From Trichobilharzia szidati (taxonomy: Eukaryota; Platyhelminthes; Trematoda; Strigeidida; Schistosomatidae), in the NCBI GenBank assembly GCA_944472155.2, contig OX235277.1, positions 33,800,804 through 33,864,803 on the forward strand: a stretch of 64,000 nucleotides of DNA, in the 5' to 3' direction. Of the stretch, positions 1-64,000 are shown piece by piece. How positions within the stretch are numbered: the stretch's first letter is position 1; the number at the start of each line of letters is the position of its first letter. The position numbers and the translations under genes were made by a program. The notes under the pieces were generated by a model. It saw nothing but the letters and a program-made list of their open reading frames with translations. It did not search any database and had not been told where the DNA came from.

Positions 1-1342
1 ACTGCCACTTTTCACTCCAGTTGCATAGACTATTTAGGTCTTGTTGGACTTTACTAGCAATATTTATATCATTATAGTCGAAATCATAGACAACTTTGAG
101 GTCGTCTGCAAAGAGGTATGGCTTGCCATACTTGATCATAGAAACAATATCATTTATGAATACAATGGATAGAGTAGGACCAAGAACACTACCTTGTATC
201 ACGCCGCTGGTTATTGGTTTGGATGTAGATAAGTAATGGTTGATTTTAACTAACTGTTCTCTTCCTGTTAGAAAGGAAGTTATCCACTCGAGTAGCCTTC
301 CACTTATTCCATAAGATAGGAGTTTCAATATGAGTCTCTTATGTGGGACCTTGTCAAAAGCTTTCCTAACGTCTAGAAATAATGTTGCTGCTGAACGACC
401 TTTGTCTACACACTCAGTAATGTGGTCGAAATAATCTAATTGGCAAGTAATGCACGATCTTCTATTTAGGAAACCGTATTGGAAGGCGGATATTAAGTCA
501 CTCGAAAGCAAAAACTGAACAATTTGCTTCTTTATAATCTTTTCCATCACACGTGAAACCACGGAAGTAATGTTGATGGGGCGGTAATTATCTATGTCCG
601 CTATAGGCCCGGTTTTGTGAATGGGTACAACGTAAGCTTTCTTCCAGCTATTTGGATATGTTCCACTCCTTAGCGAAGTTGAAAATATCTTGAGAAGAAG
701 TAGATTCATGTCATTTCCACCCTTTTTTAAGAGGACAGAAGACATTCCATCTGGGCCGGGAGTATTAGTAAGCTTAAGAGTTGTGGTAGCTTTATCGATT
801 TCTTGAGCGTTAAAGACTACATCGCTTAAACACCTTTCTGTTTTACGAGGGAAATCTATATCCTGGTCGTTTTCTAGAGTGTACAGTTTGGCAAAGTGCG
901 TGCTAAACACCTCACATATATCCTCATCACTTTCGTGAGTAATGCCACCTAGGTGTATTATTTTTGGATATGTTGATTTGGAGTTAGTTAACCTACTTTT
1001 GAAGAGTTTGGCTATTTCTCCAGTGTTATGTGGCGACTGAATTGCCCGCGTCTCTTTATTTCTAAGACTTAGATTTTTTAACTCATGGATTCCAATGAGG
1101 ATTGTTTTGATAGCTATTAACGACGATAAGTCGTGATGTCTGTAGTAACTTAATGAATGCTTCCGCATACTTCTTCTTAATGATATTGGAATAAAATCAC
1201 CTTGAGGAATTTTGAATTTAATCAGTTTCACAGGCGCTATGACATCATTAACCGACTGTATATTGTCATAGAAGTTTTTAAGGACTTCCTCTAAGGAGTC
1301 ATTGAGTCTTGTATCTATCCACAGGTACTCTGCTTTATACAT
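1..1342 (-). pseudogene. CR1-like LINE reverse transcriptase, runs off left edge
   Basis: This minus-strand reading frame opens with ATG at 1342, directly after an in-frame TAA, and runs off the left edge without a visible stop. It encodes the connector and reverse transcriptase of a non-LTR retrotransposon. Visible RT motifs in order are a HKTGP/NYRPI block, GFLNRRSC, a LFLDVRKAFDKVPHKR block, SGVIQGSVLGP and the catalytic FADD. Bases 1-712 match 10380-11090 almost base for base, so the two copies separated recently. The RT frame has no stop that I can see, but the endonuclease half is gone or broken (see the next entry). The RT would copy element RNA into DNA by target-primed reverse transcription. 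The CR1/Jockey assignment rests on motif style and is moderately certain. Confidence 0.8.
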
Positions 1343-1480
1343 TTAAAGCGCATTTGATTTAAGATCTGTATCCGCACACATAAATATGGAATGAACTGAA
1401 GTCACCAATAAGTAGAGGCTGCTCAAGTGATGAGTAATCTACAAAAGTCCAGAGCAAATTATTGCGAAAGAATTTTGGAG
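1343..1480 (-). pseudogene. LINE endonuclease remnant upstream of the RT copy
   Basis: In another minus frame just upstream of the RT frame, a short stretch reads as the LIGDF core of a LINE apurinic-type endonuclease (around 1393-1412), preceded by a TFVDYSSLEQPL block. Only this piece of the domain is visible and it joins the RT frame through a stop and a frame change. It is best read as the deleted 5' part of the same element. Confidence 0.5.
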
Positions 1481-2024
1481 CGAGGTTACAACCCGAATAA
1501 AGTTAATAACTTACAGTGAGTGAAATGCACACGGGGGGAGTCACTTTACTGGCACCATCAATATGGAAAAATGAAATACATTCACACCTGAGAGATATAG
1601 GTCGTTGTGATATTCGTTGAAAGTTTTTCTTACCTTGAACGACTGATGTTTGCTACAGGCAGGATAGACAGTGAAATGTAATCCCAATAAACAAATGGAC
1701 AACGCGGCGGCCTGCTACCAAAATTTCCATCCTACATATTGCATCAATTTCCTCGGATTTATTTTATTTTAATCAATCAATTATGTGTCCTAATCGTATT
1801 GTTTACTCCCGTGGCTATTTAAAACGTTTCTAATCGGCTGATTTACTAGTTTCTAATAAACTTAAGAAGAAGCCTCTTGGTGGATGGCAACGAGCTTCAA
1901 AGCGTTCTTCAATGCATTTGATCACTGTTCCTGTGATTATGAGCACAAATTGCAGATCTCTACCGAACAAGATCAATTACTTGCATTCTCTTTTATATTG
2001 TATGTATATTGAATGTGTATATTG
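1481..2024. other. AT-rich spacer with no recognised feature
   Basis: I see no convincing coding frame, RNA gene or repeat boundary here. It separates the minus-strand LINE copy from the plus-strand endonuclease fragment. Confidence 0.4.
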
Positions 2025-2634
2025 TAATACTGGTGTAATCACTCCTCAAGAAACTTGACTCCACGATTCATATGACGATAATTTAGTCTCCTTAAGTGGT
2101 TTCACAATGTACAGACAAGACCGATGCAGTTCAAAGAAAAAGAGAGGTGATAGCGTTGCCACTTTTATTAATTCTCAGTGGTCTACTGCCAGCAACGTCT
2201 GCTTCAAATTCTCAAATGAAAATATTGATTGGATAAATGTTAAATGTCCACCTAAACACTTATCTAAGTATAGCTGCATTTTTGTCACAAATATCTATGT
2301 CACAACCTGTTGCAGTCGCTCAGAACTATCAATCTTCACTGATGAATTCACTATTTTTGCTGCTGCTTCGTTTGGTAACTCGTCTGTAATGACTGGTGAC
2401 TTCAACTCCAGTGACTACAGTTTTATTACATTGTTGGGACATAAAAATGTTGTTAACTTCCCTACTCGACAACATATTTCACTTGGTTTAGTATTTATTA
2501 ATGATTCTAGAATATACGAAGCTCGTAAAAGAGCTCCACTCTTCAATTCTGATCACTGTGTTGCACGAGTTTTACCCAAAATTTACGGAAGGTTACACAA
2601 TAAAGCCTTAATAATAATGTATATTTTCATATAA
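2025..2634 (+). pseudogene. LINE endonuclease fragment (EEP family)
   Basis: The open frame from ATG 2107 (175 aa) reads as an endonuclease/exonuclease/phosphatase domain of a non-LTR element. An MYRQDR block is followed by a degenerate glycine/serine loop, MTGDFNSS, NVVNFPTR and the C-terminal SDH catalytic triplet near residue 146. The homology starts upstream of the ATG, at about 2025 in the same frame, through a degenerate VSLSGF block. The final residues are flank, so the domain is cut off before any RT. It is on the same strand as the RT at 11091-13447 and has exactly the part that copy lacks, so both may derive from one element. It is dead as it stands. Confidence 0.7.
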
Positions 2635-2639
2635 ACATA

Positions 2640-3930
2640 AATTTACATGAAAATGCATGCCATTTTTACAGGCACGATCAAGTATGATATAATATCAAAT
2701 CGCAGATTGTCTACAAGTTAATAATGTTTCAACAGCTAAATATTTGATATATATATAAATACACTCTTTTTCTGACCCATGTCGTATCATTATTGAATTG
2801 AACAGTAGTCCTCCAGGTTGCGCAGGGAAATCGACTTCGTTTCATTTTCAACTCGTAGTTGTAGGCATACGATAACCAACCAATATTGAGGTAAGTACAC
2901 CTTTTACAAGGGATTGGAATCTGTTTTAGAAAAATTAAAGTGCTGAGGTGAATCATTAAATTGTAATGAATGAAGCATGATCTGTCTAGGCGATCATAAT
3001 TAGCTTTTTCAAGATAAAGATTCAAGCCGTCATAGAAATCTCGAGCCGTCGAATTGCATATTGCTGTTCCTGCAGAATGGGGCGATTCACTTTAGTGTCC
3101 ACCACCATAACTACTGATCAGCATGCACCACCCTCCCTCCTTTTATGATGTTAGGCTCTGATTGTTATGGTTACAGCAAATATAGTGCTTGGTTCCAGAC
3201 ATGTTCGCACCTCACATTCCATTTCCTAGCTTTCTTAGTGAGTGCTTCCAATAGATCTCCACGTACAGATTTATGAACATATTATATATGTGTGCATGCG
3301 TCCTAATGAACAGATTAGTTTATAAGATGTTAAACCCTCGAAGAGTAAAAAGAATAGGTTTTGTGAATAGTGGAGCAAGATTCAGCAGAACACTATAGTT
3401 AGAGTTCAGTGTAGGTAGTATGAACTGAAGGTAAGGTCGGTTGGCAGGACCAAGTGTACTAAATTATCATGAGTCTTTTATATAGTAAACATTTGACATT
3501 GCAAAGTAACCTGTCTACACATATTATAAAAAGATATTAACACAGAACCAAAAGAATTTTAACATTTGGTTAACAATACTGCAGTGTGTGTTTACTGAAG
3601 AAGCGTAGTTAGTCTTACAGGGAGCCGTAAAGTAAATCAAACTATATATGATAAGAGTGTAATCAATATTTTAATTCGTATTATCAAAGAATACATTAAG
3701 CTCAATAATTGAGTGTTATAAGGGAAACAAGCGTGGTAAACCAAGAGAACACTTGCTGCGTAAATATTTTAATCATTTAACTATTGTAATTACAATCGAA
3801 TTTGAAGAATTGATTATGCATAATTACTAAGTATTATTATTTCAGTATTGGGACTAGTATGCTTTCTGTAGTTAAATATTGAAATGTCATTGTGTTCCCA
3901 ATCTACCAGCAGTTGTGATCTTTTAGACGG
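2640..3930. other. Gene-free AT-rich stretch
   Basis: Short frames here show no family motif or plausible codon pattern. The 2640-3000 part vaguely resembles the 3'-flank repeat at 4060-4330 (a shared ATTTTTACAGGCA-like phrase), so it may be old LINE 3' flank. Nothing else is supportable. Confidence 0.35.
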
Positions 3931-3931
3931 G

Positions 3932-4049
3932 CTAGGGTGGACATGTTAATGTTTTTTCTAGGCTGTCAGGCTTTTCACAGGATCTAATCTCAGAGGGTAG
4001 CTGGTTCCAAAGTTTGCAATATTTAATGGTGAAAAAGTTAGCTCTATAT
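3932..4049 (-). pseudogene. LINE RT C-terminal fragment
   Basis: On the minus strand this short frame reads RANFFTIKYCKLWNQLPSEI, the hallmark end of CR1/Jockey-type ORF2 proteins (a reading FF...Y...WN.LP.E), and stops at 3932-3934. Only the last ~40 residues survive. It is a remnant from a third CR1-like copy. Confidence 0.6.
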
Positions 4050-4099
4050 ATATTTTATTCCTGTTTATGCAGGAACATACCAATTTTACAGGCATGGAT

Positions 4100-4815
4100 A
4101 AGTTATTATATGAATTACATTAGAGCCAGTCAGAACAGTCTGCAAAATAGTCTGTCTGTGTAACACATAAAGAAATATAGAAATATTGTCTTCGCATTTA
4201 CAAAAAACCCAGACTTCAGATGAATGTAATACAAATATCTGGGAAAAATAAAGCTTGAAGTCAATTCTCCTATAAAACTTTGTTGTGAACAGCATCCGTG
4301 AGATAAAGTTTATTGATGAATTATTTTGATTCAATAATGTATTTATTCCATTTTTGTCAGCAGTCTTATCGTAGTTTTATAATAGGAAAGAAATTTCATC
4401 TTTGAAACGAAAATTAGATAAGGTAATGTTAGATTGTTTTACTGCATCAAATGGGATCAATTCTAGAACTATCCATTTGCGCCATTTGCGTCAGCATGGC
4501 AGACTGTACATGTAAGTTGAGTAATTCATTGAAAACTGCTTGAAAACCAGTTGTTTCTTTATTTCAGATCAAGAATACTCTTTGTACAGAATGTTGGCCA
4601 GCGTTTTCAAGTGGTTGCATCGGATCGTTCATGGAATTTGAGTTTGAATTTACATAAATGGTCATTTCAGTTTAGATGTTGGGTTGTCCGACCTCAACCA
4701 GGAGGTATATAGAAGATTACGCTCAGCAGGGAGATAAAGTATGTAAATATGGAAAGAAAATTATTATTTTATGTACATATAAATGTTTATAAATGTATAT
4801 CATTGTATAGTAAAC
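4100..4815 (-). repeat. Diverged 3'-flank repeat, paired with 16270-16965
   Basis: About 700 bp here recur in the same orientation at 16270-16965 with visible drift: shared phrases include ACTTGGGAAAAATAA-like and TGAAGTCAATTCTCC near the start, and the AAATATATGTTTAT-like run near the end. In both places the stretch lies directly downstream (in minus-strand sense) of a CR1-like ORF2 C-terminus. It is therefore probably the long 3' UTR of that LINE family, although a shared duplicated flank is also possible. Confidence 0.5.
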
Positions 4816-4896
4816 ACTACCCATAATCTAGTTGTTTTTCGTGTAATTTTGCGAAGTCTTAGAGTTTATTTAGTGTCGTATTATTTAGTAATGAGT

Positions 4897-5523
4897 CTAG
4901 GCGTTATGGTGTTCTAATAGCTCATGCGTTTTGGAAATAAGTGGTGCGGTGTGAGTGGCATAGTCATTGGGATGAAGCAGTTTATATAGCAAGCGTTTGA
5001 AGGTTATAATAGAGTCACAGGTCCTTATTTCTAGGGGTAAACTGTTCCAGATCTTAGAGTACATGACTATGAAGAAGTTTGCACGGAGTGCTGTTTTACA
5101 GTTTTTCCTAGATACTGTGCACGTTTGGTTACGAAGGTTGTAAGAGCCTTCCGGTGAGAACTGTATCTCCTTGCTGTCTGAGAATGATATTTTATGCAAG
5201 ACTTTAAAGAAGAATGTTAGGTTAATGCTCAGTCGTCTCATCCAGAGTGGGTCGATACCTAGAGTTATACACCTTGATGTGTAGTCCTTTTCGCAGTCAA
5301 ATCCTAGTAGTTTAGACGTGAAGTATCGTTGGACACTTTCTATTTTAAGTGTGTCACTTACGCGACTGCTACTGAGAATAAATGGACAATATTCAAATAG
5401 TGGTCTGACACAAGTTTTATATAATAATAGCTTCGCCTCGTAGTTGTGGAAATTCCTGAGTATGCATCCTAGGAGCATCCTCGATTTACGCGTCTGTGTC
5501 GCCACTTGCTCGGAGAATGTCAA
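4897..5523 (-). CDS. LINE ORF2 C-terminal segment, frameshifted from 5520-8183
   Basis: This 208-aa frame continues ORF2 beyond a frameshift near 5520. It starts in a TFSEQVATQTRKSR block (the usual region after the RT thumb), carries LLYKTCVRPLFEYC and ESVQRYFTSKL, and ends with an NFFIVMYSKIWNSLPLEI block typical of CR1/Jockey ORF2 tails. The overlap with the upstream frame is only four bases, so a single indel explains the break. It is part of the LINE protein, not a separate gene. Confidence 0.75.
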   Translation of the reverse strand: MTFSEQVATQTRKSRMLLGCILRNFHNYEAKLLLYKTCVRPLFEYCPFILSSSRVSDTLKIESVQRYFTSKLLGFDCEKDYTSRCITLGIDPLWMRRLSINLTFFFKVLHKISFSDSKEIQFSPEGSYNLRNQTCTVSRKNCKTALRANFFIVMYSKIWNSLPLEIRTCDSIITFKRLLYKLLHPNDYATHTAPLISKTHELLEHHNA

Positions 5524-8183
5524 GTCACTAGAGTACCTGAGTCAACAACACTTTGGAGTTTAGGCAAGTCAATAGATTCAAGTACCAGTTTGATATTTAT
5601 TGAGGGTGCACCGAAACATATCCAACCACATTTTTTAAGGTTGAATTTTAGGTTCCATGTGGAGGACCATGCAGTTACTCGATCTAGTTCTTCCTGAACA
5701 GCTTTCTGAAAGTACCCTAAGTCATCACAGTGGAATGTGTAAGCTACTTTAAGATCATCTGCGAAGATGAATGGTTTGCCAAGTGAGAAACAGCTGCATA
5801 TGTCGTTGACATATAGAGTGAATAGGAGGGGGCCTAAGACGCTACCTTGAACTACTCCAGAAGTGACTGGACTAGGTTTAGAGTTTACAGAACCCAGTCT
5901 AACTACTTGGGACCTATTGTTAAGGAATGATTCAATCCATCCTAATAATGGGTTACTTATTCCTAAAGAGTTTAGCTTATTTATTAGAAGTAAATGGTCA
6001 ACGCGGTCAAAGGCTTTGGATATGTCGAAGTAGATGACTAGTACTAGTTGTTGTTTGTCTCGGCTGCTAGTTATATACTTAAAGAAGTCAAGGTGACAAG
6101 TCATGCATGATCTGGATTTTGGGAATCCATGTTGGTTTGGACTTAGAATATTGCAGCTGAGCATATGTTTGAGGATATCATCTTTAACTATTCGTTCAAT
6201 GATTCTAGATACTATGGGTGTAATATTGATTGGCCTATAGTTGTTGACTTCAGTTTTTGATCCGGATTTGTGTTTAGGTACTATAAATGTCGTTTTCCAT
6301 TTATCTGGATAGGTTTGGCTTTCAAGGGACATTGTAAAAATCTTAAGTAATAAAACAGAAATGTCAGAACCACCGTGTTTATAAAGATACGATGGTATAC
6401 CGTCAAAACCGGCACTACTAGAGCTCTTAAGAGTATTAACGGCTTGGTTAATATTAGAGTAAGTGAAATGAACTGTAGTGATTTGTTTCAGCGTTGAAGA
6501 TGAAGGGAGTTCTATTTTAGATTGTAAACCGAGAAGTGGACTTGTAGGCTTAAGGTAGTTAGCTGCAAACGTCTCATTAAACAGTTCACACATGTCTGCA
6601 TGGTTGCTGTATAGTTTGCCCTTGTTTATAAGGAGAGAAATTTTATGGCTTTGGCGATTCATTCGTTTCTTTAGTATTTCTGTGAGAGCACCTACTCTGG
6701 TGGTGCTGGCTAGTGCCGTGCATTCTTCATTTCTCATACGCAAGTTATGAGCTTGCGAGATGGAGCTAAGAGTACTAAGTATTGACCCTAGTGTACTAAA
6801 GTCGTGTCGTCTGAAGTAACTTGTTGACAGTCTTTTCAGTTTCCTACGATCCTTTGGCTTTATGAATGTCTTTCTATGTGGGGAAAACTTTAGTGTTTGA
6901 AATGGGATGACAGCATCTAAGCATGTGTTGGAGTTATAGTAAAAGATGTCTAGAGCTTTCGAGAGGCTATCAGTATAGAAGTACTCACTCCATTCTGAGG
7001 ATCTTAGCATTGATTTTACTAGAGTCCAGTCTGCCTTACTGTAGTTCCTGTAAGTTATTTGTTGTGAAGTAGGGGTATGGGTTGCATTGCTACTTGACGG
7101 AAGTGGCAGTGCACACAGCACTGTTTTGTGGTCACTCCCTGAAAACTCAGAACCTACTAGGGTAGAAAGGGGACTTATATTGTGGCAGAAGATTAAGTCT
7201 AGTACGTTATTACCTCTTGTAGGGGTTGTGACAGTCTGTTTCCAGCCAAGTATATCCAGTGTGCCTAAGAACTTATCAAGTTTAGTTGGACCTGTGGGTA
7301 TTTCCCAGTTGATTTCTGGTAAGTTAAAGTCTCCACATAGGATCTTATGATCGTAGTGTAGGGTGGATAATTGTTCTAGAGTATTAATAAGTTGGGTCTC
7401 GTAATTACTAAAGGTGCCAGGTGCTCTGTAGGTGCATCCAATTAATACTATTGCGTTATTTAAGTGTAAGTTAACCCATAAAGTCTCAGGCATGTTAAGT
7501 GTACTACTTTCTAGCTGTGATACAGTAAGTGCATTCAGAAAGTACATAAGACAACCCCCTCCCTTACCACCTTCCCTGTCACACCGAAAGTGTGTATAGT
7601 TATCTAAGCTTATCTCTTCATCCAGTATGTTCGAGTTGCACCAGGATTCAGTGATGACAATTATAGGGGGTTTGTATATTACCGTGAGTGCTCTGAGCAT
7701 CGGTAGTTTATTTAGAACGGATCTAGCATTTATGAGGATTAGGTAAAGATGAAATTTGAAATAGCATTTGAAGTACTTAAGTTCGTTAATCAGCCCCGAA
7801 TATGGTTCAGCACCCAGTAGTACTGTTTGACATGACGACCCTATGTTTGGAGGAGTTTCAGCATCATGTTCACCTATGTCTATCGAGTTGGTGTGTGCTG
7901 TTTTCGGTGAAGAATTAGGCGTTGGAGTACTGGATGTGCTATAGGCTAAGGCATTTTTATTTTTAGTTAAGCTAGAAACGGGGGTAGGGATCTTTATTTG
8001 ACCTAAACTTGTGCATGTACCAAGTGTGCTTAATGGATGCGGGTGAACTAGACTGTTCCTACATTCATGCAAAGGGGGAGCCAGCACTAGCGGTTTAAGA
8101 GTGTTAACATCCCTACCAGCTGTTTTTTCAACGCTGACAGGGACGCAGGGGATAAAAAATGATTGGGACCTTGTGAAGACCAT
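5520..8183 (-). CDS. CR1-like LINE ORF2: endonuclease plus reverse transcriptase
   Basis: The 887-aa frame holds an apurinic-type endonuclease followed by a reverse transcriptase, the enzymes that nick target DNA and copy element RNA into it. Endonuclease landmarks are LINARSVLNK (about 150-159), ITESW (177-181), GDFN (284-287) and SDHKTV (from about 350). RT landmarks are NYRPINITP, GFPKSRSC, YFDISKAFDRVDH, SGVVQGSVLGPLLF and the catalytic FADD near residue 807. The first ~140 residues are low-complexity, Ser/Thr/Pro-rich and may include linker read-through, so the true start is uncertain. The last ~15 residues are out of frame with the family and the proper C-terminus lies at 4897-5523. All visible catalytic residues are kept. 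Confidence 0.85.
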   Translation of the reverse strand: MVFTRSQSFFIPCVPVSVEKTAGRDVNTLKPLVLAPPLHECRNSLVHPHPLSTLGTCTSLGQIKIPTPVSSLTKNKNALAYSTSSTPTPNSSPKTAHTNSIDIGEHDAETPPNIGSSCQTVLLGAEPYSGLINELKYFKCYFKFHLYLILINARSVLNKLPMLRALTVIYKPPIIVITESWCNSNILDEEISLDNYTHFRCDREGGKGGGCLMYFLNALTVSQLESSTLNMPETLWVNLHLNNAIVLIGCTYRAPGTFSNYETQLINTLEQLSTLHYDHKILCGDFNLPEINWEIPTGPTKLDKFLGTLDILGWKQTVTTPTRGNNVLDLIFCHNISPLSTLVGSEFSGSDHKTVLCALPLPSSSNATHTPTSQQITYRNYSKADWTLVKSMLRSSEWSEYFYTDSLSKALDIFYYNSNTCLDAVIPFQTLKFSPHRKTFIKPKDRRKLKRLSTSYFRRHDFSTLGSILSTLSSISQAHNLRMRNEECTALASTTRVGALTEILKKRMNRQSHKISLLINKGKLYSNHADMCELFNETFAANYLKPTSPLLGLQSKIELPSSSTLKQITTVHFTYSNINQAVNTLKSSSSAGFDGIPSYLYKHGGSDISVLLLKIFTMSLESQTYPDKWKTTFIVPKHKSGSKTEVNNYRPINITPIVSRIIERIVKDDILKHMLSCNILSPNQHGFPKSRSCMTCHLDFFKYITSSRDKQQLVLVIYFDISKAFDRVDHLLLINKLNSLGISNPLLGWIESFLNNRSQVVRLGSVNSKPSPVTSGVVQGSVLGPLLFTLYVNDICSCFSLGKPFIFADDLKVAYTFHCDDLGYFQKAVQEELDRVTAWSSTWNLKFNLKKCGWICFGAPSINIKLVLESIDLPKLQSVVDSGTLVT

Positions 8184-8509
8184 GGTCTATTAATCCACCT
8201 ATTGTTAGGTACTAGTGGTGTCCTTGTAAGGGTTTCGAATGTACTGCTTTGTGGGTTAGTTCCCAGCAGACTTGTACCGTATATCCGATCAAAATTTATT
8301 AGCGTGCCATACTGTGAATGCCCTGAGTTGTTGGTGGTCGAGTTCTGACTATTGTCACTTGTACTCTTGAGGGTGGCATTGTTTTGGCGTTGGTTATCAG
8401 TGTGGGCCATGGTGCTATTTCGCACGTTGTGGGTGGCAATACTATTGACCGTGGGGAATGTGGGCTTACTTATACTGCCATTGTTGTTGTTGGCATGATT
8501 TGGGGTCAT
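8087..8509 (-). pseudogene. LINE ORF1 C-terminal continuation in another frame
   Basis: The frame overlaps the end of the 400-aa ORF1 and reads the same polar, Asn/Ser/Thr-rich style of protein (TPNHANNNNGSISK at its start matches the out-of-frame PKSCQQQQWQYK end of the longer frame). It is best explained as the true C-terminus of ORF1 after a one-base indel around 8500. No domain is recognisable. It runs to about the start of ORF2 with a short overlap, as is usual in two-ORF LINEs. Confidence 0.5.
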
Positions 8510-9668
8510 ATTCTCCTTTTTTTACCAATGGACTTATGGCTAGGAGAGGACAGGGTCGACTTTCGGGGGATTTTGACTTTTTTCCGGGATTATTTGGTGA
8601 CATGTCTATATCTACGGTGGTAGGTGGTATAGTTTTATTGGCTATCTGATTACAATTTAGCGGCCTTTCGGTTGGTGTCGCTCTCTGAGAAGATAATTCT
8701 GTGTGGTTAGAGAGGGGTGGTGCAGTGGATTCTACGGTGTCTCTCAAAGGGTTGGGTATAATTGCTGCTTGCAATGTCCTATTGTTTATTCCACAATTAG
8801 ACTCAGTGTGATAATTATATACGCGCCTTTCTATGACGGTCTTGTCCACCGCAACCTTTATTAGTTTGTAATTTCTGGCTTGCGATAGGGTGTGTTGGGA
8901 GTGGGTAAATTTTCTGGCCTCAGCCGGTGTTTCGAACTGAAAACGAATAGGACAACACTTGTCATGTTGATTCTTCTTCAGCCTGTAGCACTTAGTCTTG
9001 GAGTTGGGCATTTTCGCCTCACTAAGTAGGATGCGCTGTACCTTTTTTAGTGCCTCATTATCCGGAACGTTGTAGACAATAGCATTTAGTTTAGCATCTA
9101 GTCGTTTTGTTACTTCTGTAGTAACAAAGTTAATTAGGTTATCCACCTTAGATATCGATTCACTGTCAAGTTTGTTAAGGTCTACAGTTTTCATGAGAAT
9201 AGTTAAAGGTGTCAGTTCACAGACCTGCAGTCTGATATCACTGATCTGACCTGATAAATTGGAGATTTTGGTATTGGTATCGGAAATTCCAGGATCTACT
9301 GACTTATTGTTTTTTAGGTCCCTTAACTCGGCCTTAAGTTCTCCTATAGACAACTTTAGAAGTTCTATTTCTGAAGATAGTACTGAAACAGAGCTTGAAG
9401 GCTGGAGCTTTTCGATAAGCACATTAGGTGTAGGGAGGGTTTCTGTATGAGCAGAGGGTACTGAATTTTTGGGAGTAGTGCTAATACTAGCTGTCAGTAT
9501 AGTTTTATCCTCAGTTTCAGCTCGACGCTTACGACATACAAGTGAGTTTTGTAGCTCACTATAACCATTTGTAGGAAGTATGTTGCTTGATGTAGCAATC
9601 AACGACTTCAAATTAGTCATCAGTTTTACAGGGGATTGAGTTCGCTGCTTTTTACTTTGGTTAACCAT
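8466..9668 (-). CDS. CR1-like LINE ORF1 protein
   Basis: This 400-aa protein is encoded just upstream of ORF2 in the same sense. A basic N-terminus (KKQRTQSP) is followed by a Ser/Thr-rich segment, a coiled-coil-like stretch near residues 100-150 (SEIELLKLSIGELKAELRDL), and then a segment containing NAIVYNVPDNEALKKVQ and IRFQFETPAEARKF, which resembles the RNA-binding part of CR1 ORF1 proteins. ORF1 proteins coat element RNA and help its reintegration. The ATG at 9668 directly follows the presumed 5' UTR. A homologous but more decayed copy lies at 22300-23066. A frameshift near the end separates its last ~130 residues. Confidence 0.7.
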   Translation of the reverse strand: MVNQSKKQRTQSPVKLMTNLKSLIATSSNILPTNGYSELQNSLVCRKRRAETEDKTILTASISTTPKNSVPSAHTETLPTPNVLIEKLQPSSSVSVLSSEIELLKLSIGELKAELRDLKNNKSVDPGISDTNTKISNLSGQISDIRLQVCELTPLTILMKTVDLNKLDSESISKVDNLINFVTTEVTKRLDAKLNAIVYNVPDNEALKKVQRILLSEAKMPNSKTKCYRLKKNQHDKCCPIRFQFETPAEARKFTHSQHTLSQARNYKLIKVAVDKTVIERRVYNYHTESNCGINNRTLQAAIIPNPLRDTVESTAPPLSNHTELSSQRATPTERPLNCNQIANKTIPPTTVDIDMSPNNPGKKSKSPESRPCPLLAISPLVKKGEYDPKSCQQQQWQYK

Positions 9669-9759
9669 AACTATTTGATATGAGAGTTAATAGTTATAGG
9701 TATGGAAGTAGTAGAGGACTTGTGCAAGGATTACAACAAGATAAATTTTATGTAACGAA

Positions 9760-9981
9760 TCACGCAAAAATGTAACGCAAACGTTGGACGTACCGCGTGT
9801 ATGGATGCACTCTAGTGGTGCGTTTATGGGTGTTAACCTTGAGAAGGTAGTCATGGTTGTGTAGACCATACGATTTAAGATTAGCCCACGTTATGGATGA
9901 GTTGCTGCTACAGTGCTTTCTTATAACTTTGAATAAGAGAAATAAGTTGCACTTCACTCTCCTTAACCATAAGGGTTCCAA
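9760..9981 (-). pseudogene. C-terminal tail of the truncated LINE RT
   Basis: The frame reads WLRRVKCNLFLLFKVIRKHC followed by a Tyr/His/Arg-rich stretch (NHDYLLKVNTHKR), which matches the segment after the RT thumb in CR1-like ORF2 proteins. It is separated from the RT frame by a frame change between 9981 and 10044. Confidence 0.55.
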
Positions 9982-10043
9982 GTCCAGTCGAATACATCTG
10001 TCAATGTATTCTATTTGCTGATCATAGCCTATTATGCGTTTCG

Positions 10044-11090
10044 TCAGGAATCGTTGGACACTTTCAACCTTTTTCTGTCTGCTGATTTAAAGCTACTGTA
10101 TAAGTGGGCACAGTATTCAAGTTTGGGGCGAATATATATCTTATATATAGCCAATCTGGCTTCTGGAGTGTAAAGGTTGCGTAGCACAAAGCCAGTGAGA
10201 CGTTTACAATCAGATGCCACCTTATTTGCATGTTCAGTAAAGGTAAGATCTGAGTATGTTACACCGAGATCTGTGACGGTGTTCGTGTCTGAGACAAGGT
10301 CACCGTACATGTATAGACACATGCTAGGTTTCCAACGTCCGAAGTATGTTATCCCAGATTTAGCTGGATTGAACATTAACTGCCACTTTTCACTCCAGTT
10401 GCATAGACTATTTAGGTCTTGTTGGACTTTACTAGCAATATTTATATCATTATAGTCGAAATCATAGACAACTTTGAGGTCGTCTGCAAAGAGGTATGGC
10501 TTGCCATACTTGATCATAGAAACAATATCATTTATGAATACAATGGATAGAGTAGGACCAAGAACACTACCTTGTATCACGCCGCTGGTTATTGGTTTGG
10601 ATGTAGATAAGTAATGGTTGATTTTAACTAACTGTTCTCTTCCTGTTAGAAAGGAAGTTATCCACTCGAGTAGCCTTCCACTTATTCCATAAGATAGGAG
10701 TTTCAATATGAGTCTCTTATGTGGGACCTTGTCAAAAGCTTTCCTAACGTCTAGAAATAATGTTGCTGCTGAACGACCTTTGTCTACACACTCAGTAATG
10801 TGGTCGAAATAATCTAATTGGCAAGTAATGCACGATCTTCTATTTAGGAAACCGTATTGGAAGGCGGATATTAAGTCACTCGAAAGCAAAAACTGAACAA
10901 TTTGCTTCTTTATAATCTTTTCCATCACACGTGAAACCACGGAGGTGATGTGGATGGGGTGATAGTTATCTATGTCCGCTATAGGCCCGGTTTTGTGAAT
11001 GGGTACAACGTAAGCTTTCTTCCAGCTAACTGGATATGTTCCACTCCTTAGCGAAGTTGAAAATATCTTGAGGAGAAGTAGGTTCATGTC
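10044..11090 (-). pseudogene. CR1-like LINE reverse transcriptase, 5'-truncated
   Basis: The frame (about 350 aa) encodes palm, fingers and thumb of a non-LTR RT: HKTGP, NYHPIHIT (the usual R is H here), GFLNRRSC, FLDVRKAFDKVPHKR, SGVIQGSVLGP and FADD at about 205-208, then DLGVTYSDLTFTEH and YKIYIRPKLEYC. No endonuclease is attached: homology stops at 11090. Only a handful of bases differ from the copy at the left edge of the window. The first few codons of the open frame (11091-11102) belong to the neighbouring plus-strand element. Confidence 0.8.
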
Positions 11091-11261
11091 AAACCTGTCC
11101 AAGAAAGTTGTTTACAGATGTTACTCAAATGAGAACCTGAATCATCTTAGAAACATGCTCAGTGACACAAGATGGGATCTGCTCAATGATGATTCACTTG
11201 ATGACACTATCTATAATATTACATCTGATCTGAAATTCTGTTTTGAAATCTGCTGTCCAAA

Positions 11262-11645
11262 AGAAACACTATTATGGCTATCAAATTGATTGGGATAATG
11301 TCAAAATCTTAAACAGAGGAAACACGAAAAGTGCCAGGGAATTCCTAGAAGCCTGGTACTCAAGCGAAAATACAATTAACAAGCACGTCAATATAGGCGA
11401 AATATACCAACTAATAAAAAGTAAATCAGGTAACCAGAAAGTTTTAAATCCAAGCCAATAGAACATGGTCAATACATATGTAAAGATAGTTACCAGGAGA
11501 AACAATTATATCACGCATGAAGAAATTTAAATCATTTCACTTTGTGCTAAATATGGCGCTGAAGATGTTGCCTAGAAGAACGACGAAAGTTTCGCAACTA
11601 AACCAACCAGCTCAGAGAACACTATTAATTGCAGAAACACTATTA
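11262..11645 (+). mobile_element. 5'-truncated Penelope-like insertion with 13-bp target duplication
   Basis: The 13-mer AGAAACACTATTA occurs at 11262-11274 and again at 11633-11645. Between them lies 358 bp that match, on the opposite strand, the 3' part of the Penelope-like element at 27090-28330: the frame FDWDNVKILNRGNTKSAREF is the tail of the GIY-YIG endonuclease. Removing the insert and one 13-mer rejoins the LINE frame between ETLL and KFGRF. The repeats are the target-site duplication of this insertion. Confidence 0.85.
11559..11598 (+). ncRNA. Hammerhead-like motif of the PLE fragment
   Basis: CTGAAGA at 11559-11565 and GAAA at 11585-11588 flank a degraded stem II, the same arrangement as in the PLE at 27130-27159. 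Two of the seven stem pairs are lost here, so it is probably inactive. Penelope-like elements are known to carry hammerhead motifs near their ends. Confidence 0.45.
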
Positions 11646-11648
11646 GTC

Positions 11649-12002
11649 AAATTTGGCCGTTTCTCCTCCCCTCAACTTAAAAAGCTTCGTAGAGAGAAGG
11701 AAAAACTATATAAAATGAAAGATAAAAGTGGTGTAAAAAGAAATAACTTCTTAATCAAGTCTGAAATGCAGAGGTTGAATGTAATATATAACCAGAAATT
11801 CACATCCTGGAAAAATGCTTCTAATGTGTGGCAACTATTTAAGGAAATCACTGGTGGTGAGCAGATAAACAATATTCCGTATTCTTCTGATGTATGTACT
11901 CTTAATAAATCTTTTGTTTACTCTCCCTCGAATGCCGTGCTTCCCAGCATCGCTGGTGTTAATAATAGCCCCTTTCCAGGTTTTAACCCAAATGATGTTT
12001 GA
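11649..12002 (+). pseudogene. LINE connector region between endonuclease and RT
   Basis: The frame reads KFGRFSSPQLKKLRREKEKLY and later ASNVWQLFKEITGG, which matches the basic connector region that precedes the RT in Jockey/CR1-like ORF2 proteins. It ends in a stop at about 12002, and decayed RT fingers sequence (KVVPIPKSPT in shifted frames) follows before the main RT frame. Confidence 0.6.
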
Positions 12003-12234
12003 AAGTGCCTCAAGTCTCTGAACCCTTCCCAGAGCTTAGGTTCAGATTACATATCTAGTATTATTTTTTTAAATGTTCTGATATTCTGTGTCACCCTCTC
12101 ACTGATCTATTTAACAAATCTTTTTCCTGTAATGTTGTGCCTGCCGTTTGGAAGGACATTAAAGTTGTACCTATACCTAAATCGCCTACTGCAGCATGTG
12201 TCAAATTTAGACCCATTGCTATTAACACTCCTTT

Positions 12235-13260
12235 TTGAAAACTATGGAGAAATTACTTTTACATAGTCTTGTACCTTCGCTTAAATCCTTTAATGACCCA
12301 AAACAGTTTGCTTATAAGCACAGTAGAAGCACTTTAGATGCAGCTGCTGTCTTATATCATAACATTGCTTCCAGTCTAGACAAAGGGGCTAAATTTGTCC
12401 GTTGTGCCTTCCTAGACTATACATCTGCTTTTGACTCGGTCCCTAGGGACATCTTGTTAAATAAACTTGCTGTAAGTCAAACAGAATGTTGGGCTGTTAA
12501 CTGGTTACATTCCTATTTCTCAGAAAGAAAGCAGTACACCGTGTATAAAGGGAAGTCTTCCACTTCATTGCCTACTGAAGCTGGTGTCCCTCAAGGCGCT
12601 GTCCTTTCTCCTTTTCTTTTTTCTTTCTTCTTACATGACTTGCCTCAGTCTGATGAAATAAATTTTGTGAAGTACGCTGATGATTTAACTGTTTCAATGG
12701 CTGTTAACTCCCGGCTAGATTGTACCAAAATAAATAGCTTTCTGTCGGAAGTCAGTAAATGGTCTGAGTCTAACGGTCTTGAACTGAATCCTTCTAAATG
12801 TCAAACTGTTAATTTCAGCTTAAGATGTAAAAGACAGTTAAAAGAAGCCATCAATTCTCATGACAGTTGTAAGACTGACGACAATGATATAGGAACTAAA
12901 TCAGAAATTAAGTATCTTGGACTAATTGTCTCTTGTAATCTCTCCTGGTCTTCCTATGTCTTAGCGATCTCCAGTAAAATATTCCGCCTGATATTTTACA
13001 TTAAGAAGTTAAGGCACTCGGGTATAACTAAATCCCTCCTCTTACAGTTCATAAACTCTTGCATCCTACCTATTCTTCTTTACTGTTCACCCTTATTCTT
13101 TCCTGGTTTGCTCAAAAAGGACTATGTCACAATACGTATAATGCTGAAGACTGTCAGTAGGGTGAGTGGTGTCCCAGTGGACCACATAGTTAACGTCGTT
13201 GTTGATAGGCACTTGACCTCGTGCAATAAATTTGCAAGAGGGATTTTGTCTGACTTGTAG
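12235..13260 (+). pseudogene. LINE reverse transcriptase (YADD type)
   Basis: The 341-aa frame starts inside the RT fingers and shows FAYKHSRSTLDAA, FLDYTSAFDSVPRD, GVPQGAVLSPFLFSFFLHDL and the catalytic YADD at about 147-150, then LELNPSKC and IKYLGLIVS. The protein tail continues in another frame from 13261 to a stop near 13443 (RNFRKMYARTSKYKNSVIPY). The first methionine is internal to the domain, so this is not a natural start. The palm is intact, but the surrounding ORF2 is broken. Confidence 0.75.
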
Positions 13261-13447
13261 CATCCACTTTACCCTCAGCTTCCACCTTGCATCTCCTCAG
13301 GTAGAACAAGAAGTAACTTCAGAAAAATGTATGCTCGCACGTCTAAGTATAAAAATTCTGTGATACCATACTTGGCACGTACTTTGTGTGATGAAAATAG
13401 TGTCAGGCAAGAATTAACTAACGGTTTTTCATCCAGTAAATAAACAA

Positions 13448-13790
13448 TTTCCTCCATCCATCCTTATATACCTTCAAGTTTTACTTTTATTATTTGTATT
13501 ATTTTTATGGCCCTGTTGCTTCTTTGTTTTACTTTCATAATTGCAAACACCAACTTATCTCTATGACTGCTGTAATCTTTGTTTTTCCCCTCACCATAGA
13601 ATGTAAAGAGAATATTATATTCAAAATTTTTAAACATGCTAGCATTTCTATACCACATCGACAATACTGTGTGAAACAAGCCCACGGCAATTTTCACTTG
13701 TATTATTATTACCTTAGCTGTTATCATTATTATTATTTCCATTTTATATGCTGTATGTTTTTGACATTACCCCTATTGTAAATGTAGAAA
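13448..13790 (+). repeat. Presumed 3' UTR of the YADD-type LINE
   Basis: After the RT tail the sequence is T- and TTA-rich (TATTATTATTACC and TTATTATTATTTCC runs near 13700-13740) with no coding frame. Position and composition fit the 3' UTR of the upstream LINE. No other copy in the window confirms the boundary. Confidence 0.35.
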
Positions 13791-15995
13791 TTTTACGTGT
13801 GACTAATTTTATTTATAATTTGAGGAAATTAGATGCAATATTGTGATCAATGCTGAAAGGGACTGTTCATTATATGGGCGCGTGACGCGTCTCCAAAAAG
13901 AAGACCAACGACTTTTCTCACTGGTGGGCTGAGGTTTCCAAACAATACTCCAAGATTGTGAGTGTTTATCATCGTCTAAAACTAGCATCACAAGGTAGAT
14001 TTTATACACTTTAGGCAAGACTCAAGTCAGGTTGAAGTCTCCTGAGAACGAAAAGTGCTTTTGGGCTAAGGGAAGGTTTGAAAATATTGGTTTTAGCCAA
14101 AAACAGAGGATATCTGAGGGCGCTGATATGAATGATGCTAGAGCTTTCAAGTTTCAGTCAAGGTGTTGCTGAATTTGTCCTAAAATACCGCTGTCAACTA
14201 ATAACAAGCGACTTACGCCACTTTGACAAACGGTTTTAAATACCAAAAGCATTGGGAATTTGAAATAAAACGGAATCAGAATCCCTGTCCTGAGCCACAG
14301 CAGTAGCCATTACTATGAGAAGATGGCATATTCTCCTGCTTTCTGATAAGAAATCCAGAATGTATCGTGGTTTTGAGCAACATTTTAGGGAGCGGTATTG
14401 ATGGAAAGTTCGCTGCCCAACCCTTTTGTTTTTTAATGTTCTGAATATAATGACTGTTAATTCATTTCCTACCTGTTCATTCTCAATCTTTCCTTTGTTC
14501 AACATTATACCACTTCCCATTAGTGAGTAGTATGATTTTTATATGTTAATTTATAACAATGACATTTGCTTACAACTGCAGTTAAATTACTTGTTCTATT
14601 ATCATTCTATTAATGTATAGTTCTTATTTTTCTTCTCCTTAAACATTATTTGCTGACCTTACCCTATAGTGTATGCTTTACTATTGAAAGTTGTTTGTTC
14701 ATATTTGTTTATTCTTTGCTCGGCATTCGCGGGCCGTTTGAACCGACACGTGGATCGACCTTGACACAGCACTGCTGTTTTTACTTAGTGACTGCACAGT
14801 GGTTGTGCATTTGACGGCGTTTGGCCAGAGACACCTCACATTTGGAGGTTTGTATATTATATATCTATTTTTATGTAATAAAGTACCGTATTCCAGAATA
14901 TCCTGTATTTTGGACTTTACGCGTCACTCTACGTGTGGTTAAATCTATAGTTTGGATTATCGTTTCGGATTTCTTTCGGGAGAAATTCACAATGACAATG
15001 TGAAGGACAGCAGTTTTCTAAACTGCATCCAGAGTATTCCTGTGTTTAGGATACTAATAAGTGATTTTTCGAGATAAATGATCCTTGGAAGTGATAGCTG
15101 ACATAGCAGCGGGATATCCTGACCATCAAATATCGAGAAAATAGGTGGAGTGCCGACATTATGTAACACCGGAGGTAGTTTTAGATTGTAAATTGCCATG
15201 TTAATAAACCGCAACTAAAAACGCCACATGAACAATTAAACTTTAGTTTTCTAGCAGCATATGTGAAGGAAATAATTACTAAGGAATCTAAATGACATGA
15301 CAATAACAGTAACCAATGACCATTACAGTGGGTTTTTCTAGTGGCCAGCAGGTTGACGCCGGACCTTCGGCATGTCAGATCGACATTTGTTTTCAGCATG
15401 ACACAGGGTGCAGCTCCCGTAGCAGTCATGAAGTTTATACTAGAATTGTTACCTTTGAAGCAGAGTTATTATTACATGTTTTTATGTGACAGTACCTACT
15501 TATACTTCATCATGTTTCCACCGGAATTCTGTTTATAGCATTTTCATTACTAAAATTATTATTTTAAATTTTATGTATGTACATATTTATAAAAGTAGCC
15601 ATATTGTTGCCGTATGTATAAAAACGCTGACAATGCCATTACCTATAATTATTATTGTTTGGAATAAAGTGATTGTTATTTTTTAAAGTTTCTGACTGTT
15701 AGAGCTTTCATCCTGAGTGGTTGTTTCATAGGAAGGCATTAACTGTTTCCCGACTGCTTCTGAGGTAGTTTCGACCGGGCTCAATGTTTGATAATAAATA
15801 TATTTATTGCTATCTATGTAGGAACGCACTACTTTCGATACCATAACAGACATACTATTGCCTTTGTTATTTGGTTTAGTTATCTTCATCGCTATTTTTA
15901 CTTTCAGTATGTCCCTTTAACTTGACCTATGTCTATTTTCTCACCCCCTAACTGTTTGTTATATATATGCTGAGATTTTGTAAATGTCGGTTTAA
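13791..15995. other. Unassigned repetitive-looking DNA
   Basis: No frame here matches a family I know. Several pieces look like LTR or UTR sequence: 14731-15003 has a GC-rich opening, AATAAAGTA polyadenylation-like sites and ends before a short frame, and 15400-15690 has further AATAAAGTG. A weak minus-strand Cys/His-rich frame at 15300-15430 faintly recalls a gag zinc knuckle. These could be remnants of another LTR retrotransposon, but I cannot show paired LTRs or pol motifs. Confidence 0.3.
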
Positions 15996-16000
15996 TAATA

Positions 16001-16040
16001 CTTTGATAAAGCTATTAGCATTAAATAGCGAAACGTCAGT
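16001..16040 (+). ncRNA. Possible PLE-type hammerhead motif
   Basis: TTTGATAAA is followed by a perfect 6-bp stem GCTATT/AATAGC (16011-16016 with 16024-16029) and then GAAACGTC at 16030-16037. This order (CUGANGA-like box, stem II, GAAAC) matches the hammerhead core reported in Penelope-like elements, though the first box is degenerate (TTGATAA). No PLE coding sequence is adjacent. Function is unproven. Confidence 0.35.
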
Positions 16041-16269
16041 AAAAACAATATCGTTTTGTTTTTCATTCATTGGGAAATACAAAAACCTTTATTATAATGA
16101 ATATCATATACCCAATGCCCAAATTTTTTCAAACCGTTAAAAGTGAACTTGGTTTGGACATATATTACTTTCAAAGGCATCTAAAAGTATCATTAAAGTT
16201 ACAAAAATTTGTTTTGTGGTGAAATTATATGGTTGTTGTCTTTTTTATCTTTAGTTTATGGAAACAATC

Positions 16270-16965
16270 TGCTAACTAATCATTCAATGGAGCACATCAA
16301 GATATATAAGGATATTGTTTTCGCATTAAATAAAACCCAAGTGTGTGCTGAATAGATTACAAATACTTGGGAAAAATAAGGCCTGAAGTCAATTCTCCCA
16401 TGTGGCATCGAATCTTTCATCTTGATTTATAGCCGTATTGGGTGTCACTTTAAAATGAATAATATATTTGTATCACTTTTCAGGAGTGTCACCCTAGGTA
16501 ATATTAGGGGTGAATTTTACTCGATGCAGACAAATATCGGCCCTAGAGAAGCAGATTTGATTGACTGCGCCAAAGTCAGCCACTACCACCATTTGCAGCT
16601 GCATGGTGCTCTGTACGCGTAAGTTCATTAAGGTGTATAAAACTATCTGTAAATCAGTTATATCTTCACTTTAGGTCGTGGATACTGTTTGTATAGGATG
16701 TTATACAGCGTCTTGATATAATGAGTTATTACGAGCCAACAGCTTGAAGGGTGATGTGGTATACATAAGTAAGTGACTTCAAGTTCTGTTTAACTTCAGT
16801 CTTACTGCAGATCTGTGCAACTTCCACTACGGGGCAACTAGAAGGAAAGAGGTGAGCAGCAATGCACCAGAGGGGAGAGAAAAAGTATGTGGACATGGAT
16901 AGAAGTTTAAATTATGCATACAAATATATGTTTATGTTCATTGTACATTGTCATTTAGTAAACAC
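16270..16965 (-). repeat. 3'-flank repeat, second copy of 4100-4815
   Basis: This copy aligns by eye with 4100-4815 in order and orientation. It also lies downstream, in minus sense, of a CR1-like C-terminal fragment (17250-17980), with a SINE inserted between them. The paired arrangement supports a long 3' UTR belonging to that LINE family. Confidence 0.5.
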
Positions 16966-17035
16966 ATGTATATATTGATATTTTCTTAGTCGTTTGATGC
17001 AGAAAATCAGGGAAGTTTTGCGCGTTCTTTAGGTA

Positions 17036-17246
17036 CTTCTTTTATTCTTTCACGTTCCCAGTGGAACATAGGGCTTCGAGCTAGAGCCGGCTTGAAGTTT
17101 CTGTAGCAGTGTTTATTTTACAGGATGAGGTTGCTAGCCTCATGCCCAACCTCTCCTCTTTACCAGCTTTTATTTCTGGCTTCGCGAGGTAAAGGAGCGC
17201 GTCGGCCGGGAATCGAACCCCGGACCGTGTGGATGGTCGGCGAGGT
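17036..17246 (-). mobile_element. tRNA-derived SINE, minus orientation
   Basis: On the minus strand this begins with a tRNA-like head (CTCGCCGACCATC...GGTCCGGGGTTCGATTCCCGG) with a good pol III B box and ends in a body reading CTTCAAGCCGGCTCTAGC. It is very similar to the plus-strand copy at 19160-19385 and more distantly to those at 45640, 48130 and 48930. It sits between the LINE C-terminus and its presumed 3' UTR. Confidence 0.75.
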
Positions 17247-17249
17247 ACT

Positions 17250-17985
17250 TTAGTAAACTAATAATTGACTGGTTCTAGAAATAAATAGTTTATTAATGTA
17301 ATCAGTACAGACAGAGCGTTTGAAAGTTATAACTGAGGTTGAGATCCTGACTTCCATGGACGAACTGTCCCATATTTTAGAATATATGACTGTAAAGAAA
17401 TTTATGCGTAGTGATGATTTTAAGGCTTTTATTGTCACTGTGCAAGTTTGGTTGCGCAGATCGTAAGAGCCTTGTGATGAGAAGTGTTTTTCCCTACCGT
17501 CTAAAAATGGTATTTTGTGTTGGACCTTAAAGAAGAATACTAGGTCCATAATAAGCCTCCTCGTCCAGAGTGAGTCAAGATTTAGGGTCATACACCGTGA
17601 TACGTAGTGTTTCCTACAATCATGTCCAAGAAGTTTGGACGTGAAATGTCATTCGATACTTTCTATCCTTAACTTGTCAAGTATGTCAGTGCTGCTAATA
17701 ATAAATGGACAATATTCTAGTAGTGGCCTTACACATGTTTTGTATAGAATTAGCTTGGCTTCATTGTCGTAAAAGTTCCTGAGTATGCATCCTAAGAGCA
17801 TTGTCAACTTTCGAGTCTATTACGCTACTTTCTCAGGGAATGTTAGGCCACTAGAGTGGCTGAGGTCTAAGTCAACGACATCTCGGACTCCGAGTAGGTT
17901 AGCAGATTGAAGCGTTAATTTCATGTCAATTGAGGGTGCGCCATAGCAACCACAATTGTTCAGATTAAATTGCAGATTCTATGAA
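17250..17985 (-). pseudogene. CR1-like LINE ORF2 C-terminal fragment
   Basis: The frame at 17250-17591 (113 aa) reads LDSLWTRRLIMDLVFFFKVQ, YDLRNQTCTV and NFFTVIYSKIWDSSSMEV, a diverged version of the tail at 4897-5523. Further decayed homology to the RT end continues to about 17985 in broken frames. It is a dead 5'-truncated copy from the same family as the complete LINE. Confidence 0.7.
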
Positions 17986-17991
17986 GACGAC

Positions 17992-18291
17992 TGCCAAAGA
18001 ACTTAGCCCTAAGTTCCTATTGTAACGAAGACGCTCTTAACCGATAATTGCTTGTCTCGACTTCAACTCCAAAACACCAGCACTTTTTTGAAAGTTATAT
18101 TGTCTGGCAACTAAAGTAAAGATAATTAGAAGTCTATGAACAAATGTTATATACAAAATTATGATGTACTTTTGTTCGTATTCTTTCGTTTTCTTCGAAC
18201 TTGTACATGATCGAACCGTTCGCGCCTTGGGTTTGCCGCCAATGGCTACCAAGATCAATGAGCCAACGTTCAGTGTTCATATTCCTTGACA
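17992..18291 (-). repeat. LTR of BEL/Pao element (3' LTR in element sense)
   Basis: This 300-bp block recurs in direct orientation at 21407-21714. It starts TGCCAAAGAA and ends TTCCTTGACA; the other copy starts TGTCAAGGAA, so the intact LTR would show the usual TG...CA ends within a short inverted repeat. Shared internal phrases include ACTTAGCCCTAAGTTC, TATTCTTTCGT and CGTATTCTTTCG. It bounds a minus-strand BEL/Pao gag relic. Confidence 0.75.
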
Positions 18292-18721
18292 CTCCCCGGC
18301 AATAAAGGGTCCATCCCTTCTTTCCATAACGCCGATAACCTCAAACTGAACTGCCAACGCGGGAACCTGGGCCAACCGGGACTAGGCTAAAATGGGAAGC
18401 GAGACAAAAAAGCTCAACACACAACAAGCATACCACAGCACACTAGCAAGCTCTCCCTGGCATGTGGGATCTTAGCTCTCTGTAGACAGTACCACCATTG
18501 ATCTGGTACAAGAAGTGTTGGTTGCCTCATATCACTTTGGCACAATCCCCACCCCGGCGTATCAAATCGCACACAGTGACTCTAACACTACTCGATTCGT
18601 TCACAAGTTTAGAAGACTAGAAACGACTTCAGAAGTACTTACAATAACATTACAAGATTATTCACACAGTGTGACAACTATAAATAAACCAACAATTAAA
18701 TGAATTGGAACCCACTCAGTT

Positions 18722-19051
18722 ACTTAACACAAACATATGTACATTTAATACATCAAATGTTGTGGGTTCTGCCTTGACGAGCTACCCTTGAAGAACTGTA
18801 GGACTTACAGCAGTACGCCTACATTCCTTCTCAGGTTGACGATTCAAGTGGGAGACGTCCGGACACAAACAAAATTAATCAGCAGATAGAAGAGGGATGA
18901 TACCAATTCAGTATATACAACATGAACATATGTACAAAATAATACACCAAGTACGATGGATTGCGCTTCGACTTACTACCCTTGAAGAATTGTAGGACTT
19001 ACAGCAGTACGCCTACAACCCTTCTCAAGTTGACTCCCTTAAGTTGGAAAA
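18722..19051. repeat. Two-unit tandem repeat in the BEL/Pao element
   Basis: Two ~140-bp units starting near 18722 and 18912 share ACATATGTACA, CTACCCTTGAAGAA and TGTAGGACTTACAGCAGTAC in the same order, spaced by about 190 bp. They lie between the 3' LTR and the gag coding remnants. Diverged enough to be old. Confidence 0.6.
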
Positions 19052-19159
19052 TCGTCGTTGAGTTCATTTGCTGACCTCCTTCCATCATCTTTATCCTCAA
19101 CTCTGAATGGTAACACGCCCCTGACATTGTATCTTGGAATGTAGATGACTAACAAACAC

Positions 19160-19385
19160 ACGGTGCGTTGGTGGCAAAGCCGTTAGGGCGCTCACCGACC
19201 ATGCACATGGTCCGGGGTTCAATTCCCGGCCGACGCACTCCTTTACCTCGCGAAGCCAGAAATAAAAGCTGGTAAAGAGGAGAGGTTGGGCATGAGGCTA
19301 GCAACCTCATCCTGTAAAATAAACACTGCTACAGAAACTTCAAGCCGGCTCTAGCTCGAAGCCCTATGTGTCACTGGGAAACGTG
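19160..19385 (+). mobile_element. tRNA-derived SINE, plus orientation
   Basis: The head GTGCGTTGGTGGCAAAGCC is followed by a B box GGTTCAATTCC at 19216-19226 and CCGGCCGACGCAC closing a tRNA-like acceptor stem. The body continues CCTTTACCTCGCGAAGCC and ends in the phrase CTCGAAGCCCTATGTGTCAC. Part of an antisense gag-flank frame reads through it, so it inserted into the BEL/Pao copy. Confidence 0.8.
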
Positions 19386-19387
19386 AA

Positions 19388-19925
19388 GGAAAAAAACATA
19401 CGACGTATCTGGCCAACCAAGCGAAGGCAAAGAGTAATTTACACCAACGATAATAACATTCAAATAGTAACTTGAAACCTGAAAGGCCTTTTTTCGTGCA
19501 AGTTAGTTTAACAATTACACTCTCGTACACAATTGGCTCATCCTCACTAAACTGACCATTGACTTTCGTCCTTTCAAACGGACCGACACTAGCATAGTCA
19601 TAGCATAGGACACATGAGTTCATGGACGTCACTTTCATTGTGGATGACAACACCAACGACGACTGAGTGATACAAACTGATGAACTTAGCTTTACATCAG
19701 AAGCTGTTGTTGTTCGACCTTTAGAAAGTTGTCTAACCGTAGGATTACCACCACTGCTATCTTTTATGACTAGCTCCAGTTTAGTATTAACATCTGTCGA
19801 TAGTTGGGCTACACCCGGATCATTTACACTGACGGTCTCACGAGTATCCATACCTTCTGCAACCGCATCTGCCTTTTATTTTACTTCAAGTTCAAGTTGT
19901 ACAGCACCTTTGTTCAACTAAGTAG
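19388..19925 (-). pseudogene. BEL/Pao gag-pol junction remnant
   Basis: The minus frame reads VNDPGVAQLSTDVNTKLELV followed by a Ser/Thr-rich region. The VSTDVN-type phrase resembles the aspartic-protease approach region of Pao elements. It ends where the SINE begins, so the pol part is lost. Low-confidence domain call. Confidence 0.4.
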
Positions 19926-20649
19926 TAGTAGGCCTTCCGCTCATCTCATCATGACCAGCCAAAGACAAATGTGCACTATCATGACCATTGTCATAAATAT
20001 TCACTTTACCGCTGATTGAATGATCGACTTCATCATTTTCAACCTCTTTAATAACAGTAGTAGATGAGTTGGGTTCTTCCTCATGAATCCTTAAAGGTTT
20101 TATACCCTTACTCTGACTAGTAATACCTTGTGAACTTGTGGAGTAAGAACCGGACTCTGAAACAGTAATTGTCTTCTTCTGCACAAGCTGCGGTGTCGTC
20201 TGTGATAATCTATTCAACAACGGCTTATCAGTTGCAACTACAGGCTTCTTCACCGCACGATTATCGTCACAAGATTCGGAGTCAGAACTTGATGACTCTG
20301 ACTTCACATTTAGCTTACCACTAAACTTGCTCACTGCTCCACAGTTCACTTTTGTATGCACTTCTTGCAGACGGACGAAACACAACTGTGTTTGTCTTGC
20401 AGCTTGTGACCTTTCTGTTGGGGACGTCCCACGAAAGCTGTCACACTCATTAGGTTTGTATGGATTACTAAACATCATACAGCTTTCTCGATATCCACTT
20501 CTCTGGGACCCTTTCGTCATAAATGATTGCGTTTTGCTCTCTGATTTCTCTATTCCAGGGGTGGGATGCAGTATACTAGCAAACTTGCTGATAGCTTGGT
20601 TGACACTGGCTTTCACCAACCTCACGACATCATCCAACCTGGGCTCCAA
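19918..20649 (-). pseudogene. BEL/Pao gag, C-terminal half
   Basis: The 243-aa frame follows the gag core with a Ser-rich, acidic linker (KSESSSSDSESCDD) and an apparent Cys-containing segment (CFVRLQEVHTKVNCG) in the position of a gag zinc knuckle. It ends at 19918. Gag proteins package element RNA. It is in a different frame from the gag core upstream. Confidence 0.55.
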
Positions 20650-21290
20650 CCCTTCTCCTCCAGACGGGAACTGATCTTTATGAACTTCCTTTGTAGACGA
20701 ACCGGTAATCTCTCGGCAATAGTCTCAAGAACAGAACTTGAATTCAATTCATCTACGCAATTAAGAGACACGAGAGTATTTCTATATACCGTTAAACTGT
20801 CCAATAACTCTGTGAGCTCCTCTGAATTGTCGTTTAACTGTGATCTATTACGTTTCACTGTCTCGAAAATACTACGGGATATCATAAATGGTTTTCCGAA
20901 CCTTTGACGTAGTATCCTCATAGCCTCCGTATATCCTTCGCTTGGGGCATAAATTCGCAGCACTGAATGGCTCTTGCAGCAACACCAGTGCAATACCTCA
21001 ACAAATACATTAACTTCATTTCGTCATTTAATACAAAACCACTCAACATGACCCCGAACGCTTTGATAAACTGTGGATAGTCGGCTGGGTTTCAATCAAA
21101 GTACCGATCCCCAAACTTAGGGAGCCTTAAGCCTTTACTATCACTAAACGGCGAACCATGAACATCAGACTTATCATGCTGAGCAACATACACATCATTA
21201 CAATTAACAGGCAACTCATCGTTACTTACTTTTCTGTCTACTTCCAAAATGTCACGTCCCTTCTTCGGCCCAGGCATCACCCGACGTCAC
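20622..21290 (-). pseudogene. BEL/Pao gag core
   Basis: Across three frames the minus strand reads RLPKFGDRYFD, NPADYPQFIKAFGVML, FVLNDEMKLMYLLRYC and then YTEAMRILRQRFGKPFMI in the 123-aa frame 20622-20993. This is the characteristic gag region of Pao/BEL elements (DUF1759-like). At least two frameshifts break it. The start codon would be near 21280, just inside the LTR. Confidence 0.75.
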
Positions 21291-21406
21291 CAAAGGATCC
21301 AAATTGCGTTGATAATCCGTGTCCAAAGATGCTGGCTGCAGATCCAGTAGGTGCTCCGAGAAGAGTTCCAGAAGGCTCTCCAGAAAACGAACAGAAGGAT
21401 AAAAAC

Positions 21407-21714
21407 TGTCAAGGAACTTAGCCCTAAGTTCGTATGATTTGCGAAGACGCTCAGAGTCGACAACTAATAAGTATGGTTATCGACTTGAACTCCGAAACAC
21501 AAGGACTTGAAATAAGAAAATATATTCTTCAGCAGTTAAATTAGATATATCATACAGAGTCTATAAACAAATGTTTTACATATGATGTATTGTACTTTTA
21601 TTCGTATTCTTTCGTCTTCTTCCAGCTTGTACACGACTGAACCATTCGCGCCTTCGAGTTGCCCGCCAATGACGACCAAGGTTAATGAACCAATGTTCAA
21701 TGTTCAAGTTCATT
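21407..21714 (-). repeat. LTR of BEL/Pao element (5' LTR in element sense)
   Basis: Starts TGTCAAGGAACTTAGCCC and matches 17992-18291 through its length, but the terminal TTGACA is missing or mutated after TGTTCAAGTTC, so the outer edge is slightly truncated. It lies immediately upstream of the gag remnant in minus sense. Confidence 0.7.
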
Positions 21715-22299
21715 TAAACATGCTGTTTAGTATTACTAGATTTATGTCTTTTGCTGTAGTTCGCAGTCGATAGTTGAGCACGACGTTTCGACGGCTTAAG
21801 TGGCATTTTTTTGTAAGGTCAACACAGAGCTGCCGGACTGCAAATATATGAGTATTAGGTTGCTTGACGTTATGTCAATAAATCGATCGTATCATGAGCA
21901 TCGAAATTCAGACACTCGATGTGTTAATACCTTAAGTAGTAATCTGAAACCGTAAAAATAGCAGGGATAATATCCAACGACTAGAAAGTCAAGTTAAGAT
22001 GTGAAAAAATATTGCTATTTGTAATAGTAATCAGTGATACTAAAAATATAACCTAAAAATGGGAATACGAGAAAAAATAATAAAAACCGAAAACCGCACG
22101 GAAAAGTGCAACAAACTTCGAACGCGGTACCGCAGTGGTGTCCTGTCTAGTTGCTCGTATGTTCTTACTATTTATTTCGGATCCCGTTCTCAAGTTATAT
22201 GTGCTTCTGGGCAAATTAATTGTTTTGGGTGCCATAGGTTTCGTTCTTCTGTCTAATGAGTTTGACGCCCAATGAGTGTCTGCTAGCTCGTGGTTTTAT
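21715..22299. other. Spacer with no recognised feature
   Basis: AT-rich DNA between the BEL/Pao LTR and the LINE ORF1 relic. I see no family motif. Confidence 0.35.
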
Positions 22300-23066
22300 G
22301 GGGATAAAGCTCTATTTACTGTTGGCTGTCACCTAATATAGTCTGTCGCTTACACTCTGTTTATTACACTTAGTGCGGAGAAAAGCACTTTTACTCACGT
22401 GTTCCGCCTCCTTTGTGGAACCCGCCGCAATGCGTGCATAGTTCTTTTCAAGGTTGATATGCTGTTTGTTGGACTTGTCGCAAGGGAGGTATATGGACGC
22501 CTGTGGAGGGGACTTGAAGCTAAAATATCCTCGGACTTCCTAAATTGCTCGGCTATTATATAGCTGTCAAATGTTAATAGCGTGGGACACGTGCGGCTTA
22601 GATCATTTTTATTTAGCCGGATGCACTGACAGGGTTTATTGAGGAGGTTTGCGCTCCTTAACAAGGAGTGCTGAACCTATTTTATAAGCTGATCGTCCGT
22701 TAAGTTGTACACTGCAGCTTTCTGTCTAGATGCGAGTATTTTAACAGCATCCTTCGGCAAAAACTCCATATCGTTCTCTAATTCTTTAGCACTTTCCGAG
22801 TCAGTGTGAATTGGTTCACTCTTCGAATTAAAGAGTTTTAGGAAAGCGAGATCCCCCAGTTCTTCTTCAATATACGAGGTAGTTTCTAGATTGAAGTCAA
22901 GTAGACCTAATTTCGTCCTGCGATCATTAATTTGCAGCTGCATGTCGTTTATGATGCAGATTAAGTTCAAAATCTCTATCTCTGCTGACAGGATATCTTC
23001 CACCTGTATCACAGGAGTTAGCATTATGTTGAAGCCGTTTATATAAGGTGAACTAGAAGAGCACAT
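22300..23066 (-). pseudogene. Decayed LINE ORF1
   Basis: Two minus frames, 22677-23066 and 22395-22664, read on from one another: DAVKILASRQKAAVYNLTDD then LLNKPCQCIRLNKNDLSRTC and FDSYIIAEQFRKSED. This parallels the ORF1 of the complete LINE (NAIVYNVPDN, CYRLKKNQHDKCC, FQFETPAEARKF). An in-frame stop and frame change separate the halves. It is a dead CR1-like ORF1 from another subfamily. Confidence 0.6.
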
Positions 23067-23429
23067 ACTATTTTATAAGTTGCTAGCCATCCCAAGAAAA
23101 CCTATTTTAGAGTTTGAGCCTGTTGTTATTAGTGATAACATAGCAGAATGCAATAAATAAGCATCCGCAAAATCACCCTCAAAAGTGTCACCAAATTCAA
23201 ACGCACCGGGAAGACACCAACACGGATCTTCTGGGCGTCGTGAGATTTGAAAACCGTCCTACAACTTACAACATAAGGCCACCGCAACACAGTATTATTT
23301 GGCCATTCACATTTCGTAAGCGATTAAGGAGCTCAGAAGGAAAGAGCGAGCAACTAAGTGAAAACTATGTACTCTTAATGATTTGCAAGGCCCTATCTGT
23401 GTACTTAATGATGAGTGCTTTTCCGCTTG

Positions 23430-25210
23430 TTTGACTAGGTATTCCCCTCCTCACTTGTGGTGGGAGAGGCTGTGCTGGAAGATACTTGTATGCAAGCCTT
23501 CCAAGAGTATGTGCATCAAAAGCTAGATCCACCAGATCCTGTCTCTTCTCTTGAACGGTCAGCACACATCTCTGAATGGATGTCGGAGAGGAGATGACTT
23601 AGAGGAGGGCGGGTGAACTTTACGAGTACGAGCAAAGATACAGTGGTCTCGGAACTGATGGCCAAAGTTAGATCGCTAAGGGAAGAGCCGGTACAAATAT
23701 AACTGACACAAGACAGACTTGGTGGATCACGCATTACAGCACGTTCTCAGTCACAGTATGCTCAGACAAACTAGATCGATAGGCCAATCCTGTCAGTACC
23801 ACTGTAGATGTGTCGCACAGTCAAGAAAACGCACGCGTCCATACGCTTGGGCTACCTCACAAACATCAAGGAAATGATTAGCTATTTCTCAGGTGGCGAT
23901 TAAACAAACAGGGTGTCCGGACAGTCACCCATTTCACGTTATTTAGGAAACTTCTGGCATTGACTTCTTGGATGACAGGTGCTGCACTTGGCATCATTCT
24001 AAAAGCAGAGGCCTGGCCTAGACGAAAAAATTCCACCATCACGCTACAGGGGGCCAACTAAATCTAGATCGGGACGTTCAAGAAGAAAGCACTGACCCTT
24101 GACCTCGGATTCAACTGATAGCTTCCATAAGTGTTCGCCGTTGCTGACTTGGATCTCGAAATCATCGGCGCAGACTTCCTGGAAATGTATGATTTATTAG
24201 TGTATATTCGAAAGAGACATTTAACGATAAAGGAAACCCAGTGGCATACCAGTGGTAAAGCGAGCGAGCACCATCCGTTGAATCTAGTCCAACCTCTGCC
24301 AGTATCAACCGAAGGGTCCTAAAAATACTAGCGGAATTCCCGATTTTGACGGCAATCGTACCTCGGACGTCTAAGTCTGGCCGAAAATTACTCCTACTGT
24401 AAGTACTCAGGTCCCCCAGAATTCGACAGGCCAAGAAGGTTAGCCCAGGAGAAGCTAAAAATAGCGAAATCTGAATTTGATTGTATGCTTCATTTGACCA
24501 TTCTACCCTTGAATAGTAAATGGGTTTTGAGGTTACACATAGTGCCTCAGAAAACCAGACTGGTTGGTGCCCTTGTGATGACTGCTGGGCAGACTGTCCC
24601 AGATAGGTACACAATACCATATATTCAAGACTTTGCTAACAGTCTTCGAGGTGCCACAGTCTACGTTAGAAATGACTTGATTAGCGCCTGTCACGATATT
24701 CTGGTGTCTGAGGAAGTTATACCTAAAACAGTTATTACCACTCTATTTGGATTATGAGTTTGTGGGAATGCCACTTGGTCTCAGAGATGCCGGCGATGTC
24801 GAAAGTCACAGCCATGAAATGCCCTTACTCAGATGCACCTCTTGCATCATTTTCAAACACATCAAATAAGGCTGCGGGAGTAAATATAAACCAGCTAGTA
24901 GAAAATAGCTGAAAACCAGTAGCGATCTATCTGGCAGTTTAATACTTTCTCATGTGGTGTAACCAGACCATTCCCGATCTACACAGATCACAAACCTAAT
25001 TCTAAGGGGCATTTTCGCAGCCTCATACTCATTTTGCCCATGTTCAAGTGGTCTTAGCAGTTCAATTTTGTATGTCCCTTTAAACAGCTAAAACGCAATC
25101 TTTTTCATTGCACAACTTGCTATCTTTCACACGGAAACACCCTGAGGAAACTACTACACTTGGTAGACCGATGTATATTGCCTCAGATCACACAATTTCC
25201 TGCACATCCA
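23430..25210 (+). pseudogene. Ty3/gypsy gag-pol relic
   Basis: Read in shifting plus frames, the order is a gag C-terminus with a Cys/His-rich knuckle-like patch (about 23770-23870), a retropepsin start (SGIDFLDD near 23950) and its end (LEIIGADFLEMYDLLV near 24150-24200), then RT (ARPRRLAQEKLKIAKSEFD, TVPDRYTIPYIQDF, RGATVYV and FGL at 24420-24757), then RNase H remains (CPYSDAPLASFSNTSNKAAG near 24820-24890). The order is diagnostic of Ty3/gypsy. Many stops and deletions make it non-functional. The RT catalytic aspartates are not readable. No LTRs are identified. Confidence 0.7.
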
Positions 25211-26310
25211 GTGTCTTGAGAACGCTACATTACAGATGATTTCGCCTTATTGACTTCTCAATCTCCGGGGTACTTACTTATTTTTTAGTTGACAGTGTCT
25301 TCGATGAGCCTCGAAATATTATCAAACACAAGCTACAAGCCTTAGCAATAATATTTTATCACATAGACTAAGCATTTATGTTACTGACATACCGTTTGTA
25401 CGGGAGTGAAGGTATTTGATCAGTGCAGTTTTGGACTGAACACTGTTTCATGACATGTGGCCGCTGATCCCGAACCACATTCTTTGTAATAAAGTAGTTA
25501 ACCGTCTCGCAATTGCTTCAACTTGAATTTCGATAGTTCAAACAACTCAGAGAAGCTAAAGTATTTTCGTGGGATGAGGTCTTTGGAGTCATCATTTAAC
25601 TACTGTCAAACACAAGCCTGTAAGTCATTGACAGATTTCCAAATCTTTGTTGTAATAGAAGCTTTCTTTGTAGCATTCCCATCATGTGGAGACAAGAATT
25701 CACAGCACCCTATTGCGTAGCAGCAGCAAAAGAACAATGCTTTAATGAGTACATCAGCCTTATATTGTCATCAAGTCTGGCATTGCTCAACGTAACTAAG
25801 ATCTTCACACAGGGTATGTACTCTGTTGGATTCCGTCAAAGCACCATAGCTCAAGCCTTGGTAACTTAAAAATATGCTCCTTTCCATTGAAAGGACACCG
25901 TAGAATCCAAGCAAGCAGATCAAAAACTGTGAACCCGCAGGAGCTGTCAGCAACTTCCAACGGAGGGTGATCGGAAACTGTAAATATACCAGCTTCAAAT
26001 ACTCTCAACCCACGGACCCATAGGCTGTGGTTGTTGCTGGAGGACCAATAAACGCAATTCGGAATGGCGTGAACTGCAGCCAACTTCAAAATATCGGAAG
26101 AAAAATTGCCATTAAGAGGATTATTTATTGTTCCACTGACATAAACCAGTTAAACGGCGAGCGACCATATCACAGCGGGGACTGTAACCACCAGCGGAAA
26201 CGAAACAAGACTGAATATGCCGGGTCACTGGAAATTCATCCAGTATTTATAAAAGTGACAAACAATGTTGTTAAACTACTAGATAGATGTTCTGATTCAA
26301 CCTGTTGCGA
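25211..26310. other. No recognisable feature
   Basis: Several 60-95 aa frames occur on both strands but none shows a family motif. It may be further decayed gypsy pol 3' sequence, since it follows the RNase H remains without an obvious boundary. Confidence 0.3.
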
Positions 26311-26399
26311 ATAATAATTGTCCACATAGAATATCATGTGTACAGGACAGCTCATCCTAGCCTGACAAATCTTTTGCGACGGGAAAGCTAAGTTAACGC

Positions 26400-27090
26400 G
26401 GTTGATCCCAATATTCAAGTTGAGGCACAGTTCACTGACTTCAGCAAGATTTTCGATACGGTTCCCCGTCTCAGTCTTCCGGTGTAGTTAAATAGTGTTG
26501 GAGTCAGTGAAATATTAACAGAATGAATTCGGAGATTCCACGGGGACAGAAAGCAGAGAGGAAGTGACAATGAGGCTTCTTCGGGATAGTAATAGGCGGC
26601 AATTGGCATTCTTCAGGTTATGATTCTAACCCTAACTTCATTTCTAACCACCTGTAAATAAAATACCCTTAATGATCTATTTGTCAATGGTATTAAGATC
26701 TGCTTTGAGCAGTGATTGAGTTCGACTGGCTTTGCGAGCAGATTTAGACCCACTTTGGCATGATGCAAGCAATTCTCTTGAGAAATCGATGCAGAAAAGT
26801 ACGTTATTATCAGTGTTGCACATGAAACATTCAATAAGAGGCGCTAATCTCCTGGCGGTCAATGAGTGAAAGGTTTCAAGAATGACTGTGGACAAAAATC
26901 TGAAGACGACATGATATGAAGAGCAGCGTCTCTGGAGAGTCTTAAAATAGTGCAGGCTCTCTCCAAGACCCCTTTTGGCTTTGTTGTTGATTTTTTTCGT
27001 GAGTAACATCAGGCTTATATAGGAATTCATCCAGTGTGTGGACCTTGGGCATTGACCCCATGTTTCAAATACCAGACTGACATTTGCAAT
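26400..27090 (+). pseudogene. LINE RT relic (third lineage)
   Basis: Plus-strand fragments in order match an RT palm and C-terminus: TDFSKIFDTVPRLSL near 26440, NDLFVNGIKI near 26670 in the position of the catalytic F/YADD (now mutated), DLD.LWH-like sequence near 26740, RVTVDKNLKTT near 26890, and an LI-EFIQCVDLG-like tail near 27020-27050. Homology stops at about 27090, where the Penelope-like element begins, so the PLE inserted into this LINE. Confidence 0.5.
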
Positions 27091-27129
27091 TAAAAGTGTT
27101 CTCTGAGCTGGTTGGTTTAGTCGCGAAGC

Positions 27130-27160
27130 TTTCGTCGTCCTTCCGGACAACATCTTCAGC
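27130..27160 (-). ncRNA. Hammerhead-like motif near the PLE 3' end
   Basis: On the minus strand CTGAAGA (27159-27153) is followed by a 7-bp helix GTTGTCC/GGACGAC capped by GGAA (27151-27134) and then GAAA (27133-27130). That is the core order of a hammerhead ribozyme. The related copy at 62645-62674 keeps helix pairing through base changes on both sides. Stem III is short and I cannot demonstrate a complete catalytic fold. Hammerhead motifs are known in Penelope-like elements. Confidence 0.6.
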
Positions 27161-27489
27161 GCCATATTTAGCACAAAGTGAAATGATTCAAATTTCTTCA
27201 TGCGTGATATAATTGTTTCTCCTGGTTACTATCTTCACATATGTATTGACCACTTTCTATTGACTAGGATTTTAAACTTTTTGGTCACCTGATTTACTTT
27301 TTATTAATTGGTATATTTCATCTATATTAACGCGTTTGTTAATCGCATCTTCGCTTCAGTACCAGGCTTCTAGGAATTCTCTGGCACTTTTCGTGTTTCC
27401 TCTGTTTAAGATTTTGACATGATCCCAATCAAACTGATGACCATAGTTGTCTGCATGCATTGATACTAACGAATACATATCATGTCTTT

Positions 27490-28266
27490 TCACGGCTGAT
27501 TTATGTTCTTGGATTCTGATTCGGGGGGACGCCCACTTTGGCCGATGTAATGCTTGTTACAGTTCATACAATTTATTTTGTAGATGGTATTAATTTTATC
27601 CCCTTTTTCTGTTGGATCTTTTGGTTTGCATAATATCGAATTAAGCGATTTTACTGGTTTGTGTGCTATATCTATATCTAACGGTTTCAGTATTCTGGCT
27701 GTTATTTCAGAGATATTCCTCATGTATGGTAGTATGAATTTTCTTGTGGTCTTTGATGATGGTTTCTTGTTGGTGTTTTGATTCGAATTTAAACACTTTT
27801 TGATGAAATTTTGTGGATAACCATTCTTTTTGAAGACCGTTTGTAGGTACTTTTGTTCCATTCTTTTCAGCTCTGGAGTGCTACAGTGTGTCTGAACTCT
27901 TTTAAACAATGTCTGCACACAGTTTCGTTTGTGAGTAACTGGATTATTGCTAGTATAGTTAAGTATTTCATCTGTGTGCGTTGATTTTCTATAAACTTGT
28001 GTCTCTAAATCTCCTGTGTTGGTTCTCCTGATTAAGACATCTAAAAATAGGATTTTGTAATCTAATTCTTCTTCTCTTGTGAATTTGATGTCTTCAAATA
28101 TGTTGTTTATTAATTTATGATTATATTCTAAATCACTTCTCTTAATTATTACAAATGTATCATCAACGTAACGTATCCAGATTTTCGGTTTAATTATAGG
28201 TAGAGCTATTAATTCTAATCTTTGCATAACGGCTTCAGCTATTAATCCTGATATGGGCGATCCCAT
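27490..28266 (-). pseudogene. Penelope-like RT with GIY-YIG endonuclease
   Basis: The 258-aa frame opens with GSPISGLIAEAVMQRLE, has the catalytic YVDD at about residues 33-36 in a WIRYVDDTFV context, then LDYKILFLDVLI, and near residue 239 the GIY-YIG start (NCMNCNKHYIGQSGR). This pairing of telomerase-like RT and GIY-YIG nuclease defines Penelope-like elements. The frame shifts after the GQSGR motif and the nuclease tail (FDWDHVKILNRGNTKSAREF) continues in other frames down to about 27300. Upstream the frame is open only to a TAA near 28330, so the start is internal to the RT. Confidence 0.85.
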
Positions 28267-28330
28267 TGGTGTTCCTTTTATTTGTTCATATATTTGAGTA
28301 TTGAACTGGACTGGAGACTTAACTGATGAA

Positions 28331-30780
28331 GCTTATCTCGTATAAGTAAAGACTGGATAGACCTGATATATCTCCGTGTCATATCGATGAATAAGAGGTG
28401 GAATCACGTTTACCTCATACCTCAGCTAATAACTTGGGTTCCAATTTATGCTGCTTACATTTTCCCTCCGATCTTGGCCACTTGTGAGGATACACCCATG
28501 GTCGAATTGTTAACGTTTGGAAGTTTATTCCTCGCATCTAACAGTGAGACAATGTATACCTCTAACGGAGAACGCCGTTTCAGTACCTTCTGTTGGTTAT
28601 CTTTATGCAAGATGAGATGTTCACTGCAAAGCGGATAGAGAAACTGTGGTGACCTAAACTCCGACTTACTGGTTTTTGGATCAAATCGGACGGTGATAGA
28701 AGTGTGTGAAAGAAATAGTAGTGAAGAAATTGAGGGGGAAATGAAACATCGAAGTTTCTGCCAAACTGACAGAAGCAAAAGGGGAGGCAGTGATGAGTAA
28801 TTCAGTAATTGAATAGTTACCGAATGGCCTCCAACCTGAATACTGATCCAGAAACGATTAGGGAGGACCGAAAAGAGCGGGGAAACCAGTTAGTTAGGCT
28901 GTTTGAAAGAATTTGAGCTGGTTTCCGGTAGCCTACAGTTAGAAATGACACTTATGATTACTGCGTAGCCATCTGTCTTGCTAGACCTTGGTTTTGGTCA
29001 CACTACCGGCAGAATCTTTAGCCCAGCTCACCTAACCCAGTGGCCAGGCTGTTCCTAACACCACCCCAACCAGCGAAGAGAGAATATAACGGGTCTGATG
29101 AAAGGCGTATTGGTTAGCGATGGCAGGAATAGATGATAGAGGTACTTAATCACACCACAGCGTTACCACTGAGCTGTTGTCCCTTGAAAAATGTATTGGC
29201 TACAGTGTGATTGACTCCTCACGGATGAACAAATAGACCGTTGGTAGGAGAACGGATGAGGTCCGAATGGCTTTACGAACTTCTTTGATTCTCTCCAACT
29301 CCACAAGAGTGTTGATACAGGAATCATCACCACACGTAGCATCAGCTCTAGTAGCATCACATGGCAGCATGGTAATCTAACCTTTAAGAAACTTAGATGA
29401 AAGGAAATAAATATCACTCAAGAGTTCTCATTGATATGACGCAGAATGTATTCGACGTGGTGACCATTATCTTGAGGTTCTGCATCTCACAAGAAGTGTT
29501 GTCGCTGAACTTGGGGGATGTATTAGTAGCCCATATTTACAGAGGAGGCCGAAGGTACTGTCGCTCTAACCACAGACATGTTAGTTCTAACAGCACCTTA
29601 TTTAAGATGATAGGAAGAGTAATAAAGAAATTGGTAAAATAACTTTTCGTGCGACGTATCTCATGGAACCAGAAAACCTATATTATCTGACAAAACTTAG
29701 GTCGCAGCGAAGAGCACAAGCATCCGTGTTGTGTCAGCGCATACGAGTATCACTTCCCTCACTTTGAAGGAATATGGTTGTACCTACTGATTGAAAACGA
29801 AATGACTGAAACCGAATTGAATACACCATCGCCTTTGATATCCAGAATGCACAAGGATTGGTTCGATTGTGTGAAGGAGGTGACTTTGCGTGGGATAATC
29901 TTGTGGAAACTGTTTCATATTGATTGTCTGCAGAAGAAAGCAAAGTAAGAGCAAAAACTGGGTAAAAACCAGGTCTAAAAACTAAGTATCACTACTAATG
30001 GCGTGACAAAATTAATAATCTGTTGAGCGTTTCAGGCAAAAAGCGAGTAGTTAGACTGATGTGAATACTCACAGGATAAAACTAAAATCACTTGCGACGT
30101 TTGGGGACGAGTATTATGACTAACAGTCAATTTATATGGGGATAATCGCAATGGTGTAGGTGTAATGAACCCACGAATAGTATGAAGAAACAAACGTTCA
30201 TTTAAATAGGCAAAGTGAAACTGGATCTACTAAATACTCTTCTATTAAGTAATAAACTGCAAATTCTCAGAATGGACTATCAAGAGAACTGTATGATAAT
30301 AATAGTTAAGTATTGGTTTGTAGGGATTTGATTGATTGGTTACAGACAATATGTGAACATATATTACAGTAGTTTTCAGCGGATTCAGTTCCAAAATATT
30401 TCATTTTCGAAACAGAACATACATGTTAAGCGATGATCTGACGTAATCATTTGTCGTAGTGTTGTTGCACATGGAGAGAAAACCAGTTTTGTACATTTTT
30501 TCTTCAATTCCTCCAAGAATTGCATAGAGTAAAGTGGGAAACTAATTAAACGAGTTCATATGTTGGTCATCTGATGTAATTGCACGATAAACGTAATAAG
30601 AACTTCAGAAGAGTTTAAGCATTTTGATGAAAGGAAATTCTAGTAGCCCAGTGATTTAAGTGGGCCGCGCCTTCTGTCGAGTCGCTTAGATAACTAGATA
30701 AGTAAAGACACTAAGTAGAAAAGGAATAATACACACTAGAAGCATTCTGTTGTCAAACAAAAATCCTATTCCCCACTTGC
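28331..30780. other. 2.4 kb without a recognisable gene
   Basis: Short frames on both strands (for example 28387-28638 plus, 29163-29417 minus, 29734-29943 minus) lack any motif I know. The first few hundred bases may be the rest of the LINE split by the PLE. An AG acceptor at 30781-30782 after a pyrimidine-rich run marks the start of the mL53-like gene. Confidence 0.35.
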
Positions 30781-30782
30781 AG

Positions 30783-30813
30783 AAGTAACCTTGACGTGGT
30801 GTGGGTGTTTAGA
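30783..30813 (+). promoter_or_regulatory. Candidate 5' UTR with (trans-)splice acceptor
   Basis: CTATTCCCCACTTGCAG ends at 30782, a good acceptor with a pyrimidine tract, 31 nt before the mL53-like ATG. Schistosomes trans-splice a leader to many mRNAs, so this may be the leader site. It could also be a cis acceptor from an unseen 5' exon. Confidence 0.4.
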
Positions 30814-31265
30814 ATGCCTTTTAAGAAAAGCTGCCATTTGCCACGTTTGTATGGTTATTTCCGCACTTCGCTTTCGATAGATGACTCTAAAGTTTCTAAA
30901 GCTTTGCTGAAACAAATCAACCTCAAGGGAGTGAAGAAAATATCGTTTAGCTTCAATCCTTTGTTAGAAAAAACTCAGTCTGTCAGGTTGGTGGAAATTT
31001 ATAAGATCAAACTTTGTAGATGTCTTTGTACAGTGCTAAGTGAACCTCGGTGGAGAGCATCTAATTCCAGTCTTTCAACGAAAATAAATGTGCTTTCGGA
31101 AAATCGTCCTCCTGAAGTCGAAGTTTCTTATAGTATGTGTATGTTGACAAACTCTAAAAGATTTCAGGTAATGGCAATATTCTTGTTGTAAAAACGGAAA
31201 ATTTAAGCCTTCGAGAGCTTATAGAAGTTATTATTTTGCACAGTGATATGAATGCCGCCGAATAA
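30814..31265 (+). CDS. MRPL53: Mitochondrial large-subunit ribosomal protein mL53-like, three exons
   Basis: Exons 30814-30986, 31020-31132 and 31168-31265 join into 384 nt (127 aa plus stop). The introns are only 33 nt (GTTGGT...TGTAG) and 35 nt (GTATGT...TTCAG). The protein aligns end to end with the mL53 family as I know it: LKGVKKISFSFNPL corresponds to the first beta strand, KTQSVR to the start of the helix, WRASNSS to the KVRxSN region, PPEVEVSYSNGN to the central strand-turn, and LSLRELIEVI to the last helix. mL53 is a small structural protein of the mitochondrial 39S ribosome. Family length is about 110-130 aa, so the gene looks complete. An AG acceptor 31 nt before the ATG (30782) could be a spliced-leader site. 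An in-frame GTG upstream is not needed. The neighbour on the same strand is PRMT3, 2 kb away. Confidence 0.75.
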
Positions 31266-32324
31266 TGTACTTTCAAACTATAGTAATACATATTTACTCA
31301 AACTAGACGCTTTTTTATATTACCTATGAGGTTGGTTCTTGATTGCTTCATATCGCAATGTTTCATATATAGTAACGGTTATCAGTGCATTATTTCATCA
31401 GATAACCAGTAGGAACTTGACTGCCTATATTAATGTTGCTCTGAGATTTCGAAATGTAAGCATTTACGACCTGGCATTTAATTGTATTTCTTTGATTCGT
31501 GCCTAAGTGCCAGTTAGGCCATAGGATTGTGAACAGTGGGGTGATAGTCAGTGGAATACTAGTTAGGTCCCTCATGATCGGCTGTCATTTACCAACCTTG
31601 TGAAGTTTCTAGTTCCAATCGTCTTTTTAGGTGTATACCTTTCACATTGTCTAGGTGCTCTTGTTAGAATCCGTTCAGTTACCTGTGCAACTACTAACGA
31701 CGTCGTGTAAAATTTGTGTGGTATCATGTTCAGGTGTTGTAGATACTCGGGCCCTAACGGCTGGCTTACCGCCTTGAACCCCACTCCACCTACTAATGTT
31801 TGAACATCCAGTTAGTACCGGTAGCCCTCAAATAATAAGTGTGGCTCATTGTTAACTGCACGGTTATACAAGTGGTTGTTTGTTGAATATTTGCGGTATG
31901 GAGCATGGTGATATATTACTAGTGTGGTAATTATTCAAGCACAATTTGCTGCTAAGTTTAGAGTTGTCACGTAACTTTCTAATCTATTTCATATCGTTCT
32001 AATATTTTATGTTATTAAATTCTAATGACAGCAACGTTTTTCAGATATACCTTTTATGATGTGTGGTATTATTAATGTGAAGTAATTTCAGATATATAGA
32101 AAACTACGTAGGCTTTAAAGTAAACTAAAAATGCATTCAATACTTAAAGCAAGTTATCTAGTAGTGCAACTATTTTGGTATGATTAAATGTTGTTTCGAA
32201 TACGCTCACACTGCTTAATTTCTGCTTATAGAGTCATCTGTCTTCGTTAGAAGTGGAAGACTGCAAGGAATAACTCATTAAGTCTGTACTTGTACCATGG
32301 TTAAGTGTAGTCTATGTTGGAAAT

Positions 32325-32520
32325 GTGGTTCTGCGGTATAAGCACTCAACTTTCATCAATAGGTCCCGTTGTCGAACCCCGAAACCTACTTCAACTTAAG
32401 AAGCCGGGTAGTATCACCAGTCCCCTACACAATGTGACTCAGCTTGGTGCATAGTATGTTTTGGGTAACTGAGCTCAAACTTTTCTGGTAGTTAGGAGGC
32501 ATAGAGAAATGTGGGTTTAC
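32325..32520 (+). repeat. tRNA-like SINE copy, second family
   Basis: Reads GCGGTATAAGCACTCAACTTTC, a degenerate B box (GTTGTCGAACCCC), then CACCAGTCCCCTACACAATG and TTGGGTAACTGAG. It shares this order with 32925-33180 (GGGTTCGAGTCTCGTACCACC and GGGCAATTGAGTTCAAGC). Both are plus strand and diverged. Confidence 0.5.
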
Positions 32521-32924
32521 TCGTAAGTGTATCACACAACCGACGCACACTAATTGAACAATAGATATAAATTAAGAAGAATTACCACATTATCTTCATC
32601 TTATCCGTAACATGACATACTTTTGTTTTGCCTTATGAAGGTTAACTGTGTTGACGATATTTGTTTTCTTCACTATTACCTTAAGGCTGATATGTAGTAA
32701 TGATGACAGACAACTGCACAGAAATATAAGATATGATACCTGTAGTGTCTTTATACGTATTATCCTCATTAAATGAGTGGCACAGCAACCAGAATAGTTG
32801 TAACTTATATTCATCTGTTACTGCACAGTATTTCATCAGTTACCGCACTTCTTTTGAGAACACATCGAATTGATTCATTCTAAATTCTACAGAAAATAGT
32901 TGCTGTTTAACCATTTCTGTGTTG

Positions 32925-33180
32925 GTAGAGTAATTAGCCCTTACAGCTGATTGCTGGGTTCGTTGGTTCAAACACTCGGTTTTCGATGAGTCACGGGTTC
33001 GAGTCTCGTACCACCTGCTTCAGCCTCATTGGGCAACTGGGTATCAGTCCTTTTCTCACGATAAATGTAGCTTTTAGTTTGGGACATGATAATTCGTTCC
33101 GGGCAATTGAGTTCAAGCACACAAACCTATGGGTTGTTGTTAAGTTTTTCAGATTTGGCCTAATCCTGTAACACTTTTAA
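32925..33180 (+). repeat. tRNA-like SINE copy, second family
   Basis: Has the clear B box GGTTCGAGTCT followed by ACCACCTGCTTCAGCC and GGGCAACTGGGTATCAGTCC, and ends near GGGCAATTGAGTTCAAGC. It matches 32325-32520 in element order and lies just upstream of PRMT3 exon A1. Confidence 0.55.
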
Positions 33181-33286
33181 GCTTTATTGTTATCAGTTCA
33201 CTTGCCAAAAGAATGTATGTATACCTTCATAATTTCAGATTGTGATTCCTACGTCTATGGATAACTAATCAAGTACAATCTCCACT

Positions 33287-33493
33287 ATGGAACCAAGTAC
33301 CGTTATGCTTTTATCTAAATCATCTGAAAATTATATTTGCCTAATGTGTGTGGATTCATTTCATTCAAAGAATGAATTTTTCAATCATCTCGGCATTGAA
33401 CATGATTTCTTGGATTTGTTACATCATAAGAATCAATCCTTTATCAGTACACAATTTGATTGGATTCGATTTGTAAATTATGTTCGGAGGAAT
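33287..33493 (+). CDS. PRMT3: PRMT3 exon A1: zinc finger, copy 1
   Basis: The exon follows acceptor TTCAG at 33234-33238; the ATG at 33287 is preceded by an in-frame stop in the presumed leader, so this copy can only be a first coding exon. It encodes 69 residues: a short N-terminus, then a C2H2 finger C-X2-C-X12-H-X4-H (CLMC ... HLGIEH), and the FDWIRFVNYVRRN helix. The donor GTGAGC at 33494 follows a complete codon (phase 0). In PRMT3 proteins this finger is the substrate-binding domain. Copy 1 lacks the acidic N-terminal tract seen in copies 2 and 3. Against copy 3 I count 25 of 54 identities from the finger Tyr to the exon end. Confidence 0.8.
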
Positions 33494-33699
33494 GTGAGCT
33501 TAAAAACAGAGTTGTCACTCTTCAATTAATTTTTATTAATTAATATCTAGAATACTTTTAATGTATCTGTACAAAAGACTACTAAATTTTATAAAAAGAA
33601 TCTGTCTTAGCACGGTTTATATTTTATATTTTGTATAGATAATATTTAAATTCTAGAGTAAGAATAGGAATCAAACATGTATTAATCCTTTTCTAATTA

Positions 33700-34080
33700 G
33701 TATACTTGTCTGATCCCTTCTTCAACGAGTCGATTGAGAGTGTAGACATTACTTGTTTCGGGAATCGGTTCCAAAAGTTTATAATTCGATGAGAGAACCA
33801 GTTCTCCACAGCGATTCAGTTCCTTCTTGACTTTTGAACTCTCTTGCTATGCTCTCTAAGGTGTTCCAACTTGGTGAGAAGAAGAAAGAAAGAACAGATG
33901 AAACTCGTCGGCATTTCTTAGGATTTTGAGCATTGTAATGAGATTCCTCTGTCCACGATGTAATATGGAGAAGAGATTCAAGCTGTTAGGTCCCTCCTCG
34001 TATGATAAATTAGTCATATTAGGGAGCATACATGTGACCTTTGAACCCCTTCTAGAATATATGAGTTTCGCTTAGGACAA
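33700..34080 (-). pseudogene. LINE ORF2 C-terminal fragment in intron A1-B1
   Basis: On the minus strand, broken frames read NLFSILHRGQRNLITMLKIL, KLEHLREHSKRV and NWFSHRIINFWNRFPKQVMS, the standard tail of Jockey/CR1-type ORF2. It lacks RT. It differs from the tails at 4897 and 17250, so it is another family. Confidence 0.6.
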
Positions 34081-34429
34081 CGGTAGACTGCTTGGATTCA
34101 GTTTTCTAATTTCCAGAAAGGTACATAAAGTAGTGAACATTTCAGTGGTAACGTTGTTGTTGATTAACGATTATATCTGACTTTTATAGGACATCTGTTC
34201 AATACTACTAGGTTAGTCCATAGTCAGTGGTTAAGGTGAATTGCTTCTGTAAGGAAATTGTTTTAAAAGATACGCATTCAAATGCTCACGAATTTGTATT
34301 TCATTGATATATAGAGAGACTATCTCCATTATTCGCCAATAAAATATTCATACCCCTATTGGAATGTGTAGACTTATCTTGTTAATTTTTCATCAGAATA
34401 AAAACAAGAACCTGGTATTAAGGGTAGGT

Positions 34430-34910
34430 GCAGAGTGTTTGGTAGGGAGGGGAAATCCATTGACGAGGCAATGAAGATGCATCGATTGCGATGGCTAGGA
34501 TATATGTTAAGCATACTGAGTCATCGTTTTTCTCATTGAGCAATGTTAGCTGACGTAAGATTGGACTGGAAAAGACATCGTCAATCCATGAAGTCTTTGA
34601 CTATTGATTTGAGCCACATAGTTGTAAATAGCCTAGTTAGTGTCCTTGAAATGCAGTGTTGATGAAATGGCTCAAAGTGATTCTCAGTGGTGCAGATATA
34701 TTCACACTTTATACTCTCGTAGATTCATTAAGTCCTCCACATGTTTATTTCTTCTCTCGTACACTTCTCATTATAGTTCCTGCTAATTTTTCTTCTCTTC
34801 TATACCTTCGTGTGGAATATAGATTGTGGAAACTTGCACTGGTAGACTTCTGTGCAAAGTTCTACGTTGAGTTTAGTGAGTCCGTTAGTTTGTAACTCTG
34901 CAGTTACGCA
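34430..34910 (+). pseudogene. RTE-like LINE 3' fragment
   Basis: Reads REGKSIDEAMKMHRLRWLGY near the start, the L-R-W-L-G-H motif that marks the C-terminus of RTE-clade ORF2, then drifts into a T-rich tail with GTGCAAAGTTCTACGTTGA. Related copies, in either orientation, occur at 37190, 41020, 42480, 44470, 50720 and 57950. Confidence 0.6.
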
Positions 34911-35174
34911 TCAGTTACTATTATACTGATGTTATACAATCATCAGGATTGGAATCCATTGTTTTGTTATTGACTAATTTATCCTTGGACTACAGCTTTT
35001 ACTGAACCTTACAATCTACATAAAGTTATCAAACACAGGTATCATAGTGATGAGATTTAAAGTGCACAATTAAGATAATACGGTTTCTTATTTTTATATA
35101 GTGATAAACTGGTGAGTTATTCGCTTTCCTGACATCCATTGTAGCGTTATTTGTTTGTAAATTCTCATTTTTAG

Positions 35175-35277
35175 AAACCACATGATTTACGACAAGCGTT
35201 CTATGATGGTGAATGGAAGACAGATTCATTAGAACTACTTTATCCAGTCCTGTCTGACGATGAAGTTCTGTCTATCG
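35175..35277 (+). CDS. PRMT3: PRMT3 exon B1: linker after zinc finger, copy 1
   Basis: A 103-nt exon between acceptor TTTTTAG (ends 35174) and donor GTAAGT (35278). It encodes KPHDLRQAFYDGEWKTDSLE and then LLYPVLSDDEVLSI, ending one base into a codon (phase 1). It corresponds to the segment after the finger in animal PRMT3 (the W-K-x-D/E...L-x-P-V-L-x-D-D pattern). I count 28 of 34 residues identical to copy 3. Its donor phase matches exon C and also the acceptors of exons A2 and A3. Confidence 0.8.
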
Positions 35278-35639
35278 GTAAGTTAGATCTGAAATTTCTG
35301 AAGTGTCTAGAGTGCTTAGTTAATAGATCAAAATCCAACTACCAAACTGATTTTCTTGTCAATACTAGACCATTAGTTATATTCAAGATCATAGTCTAAG
35401 ATCTAACCTTTTCTATACCTTACTACCAATCAGTACCAGAAGTTATGAATTTATAAAATAAATAACTTGTTTTTCCATGTTAGTTTGCAGGGATTTGATT
35501 GGTATTGCTTTAGGACTTGGAAGTGTGCACCCATGATGACTTATCTACCTGAGATGAAAATCAAGACCTTCAAGTTACGAAGGGTGTCCGTTGACTATTC
35601 AGTCATTGGTGCGGAATGCAATGGCCAGTGCGTCAGTCC

Positions 35640-35860
35640 TAACTTCTGTCAGTTCACGATGTATAGTATCACCGCCAGTGAATGGTGTCGGTGAGGATTT
35701 GTGATCACATCCGACCTGGTGGACCCCACTGGACATAACTTCTCACTTCATCTGGTAACTAGTCACAAGTGATCACTAGATAACCGATGACTAGGACGAA
35801 ACAGCTGTCCTATAAGTCTTCCGTAGTTTTCAGTGGTTCTGTAACATAACTTTCATTTTA
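35640..35860 (+). repeat. SINE-like repeat with decayed hammerhead core
   Basis: GATGA (35786-35790) is followed by AGGACGAAACAGCTGTCC (GAAA at 35798-35801, stem III CAG/CTG, cleavage triplet GTC). This is the schistosome Sm-alpha-like hammerhead core with stem II shortened. The tail TTTTCAGTGGTTCTGTAAC matches 60700-60730. Probably inactive. Confidence 0.55.
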
Positions 35861-35879
35861 GCGAAATTAATAGTATTTG

Positions 35880-35960
35880 TATCTGGTAAGTGATAGTCAC
35901 CAGTGGAATTCAAGACGCGCGTTTCGACCTACTTAGGATTCGTCTTCTGACTGTGCCTCT
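35880..35960 (-). repeat. Second hammerhead-bearing repeat, opposite strand
   Basis: On the minus strand GACGAATCCTAAGTAGG is followed by TCGAAACGCGCGTC and TTGAATTCCACTGG. It keeps GAAA (35922-35925), a CGC/GCG stem III and a GTC cleavage triplet, in the same order as the Sm-alpha hammerhead. The first core box is altered. It lies tail to tail with the repeat just upstream. Confidence 0.6.
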
Positions 35961-36780
35961 AGCTACCTACTATCAATCAAATACCATCACTTTCACCTGA
36001 AAGCACCGTCGAAGTCGATCGAGTATTTCAGTTCCATAAAATCGATTAACAGGAAGTTTCAAAAGGCTGATTAGGGAACAAAGAACGACATTTTCTCGAC
36101 AACGCTTTTTGTCACTTTCTACAGTTAAACATACATAATAGTTAAAGACTTATTGTTCTGGTTGTCAACATTAGTGTTTTGAATAATATTGAATCAATAA
36201 TATTGACAGATTATAGTTCGAAAACATCTGTAAGTGATAATATGCATCAGTTTAATACTGAACTGAATATCAAATAAAATTAGGAATTTATAGGTCCCAT
36301 AGCAGGCTAGGGTAGCATAGGTGAGTGGACCTGTTTCTTTTACGCACAGCTCTGGTTGTTTTAAGTGAATCACAATGGCCTCTACTGTTTGGAGTGTTTG
36401 ACACATACATTCCTTTGGCAGTTTATTTGGTATTCTCAAGATGATAGAAGAAGACTCTTCAATGCTAGTTTTGTTGTTTGTTTGAACGAGGTGATCTAAT
36501 ATAAGACTGTTGATGGTTTTAACTATTACCTTTATTTAGCCACACTGGTAAGTGTTGCGGATCATGAAAAACTAGGTTCCTGGAGAGACGGCCAGTATAT
36601 AGCTGGTTGCACAAGAGCCGTTGAACTGATAGATACTATAAGTGTCTAGCCTATGGACTTGCTTTTTCAGTTTCGGAATCACAACCGGTTGTATGTAAAA
36701 TTTGAATTGCAGGATATTCGAAGCAGTTCCAATTCAATGATTTCATTTTGTTTATTTTCTCATTTTTCAACCCTCCGAAG

Positions 36781-37067
36781 ATATTCTTGATTTTCAAATG
36801 CAAACTACAGTAACACCGACACCACCGACAATCTCAAATAACTCAAATTCCAATGGACACGAAGATGATATTACAATTTTATCGCCTAATTCACATATTG
36901 CTAATTATTTATGCTTGATATGCTCGTGTAAATTGGCGTCAACAACGGAATTTTTTTTACACCTAACTTTAAAACATGATTGTATAAATTTTCTGGATGG
37001 AGAGTATCATTCAGTGTTCAATGACCATTTCAATTGGATTCGATTTGTTAATTATGTTCGAAGAAAT
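36781..37067 (+). CDS. PRMT3: PRMT3 exon A2: zinc finger, copy 2
   Basis: The acceptor CTCCGAAG ends at 36780. The first ATG is at 36798, but the frame is open back to the acceptor and enters in phase 1 (GAT-ATT-CTT-GAT when joined to the G left by exon B1). The exon encodes a Thr/Pro/Asn-rich, partly acidic N-terminus, a C2H2 finger C-X2-C-X12-H-X4-H (CLIC ... HLTLKH), then FNWIRFVNYVRRN, and ends with donor GTAAGT at 37068 (phase 0). All zinc ligands are kept. I count 28 of 54 identities with copy 3. It could be an alternative first exon using its own ATG or an internal exon joined to B1. Confidence 0.8.
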
Positions 37068-37189
37068 GTAAGTCAAATTTTCTGATCCACAAAAATGTGT
37101 GTGTGTATGTATTGTATATAGACTTCATTTTAGACAGTTGGAGGTAATCGTCAGGACACCTTAAACTTAGGCTACTTGCTTACTGACTG

Positions 37190-38345
37190 ACTGAGTTTCA
37201 ACGTGTAGAACTTTGCGGAGAAGTGCACCAGTTCAAGTTGCCACACTCTGTGTAGCACAAAAACGTAGACAAAGCAGAGGAAAAAAGATTCAAAAGAACT
37301 TTGATCAGCACAAATGTACTGGAGAAGGAATAGCAGCATGGAAAAACTTGACAGTTTAGTACACATGGGAGATCACAGAGTGAATGCATCCTCTCTATTC
37401 AGAAGGATTTTGAGCTATATCACCAGTGGTTTCCAGATATTGATTGTTAGCGTCCCGAGGACTGCAAATAGGTAGTTTACACCTCTTCACGTGGTTGGCT
37501 GGAACTAACTGTCAGAGACTTTATGAACTAATGGTATGTCTTGATTTCACCACTCCTAAGTCGTCTCCAATCTAATCCAATGTCGCCTGACATTGCCCAT
37601 CGAGGAATGCGAATTGCTGGACATATTCAAAACATGTTTTCTAGCCTTCTCAATCGATTCACCCTCACGACGTCATTGATTGACTTTCCTTCATCATCTA
37701 ACACTCTACTCCTAACTTCAATACTACTCACCATATTATACCATATTATAGAACGCAAATATCTGTGGTCAAAAATAGCTAGTCGTTTCATATTTTCCAA
37801 TTTCATTGGCCATGTCTAACTCATAAAGGGGGACAGAGCTAACTGGTGTGCAGTAAACATATCATTTGATCGATATCTGGATATCATGTTTACTCCAGAG
37901 ATGACACTCACTCGAAAGATGTATCTACGATTTCTTGAAGGAACTGATGCATTTTTCAAGTTATACTCAATGGTATAGTCAAACACTTTACCACTGCTTG
38001 GGGTGACGGTTGTCTCTCCTTAGAACAGTTATACGTTGAACTGACGATCGAATACGCAGAGCAAGACAGTCCGCACCGAAGCATTGCAGACCCGGCCTTT
38101 GATATCCAGGCTAACGTCACGACGGCGTCAAAGGTGGCTCAAGTTGACGTATGCTACCCTAGCCTTCATGATATGGTTGGAAATCCCGTCCGTCATACCT
38201 CCGCCAGCACTCACACAACTACCCAGATACACGAACTTATCGACAACTTCAAGTAGTTCATCTGGAAGAGTGAGTGCAGGTACAGGCTACTACCAATCTT
38301 GTAACAGTATTTGCGCTTAGACGGTGTAAAGCAGATGTCATACTT
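37190..38345 (-). pseudogene. RTE-like LINE RT C-terminal part
   Basis: The minus strand encodes DKFVYLGSCVSAGGGMTDGI and ARVAYVNLSHLWRRRDVSLD near 38100-38290, then a LRWLGH-like block near 37600 and the T-rich tail with a GTAGAACTTTGC phrase near 37200 (as seen on the plus strand). These are the thumb and C-terminus of RTE-clade ORF2. Several stops break the frame. Confidence 0.65.
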
Positions 38346-38771
38346 ACAGATACAAGTTCTAGCCATGTTGTTGTTCACTTTGTTGTATCTTAATGAAACT
38401 GAGATGAAACATTATAGAGAGTAACATCAGAACACTAATATGTGTTTATTTTAGAGATTGATAAATTGCTGAAAAGAGATTTCTTCACAGAATGCAAAAC
38501 AAACGGCAAGTAGTTCAAGGTTTTTCAGTAACATATTCCTTAAAGTTGAGTTGTCTTAATTTTAATATTGAACTTATTTTCCCGCATCATGAAAAGCGTT
38601 CATCTTAAAAAATGGACGTATTTCTACCATGGGCATAGATTTATGGACTGGTAAATACATATATTGCTGTTTGACATATTGATGCAAGCACTTGCCCAAG
38701 AAGTTGCAGGTTGAAATGCTGACTTGCGTAATCCAGTATATGTTACCGTGTATTAACTATGCCTTTTGACG

Positions 38772-38774
<3 letters not shown>

Positions 38775-38812
<38 letters not shown>
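38775..38812. repeat. (TA)n microsatellite
   Basis: An uninterrupted AT dinucleotide run of nearly 40 bases in the A2-B2 intron. Similar shorter runs occur at 53385-53414 and 59050-59067. Confidence 0.9.
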
Positions 38813-38813
<1 letters not shown>

Positions 38814-38820
38814 CAAAGTT

Positions 38821-40300
38821 GCCTAGTAGTAATATATATTCTCATGTGTCTATTTAATCATGAAACCAGTTCATTAGTTTTATCAATTATGGTAGGATAT
38901 AGTGCAAGCACTATTCGTTGAGAGCCTTTTAACCTTTCCACACATCTTAAACTATCCAATTCACACTAACCAACTAACTACCGAGGTGTATCTGATGGTT
39001 TCACACATTAACTATTTTCGCACACAAGCAACAACAGAGCTGACATATTTGTGTCTATCGGTGATTTCTTTTGCCCATGGTTTACCTTGACTGAGTTCGT
39101 ATTTTAACGGAGTTCTCGATATTCTGGCTGTATTGGTTTCGGCTCTTTACTCTCAACCAATATTACAAGGAACCAAACAATGAACTCAATTAGTGTGCAA
39201 AGTGCCAGAATAAAATTCAAGTCAATAAAGAATATTGAGACAGTATATATTATAGATATACAGATGAGTTATATAAGGTAATGGTTACTTCGGATTATTG
39301 TCATAATCTACTGGCAGTTGTTCACCAGTTCTTGAAGAGTCTTTAAATGAAGACGAGGTGTTCCTGTAAGTTCCGAAGAATGCGAATGGGAAGTAGAGAA
39401 GAAGGAAGACAGTAGCAATCAGGAGGAAAACGAAGACAAAGAGAGACAGCACGACTGTGTTTTCATTCGAACGCGATTCAACAAAAGTTATGTACAATGT
39501 GTCTATTTTTAACATTTGGCAAAAACTGTACAAATTTATTGGTTAGGACTTCACATTGTGTTGCCCGTTTAGTTCTGACTCCGTTTAGGGAGGTTTCGGT
39601 ATCTCGGTAGCGTCACAAATCATGACACAGTACATGTGGCTTATTGGTGTAGTAGTGTGTGTTCTACGATTTTTCTGACAGTTACATAATTTGGGATAGC
39701 ATTATTAGAAGGCAGAGTTCATCTGAAAAAGTAAATTGCGTATTTGCTCAATACATTTCACACAATCTGAGCATACATGTTTATTTGTTAAATCAATATG
39801 TATGAAAAGTGAATATAATAAAATGTCAATTTAAAGAAACAAAAGGATAAGAGATTTAAAAACAAAAGGGATAACAATAATAATAATAACGCTACTCTTG
39901 GTAATACAATCACACGAGGATTACTAAGACAGGTTTAGTCTTAATAGTAAATTGTTTTTGTACACACAGAAGGAGGAAGGCTTCAATTTTACGGATAGTT
40001 ATCGTCTCAGAGTATTTCAGTGTGCATTCTTGAAAGCTGTTTTAATCTCAGTGCTGTGATTCGTATCAAATTATAAGTGTTTTGCTGTAGACGATATTCG
40101 TAGTCTGCCTTGTTTCCTTTATCAAGGTTTCACAGTTCAGCTGTTTTTCAAACCATTTGAGTATTTCGCCTACCCTCAAGTGCTGGAAGTTGCGATAATT
40201 CTTCCCAATGTATGTGTGACCGCATACGCACACATGCAAACTGGTATACAATATAGGATGTGATATAATCACTTGATTTGAGTTACAAAACCGCTGGAAA
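38821..40300. other. Intron sequence without a clear repeat family
   Basis: Apart from the possible membrane-protein frame, this stretch of the A2-B2 intron shows only an (AAT)n run near 39876 and no recognisable element. Confidence 0.35.
39285..39515 (-). CDS. Possible nested small membrane protein
   Basis: A minus-strand frame inside the A2-B2 intron of PRMT3 encodes 76 aa from ATG 39515: a short N-terminus, a long hydrophobic span at about residues 21-47 (VVLSLFVFVFLLIATVFLLL then YFPFAFF) and a polar, Ser-rich, acidic tail. Composition looks like a single-pass small integral membrane protein, and no repeat family overlaps it. I do not recognise a family. A T-rich low-complexity origin or an exon of a larger antisense gene are alternatives. 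Confidence 0.35.
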   Translation of the reverse strand: MLKIDTLYITFVESRSNENTVVLSLFVFVFLLIATVFLLLYFPFAFFGTYRNTSSSFKDSSRTGEQLPVDYDNNPK

Positions 40301-40309
40301 TCAGGGAGC

Positions 40310-40500
40310 ACTGATGGTCACTGTTTCGTCCTGATCCCAGGCTCTTCAACAGTACGCATCCATGACCCTACTGGGGATGTGACCCGGTACCTTCAGGTTA
40401 CGGGATGAGTTTGATGACCAACTGGGACAGAATTCAGTGACCAACCCGTGAATTGTCGAACCAGTTAAATCCCTATAAACGAATACTTTAAAAATAATCA
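40310..40500 (-). repeat. SINE-like repeat with decayed hammerhead core
   Basis: On the minus strand: GCGTACTGTTGAAGAGCC, GGATCAGGACGAAACAGTGA, with CTGTTGA at 40352-40346 and GAAA at 40327-40324. The order equals the copies at 60550 and 48740. The tRNA-like part lies at higher coordinates (GGTTCGACAATTCACGGG near 40450). Stem II is imperfect. Confidence 0.55.
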
Positions 40501-41019
40501 CGTGGAGTCTGTCGAGGCTTTCCGTAAAGTATGTTTATAGCTTTTTTGACAATTATAATCCTGGTTGTATTGATAAGTTTTACGGATGACACAGAATTTA
40601 GTCTCTCTTTAAAATCTTACTGTAACGGTAAAAGACAAGAGACTTGGTAACGGAATGCTTTTATGGAATTTGATATCTCTACATAGGGAAATTGTGTACA
40701 ACTTATCTTAAAATCGTCATTTGCACAAATCTTTCGTGTTGGGCGCTACTTCTGCCCTTTGTATTGTGTTTCTTTGTCTTCTTTTTGTGTCTCCCATGTT
40801 TTGCTGCAACACTGGTTCATTTGCTCTCTTTGACGTTAAGTCTATCACTCTGCTATTTGATATTTTTGTGCTGATGAACGACTCTTTATATACTACTGAT
40901 AAATCTTGCCAGTAACACACGTCACACTACTATTATATACTTCTCTGTTGTAAGATAATTTGATGTAGACATTGAAAGTGGAAGACATGAAAAGCCTGGC
41001 TAGCTGTCTTTGATCATAA
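40501..41019. other. Intron sequence, no supported feature
   Basis: Two overlapping hydrophobic frames at 40692-40915 arise from a T-rich tract; neither has a convincing start context or family resemblance. Confidence 0.3.
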
Positions 41020-41660
41020 GTGCCTGCGTTCTATCTCCCGTGTTAGGTGGTATAATAAGGTGGGCAATATTGAGGTTAGGCTTCGGTCGAGTGCTAGGTA
41101 AGGAGGAAGGGAAATCAATCGACGAGGTTGTGAACCAACTGCATCGATTGAGATAGTTAGGACATTTGTTACATATGCCTAGCTTTCGCTTTCCTCGACT
41201 GCGGGCAATGTTAGCTGACTGACATAGGATCAGGTTGGAAAAGAGTTAGCTAGTGGTGGTCAAACGAAAACATGGCTTCATCAGTCAGTGAAATCCACAA
41301 CAGTTAGTTTAAGCCTGCCATGTAGGGAGGTGTAGATTAGCTTCCTGGTTGGGGTGTTCGGGATAGTAAAAACCAATGAAGGCTGGTGACAATCGGTGAT
41401 ATGGCTCAAAGTCATTCTCAATCGCTGGCGCAGATGCATCCACCTTTTGTGACTTATCCAATAAAATTCTGTTGTTCTTCCATATTACTATTCTTTTTCC
41501 CTCAATCACACTTCTATTTATTATCTCTGTTTTGAATCTGTCTTAACTCTCTTCTCTTGCTTTGTGTGCTACATGGTCATGGAGTGTGGCTACTCGAACT
41601 GCTGCACATCTGTGCAAAGTTCTACATCTAAAGCAGTCAGTCAGTCAGTCAGATGTTGAC
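41020..41660 (+). pseudogene. RTE-like LINE 3' fragment
   Basis: Reads LRLGFGRVLGKEGKSIDEVV then LHRLR-LGHLLHMPSFRFPR, the C-terminal RTE motif, then GWGVRDSKNQ and a T-rich tail ending in an (AGTC)n run at 41636-41651. It matches the minus-strand copy at 57950-58640 especially well. Confidence 0.65.
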
Positions 41661-41861
41661 ATCTTTCTTTTGAGACCGTATAGATTATAGGCTTTGAAAA
41701 AAATTAACTGACCACGTAACTGCTGTTGTATATGTCAGGGCATATTTTTCTAGACACTGCTTCATTGAATTGAATCGTATCGTCATATATAAATACAGTT
41801 CTATATGTCCATGATTTGTTTGTAAAATAAATTTAACACCTGCTGTTTATTAATTAAAAAG

Positions 41862-41964
41862 AAACCATCAAATTTACGTGAAGCATTTGCATCAATGGCT
41901 TGGAAAACTGATTCATATGAATTACTGTATCCAGTGTTAATGGATGATGAAGTGCTGTCTATTG
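41862..41964 (+). CDS. PRMT3: PRMT3 exon B2: linker after zinc finger, copy 2
   Basis: A 103-nt exon after acceptor AAAAAG (ends 41861) and before donor GTAGGT (41965). It encodes KPSNLREAFASMAWKTDSYE then LLYPVLMDDEVLSI in phase 0-1, the same as B1 and B3. I count 25 of 34 residues identical to B3. The acceptor has a weak, A-rich run in place of a polypyrimidine tract, so this exon may be spliced less efficiently. Confidence 0.78.
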
Positions 41965-42479
41965 GTAGGTTTCTGATGGTTACAGATTACTAACTACCTT
42001 CTCTATCCCTTCTCCTTACACATTTCTTATACCTTAAAGTATTATACGTTTGTACTGTCTAACCATATATCCACCCATATATGAGGTTGGAAAATGCATC
42101 TTTTACTCCTAATTTTGTTTTTTCAATATTAGTGTGTGATAACGGGTGAATTGATTCATTGGTGTAGGCAATTAGTTGGCTTTCAGTTAAATGTCTCCCA
42201 GGTTGGAATCTCACTCCAACTATTTCAGCCTAGAGAAAATTGCGGAGTATGTCATTAACTCTCACATAACTGGTGTATATGTGTGATTCAAAATTTGTGT
42301 TATGAGTAAACCTATTAACCGCCATAAACCACAAACTTTTATGAGATCGCAAAGCAGTTTTACGTAATTGCTTTTATTGGGTGTGGGTTGTTTTACCATC
42401 TTTCTCTCAGTAGATGCTCTTAAGCGACTGATATATATATGTGATTAAGTTTAACAGATCATTTCGTTGGATTATGTGG

Positions 42480-43480
42480 TATACTGTTTGAACCAAATTA
42501 TCCGCCTAGAACTTTGGCACAGAAATGTTTCACTGCAAGTTCACACACCTTAAAAGTTCTACCCTGCCCAATTTTGTTCAATTTCTTCATTGAAGTACTA
42601 ATGTGAGTGGTCTTAAATGACTGTGGCCACATAGGGATCGACCTCTTACCAGGGTACAGTCTTGTCAACTTAGAGTATGAAGATGATACTGTCTTTCTAC
42701 TAGTTGAAGACACGGACAAAATACAGAGTCTTCTGAACACTTTGAGCAGAAATATTCGAATGTTTGGCATGGGATTCGCCCCTGTCATATGTAAAATGAA
42801 GCTACAGGATTGTACTGCACCGATTCCTAGCTGACCACTTTGCTTATATGGGAATTTGTATTAACCCTAGTTAATTAATTTCAGACGATATCTCATCATG
42901 GATACAAAAGCCTCATTCTGCATTCTGTCTTCCGTGTTAGGTTGTATTATATACTCAGTAATATTGAGAGTAAGCATCAGTGTTAGGTAAGGTAGCTAGA
43001 TCGATTGATATGGCTAGGACAAGTGTTGCAGACACTAGTCATCGCTTCCTTGGACGAGCAGTGTTAACTGATATAATTAAGTTGGAAAAGGTGTAGAGAT
43101 AGTCAATTCAAAAGCTGGAATCAATCCACGAAGACTTTCACGAAATCCGTCTAAGCCACTTAAGGAATATTGGAATACTTACAACCAACGGTGGGGGGGG
43201 GGTATTATGTTGGTATTATAGTTCTAAGTCGTTCTCAATGGCGCGGATACATTCACTCTTTGTAATCTTCCAGATTTATCAAGTTCTCATGTATTTCCAT
43301 GTTACTATTTTTTCTCTCGTACGTTTCTGTTCATTATATTTCTTTTTGATTTTTTCTCTCTTCTTTATCTATTTGTGTGTGTTACATGGAGTGTGGCAAT
43401 TTGAACTGGTTCACATGTGTGCAAAGTTCTATACGTTGAAACTTAGTCACATTCAGTCTTCGTGCAAGAATACTTAGAGA
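42480..43480 (+). pseudogene. RTE-like LINE RT palm and tail
   Basis: The plus strand reads CPILFNFFIEVLM, then LVNLEYEDDTVFLLVEDTDK near 42660-42720 (the catalytic YADD has become YEDD), then LLNTLSRNIRMFGMGF and CKMKLQDC. After about 42860 it decays into the LRWLGH region and the T-rich tail. A G10 run at 43192-43201 lies within. It is an inactive RTE-clade copy. Confidence 0.65.
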
Positions 43481-43734
43481 AACAAAGAGAAAATAAATTC
43501 AAAGAAACTATTATTAAATAGAAATGTGTACGATAAGTTCATCGAAAGTAATGAAACTTTGAAAGAATTTGAAACATCAGTAGAAATACATCTGTGCCGT
43601 TGAGAACAATATTACGTTAAGACATCAACACTCTTCATCTATTTATTTTTTTCATCTCAAAAAAAACACAGTCAGGTAGTCTACAACCTCTTCCTCTACG
43701 TAGCTCAAATTTACAGTGAAGTTCTGTTGTATAA

Positions 43735-44060
43735 TTGAAAGTGTTCTCTCACTTATTTTATTTCACTTCCATATTGGATGGAGTTAGGCTAAGTGAAGAG
43801 ATAGCGTCGTGCATTTCGCGCTATTTGAGACTTGTCGTTTGGATGTACCTGCATCCTTCAGTGGGTGATGGTGTTCCCTTTACTGAGACCTGGACTCTGC
43901 ACGCATGGTTTCAAACTCCAAAGCATTATTCACTAGGTGACTTGCAAAAACATTATAACTCACTGGTGTAGGGTTTGCAGATACCTCTGGATGACGAATC
44001 CCGAAAAGGACGAAATGTGCATTCTGGATTCCACTGCCAGTCGTAATCCACCAAATAACA
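43735..44060 (+). ncRNA. Sm-alpha-like repeat with best-preserved hammerhead core
   Basis: TGACGA (43992-43997), stem II TCC/GGA with CGAAA loop, GAAA (44012-44015), a short stem III ATG/CAT (44015-44022), a cleavage triplet ATT, and then CTGGATTCCACTGC. The order and spacing match the type I hammerhead of schistosome Sm-alpha retroposons as I know it. The first core base (C3) is A here, and stem I is disrupted (CTCTGG instead of a complement to CTGGA). Probably slow or inactive. Confidence 0.7.
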
Positions 44061-44469
44061 TCATGGTAATCCTCATACATCCTTAGATAGTCCGTGTTAG
44101 GATGTGACATGTCAACAGACGCCGAACACTTCACAGTCCAATGTAATCAATCAACGAGAAATACAAAATTAACCATGACAAATGATGTGTATGTCTTGTT
44201 GTCTGTATTATATCGAATCTCTTGTAAAGATTCACTTATTGAGCTGTAATTCTTCTTCTGGAAGTCTAGATATTAATATATGCGTATGTTTTATTCACAA
44301 CAACAAAGATTTTTGGATTTGTCAAGTATCGGTTTTCCAACGGTTCTCTAACTGATGTCAGTTCATGATAAAATCCTCCAACCAATTTTCGGATTTGTCT
44401 AATTTTGCTGCTTTTGTTTTATTTCTATTGAGTGTTGTAAGCGTTATTATTCCAGGTTGGATATTGTAT

Positions 44470-44900
44470 TGAATGTTTTCGCAGTCGTTATTGTTCAGAT
44501 TCCTTCGCGGGCTAAAGATCCTGATGCTTCATCAAAACATGCCATCAGCTGACGAATTCTTTAATTGTGTTGGTTTAAGTCAGATGAAGAGGTGTAGACT
44601 GCTTGACTGGAGTCCTTTAGAAGCTAAAAACTATCAATTCCCTGGAGGAATGTTGATGACATGGCTGAAAATTGCTCATAGTTCTTGTACATTCTTACCT
44701 ATTATGCTTTTTCTGCAATTTTTCTCTACCCTTATATGTTCTATAAATTGTTGCGCGCTCTCGTGTGAAAGTTGTGCATTGAATATGCGTTTCAGTTCTA
44801 TCCTAGTTGTTTTTGAACTTCTTTCCCGATTTGAACACTGTCTATTAAACTGTATACTTCCACTTTACTTTTGTAACAATAATGATAATAATAATAAATT
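44470..44900 (+). pseudogene. RTE-like LINE 3' tail fragment
   Basis: Reads CRLLDWSPLEAKNYQFPGG followed by TWLKIAHS, the peptide after the LRWLGH block in these RTE copies, then T-rich tail sequence and an (AAT)n run at 44880-44897. Confidence 0.5.
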
Positions 44901-45159
44901 TCCAGTGGTCCTTTAGCTGATATATATAATTTAACTGGAAACCAATCAAATCCCTGCAAGGCGACACTTGAAAATTGATCGAATGCTCACTAGTGACAAA
45001 ATCAAGAGATCTGTTATTGTTGTGTGGCATAATTCAGTATATTGCAGCATATATTTTTCTCGTGTTTTAAGTAGTGAACAAATATTGTGGCTAGCATTAA
45101 AAATCTCAGTGAGAAATACGATTGATTTGCTGGGTGGTAGGGTTTCTTAACAAATTTGT

Positions 45160-45400
45160 AGAAGGAAATAGAGATAAATCGGGTACACTCTGAAGAGATT
45201 GTTGGGTGACATGCCAAGCACCACACTCTCAAGTAGGAGGAGGCGAGCATCGAGTTCGGTGTGCGTTCGAAGGTGATATAAAGGAGATAAGAGCTTATGG
45301 GAGTCTTGGAGCCAGCTAAAAAGAACACAGTAGAAACCAGGATGAAACTGAGATACGCTGTTGATGTCCCCACCATGTTACAATCGGAACACAAAGGAAT
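45160..45400 (+). pseudogene. RTE-like LINE C-terminal remnant
   Basis: A heavily decayed frame corresponds to the IGHTLR-rich C-terminus of the RTE copy at 52840-53100 (same order, including a LEPAKKNT-like LKRTA segment). Only position and order support it. Confidence 0.35.
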
Positions 45401-45639
45401 AATAGGTAATGACTGTCTTTTTCTCCTGGGGGTTATTCGCTTCTTTCATTGTTAAACAATTTAACCCCAAATCAATAACCATTCATTGGGCTAGTAACAT
45501 TGTTTCATTCCTTTTTCTCTTTTTTTTCAAAGTTTATTTGTATTTTACAACAGTAAAGTACATCACACTGAAGACTAGTTGTTTTCAAAGAAGGCGAAGT
45601 CCCACTAACACTAATACTCTTCTTAATTTCACTGCATAT

Positions 45640-45883
45640 ATATATGTATATAATACTTTATTCCTTTACGTTCCTAGTGGAACACAGGGCTTCAAGCTGG
45701 AGCTTTGAAGTTTCGGTAGGAGTGGTTTATATTTTTACGGGATGGAGTTGTTAGCCACAAGCCCAGCGTTTCCTCTTTACTGACTTTACTACTAGCTTAG
45801 CGAGGTTTAGGTGTGAGTCGGTCGAGGAGCAATCCTCGGACCACGTGCTTGGTTGGCGAGCGTTCTACCATTGAACCACCGAT
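45640..45883 (-). mobile_element. tRNA-Gly-derived SINE, minus orientation
   Basis: On the minus strand the head reads GCATCGGTGGTTCAATGGTA followed by GAACGCTCGCC, which is very close to a eukaryotic tRNA-Gly 5' half, then a degenerate B box. The body reads AAGCCAGTAGTAAAG-like sequence and ends CTTGAAGCCCTGTGTTCCAC. It abuts an 18S rDNA fragment at 45884. Confidence 0.75.
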
Positions 45884-46044
45884 GCTACTACCGATTAAAT
45901 GGCTTAGTGAAGCCGTTGGATTGGTGTCGTTGCAATGGCTTTGTCGCTCGACTCATGCTGAGAAGCCGACCTAACTTGACTGTCCAGAGGAGAAGTAAAA
46001 GTTGTAACAAGATTTCCGTTGGTGAACCTACGGAAGAATCATTA
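45884..46044 (+). rRNA. 18S rRNA 3'-end pseudogene fragment
   Basis: The sequence follows the universally conserved end of eukaryotic 18S: GCTACTACCGATTAAATGG, a helix-44 region, GAGGAGAAGTAAAAGTTGTAACAAG, and GGTGAACCTACGGAAGAATC then ATTA. The normal GTCGTAACAAGGTTTCCG and CTGCGGAAGGATCATTA carry several substitutions here, so it is a diverged copy, not a working rRNA gene. An apparent 68-aa frame over it is an artefact. Confidence 0.85.
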
Positions 46045-46165
46045 CAAGATTTCTCATAAAAACCCTTGTGAAATATGGCTATTGTACTGGTGTGCTGCGT
46101 CATGCCATTAAAGGTATTGGTCGACTCCTGTCCAGTCAGTTGGCACTTAAGGATGTATGCCCCGA
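46045..46165 (+). pseudogene. ITS1 fragment following the 18S copy
   Basis: Directly after the 18S end, CAAGATTTCTCATAAAAACC and GAAATATGGCTATTGTACTG continue, then GGTATTGGTCGACTCC. This resembles the start of schistosome ITS1 as I recall it, and the position is exactly right. It shows the copy came from rDNA or pre-rRNA rather than mature 18S. The end near 46165 is approximate. Confidence 0.6.
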
Positions 46166-48117
46166 AGATTAATTTCACTGGCAACTCTATAATTAATAAT
46201 AATAGCTTAATATAATTTTTCAATACTTAATTGAATTGCATTGTATAGATTCATACTGCAATCTGTCTATAAGTGTTTGGTTTCATTTACTAACATAGAA
46301 TGTACTACAGTTGTCGATCAATAAATTTAGCCTGTTAATACTACTACTACTGATCATAAAAGCATCTGTATATAACTGTCATGCCTCACTGAATGTATGA
46401 ATACTTACCGCCAAATTAAAACTAACTTTTCTAAATATTAACTCGAAAAAAGTTTTTTCAAAAGTAATATCGAGTTGTTTTTCTTAAAAATACAAACATT
46501 TTAATTTATATTTTATCAACTTTTTCCTGACCGGATAGCTGCTACCTTGATGTGGTTGTGGGGCCTGCAAATCGAGATGATCCAACGAACTACACTGGCT
46601 AGACCTAATGTTGCTACAGGTCCTACCATGCTAGAAAGATTGTTTGGATAGCGGTTAAACGAAAAGCAATTACCATTATAGTGTTAATTGTTTACAATAC
46701 GTTGTGGGGGGGGGGTTCTGTGGCGAACAGGGATGCAGCAGCAGTATATTGTTTCCCTCAGATGACCACCAGCAAGCCAAGAATGTTACGAATCCGTTCT
46801 GGAAAGGGTGGGTTAGAAAAGATCGATCCCGAAAATTGTACATCCGAACTTATATTGCGATGGCCCGTATTTGCTTGCGAAAAGATCTTAATACGGACGC
46901 AATTCCAAAATCTACTTCAAACAGGTTCTGTGTGTGTGTGTGGTCGACCTGCCTCAAACAGCTGTTCTTTGGCTTTGTGGTTATGCAGCACACTAATGCT
47001 TCTCTTCTGTTTCAGGTACTCCAAGAAGGAACCAACTTCCATGGTGTGTCTGTTTCCGGAAAGTAATAACTGCTCATACTCATAAACACAGAGAGCTTCC
47101 CTGACTATCTCCTCACCTTATTATTAACAGTTTATGGCATAGGTTGAAAATTGATTAATATTGAATCATATTTGGTGAGTGATGATGATATCAGGAAGTT
47201 CGTAACACCTACGGCCTGGAAACCTATAATGATGATATCTGTCTTAAAGTGAAGTCAACATTCACTAGAAAGGGGGAAAATCTGAAAGCAGGCGTCTATG
47301 CTAATTCCGAAGAACAAAAATTCCATCCTATCTACTATCATGTTACACAACTTATTCAAGGTGAATATTAATAGTCTCATTTTTAATAGTGAATTAAGGA
47401 AGAAAAGAAATAATAAATTATTGATTTTTAACCATATCTGGTCTGTGTGTGTGTGTACAAATTACTTTTGCACAATAAATAACTAACATTGTGTGTTCCG
47501 TTTTAATATTGAAACTTTTGCTTGATGCATATACATGTATATACACATATTGCTGTTTGTTTTTAGTTGCATGTTTATAGTATATGTATATATATATAAT
47601 GCAGGATTCATTTGTGTATTTAAACTTTTCAGTGCTTGTTACACACACATATATGTAAGGGCCGAAATTAAATTGGATGGAAGGGGATTCCCCACCTGGG
47701 TTAGAAGTAGTGTGTGTGTTCAAGTCATTGAGACAAATTTTCAATTCCGTAAATGGCAGTAAATTGTTTCATTTATCAGGCTTGTTAGAGATATTATAAT
47801 TTGTTTTATTATGGCTAATGATACTACCTAGTAGTAGTAGTAGTTGTTTAGGCTTTTATCGACTAAGGCGGAATTTGAAACTAGAAGTGCCTTGTGTAAA
47901 AGTGGTGTACTTAAGACAGAAGCCAGCGCATCGCATTTTGATACATGTATAAGAAACACATATGAGATTGTAGCTTGTTAATGAATGAGGGCTAGAGATT
48001 GTTAGCTAGTGAATTTGAATCTTGAAATAGGTTATTCTCTGGTGCTAGTGATGAGTTTGAAAATCGGATGAGACAGTTCTCAGTATTTTTAAAAGTTTCG
48101 TTATTTCTCCAGCATAT
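46166..48117. other. Intron sequence with simple repeats, no gene
   Basis: Contains a G9 run near 46705, (GT)n at 46929-46940 and 47441-47454, and (TA)n/(AC)n tracts at 47580-47660. The frames at 46681-47085 do not match any family I know. Confidence 0.35.
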
Positions 48118-48129
48118 ATGTATACATAT

Positions 48130-48364
48130 AATGCAGTTATTTATTTATTTTATTCCATTGAGTTCCGACTGGAACTTAGGGCTTCAAGCTTGAGTTTTGA
48201 AGTTTCAATAGCGTCGGCGTTTAGTTTTTACGGGATGAGGTTGCTGGTCTCATGCCTAACCTTATTACCGGCTAAGCCAGGTTTAGCAGTGCGTCGGTCG
48301 GGAATCTAACCCCGAACCATGTACGTGGTCGACGAGTATTTTATCACTGAACCACCGATGCACA
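48130..48364 (-). mobile_element. tRNA-Gly-derived SINE, minus orientation
   Basis: Minus-strand head GCATCGGTGGTTCAGTGATA (48362 downward) is nearly tRNA-Gly, with a B box GGGGTTAGATTCCCGAC. The body shares GGCATGAGACCAGCAACCTC with the copies at 17036 and 19160 and ends CTTGAAGCCCTAAGTTCCAG then TCGGAACTCAATGGAATAA. It is the best copy for recognising the tRNA origin. Confidence 0.85.
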
Positions 48365-48739
48365 TTGGTAGAATGGTAATAAATTCCTCGATATTGAGTA
48401 ACAAGGACTCGAACATCAGGAGGAATAAGTTTAGTCCATGTTGTAAAAGGAGCTGCTTACTGATGAGCATCAGCAAACTTGAAAAAGGTTGAATAAGCGA
48501 AACTACATTATGACTGACTTGTAGTACAATACACTACCTTAGTACTGTATTCATGAGTTTGGTAATTACCAAATAATCTACTGTGGATAAAACTTACCTT
48601 ATTCTTTTTGAATCAGATGTCTGCATAATTGACCACTGGGCAATATAATGCTGGTTAGCTAATTCGGAAAACACTGCATTATCTACATTTTGAGTCTTTT
48701 GTGGAATATTAATCACTTTTAAATGCGCAGATGTCGTCA

Positions 48740-48910
48740 CAAATCAATGAGAGTTAGAAAGTCAATCGTTCAACCAGTTACTACTACCCCTGTCGTAGGC
48801 TGAAAGTTCTCGGTGAGATTTCTGGTGAGGTCATATGTGTATGCGTACCACTGAAAAGTCTCGAACTTGGACGAAATATCCCATCATGATTCCCTTAATT
48901 TTGTTGGTTC
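48740..48910 (+). repeat. SINE-like repeat with decayed hammerhead core
   Basis: GCGTACCACTGAAAAGTCTC, then CTTGGACGAAATATCCC, with CTGAAAA at 48851-48857 and GAAA at 48873-48876. The order equals the copies at 40310 (minus) and 60550. The stem II pairing is weak. Confidence 0.5.
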
Positions 48911-48929
48911 ATGATGAAATGAGCATCCC

Positions 48930-49120
48930 TTGCTTACATTCCGAGTGGAACATAGCGCTCCAAGCTTGAGCTTTGAAGTTTCAGTAGTAACAGTGGTGTT
49001 GTTTTTTTACGGCGTGGAGTTGCTAGCCCACCCTTTCCTCTTAGCAGCTAGTTAACTAGTATAGGTTTGTTCGAGTGTGTCGAGCGGGGATCGAACTTGG
49101 ACCACATGCGTGGTTGTTGT
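48930..49120 (-). mobile_element. Decayed tRNA-derived SINE
   Basis: Carries the SINE body phrases ATTCCGAGTGGAACATAGCG and AGCTTGAGCTTTGAAGTTTC and a degenerate B box region (GGGGATCGAACTTGGACC). It lacks the first part of the tRNA head. Confidence 0.6.
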
Positions 49121-49699
49121 AATATAAATAAACTCAATGGCATATTTATATGAATACTGACTAATATTGTGAAACTCGTCATTTCCGAATAACACGGTTC
49201 AAGTTGAGAAATCACCAAAGTTTCCTTTAATTATCTGAGGTATTCAGATCACAATATGTGATCTGCCTGATCTGCAGATAAATGTCAATCTAGGAAGCAT
49301 GTGAAATAACACAGTGACTTCATACTAATGATTGATGTGAGTAGTGTGTAGTGATAGTAGAAAGATCTAAATGCTATACGTCCGTTTCACTTTTTTGCGG
49401 TTCATTGTCATCAGTAATGTACATGGTTTGACTCAGCTCATGGAGCTGAATTAGTTGCAAACCACTGGAATTCCGGCAACCAAAAACTGTGTAATTTGGA
49501 AATATGAGATAAGTAGTGTTACAATACTGTTGAAGGTCGAACATATATCTATTAACCGAAAAAGACAAATCCTATATGAATAACTTACAGTAACGTGAAT
49601 AAAACTTGTTTTTCTATGATGTTAAACAAAATGAGCTGAGAAATTTAGATCACAGAAGAGTGCATTGCTTATATATACATATATATAGTCCGCTCACTG

Positions 49700-49950
49700 A
49701 CTGGTTTTCAATTGGTTAGAACACGCTCATCATATCTAGGCCTATACATGAGTCACACATATAACGTAATGGCCAATGATATTACATGGTTGTCTAGACA
49801 GGAGTAGTTAGATGAAGCGGGTTTCGAACCTGCGATCAACTGGATGACTGAAATCGGGGTTAGCAAGTAAGACTTCTCAGTTTACCAGTCATAATTCAAT
49901 TGGCAAAGTCTAGCGTAAAAAATCGTGATTAACACTTGTCAGCCACACAC
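49700..49950 (-). repeat. tRNA-like repeat with B box
   Basis: On the minus strand GATCGCAGGTTCGAAACCCG (about 49817-49836) is a perfect pol III B box context. The flanking sequence does not fold as a full tRNA, so it is probably a third SINE-type repeat. Confidence 0.4.
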
Positions 49951-50337
49951 GCACTTAAAAACATTCCAGTGAGTAGTAGTAATTTCCCCCCTCCGTCGTC
50001 GAATCGAAACCAGACATCACTATATCAGACACTATAGTTTTGGTCATTGGATCGATCACAAAACTACGATAGGCGACGGGAAATTATTTATGCTCCTCAA
50101 TAGTATGGTTCATGTTTGTTTGTTCATGATACAGTAATTTCAAGATTCCACATGTGGAATGATCCTGATGACTTGATGATTCCCGACAGAAATCCCACTG
50201 TTATTATAGTCGGACAGTTGAAGACATGTAAATTTACAGTTTATTTTAGATATGTTTAGTGTAACTTTTGTTCTGAGGGTTATTTGGTTGGGAATTTACC
50301 CCCCCCCTTATCCTCTCTCCCTTACTGTCTTCTACAG

Positions 50338-50603
50338 ATATGAGTGAATTAATTATACCTAACGGTAATTCAACGGATTCAGAATATGATTCAGATGGTT
50401 GGCAAGAAGTTACAGTGCCTGATTCAGCTTCACCAGAAAAATATATCTGTTTAGTGTGTGATGTACATTGTGATTCTGTAGTTGGATTTTTTCGTCATCT
50501 CACTATACAACACGAATGGGTTAACCTATTAGATGGTGAAGGCAGAAGTATATTCAATGATCAATATGATTGGATTCGTTTTGTAAATTTTGTGCGTAAA
50601 ACT
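50338..50603 (+). CDS. PRMT3: PRMT3 exon A3: zinc finger, copy 3
   Basis: The acceptor CTTCTACAG ends at 50337 after a long C/T tract, and the ATG follows two bases later (50340). Joined to the G of a B exon, the first codon would be GAT and the ATG would stay in frame, so the exon works either as first or internal. It encodes an acidic N-terminus (STDSEYDSDGWQEV), as in animal PRMT3, then a C2H2 finger C-X2-C-X12-H-X4-H (CLVC ... HLTIQH), then YDWIRFVNFVRKT, with donor GTAAGT at 50604 (phase 0). Of the three copies this one best matches the family and is likely the ancestral one. Confidence 0.85.
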
Positions 50604-50719
50604 GTAAGTCGTATATATATATATATCATTTCAATTAGTGATATCCATTTTTGTTGGTGGAGGCTGGATGCCCATTTTCCTTTATTTTTTGTCTAATATC
50701 ATCATAGATCTACTACTGG

Positions 50720-51250
50720 GTGTGACCCTGATTAACTCTAGCAACTTGATACCAGGACAGAGTTTCTTTGATTTGTATAAAGTATACAGATAGTATGGTT
50801 ACGTAAACAGCCTTCTAAACACCTTGAGTAGAAGTATTAGTATGTTCGATATATGTTAGTGGATGAGGTTGTAAAGCTGCATTAATTAAGATGCCTAGGA
50901 TATGCATATATGCAAGCCACCTCTTGCTATGTTGACTGACCTTAGAATTATGATGTTGGTAAAGAGTTCGAGATAGTCAAACCAGAACATGTCATGAATC
51001 CATGAAGTCTTTGACTGTCGATTTAAGCCAGTAAGGATCAGTAGACTGTCTAGCAGGGTTTGTTGAGTCTCTAAGGACCAATGTTTGGAGATTGTCTGCA
51101 ATATGATTCAAAATCGTTCTCAATGAGACAGACGCATTTATTCTTTCTGATCTTTCAGATCCATGGAATACTCATTATTCTGTATGTACCTACTCTTTTT
51201 CCCGTATATTCTTGTTTATTGTAGTCAAGTTGTTGTGGCACCTGATGGAT
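50720..51250 (+). pseudogene. RTE-like LINE fragment in intron A3-B3
   Basis: Decayed frames follow the RTE copy at 42480: LLNTLSRSISMF near 50820 and CKPPLAMLTDLRIM near 50930, then the T-rich tail. Stops are frequent. Confidence 0.5.
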
Positions 51251-51389
51251 GGACTATCATGCCAGTTATCTATTGTAATTAACAGTGTTATTGGCTCAAT
51301 CAACCTGTAGTCCGGCTTCAGCTAGTTTGAATTCTACATAATTTGTAGATTTCCATTTAGCTTCAGTTATCTGCTTACTTACTCACTCA

Positions 51390-51690
51390 TATTATTATTA
51401 TTCATTCATCCCTTTTGTTCCGAGTTCAAAATAGGGCTGTAACATCACTTCCAACTGACTCCGCGATTGCCCAGAAGCTTTCATTTCCCGTTAACATGAT
51501 CTTCTCCTTGTCATCCTCAAGCCCACCGTTCAATTGATAGTTTTCCATTCTGGTTCCACTCGAGGTTATGGTGTGTGATGTCAGTCAACGTCTGCTTAGA
51601 GTACGTTCAATCCGTCTCCATTTCCTTCCTCATTAATTGAGTAATAGGTTTTTGGTTGGTTCTCTGCCTGCCTATCAGAGTTCCTTGCTG
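51390..51690 (-). pseudogene. RTE-like LINE 3' end, minus
   Basis: Carries GTTCCACTCGAGGTTATGG-like and CAATCCGTCTCCATTTCC phrases that match the antisense of the RTE C-terminus at 52850-53100. It overlaps no intact frame. Confidence 0.5.
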
Positions 51691-51829
51691 CTTGTTCTTT
51701 CTAGTCATGCAACTGATCTTCACTACCATCGAACGAAGAGAGTTGTTTGTTGGTGAAAGTTCACAACAGGATGCTGCAAAATGATTTTATTTACGTGCAT
51801 GATAAATGTCTAAACCGTATGGAAGCACT

Positions 51830-53140
51830 GACTGACCACCTTGACCGTAGTGTTATTAATTCAAACCTTGTTTACTGAATTTCAAGTCAATACTTCTATA
51901 TATTTGACCGGAACAAGCTAGATTCAGGAAAGGTCAAATTGCAACTCTACGCATCAACATCGAACAAAGTAGAGAGTGGCAATCAAACCTTTCTCCACCT
52001 CAACTTCATCAACTTCGAAAAGGTTTTCACCAGACAGCGTTGACCGAGAAGTAATTTAGAAACTACTTCAACACTACGGCGTACCTCAAGTATTTATTAA
52101 CCTGACTGAACAGCTATATGACAATAGCAAGTGTCAGGTGATCCACAAGGGAAAACTCAACCGGGCGTTCGGAATGCCTACAGAAGTAAGACACGGTTGT
52201 ATATTATCACCGATGATATTCTCAATTGTGGTGGACTGGATTATGCGTCAGACTTTGAGTGGGGAGTGATGAGACAGGAGTACTCTGGACCACCGTTAAG
52301 GAGATTCTAGAAGATCTGGATTTCGCAGATGATACATATCTAATGTCACATAAACTCGAAGACTTGCAAGCGAAAACCAACAAACTGGCTGAAGAAGCAG
52401 GCAGCGAAGACAGGAGTCCAAGAAGACGGAGGTGATGAAGATAACCAACAAATAGCACCAACTATTATCAACGAAAGAAACTTGAAAGAGGTTACATCCT
52501 TCACTTATCTAGGAAGCATTGTTTCAACCACAGGCGGAACAGATGGAGACGTTAAAGCAAAAATCGGAAAGGCAAGATACACCTTCATCAACCTGAAACC
52601 AGTTTGGAAATCTTCTGCACTCACCCAGTATAAACAACAACATTTCGGATTTTCAACACCAATGTGAAGTCAGTTCTATTGTATGGGTCAGAAACTTGTA
52701 CTGCGCGTCACAAAATGCATTTCCAACGGGTTACTGCAGACTTTTATTAACAGCTGCCTTCGGTGGCTATCTATTGAAGATGAAATGGCTGGCCAGATAG
52801 AATTAGAAACAAGAAACTATGGGAACAAGCTAACCAAGAACTCATCGTTCAACAAATATGTAGGAGGAAATGCAGATGGATTGGGCACACACTGAGGAGA
52901 GGAGACCGTTGAATGACATCGCACACAATGCAGGCCATCAATCGAGTGGAACCCGAATGGGAAGCGACTAGTGGGGCAATGGTGCGAGGGTGACATGGAG
53001 AAGATCGTGTGAGGAGGAGGAGGAGATGACAGATTATGGGCAATCTTGGGTGCAGCTGAAGAGGACAGCAGAAAGTAGAACAAAGCAGAGGTGTGTTTTG
53101 AAGCTTTATTTTCCACTCGGAATCCAAGGGAACAATAATA
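51830..53140 (+). pseudogene. RTE/SR2-like LINE reverse transcriptase, degenerate
   Basis: Plus frames read a QVIHKGKLNRAFGM block, VRHGCILSPMIFSIVVDW, then EDLDFADDTYL-like sequence around 52320 (the catalytic FADD), FTYLGSIVSTTGGTDGD (52500-52550), KARYTFINLKPVWKSSAL, and the C-terminus TWRRSCEEE...SWVQLKRTAESR (52990-53090). This order is that of RTE-clade LINEs such as schistosome SR2. Several frameshifts disable it. It ends in TTTTCCACTCGGAATCCAAG, a tail shared with the tRNA-Gly SINEs. It lies about 100 bp before exon B3. Confidence 0.75.
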
Positions 53141-53237
53141 CTTATATATATTATGGTTTAGTGATAATTTGTAAATTAAGTCGTAATTACCTGAGCCTCT
53201 TTTTTGTCTCATCAGTAAGCATTTGTGTTGTTTTTAG

Positions 53238-53340
53238 AAACCAACTGATTTACGTCAAGCGTTTTTTGATATGGTTTGGAAAACAGATTCCCTTGACTTA
53301 CTTTATCCTGTCTTAACAGATGATGAGGTTTTATCAATTG
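53238..53340 (+). CDS. PRMT3: PRMT3 exon B3: linker after zinc finger, copy 3
   Basis: A 103-nt exon after acceptor GTTTTTAG (ends 53237) and before donor GTAAGT (53341). It encodes KPTDLRQAFFDMVWKTDSLD then LLYPVLTDDEVLSI, phase 0 in and phase 1 out. Joined to exon C it gives S-I-D-I-E-S-Y-L, a smooth continuation. It is the closest copy to the constant exons and the most family-like. Confidence 0.85.
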
Positions 53341-53381
53341 GTAAGTGTTTCTCTTTTTCCTTTTGCTTTGATTTCACTCTA

Positions 53382-53384
<3 letters not shown>

Positions 53385-53414
<30 letters not shown>
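53385..53414. repeat. (AT)n microsatellite
   Basis: An AT dinucleotide run in the intron after exon B3. Confidence 0.9.
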
Positions 53415-53417
<3 letters not shown>

Positions 53418-54769
53418 CAGCTATAACTGTACAAATTCGAAACCTCAGTTTTATAATTTTCTCTATTACTTCGCATTCATCATAGGGGCAGTAGAATTTT
53501 CCAGATGTCTGGGTGGACAAGTGTTGAGTGATTCTTATTGTACGTATTTTCAGTTGTCTTAATAAATAACAGAGCCTTTATTACCTTCACTTCGCTTAGA
53601 CAGTAGTGAGTAAACTCGGTGAAGAGGGAGAGAGATGGTTGGGCATTCGTCTGGGTAACCACACCCCGTTAGAGACAACAACACGGCCACTGCAACTTCA
53701 AAGCTCAAGTTTAAAGTCTTATATTCCACCCGTAACGCCGATGGAATGAAAAATAAAATCATTTGCTTATCACAACCAATTATTAGTAAGTAGGTTATTC
53801 TTAAAGTAATAATTCCAAACAAATAAGGAACCTTTGAAACCTTGCTTAGGATTCTTATCAAATTCAGGAATAAGCGTGGCTGGCATTGAAACTCACTTAT
53901 AAACAAATTGTTGCGGTTAAAGGATCATATACAGCCTATTAAACAAAATAATTTATTTTATCTGTTACCTTGTGCAATGATTGTCAAGTCAAATTAATAC
54001 GACAGAGTTAATCAGACTAGCGGAGCACAAAAACCTAGCAATTTCTTCATTATTTGACCGTAACAAAATAAGAAATCTAAAAAAATGACTCAGCTATAAT
54101 AGCACTACATGCAACTACTCACAGCCATACAGTAGGATAGGATAAGATGACAGTCTTAGAATCTTACATAATAGAGTGGACGGAGAGATTGATAATGGAA
54201 GCCTTATCTATCGAATATATTGGGAGCACGTGCAATAGGAATGATTCAACACCTATTGCAGACATTCGGCAAATTCTACTACCCTTAAGACTAATGGGAA
54301 GGAATAAAAAGAATTATAATACTCAAGTTTCAAAGTTATGTAGTTATAATTGATATGATTATGAACAATAAACTGTGTTCAAAACGTCGTCATCCCGTTT
54401 ATTATACTGTTTCAGTGTGATACATCCAATAAACAAATTAATATGGAATTATGTACTACCACAGTGCCAGAGTTTTACTCGCATACTACCAGTAGTATTA
54501 TTTCATGTGTTGTTAGAATGAATCCATTTACTTAGTTCCACCCTAATTGTTGTGTTAAAGGGTTCAACATGCCACATACTACTTATCCCAGTTAAAGTAG
54601 GTGTAGTAGTGATAGTATTCCAATCTAGGAGCGACTAAGTGAAAGTCAAATGCTAGAGTAAAAGTACAAATTTTTTACTTACCATTCGAGAACATGAATT
54701 GTTTTTGGCAGTTCAATGGTCCAGTATATTATCGCCTACATTAGCCCACTTACATATTATTAATTATCA
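53415..54769. other. Intron B3-C, first part: no clear element
   Basis: Contains a degraded SINE/RTE-tail resemblance near 53560-53740 (GCAACTTCAAAGCTCAAGTT and TATTCCACCCGTAAC) on the minus side, otherwise AT-rich DNA. Confidence 0.35.
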
Positions 54770-55200
54770 CTATTCCCTTAGATTCCGAGTAAAACTTAAA
54801 GCTTCAGCAACACACCTCCATTTCATCCTGTTCTATGGGGTCCTTTTTAACCCTCATCTCCTCCTCGCACAATCTCTTTCATATCACCCTTGGATTCACG
54901 CCTAGCTCGTTGCTTCTCATTCGAGTTTCATCCAAACATGTTGAGTCTAGAGATTGGACCAGTTTCTTTTGAACACATAGCCCTGACTTTTCGATGCACT
55001 TGGCGAGGGCTTCTGAAGTACAAAATAATAGCAAATACGATGTCTTTGGTAGATTTTTGTTTACATTGTAAGTTATTCTGAATAATGAGTCAGTTGAGAT
55101 GCCGTAGCAGGTGATGACGCTTCTGACTGAACGGTTGCTGCCTCTTTGAAGCCATGCTGGGTAGTATTCACCACCACATGCCGAAAGGACGCGCATAGAA
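54770..55200 (-). pseudogene. RTE-like LINE 3' end, minus
   Basis: Starts with the shared tail ATTCCGAGTAAAACTTAAAG and continues with CATCTCCTCCTCGCACAATC and TCATATCACCCTTGGATTC, antisense of the RTE C-terminal TWRR..D region. Broken frames only. Confidence 0.5.
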
Positions 55201-55774
55201 CGACCTATCTACCTAGCTCCACAGGAGCAGGTGAATTGATATATGCATAGCGGAGTGGTCATATGCTTTCACACCATGGAACTTTTATATCAAGTCGAGA
55301 ATTATTATCACTTTCAATCTTTCTTCGTTATTATGACGAATTAAATAATGATTTTAACTATGTAAAATTATGTATTAAAATGTGATTGTACAGCTTTTGA
55401 GGATGAAGAGATATCTTTTTGAGATTCTTGCTCATTTCCCTCTAATGTTCTGATGAGTGTGACTCGTTGCTTTCGGTAGACCAGGATTTTGAACATTGAT
55501 TCAAGTACTGAAGTTTAGACAGTCATTACTGTAATGATGCTCTAACCTCTCTGTATACTAGTTATTTGTCGACATTGTTAATCAAGTTGGTGTGTTTTGT
55601 TGTCTGGATCATGGTTTAATGACACAGCTTTCATACTGTCATTCTACACCACATTTTTTTAACTGACTTCATCATTGTGTAGTGAGTTTTCTTAGGAAAA
55701 CGTTTTTGGAAACACCCAATCATAATAAAAGTTATTACAAAAGAGAGGAAGTTATGTCAGTTTGTTATGTTAGC

Positions 55775-56200
55775 TGAATCTTCGCATGAGAATGATTATT
55801 ATTATTATTGTTCCCTTGGGTTCCAATTGGAACATAGGGTTTCAACAGCACATCTCCACTTCTATTTTCTGCTGTCCTCTTCAGCTGCCTCCAAGATTGC
55901 CCATAATCTGTCATCTCCTCCTCCACACACGATCTTCTCCATGTCACCCTCGCACCATTGCCCCACTAGTCGTTTCCCATTCGGGTTCCACTCGATCGAT
56001 GGCCTACATTGTGTACGATGTCATTCGACGGTCTCCTCTCCTCAGTGTGTGCCCAATCCATCTGCATTTCCTCCTACATATTTGTTGAACGATGAGTTCT
56101 TGGTTAGCTTATTCCCATAGTTTCTTGTTTCTAATTCTATCTGACCAGCCGTTTCATCTTCGATGAGGTTAACACTAATGCACGCTTGATGGGGTTTCCC
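55775..56200 (-). pseudogene. RTE/SR2-like LINE 3' end, minus, well preserved
   Basis: On the minus strand the frame ends TWRRSCVEEEMTDYGQSWRQ then LKRTAENRS, nearly the same as the plus-strand copy at 52990-53100, and includes the IGHTLR-equivalent region at 56060. The tail is TTCCAATTGGAACATAGGG-like followed by an ATT microsatellite at 55795-55810. It is a 5'-truncated insertion typical of LINEs. Confidence 0.7.
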
Positions 56201-56723
56201 ATTCGGTTTTGATTAGCCCGAAACTGGTACTTTCAGGAAGGCTCATACATTCATTTCGGAAACGTTGATTTCCAAAACTAACAAGTGAGGGGGTTGCTAT
56301 AATTACAAATATATAATTTCAGTAGTCATACAAATAAGTATCATAGACTAATTATATACTGCAACATTGGGCTGATTAGTGAGCGGCAGTCGTTGTGCTG
56401 AAATCTGATTGGTTGTTTAACTGATTAATCTATTGGCAATTAATATTTGTACAATTTAAACTGACTGGTAGGCTGTTGATATAGTTACCCCTGAACAAAT
56501 GATACATCCACTCACTGGAGAGTTCCAAAACGAAGTCACACACACACACAAAAGGCACACACTGAAGTTGTGCTGTCTAGATGGCAAAAAGTGGAAGCAT
56601 CACACAATACCCAAAACGGAAAGCTACACATTCCTCCTCTGCAGTCTATTCCACTTTTCAGATTGTTTTCGTATAATTTTTTCCTTTATTTTGGTTTCCT
56701 ATCATCTTTTTTTCAACTTTTAG

Positions 56724-56916
56724 ATATTGAATCATATTTGGTAGATAAAAGCCAAAATGAACAAATTGTTAATGGAACAGTGCTATCAAATGAATTAACT
56801 GCTGCTGCGGCTGGTACTACTAATTTCAGAGATCTCATTATTGAGCGACCATCACAGGAAATGTCACGACTAATAGAAGAGAATAGAACGTTACGTGCAC
56901 AGCTGAATAATTGCAA
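56724..56916 (+). CDS. PRMT3: PRMT3 exon C: helical linker
   Basis: A 193-nt exon after acceptor TTTTTTTCAACTTTTAG (ends 56723) and before donor GTATGT (56917). It encodes DIESYLVDKSQNEQIVNG, then an Ala/Thr-rich run and SRLIEENRTLRAQLNNCK. The last part is a heptad-like helix matching the coiled segment between finger and catalytic core in animal PRMT3. Phase 1 in, phase 2 out. It is present once and is common to all isoforms. Confidence 0.8.
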
Positions 56917-57009
56917 GTATGTATGGTCGGTGTGTGGTTCATATATTCTAACTTTATTATATCTTAGAGTTCTGGAAGGAACACAGGGCTTTAGTGGAAA
57001 ATCTTTATT

Positions 57010-57520
57010 TCACTTTTAATTTTCTGTAATCCTCTTGATGACTACCCACAGGCCCTAGACTTTTCCTTACACCATCTCCTTTATATCATCACCCTTGGAC
57101 TCAGTTCCTCTAAGGTTTGGGGCAGGCCTTCCTGTCATTTGAAAGTCTCCTCAGAGTATATACAATCCATCTCCATTTACTTTTCCATATGTCTTAGGTG
57201 ATAGGTTCTCGGTTATTTCTTCGATGCTTTTCAAAGCTCCACGCTGCTTATCCTTCCTGATCAGTCATCTGATCTTCACTATGCAGCGAAGCAAGCTGTG
57301 AATAAAAGTCTATTGACAACCTGTTGGACATGCTTTGGGTGACACGTGCACCAAGTCTCTCAAGCATATAGAATCAATGAATTGACATTAGTGTGGAAGA
57401 TCAGGACCTTGTTCCTTATGCTGAGTGCATCAGATTTTCTCACTGGTTTCATATTAATGTGAAGGTTTGTCTGACTTTTCCAATGGTGGCTCGCTGGCTT
57501 TGACATCGTCATCCATGCCG
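57010..57520 (-). pseudogene. RTE-like LINE fragment, minus
   Basis: Antisense phrases TTTATATCATCACCCTTGGA and CAATCCATCTCCATTTAC match the same RTE C-terminal region as at 51390 and 54770. Further upstream parts of the element (57260-57480) are recognisable only by order. Confidence 0.5.
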
Positions 57521-57949
57521 CCGGCTTGCAGTTTCATAAGTCCTTAAAATTAGTGGCTTTTGAAGTTATCAATCACACACTCATGGTGCTTTGCGTCGCA
57601 TTTCCCCACTCTCTTTGTGAAGGTGGAACTTTCAACAGCTGCTAACTCTAAAATTATCAGGTAGTTTGGGGTTGTCAAGGTCATTTGAAACCTATATACA
57701 TGTTCAGCATCCCAGTCAAAAGTTCTGTTTTTGTTTCAGGTAGTAAAATCTAGCTAGCTGTCTTGTGAACGATGAGCCTTCCCTCTTGTTTTCACCTTCT
57801 ACATAGTACTGTTGTTTTTGTGATAGATAGTAGTGGTACTTTTATTTGTGACATTGGCTTCAAATAACTCTCTCATTGTACTAGGTTGTAGTATATCATT
57901 ATTATTAGTATTATTGCCTTGTGTTCCGAGTGACTGACTGACTTCTTTC

Positions 57950-58640
57950 AACTCAGAACTTTGCAGAGATGTGCAACAGTTCGAGTTGCCACACCCCATG
58001 TAGCACAAAAAGCTAGAGAAGAGAGTAAAGATAGATTCAAATCCGAGATAATAAACAGATGTGGGAAAAGAAAAAATTAGTAATATGGAAGAACAATATA
58101 GCTTTATTGAATATTATAAATCGCAAAGAGTGAATGCATCTGCGCCAGCCATTGAGAACAACTTTGAGCCATATCACCAATTGTCACCAGCCTTCATTGG
58201 TTTTTACTATCCCGAACACCCCAACCAGGAAGCTAATCTACACCTCCCTACATGTCTGACTTCAAAGAACTATTGTGGACTTCATTGACTCATAAAACCA
58301 TGTTTTCATTTAACCACCAGTAGCTGTTTTCCAATCTGATTTTGTGTCAGTCAGCTAAGATTGCCCGTTGGTCGGTGAGGAAGGCGAGGGCTAGGCATGC
58401 GTAACACATATCCTAACCATCTCAATCGCTACATCTGGTTCACAACCTCGTCGATTGATTTCCTCTCCTTACCTAGCACTTGACCGATGTCTACACTCAA
58501 TATTGCTCATCTTATTATACCACTTAACACACATGGGAGATAGAACTCAGACACCTATGATCAAAGACAGCTAGCCAGGCTTTTCATGTCTTCCACTTTA
58601 AATGCTCATGTCCCAGTCACAGCCATAAAGGAGGACAGAG
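57950..58640 (-). pseudogene. RTE-like LINE 3' fragment, minus
   Basis: Near-mirror of the plus copy at 41020-41660: AACTTTGCAGAGATGTGCA, CGATTGATTTCC and TTCATGTCTTCCACTTTAAA occur in antisense order. The two copies share more sequence than other pairs, so they are relatively young relatives. Confidence 0.65.
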
Positions 58641-58839
58641 CGGACTGCTGACTTCTATTTCATCCCATCTTTTACTTGATGTAATTCTAATGTGCCTTTA
58701 CTGGCTAATGCATACTAAAAACTAATGAAGTTATAATTGTAGAGCCTGAAGAAGAATTTCATAGTAACAACTGTTAGCTCTAACTATTTTTGTTCTGAAA
58801 AAAATGTTGAATGAGGTGTAACGATATTGAGCAGAATAT

Positions 58840-58940
58840 CTGGTCAGTTTTAGGTAGGTTTAGGAAAAGATTGAGGTTAGGTTTAGGCCAGGGCAGTTTA
58901 GGTTACCCTAATTATGGGCAGATTAGAGTTACAGTTAGGT
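58840..58940. repeat. Degenerate TTTAGG/TTAGG-rich stretch
   Basis: A run of AGGTAGGTTTAGG, GAGGTTAGGTTTAGG, CAGTTTAGGTTA and AGTTAGGTTAGAG units over ~100 bases. It resembles degenerate telomere-like or simple repeat DNA but is not the perfect TTAGGG array. Confidence 0.5.
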
Positions 58941-59127
58941 TAGAGATAGAGATTGGGGTGATGACTGAATTGGAAGACTAAATTTACTTTTCAGAGCCAT
59001 GAATCTTTCCGTCATCGGTGCATTCGCAGCATCTGGGTGTTTAAAATTTATATATATATATATATATGAATTATAACCTATTTAGTTTTGTCCTTCCTAC
59101 TGATATGATGATTAACCTTATTTTCAG

Positions 59128-59273
59128 ACTTCTACTTTCAAATATGGCTAAAGAGCCAGTAAGAACAAAATCATCTAGTCGTTCACCAGATCGTAAGTCA
59201 GATATCATCGAACCGAATGATTCTTCGTATTTTGGATCTTATGGTCATTTTGAGATACATGGTGAAATGATAA
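59128..59273 (+). CDS. PRMT3: PRMT3 exon D: entry into the methyltransferase domain
   Basis: A 146-nt exon after acceptor TTATTTTCAG (ends 59127) and before donor GTGAGT (59274). It encodes a basic/Ser-rich patch (RTKSSSRSPDRKSD) and then SSYFGSYGHFEIHGEMI, the near-invariant Y-F-x-S-Y-x-x-x-x-I-H-x-x-M-I/L motif at the N-terminus of the PRMT core, which caps the SAM pocket. Phase 2 in, phase 1 out. The Ser/Arg patch may be a regulatory linker. Confidence 0.88.
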
Positions 59274-60549
59274 GTGAGTTATTGTTTCGTTTTTCCTCCT
59301 TATGATGTTAATATTTGTCCAAAACAATATCACATTAATCGGCAGTAGATATGAACTGTTGTCAGCTATTTGAGATGTAGTAGCAAGCTGACAGTGATTT
59401 CGTTCTATGTCTATGCTTTTCACCACTTATTTATATTGTCTATTTAGACACAAACTTGGTGCATTATGGGCACAAAACCTCATAGTGTTTGGGGGAGCTG
59501 GGATACTGCTCGAACTCCTAGACCGAAGGAGGTGGTTATCTTAAAGCGTCACCCCTTATGTATTGGACTTGAAATTCGATCCACTGGTCAGTAGGGTATT
59601 ATCAGGAGCTGAGTTCCCATAGTGTCGGTGACCGACACAGATGCATACTTCATTCGATTCTTTCGGATTCTGGAGTCTATGTACACCATAGGATGGGAAT
59701 TAGGGTTTTCCAGCTGCCTTATGTAGAGCAGTATTCCCATCAATCCGGTTGTAAGCACCAGACATTCGGATCCAGCTTTTCACTTTTTTGAAGGACACTC
59801 CCATCGTGTGAGGGTGATGAATAGAACATTGAATCGTTTGTTTGTTCGAACTGGTCTCCATATTGGTTAGAGACAAGAAGGCTGTCATTGATTAATCGTA
59901 TACTGGTTGGCAGAAGATCGGAGAAATACAATCAAAAGTATTGTTGTACATTATATTAACGTTTATTTACAGACTTTAGCATTGATTAACCATTGTAAAT
60001 ATGTTTCATTATCTCTTAAAGAATAGACAATAGTGTTATCTTACGGCTTTATGTTGATCTGCGTAGGTTACAGTGCATAGTGTTCTGCGTATTAATTAGG
60101 CATAGTCTTCTGAAACCAACGATAGGTGCAGGATCTCTGCGATCTGGATATTTGACAGGAGAATAACAAGCGAAAATTAGGGGTATATAAAATAACAGCG
60201 AAGTAAAATTCTACTGATGGAAAACTGGCTAACGTTTTCGTACACAATACAGAGTTTAAATATTTTGCTACTGTTGTATTTAATGCATTCATTTCGTGCA
60301 ATAGTTAATTTTTATATTTGTCTTTTAGAACTAACCAAGTGTAAGTTTTTGTTTGCCTGCTGATGTCTATTAACGAACACTGAATGCACTCCATTAAAGG
60401 GAAGAATTATCAATCTTGATCAACAGATTTTCAAGCGTTTGTTCTCAGAGATTTGATGATTGGTTTCAAGATTGTAATCATGAACTAACTTCTGTTAGAG
60501 AATCCTTGAAAACCACCAGGGAGTATTGGGCAGTTGTTGCGAATTGGTA
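59274..60549. other. Intron D-E, first part: unclassified
   Basis: 59460-59930 looks like an ordered repeat (GGGAATACTGCTC-like text in antisense, CCGACACAGATGC) but I cannot name it. The rest is AT-rich with no element I recognise. Confidence 0.3.
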
Positions 60550-60790
60550 GAATTTATAATTGACAGACCATTGGACTCCATACCAGGGACTCGATGGTCA
60601 ACGATCTTGCCTTGTAAAACTTGATGATCTTTGGTTCGATCCCTGGTGGAGGATCATGGTTGCGTACTGTTGAAGAGTCCCAAACAAGGGGAAACAGCTG
60701 ACTATTACTTCCTAGTTTGCAGTGGTTCTCTAACTGCTATCATTTTGCGATCAGTATTGAATTCACTGATATAATTCAATCAATACCAAC
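60550..60790 (+). repeat. Sm-alpha-like SINE with decayed hammerhead core
   Basis: A B box GGTTCGATCCC at 60633-60643 is followed by GCGTACTGTTGAAGAGTCCC, AAACAAGGGGAAACAGCTG (CTGTTGA at 60667-60673, GAAA at 60691-60694) and GCAGTGGTTCTCTAACTGCT. It shows that the pol III-type promoter and the hammerhead belong to one element. The GGAC arm of stem II is lost (AAGGGG), so cleavage is unlikely. Confidence 0.6.
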
Positions 60791-62604
60791 AAGGATGGCG
60801 TAGTACATGACATTGGTTACAAACTGGTGGTTATTGTTGTTACCGAGTATAAATACGAATGCTAATTTAATATAATGAACGCTGGATTATATCCTGGTCA
60901 ATTGTTCCCCAACCTGAACTAGCAGAATCCAAAAGACTCACACGGCAGGGTAGGCACTGTGTATTTCCAAACAATTAAGGACAAAGATGTATGCAAGGGT
61001 ATAAAAACATGGTATACATTCATCCAGTCACACGATTGAATAGTAGGCCTTGACCGCTTGCTTGATTGTGGTTGGTTGGTACCCATCATATGACGTGTGA
61101 TTTGTTTTTGTATGACAGAGACTAATGAGATAGAATGTGAGTACATGTCACCAGTCAATGTATCCATTCGAGTTCTGTACGTGGTCAGCAATCGTGTGTC
61201 TAAATGACTCACCGCTAACATCTGTCATTGCAACACTGGATGACTCGGGTTCAAATCTAAGAAGAGGGACCTCAGTCACTTGGAGAGATTGGAGATACGC
61301 CTTGCCGACGAGTAGCCAAACGCATAAAAGGTAGACTCACAGCTTCTTACCGATCACTTCCAACATATCAGAACGTTATTATATGAACGTTATAATCATG
61401 CTAAGGAATCGGTTGTTTGCAGTTATGTGATTTTAATAAGTGTGTATATGTGTGAAGTGAAATGATACAGAACGGTATTCATTGTTTTAATTAGTGTATA
61501 GGTAGTCCCAACAGGGTCAAAAATTGTATTGTTTAAGAAAGTTGAGTGACTCAGAGAAGTAACATCGTTTTCTCTCCGATAGAACAGATACGCTTTACTG
61601 GTTAGTGTCGATAAAAAAGAACCCTAGATTGAAGATGATGTCTCGTCTGTGGCTTTAAGGACAACAAAAATACCTCACACATACATAAATCTCCAATGTA
61701 CATAATGTTAAGCTTAGTCGCTTACGAAATGGGCTAATCTGATTGGTTTGTCTATAGGGTCAAAGACTGACCACTAAGATGGATTGTAACGTCCAACTCA
61801 CAACATCAATCTAAATTTGGGATAAATTGGTTTCAGATATCGATTCTAATCTTTTTTTAGAAACTTCGTACATTTATTCCCTTTCATGAATTTGAATAAA
61901 GCAAAAACAACGGTTTACGCAGAATGATCATTCGTTTATTTCGTCGTCTTCTCATCAGCTGCATACAGCTTAAAACATTAAGTTTATGTACGGAACAGTT
62001 TCCGTATACTTGTAGATGTTTTATGATGTCAGTTGATGTGAGTGTCGGAAATTAATAAACAGTGCGCAAAAGTTATACTTGTATATCTTATACATAGAGG
62101 ATTCAAGTTTGAGAAAAAATGATTGGATACAATGTCAAAGTTGTGTGATAACTACATGACAGGATGATGAGTAACTAATACGTTAAGTAACAATGTGGTG
62201 AGTTCAACTGAAATCATAGAAACAAGATAGACAAGCAATATAACATTATAGTGAAGACAACGAGAGTAAAGACATCCAGTTACCCGGGGCAGGAAAAGGC
62301 TAATACCGCTTCTTACTGAACAAATGAATCAGATTTCAGGCTTTTGTTAGCAATTGATTGCCTTGGCAAACTTCAAGAGAAATAAACTACATTGACCATT
62401 AGTACTTTTTATAGGATTTCATGTTGTCCACCTCATGACTCGTATCGGCGAGATGCCTGACAATGACACTATAGAAAGAATTTGTTATCTTAAGACGTAC
62501 ATATAGAGAAAATTGAAAGTGTGGTCTTCTTTCTGTTCTCTTTAATTTTTAAATCTCTTCCACATCAATAAGTGCTTCGTGTTTGCAACATATCTAACTA
62601 ATAT
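60791..62604. other. Intron D-E, middle part
   Basis: 61180-61340 holds a B-box-like phrase (CTCGGGTTCAAATCTAAG near 61247) and may be another tRNA-like repeat. The remainder (61340-62600) has no recognisable element. Confidence 0.35.
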
Positions 62605-63060
62605 TGAATTAGTTGTGTTCACTGAGCTGGTTTAATTACGGAGCTTTCGTTATCCTCCTAGACAACATATTCAGTACAGGTTTTAGTATAAAGTGGACTT
62701 ATTTGAATTCTCCATGAATGATATAATTTTGTCTCCTGGCAACCACTGTCGTGACTAGTTGGTAATTTACGTCTCTATTGTTCATTTTTATTGACCTGGA
62801 ATTTGAACTTTCTTGTTATGTGATTTACTTTTTATTAGCTGGTAAATTTGGTCTGTAGTAATGTGTTTGTTAATTGCTGATTCATTTGAGTACTAGGGAT
62901 TCCCTGGCAGTATTTTTCGTGTTTCCACATTATCTCAGTCAAATTGGTGTCCATAATTATCCACATGCATTGATGTAAAAGAATATATATATCATGTCTT
63001 TCTACAGCCAATTTGTGTTCTTGGATTCTGATTCGAAGGGAATACCCACTTTCAATCAAC
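62605..63060 (-). mobile_element. Penelope-like element tail, 5'-truncated
   Basis: The minus strand matches the 3' part of the PLE at 27090-27540: IRIQEHKLAVERHD near 63000, then a decayed version of the FDWDHVKILNRG block near 62940, and the terminal segment with the hammerhead-like motif (CTGAATA at 62674-62668, helix GTTGTCT/GGATAAC, GAAA at 62648-62645). More diverged than the other two copies. Confidence 0.65.
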
Positions 63061-63322
63061 ACAACTAATTCAAAATCCTCCACTTGAACTATATCATTTC
63101 TCCATTATTTGAATATCTAACTAATAATGATAATAATAATAATTCAGAACAACACAATTAAGCGAAAATATTGTTTTCCTAAGTGATATGATAATTCCAA
63201 AATGTTGAATACTGTTCGGTTTATTGTTTTACACATGCTTTTGATTTCATGATTCACACTTTGCTTTGAAATGTTTACAATTTACCTTTCCTTTATCTTT
63301 CTTTCTTTGTTTCTTTCTTTAG

Positions 63323-63518
63323 ATGATCGAATACGTACTGATTCTTATGTGAATTTTATTTTATCTAACTCTAACAAGTATTTTAAGGACAAGATAATCT
63401 TAGATGTTGGATCTGGTTCAGGTATACTATCTATGATTGCTTCAAAAGCTGGTGCTAAACATGTTTATGGTGTAGAGGCAGCTGATGAGATATATGCAGC
63501 TTCACATGAAACTTTAAG
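63323..63518 (+). CDS. PRMT3: PRMT3 exon E: SAM-binding motif I
   Basis: A 196-nt exon after acceptor CTTTCTTTAG (ends 63322) and before donor GTAGGT (63519). With the base from exon D it reads NDRIRTDSYVNFI, then KDKIILDVGSGSGILSMIAS and KAGAKHVYGVEAADE. V-D/L-x-V-G-x-G-x-G is motif I of class I methyltransferases and binds S-adenosylmethionine; the E of GVEAAD is in the ribose-binding position. The R-T-x-S/T-Y motif just before it is typical of PRMTs. Phase 1 in, phase 2 out. The double-E loop and dimerisation arm lie beyond the window. Confidence 0.9.
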
Positions 63519-63689
63519 GTAGGTGTGTGTGGCATTTTTTATCCCTTAGTACTGCACTGATTATATTATACTGTTGCTATATATAAAATAACTTAGATCG
63601 ATCGATATTTTGATTTGTAAGGCTTTTAGGTTTAGTTCGTTAGGAGTAGTTGATTGCTAATTTGGCTTTAATGAAGAGTTACATATTGT

Positions 63690-63920
63690 CTGCATTCAGG
63701 ACAACTAGCGGTATCGGTCAGTAGTTCCACTGTGGAATGCTCACTAACCATACCGGACGTGGTCTGGATTCGATTCTTGGTCAACACATATAAACTTCAC
63801 CTAGTCTATTACCCGATAATGAGCCCACAAAAGAGGGAAGGTTGGGCATGACGCTAGCATCTCTGTGTCATAACATGTCCACCAAAACTTCTAAAAGTGT
63901 TTGAAACCTTATGTTCTTCT
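63690..63920 (+). mobile_element. Decayed tRNA-derived SINE, plus orientation
   Basis: GGTATCGGTCAGTAGTTCCA, then a degraded B box (GGATTCGATTCTTGG near 63770), GGTTGGGCATGACGCTAGCA and a tail with AACCTTATGTTCTTCTTGGA. It follows the body order of the copies at 19160 and 48130. Confidence 0.6.
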
Positions 63921-64000
63921 TGGAGCGCTCAGGAATGAAAAACAAGGGTGTCCATCAATGGTACTTCATTATCATTAATTTATTTAATTTTATTCATCGA

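What the first reader, a model, noticed from the sequence alone, without database searches (positions are those of the whole stretch)
33287..53340. PRMT3 carries three tandem copies of its zinc-finger substrate-recognition module
Seen: three exon pairs (33287-33493 + 35175-35277; 36781-37067 + 41862-41964; 50338-50603 + 53238-53340), each an open C2H2 finger exon followed by a 103-nt linker exon with the same phases, upstream of one set of shared exons leading into the methyltransferase domain. All three fingers keep C-X2-C-X12-H-X4-H and the WIRFVN helix. By my count the fingers share 25-28 of 54 residues with copy 3, while the linkers share 25-28 of 34. Known: animal PRMT3 has one finger that recruits ribosomal protein uS5. 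Inference: conserved scaffolds with diversified finger surfaces suggest isoforms with different substrates, analogous to mutually exclusive exon clusters.
Basis: partly seen in the sequence, partly recalled or inferred. Interest (0 to 1): 0.95.

Follow-up and report, generated by a model that had tools for sequence, protein, structure and literature searches.

The report
Three-finger PRMT3 gene in bird schistosome
In a blood fluke, likely a Trichobilharzia bird schistosome, the gene for the protein-modifying enzyme PRMT3 holds three open copies of the zinc-finger module that related flukes' PRMT3 protein models show once, and the three are predicted to be strung together in one protein that would hold its targets at several points.

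Summary
Three homologous exon pairs (finger exon A plus 103-nt linker exon B) stand in one direction upstream of a single set of PRMT3 exons leading into the methyltransferase domain. Frames are open, splice sites are GT-AG, silent sites between copies are near or at saturation while the proteins stay alike (purifying selection), and no catalytic exons were found between the copies.
The organism is not a sequenced Schistosoma: the A1-B1-A2 stretch is 94% identical to a Trichobilharzia regenti gene model (P0027), while S. haematobium, S. japonicum, Fasciola and Paragonimus models show one module.
The 'mutually exclusive exons' reading is weakened. Double inclusion is in frame (A2+B2 = 390 nt, A3+B3 = 369 nt), introns are long, A1 is closed upstream by an in-frame stop and so can only be a first coding exon, and the T. 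regenti model joins B1 to A2 at the junction seen here. I favour serial inclusion: one PRMT3 with three tandem modules, or one to three by exon skipping or alternative start. Alternative promoters are the main rival. No transcript was seen, so isoform use, and any effect on substrates such as uS5, is untested.

The parts
30814..31265 (+). Upstream neighbour: short mL53-like gene (name by recall; exon borders and end judged by eye)
   Evidence: First 58-59 residues 46-47% identical to the N-termini of Paragonimus models P0006 and P0028, which run on into PRMT3; P0005, a third Paragonimus model, lacks it; no Pfam hit for a 58-residue piece and no telling PDB hit
33239..33286 (+). Candidate 5' UTR part of exon A1 (possible acceptor; in-frame TAA at 33266)
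   Evidence: acceptor is a candidate only
33287..33493 (+). A1: finger exon 1, starts with ATG, ends phase 0
   Evidence: in T. regenti P0027
35175..35277 (+). B1: 103-nt linker exon, donor phase 1
   Evidence: 0 differences to P0027
36781..37067 (+). A2: finger exon 2, acceptor phase 1, internal ATG at 36798
   Evidence: B1-A2 junction identical in P0027
41862..41964 (+). B2: linker exon 2 (weak polypyrimidine tract at acceptor, by eye)
47158..47176 (+). 19-nt exact copy of the start of exon C, without an AG before it: possible relic of a duplicated exon C
   Evidence: longest match in 1000 Markov shuffles was 16
50338..50603 (+). A3: finger exon 3, acceptor phase 1, ATG 2 nt after the acceptor; closest to the single Schistosoma finger
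53238..53340 (+). B3: linker exon 3
56724..56916 (+). C: shared exon (DIESYLV ... NNC), single full copy
59128..59273 (+). D: shared exon (SSYFGSYGHFEIHGEMI), single copy
63323..63518 (+). E: shared exon with SAM-binding motif I (LDVGSGSG); the catalytic domain goes on beyond the window

Best explanation
This is a PRMT3 gene that holds three tandem copies of its N-terminal module (C2H2 finger, helix and linker; one A exon plus one B exon), which are predicted to be spliced in series into one protein with three modules in front of a single methyltransferase domain. Shown: three open, constrained copies; a phase-1 donor at the end of each B that fits A2, A3 and C alike; one set of downstream exons within the window; the B1-A2 join in the T. 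regenti gene model. Inferred: the full A1-B1-A2-B2-A3-B3-C transcript exists, and the extra modules raise avidity for uS5 or widen the range of docked substrates. Because A2+B2 and A3+B3 are both multiples of three and A2 and A3 keep early ATGs, shorter forms with one or two modules would also be in frame; the A3-only form would be the ordinary PRMT3 of Schistosoma.
For: All seven serial combinations tried read through C, D and E with 0 stops. T. regenti P0027 is A1-B1-A2 joined at exactly the window's B1/A2 junction, 187 of 199 residues identical. A1 has an in-frame TAA 21 nt before its ATG, so it can only be the first coding exon, while A2 and A3 are open to acceptors of the phase that a B donor needs. 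Constraint: Nei-Gojobori pS 0.63-0.87 against pN 0.13-0.34 between copies; 0 of 6 within-module differences to T. regenti fall on the 62 of 140 positions that all three copies share (P = 0.027). tblastn of whole S. haematobium and S. japonicum PRMT3 finds no catalytic exon between the modules. Same upstream neighbour as in 2 of 3 Paragonimus PRMT3 models fetched, so this is likely the orthologous PRMT3 locus. Of the 28 proteins that my three searches returned, P0027 alone has two fingers by pattern; 9 have one and 18 none.
Against: No transcript seen. P0027 is an automated gene model that stops in the intron after A2 (204 aa on a 9.2-kb contig), so it does not show A2-B2, B2-A3 or the link to catalysis. 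A2 and A3 each keep an ATG 17 and 2 nt after the acceptor, as first coding exons would. The phase fit could be chance (about 1 in 9 for two acceptors). The B2 acceptor looks weak. None of the 28 proteins carries three modules.
Confidence: 0.5

Rival explanations
1. Alternative promoters or trans-splice sites: each A is a first coding exon with its own ATG, and each A-B pair is joined to C, giving three PRMT3 isoforms with one finger each.
For: All three A exons have an early ATG; A1-B1-C, A2-B2-C and A3-B3-C are all in frame; the A3 ATG matches the start of the S. japonicum protein. Pillmann et al. 2011 (PMC3228551, passages read) say that alternatives of terminal exons most probably are multiple promoters or poly(A) sites. 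Reported flatworm spliced leaders end in ATG (PMC12582326, passages read).
Against: The T. regenti model joins B1 to A2; residues DILDFQ before the A2 ATG are kept in T. regenti; both acceptor phases fit B.
Confidence: 0.25
2. Mutually exclusive splicing of the three A-B groups from one 5' leader, giving isoforms with different substrates.
For: Homology, similar length, same phases and splice types among copies, which are the criteria of PMC3228551; finger parts diverged more than helix and linker.
Against: Multi-exon groups rather than single internal exons; double inclusion is in frame, introns of 1503 and 8373 nt lie between units, all sites are GT-AG, so three of the usual blocks to double inclusion are absent (the list of blocks is recalled); no common coding exon 5' of A1.
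Confidence: 0.12
3. A1-B1-A2-B2 is a separate finger-only gene beside an ordinary one-finger PRMT3 (A3 on).
For: P0027 ends without a catalytic domain; the longest gap, 8.4 kb, lies between B2 and A3; ZNF277 is a known competitor of PRMT3 for uS5 with five fingers (PMC10216425, passages read).
Against: The end of P0027 reads into the intron after A2, as expected for a truncated model; B2 has a donor that fits A3 and C; AATAAA in the B2-A3 gap is near expectation (8 against 6.1).
Confidence: 0.1
4. A1-B1 and A2-B2 are decaying relics, or an assembly error.
For: Only one module is seen in the Schistosoma, Fasciola and Paragonimus models fetched.
Against: Open frames and intact donors and acceptors (A1: donor only) at near-saturated silent divergence; A1-B1-A2 also present in the T. 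regenti assembly at 94% identity; copies only 45-51% alike over the finger core, so not an assembly duplicate.
Confidence: 0.03

Closest known systems
PRMT3 of animals with one C2H2 finger (mouse 1WIR; S. haematobium P0001; S. japonicum P0002)
   Same: Finger spacing, helix and linker, exon C, YFGSYGHF and SAM motif I; module 3 is the closest to Schistosoma (71 of 87 identical to S. japonicum)
   Different: Three modules instead of one
Trichobilharzia regenti gene model P0027
   Same: A1-B1-A2 in the same order and with the same junctions, 94% identical
   Different: Stops after A2; no link to the catalytic part shown
Mutually exclusive exon clusters (Dscam; S. mansoni dynein heavy chain, as described in PMC3228551)
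   Same: Homologous exons of similar length with conserved phase
   Different: Here two-exon groups at the 5' end, with nothing seen that blocks double inclusion
ZNF277 (multi-finger uS5 binder, PMC10216425)
   Same: Several C2H2 fingers; uS5 as a possible partner (inferred from PRMT3 at large)
   Different: Not described as a methyltransferase; homology was not tested

Membership tests
PRMT3 | N-terminal C-X2-C-X12-H-X4-H finger followed by helix and linker | tested here: met
   3 of 3 modules; phmmer of module 3 finds 1WIR, E 3.4e-4 (modules 1 and 2 were not given to that search); Foldseek of the P0027 model (module 1 well modelled) has 1WIR first, E 3.5e-3, TM 0.54 by target length, none below 1e-3; the A2 exon model gave no significant match
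PRMT3 | Pfam PF21137 (ANM3_C2H2_Zf) above the gathering score of 27 | tested here: inconclusive
   14.6, 21.2 and 22.7 bits for modules 1-3; S. haematobium and S. japonicum PRMT3 also miss it, 19.0 and 20.4
PRMT3 | Type I PRMT catalytic domain | tested here: inconclusive
   YFGSYGHF and SAM motif I present; exons D and E align with S. haematobium PRMT3 residues 176-287; the rest lies beyond the window
Mutually exclusive exon cluster | Homologous exons, similar length, same phase and splice types | tested here: met
   (A1 differs: no required acceptor, shorter 5' part)
Mutually exclusive exon cluster | Single internal exons with a shared exon on both sides | tested here: not met
   Two-exon groups; no shared coding exon before A1, which is closed by TAA at 33266; PMC3228551 files such groups under tandem duplication or trans-splicing and terminal ones under multiple promoters. 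A shared non-coding 5' exon is not excluded
Mutually exclusive exon cluster | Something that bars double inclusion (short intron, mixed splice types, frameshift) | tested here: not met
   Introns 1503 and 8373 nt, 390 and 369 nt in frame, all GT-AG; the list is recalled; docking/selector RNA pairing was not tested
Mutually exclusive exon cluster | Exactly one alternative per transcript | not testable with these tools
   No transcript of this locus was found in the three protein searches
Tandem array of symmetric (1-1) domain units | Repeated unit flanked by introns of the same phase, in frame | tested here: met
   A2-B2 and A3-B3 are flanked by phase-1 introns if B1-A2 and B2-A3 are spliced; 7 of 7 combinations open

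The most novel reading that the evidence does not exclude
Bird schistosomes built a PRMT3 with three serial substrate-docking modules on one methyltransferase, and can tune it to one, two or three modules by splicing or start choice; as PRMT catalytic cores work as dimers (recalled), an active enzyme would carry up to six docking modules.
Probability: 0.4. Interest if true: 0.62.

Novelty: new variant of a known kind. Interest (0 to 1): 0.5.

Why it matters
PRMT3 is described as a one-finger enzyme whose finger is needed to bind uS5, while a predicted complex suggests that the finger itself does not touch uS5 (PMC10216425, passages read). A natural gene with three diverged fingers on the same helix and linker separates the conserved part from the variable part and so makes the question of which part reads the substrate directly testable. 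If the modules are used, it also shows a ribosome-linked housekeeping enzyme changing its docking domain count within one family of flukes.

Tried and rejected
Looked for separate catalytic exons per copy: tblastn of exons C, D and E, blastn and tblastn of whole S. haematobium, S. japonicum and Fasciola PRMT3 find none between the modules. Weak hits set aside as chance: exon E on the opposite strand at 48417-48307 (E 0.010), exon D at 54857 (E 0.10), P0001 at 44136-44192 (E 0.89). Looked for a fourth module: none in the window. Tree of 12 module sequences: branching among modules 1, 2, 3 and Schistosoma unresolved; AU tests rejected neither modules 1-3 together (p 0.19), nor module 3 with Schistosoma (0.38), nor modules 1 and 2 together (0.56), so I do not date the duplications. 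Three protein searches returned 26, 6 and 1 hits (28 different); one search scored only 7993 candidates at E 1e-5, and the database is clustered at 90%, so isoforms could be hidden, made to catch short pieces of transcripts, returned P0027 alone. I read the sequences of 10 of the 28 and counted motifs in all 28 by script. AlphaFold2 of P0027 modelled module 1 well (block means 72-89 for residues 11-90) but not module 2; the A2 exon alone gave a hairpin plus helix at pLDDT about 82 (mean 59), and Foldseek matches only at E 0.69 or worse, so the fold of A2 rests on sequence. The bacterial promoter scan says nothing about this animal gene. Literature: no three-finger PRMT3 found in searches 'PRMT3 + Schistosoma' (7 papers, seen as a listing), 'PRMT3 + zinc finger + exon duplication' (0 papers), 'PRMT3 + two zinc finger' (2 papers; passages of one read, where the phrase refers to demethylases; the other not read), 'PRMT3 + zinc fingers + tandem + flatworm' (0 papers); most subscription papers are not held. 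A look for blocks to double inclusion in PMC9013439 found no passage. Searches were seen as listings, apart from the papers named as read in passages.
Full report
What is there. The window holds, on the + strand, three finger exons (A1 33287-33493, A2 36781-37067, A3 50338-50603), each followed by a 103-nt linker exon (B1 35175-35277, B2 41862-41964, B3 53238-53340) and then one set of shared exons (C 56724-56916, D 59128-59273, E 63323-63518). Every A-B join is phase 0; every B ends in phase 1; A2, A3 and C all begin in the phase that a B donor needs. tblastn against the whole window gives three A and three B loci and nothing further of weight. The best database matches of the joined exons are PRMT3 proteins of Schistosoma haematobium and S. 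japonicum, and module 3 finds the solved mouse PRMT3 finger 1WIR at E 3.4e-4. All three fingers keep C-X2-C-X12-H-X4-H. Pfam's PRMT3 finger model stays below its cut-off for each of the three modules, but it does so for the two Schistosoma PRMT3 proteins too.

Are the copies alive? Between copies, silent differences are near or at saturation (pS 0.63-0.87) while replacement differences are much fewer (pN 0.13-0.34). With that much silent change, open frames and intact splice sites are not expected of relics; a random stretch of this window stays open over 207 nt in 3.6% and over 287 nt in 1.7% of 20,000 draws. The end of the A exon with the WIRFVN helix (8 or 11 of 11 identical per pair) and the linker (25-28 of 34) are kept best; the finger proper shares 10 of 22 per pair.

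Which animal? The stretch A1-B1-A2 is found as a 204-residue gene model of Trichobilharzia regenti (P0027): 187 of 199 residues identical. The A3-to-E part is only about 69% identical to Schistosoma (best local alignment over 55-56% of the query). The window is therefore likely from a Trichobilharzia-like schistosomatid other than the T. regenti sequenced (inference). The P0027 model goes from B1 to A2 through the codon split seen here (…VLSI-D-ILDFQM…), so two assemblies agree on the order A1-B1-A2, and a separate annotation chose the same junction. Its last five residues correspond to the start of the intron after A2, so it is probably truncated. None of its 6 differences within modules hits the 62 positions (of 140 compared) common to all three modules (P = 0.027); the other 6 of its 12 differences lie in the less ordered stretches before the fingers.

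Other flukes. S. haematobium, S. japonicum, Fasciola gigantica and Paragonimus models (P0001, P0002, P0004-P0006, P0028) show one module (that of P0028 with an incomplete finger). By motif count over all 28 hits, P0027 alone has two fingers, 9 have one and 18 none (many of these 18 are fungal or matched by the catalytic part). Module 3 is the closest to Schistosoma by sequence (71 of 87 identical to S. japonicum, against 54 and 52 for modules 1 and 2) and by place next to C. Two of the three Paragonimus models begin with a short upstream gene fused to PRMT3 (P0006, P0028; not P0005); a similar N-terminus, 46-47% identical, starts at 30814 in the window, about 2.5 kb before A1. So the array likely sits at the old PRMT3 locus, between that neighbour and the old first exon. 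Whether Schistosoma genomes hold unannotated A1 or A2 could not be tested; the module tree does not resolve the order of duplication.

How it most likely works. Three of the usual blocks to double inclusion (recalled list) are absent: the introns between units are 1503 and 8373 nt, all splice sites are GT-AG, and 390 and 369 nt keep the frame. All seven serial combinations tried read into E without a stop. No catalytic exon lies between the modules when whole Schistosoma PRMT3 proteins are searched against the window. A1 is closed by TAA at 33266 and can only come first; A2 and A3 are open to acceptors that fit B. The simplest default product is A1-B1-A2-B2-A3-B3-C-D-E, a three-module PRMT3. 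If the A2 and A3 acceptors had only ever served 5' leaders, their phases would fit by chance about once in nine. Against this, A2 and A3 keep ATGs 17 and 2 nt after the acceptor, so single-module forms from other promoters remain possible (0.25), and true mutual exclusion less so (0.12). Function is inference from PRMT3 at large: the finger domain is needed for uS5 binding in yeast and human cells, yet a predicted complex has no contact of the finger itself with uS5 (PMC10216425, passages). Copies that keep the helix and linker and vary the finger could thus add avidity for one partner, or add partners; no call here decides.

Known or new? Tandem exon duplication and multi-finger proteins are well known; a PRMT3 with three modules was not found in my searches, which cover open papers only. 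I file it as a new variant of a known kind.

Noticed in passing
window 47158-47176 and about 36186-36196: The gap between modules 2 and 3 holds a 19-nt exact copy of the first bases of exon C, and the gap between modules 1 and 2 an 11-nt one (E 0.064, may be chance); the 19-mer exceeds all 1000 Markov shuffles. Possible relic of a larger ancestral duplication unit.
   Followed up: partly
window 52773-53146 with 55797-56164; 37188-37425 with 43211-43449; 40970-41653 with 57925-58604: Inverted repeats (91%, 75% and 83% identical; three of five repeat pairs found at E 1e-20) lie in the introns on both sides of B3, of B2 and of B2-to-C; their pairing in the pre-mRNA could affect splicing, or they are just transposon pieces.
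   Followed up: no
window 30814-31265 (+): Short mL53-like gene (name by recall), similar to the start of two Paragonimus PRMT3 models that fuse such a gene to PRMT3.
   Followed up: partly
window 5523-8186 (-), 12226-13257 (+), 27493-28332 (-), 20625-21023 (-): Non-LTR retrotransposon ORF of 888 aa with endonuclease and reverse transcriptase, two further reverse transcriptase ORFs (one below Pfam's cut-off), and a DUF1759 fragment just below cut-off.
   Followed up: partly
window 2-1342 (-) and 10044-11111 (-): Two reverse transcriptase-like ORFs with long near-identical translations, seen by eye: copies of one element.
   Followed up: no
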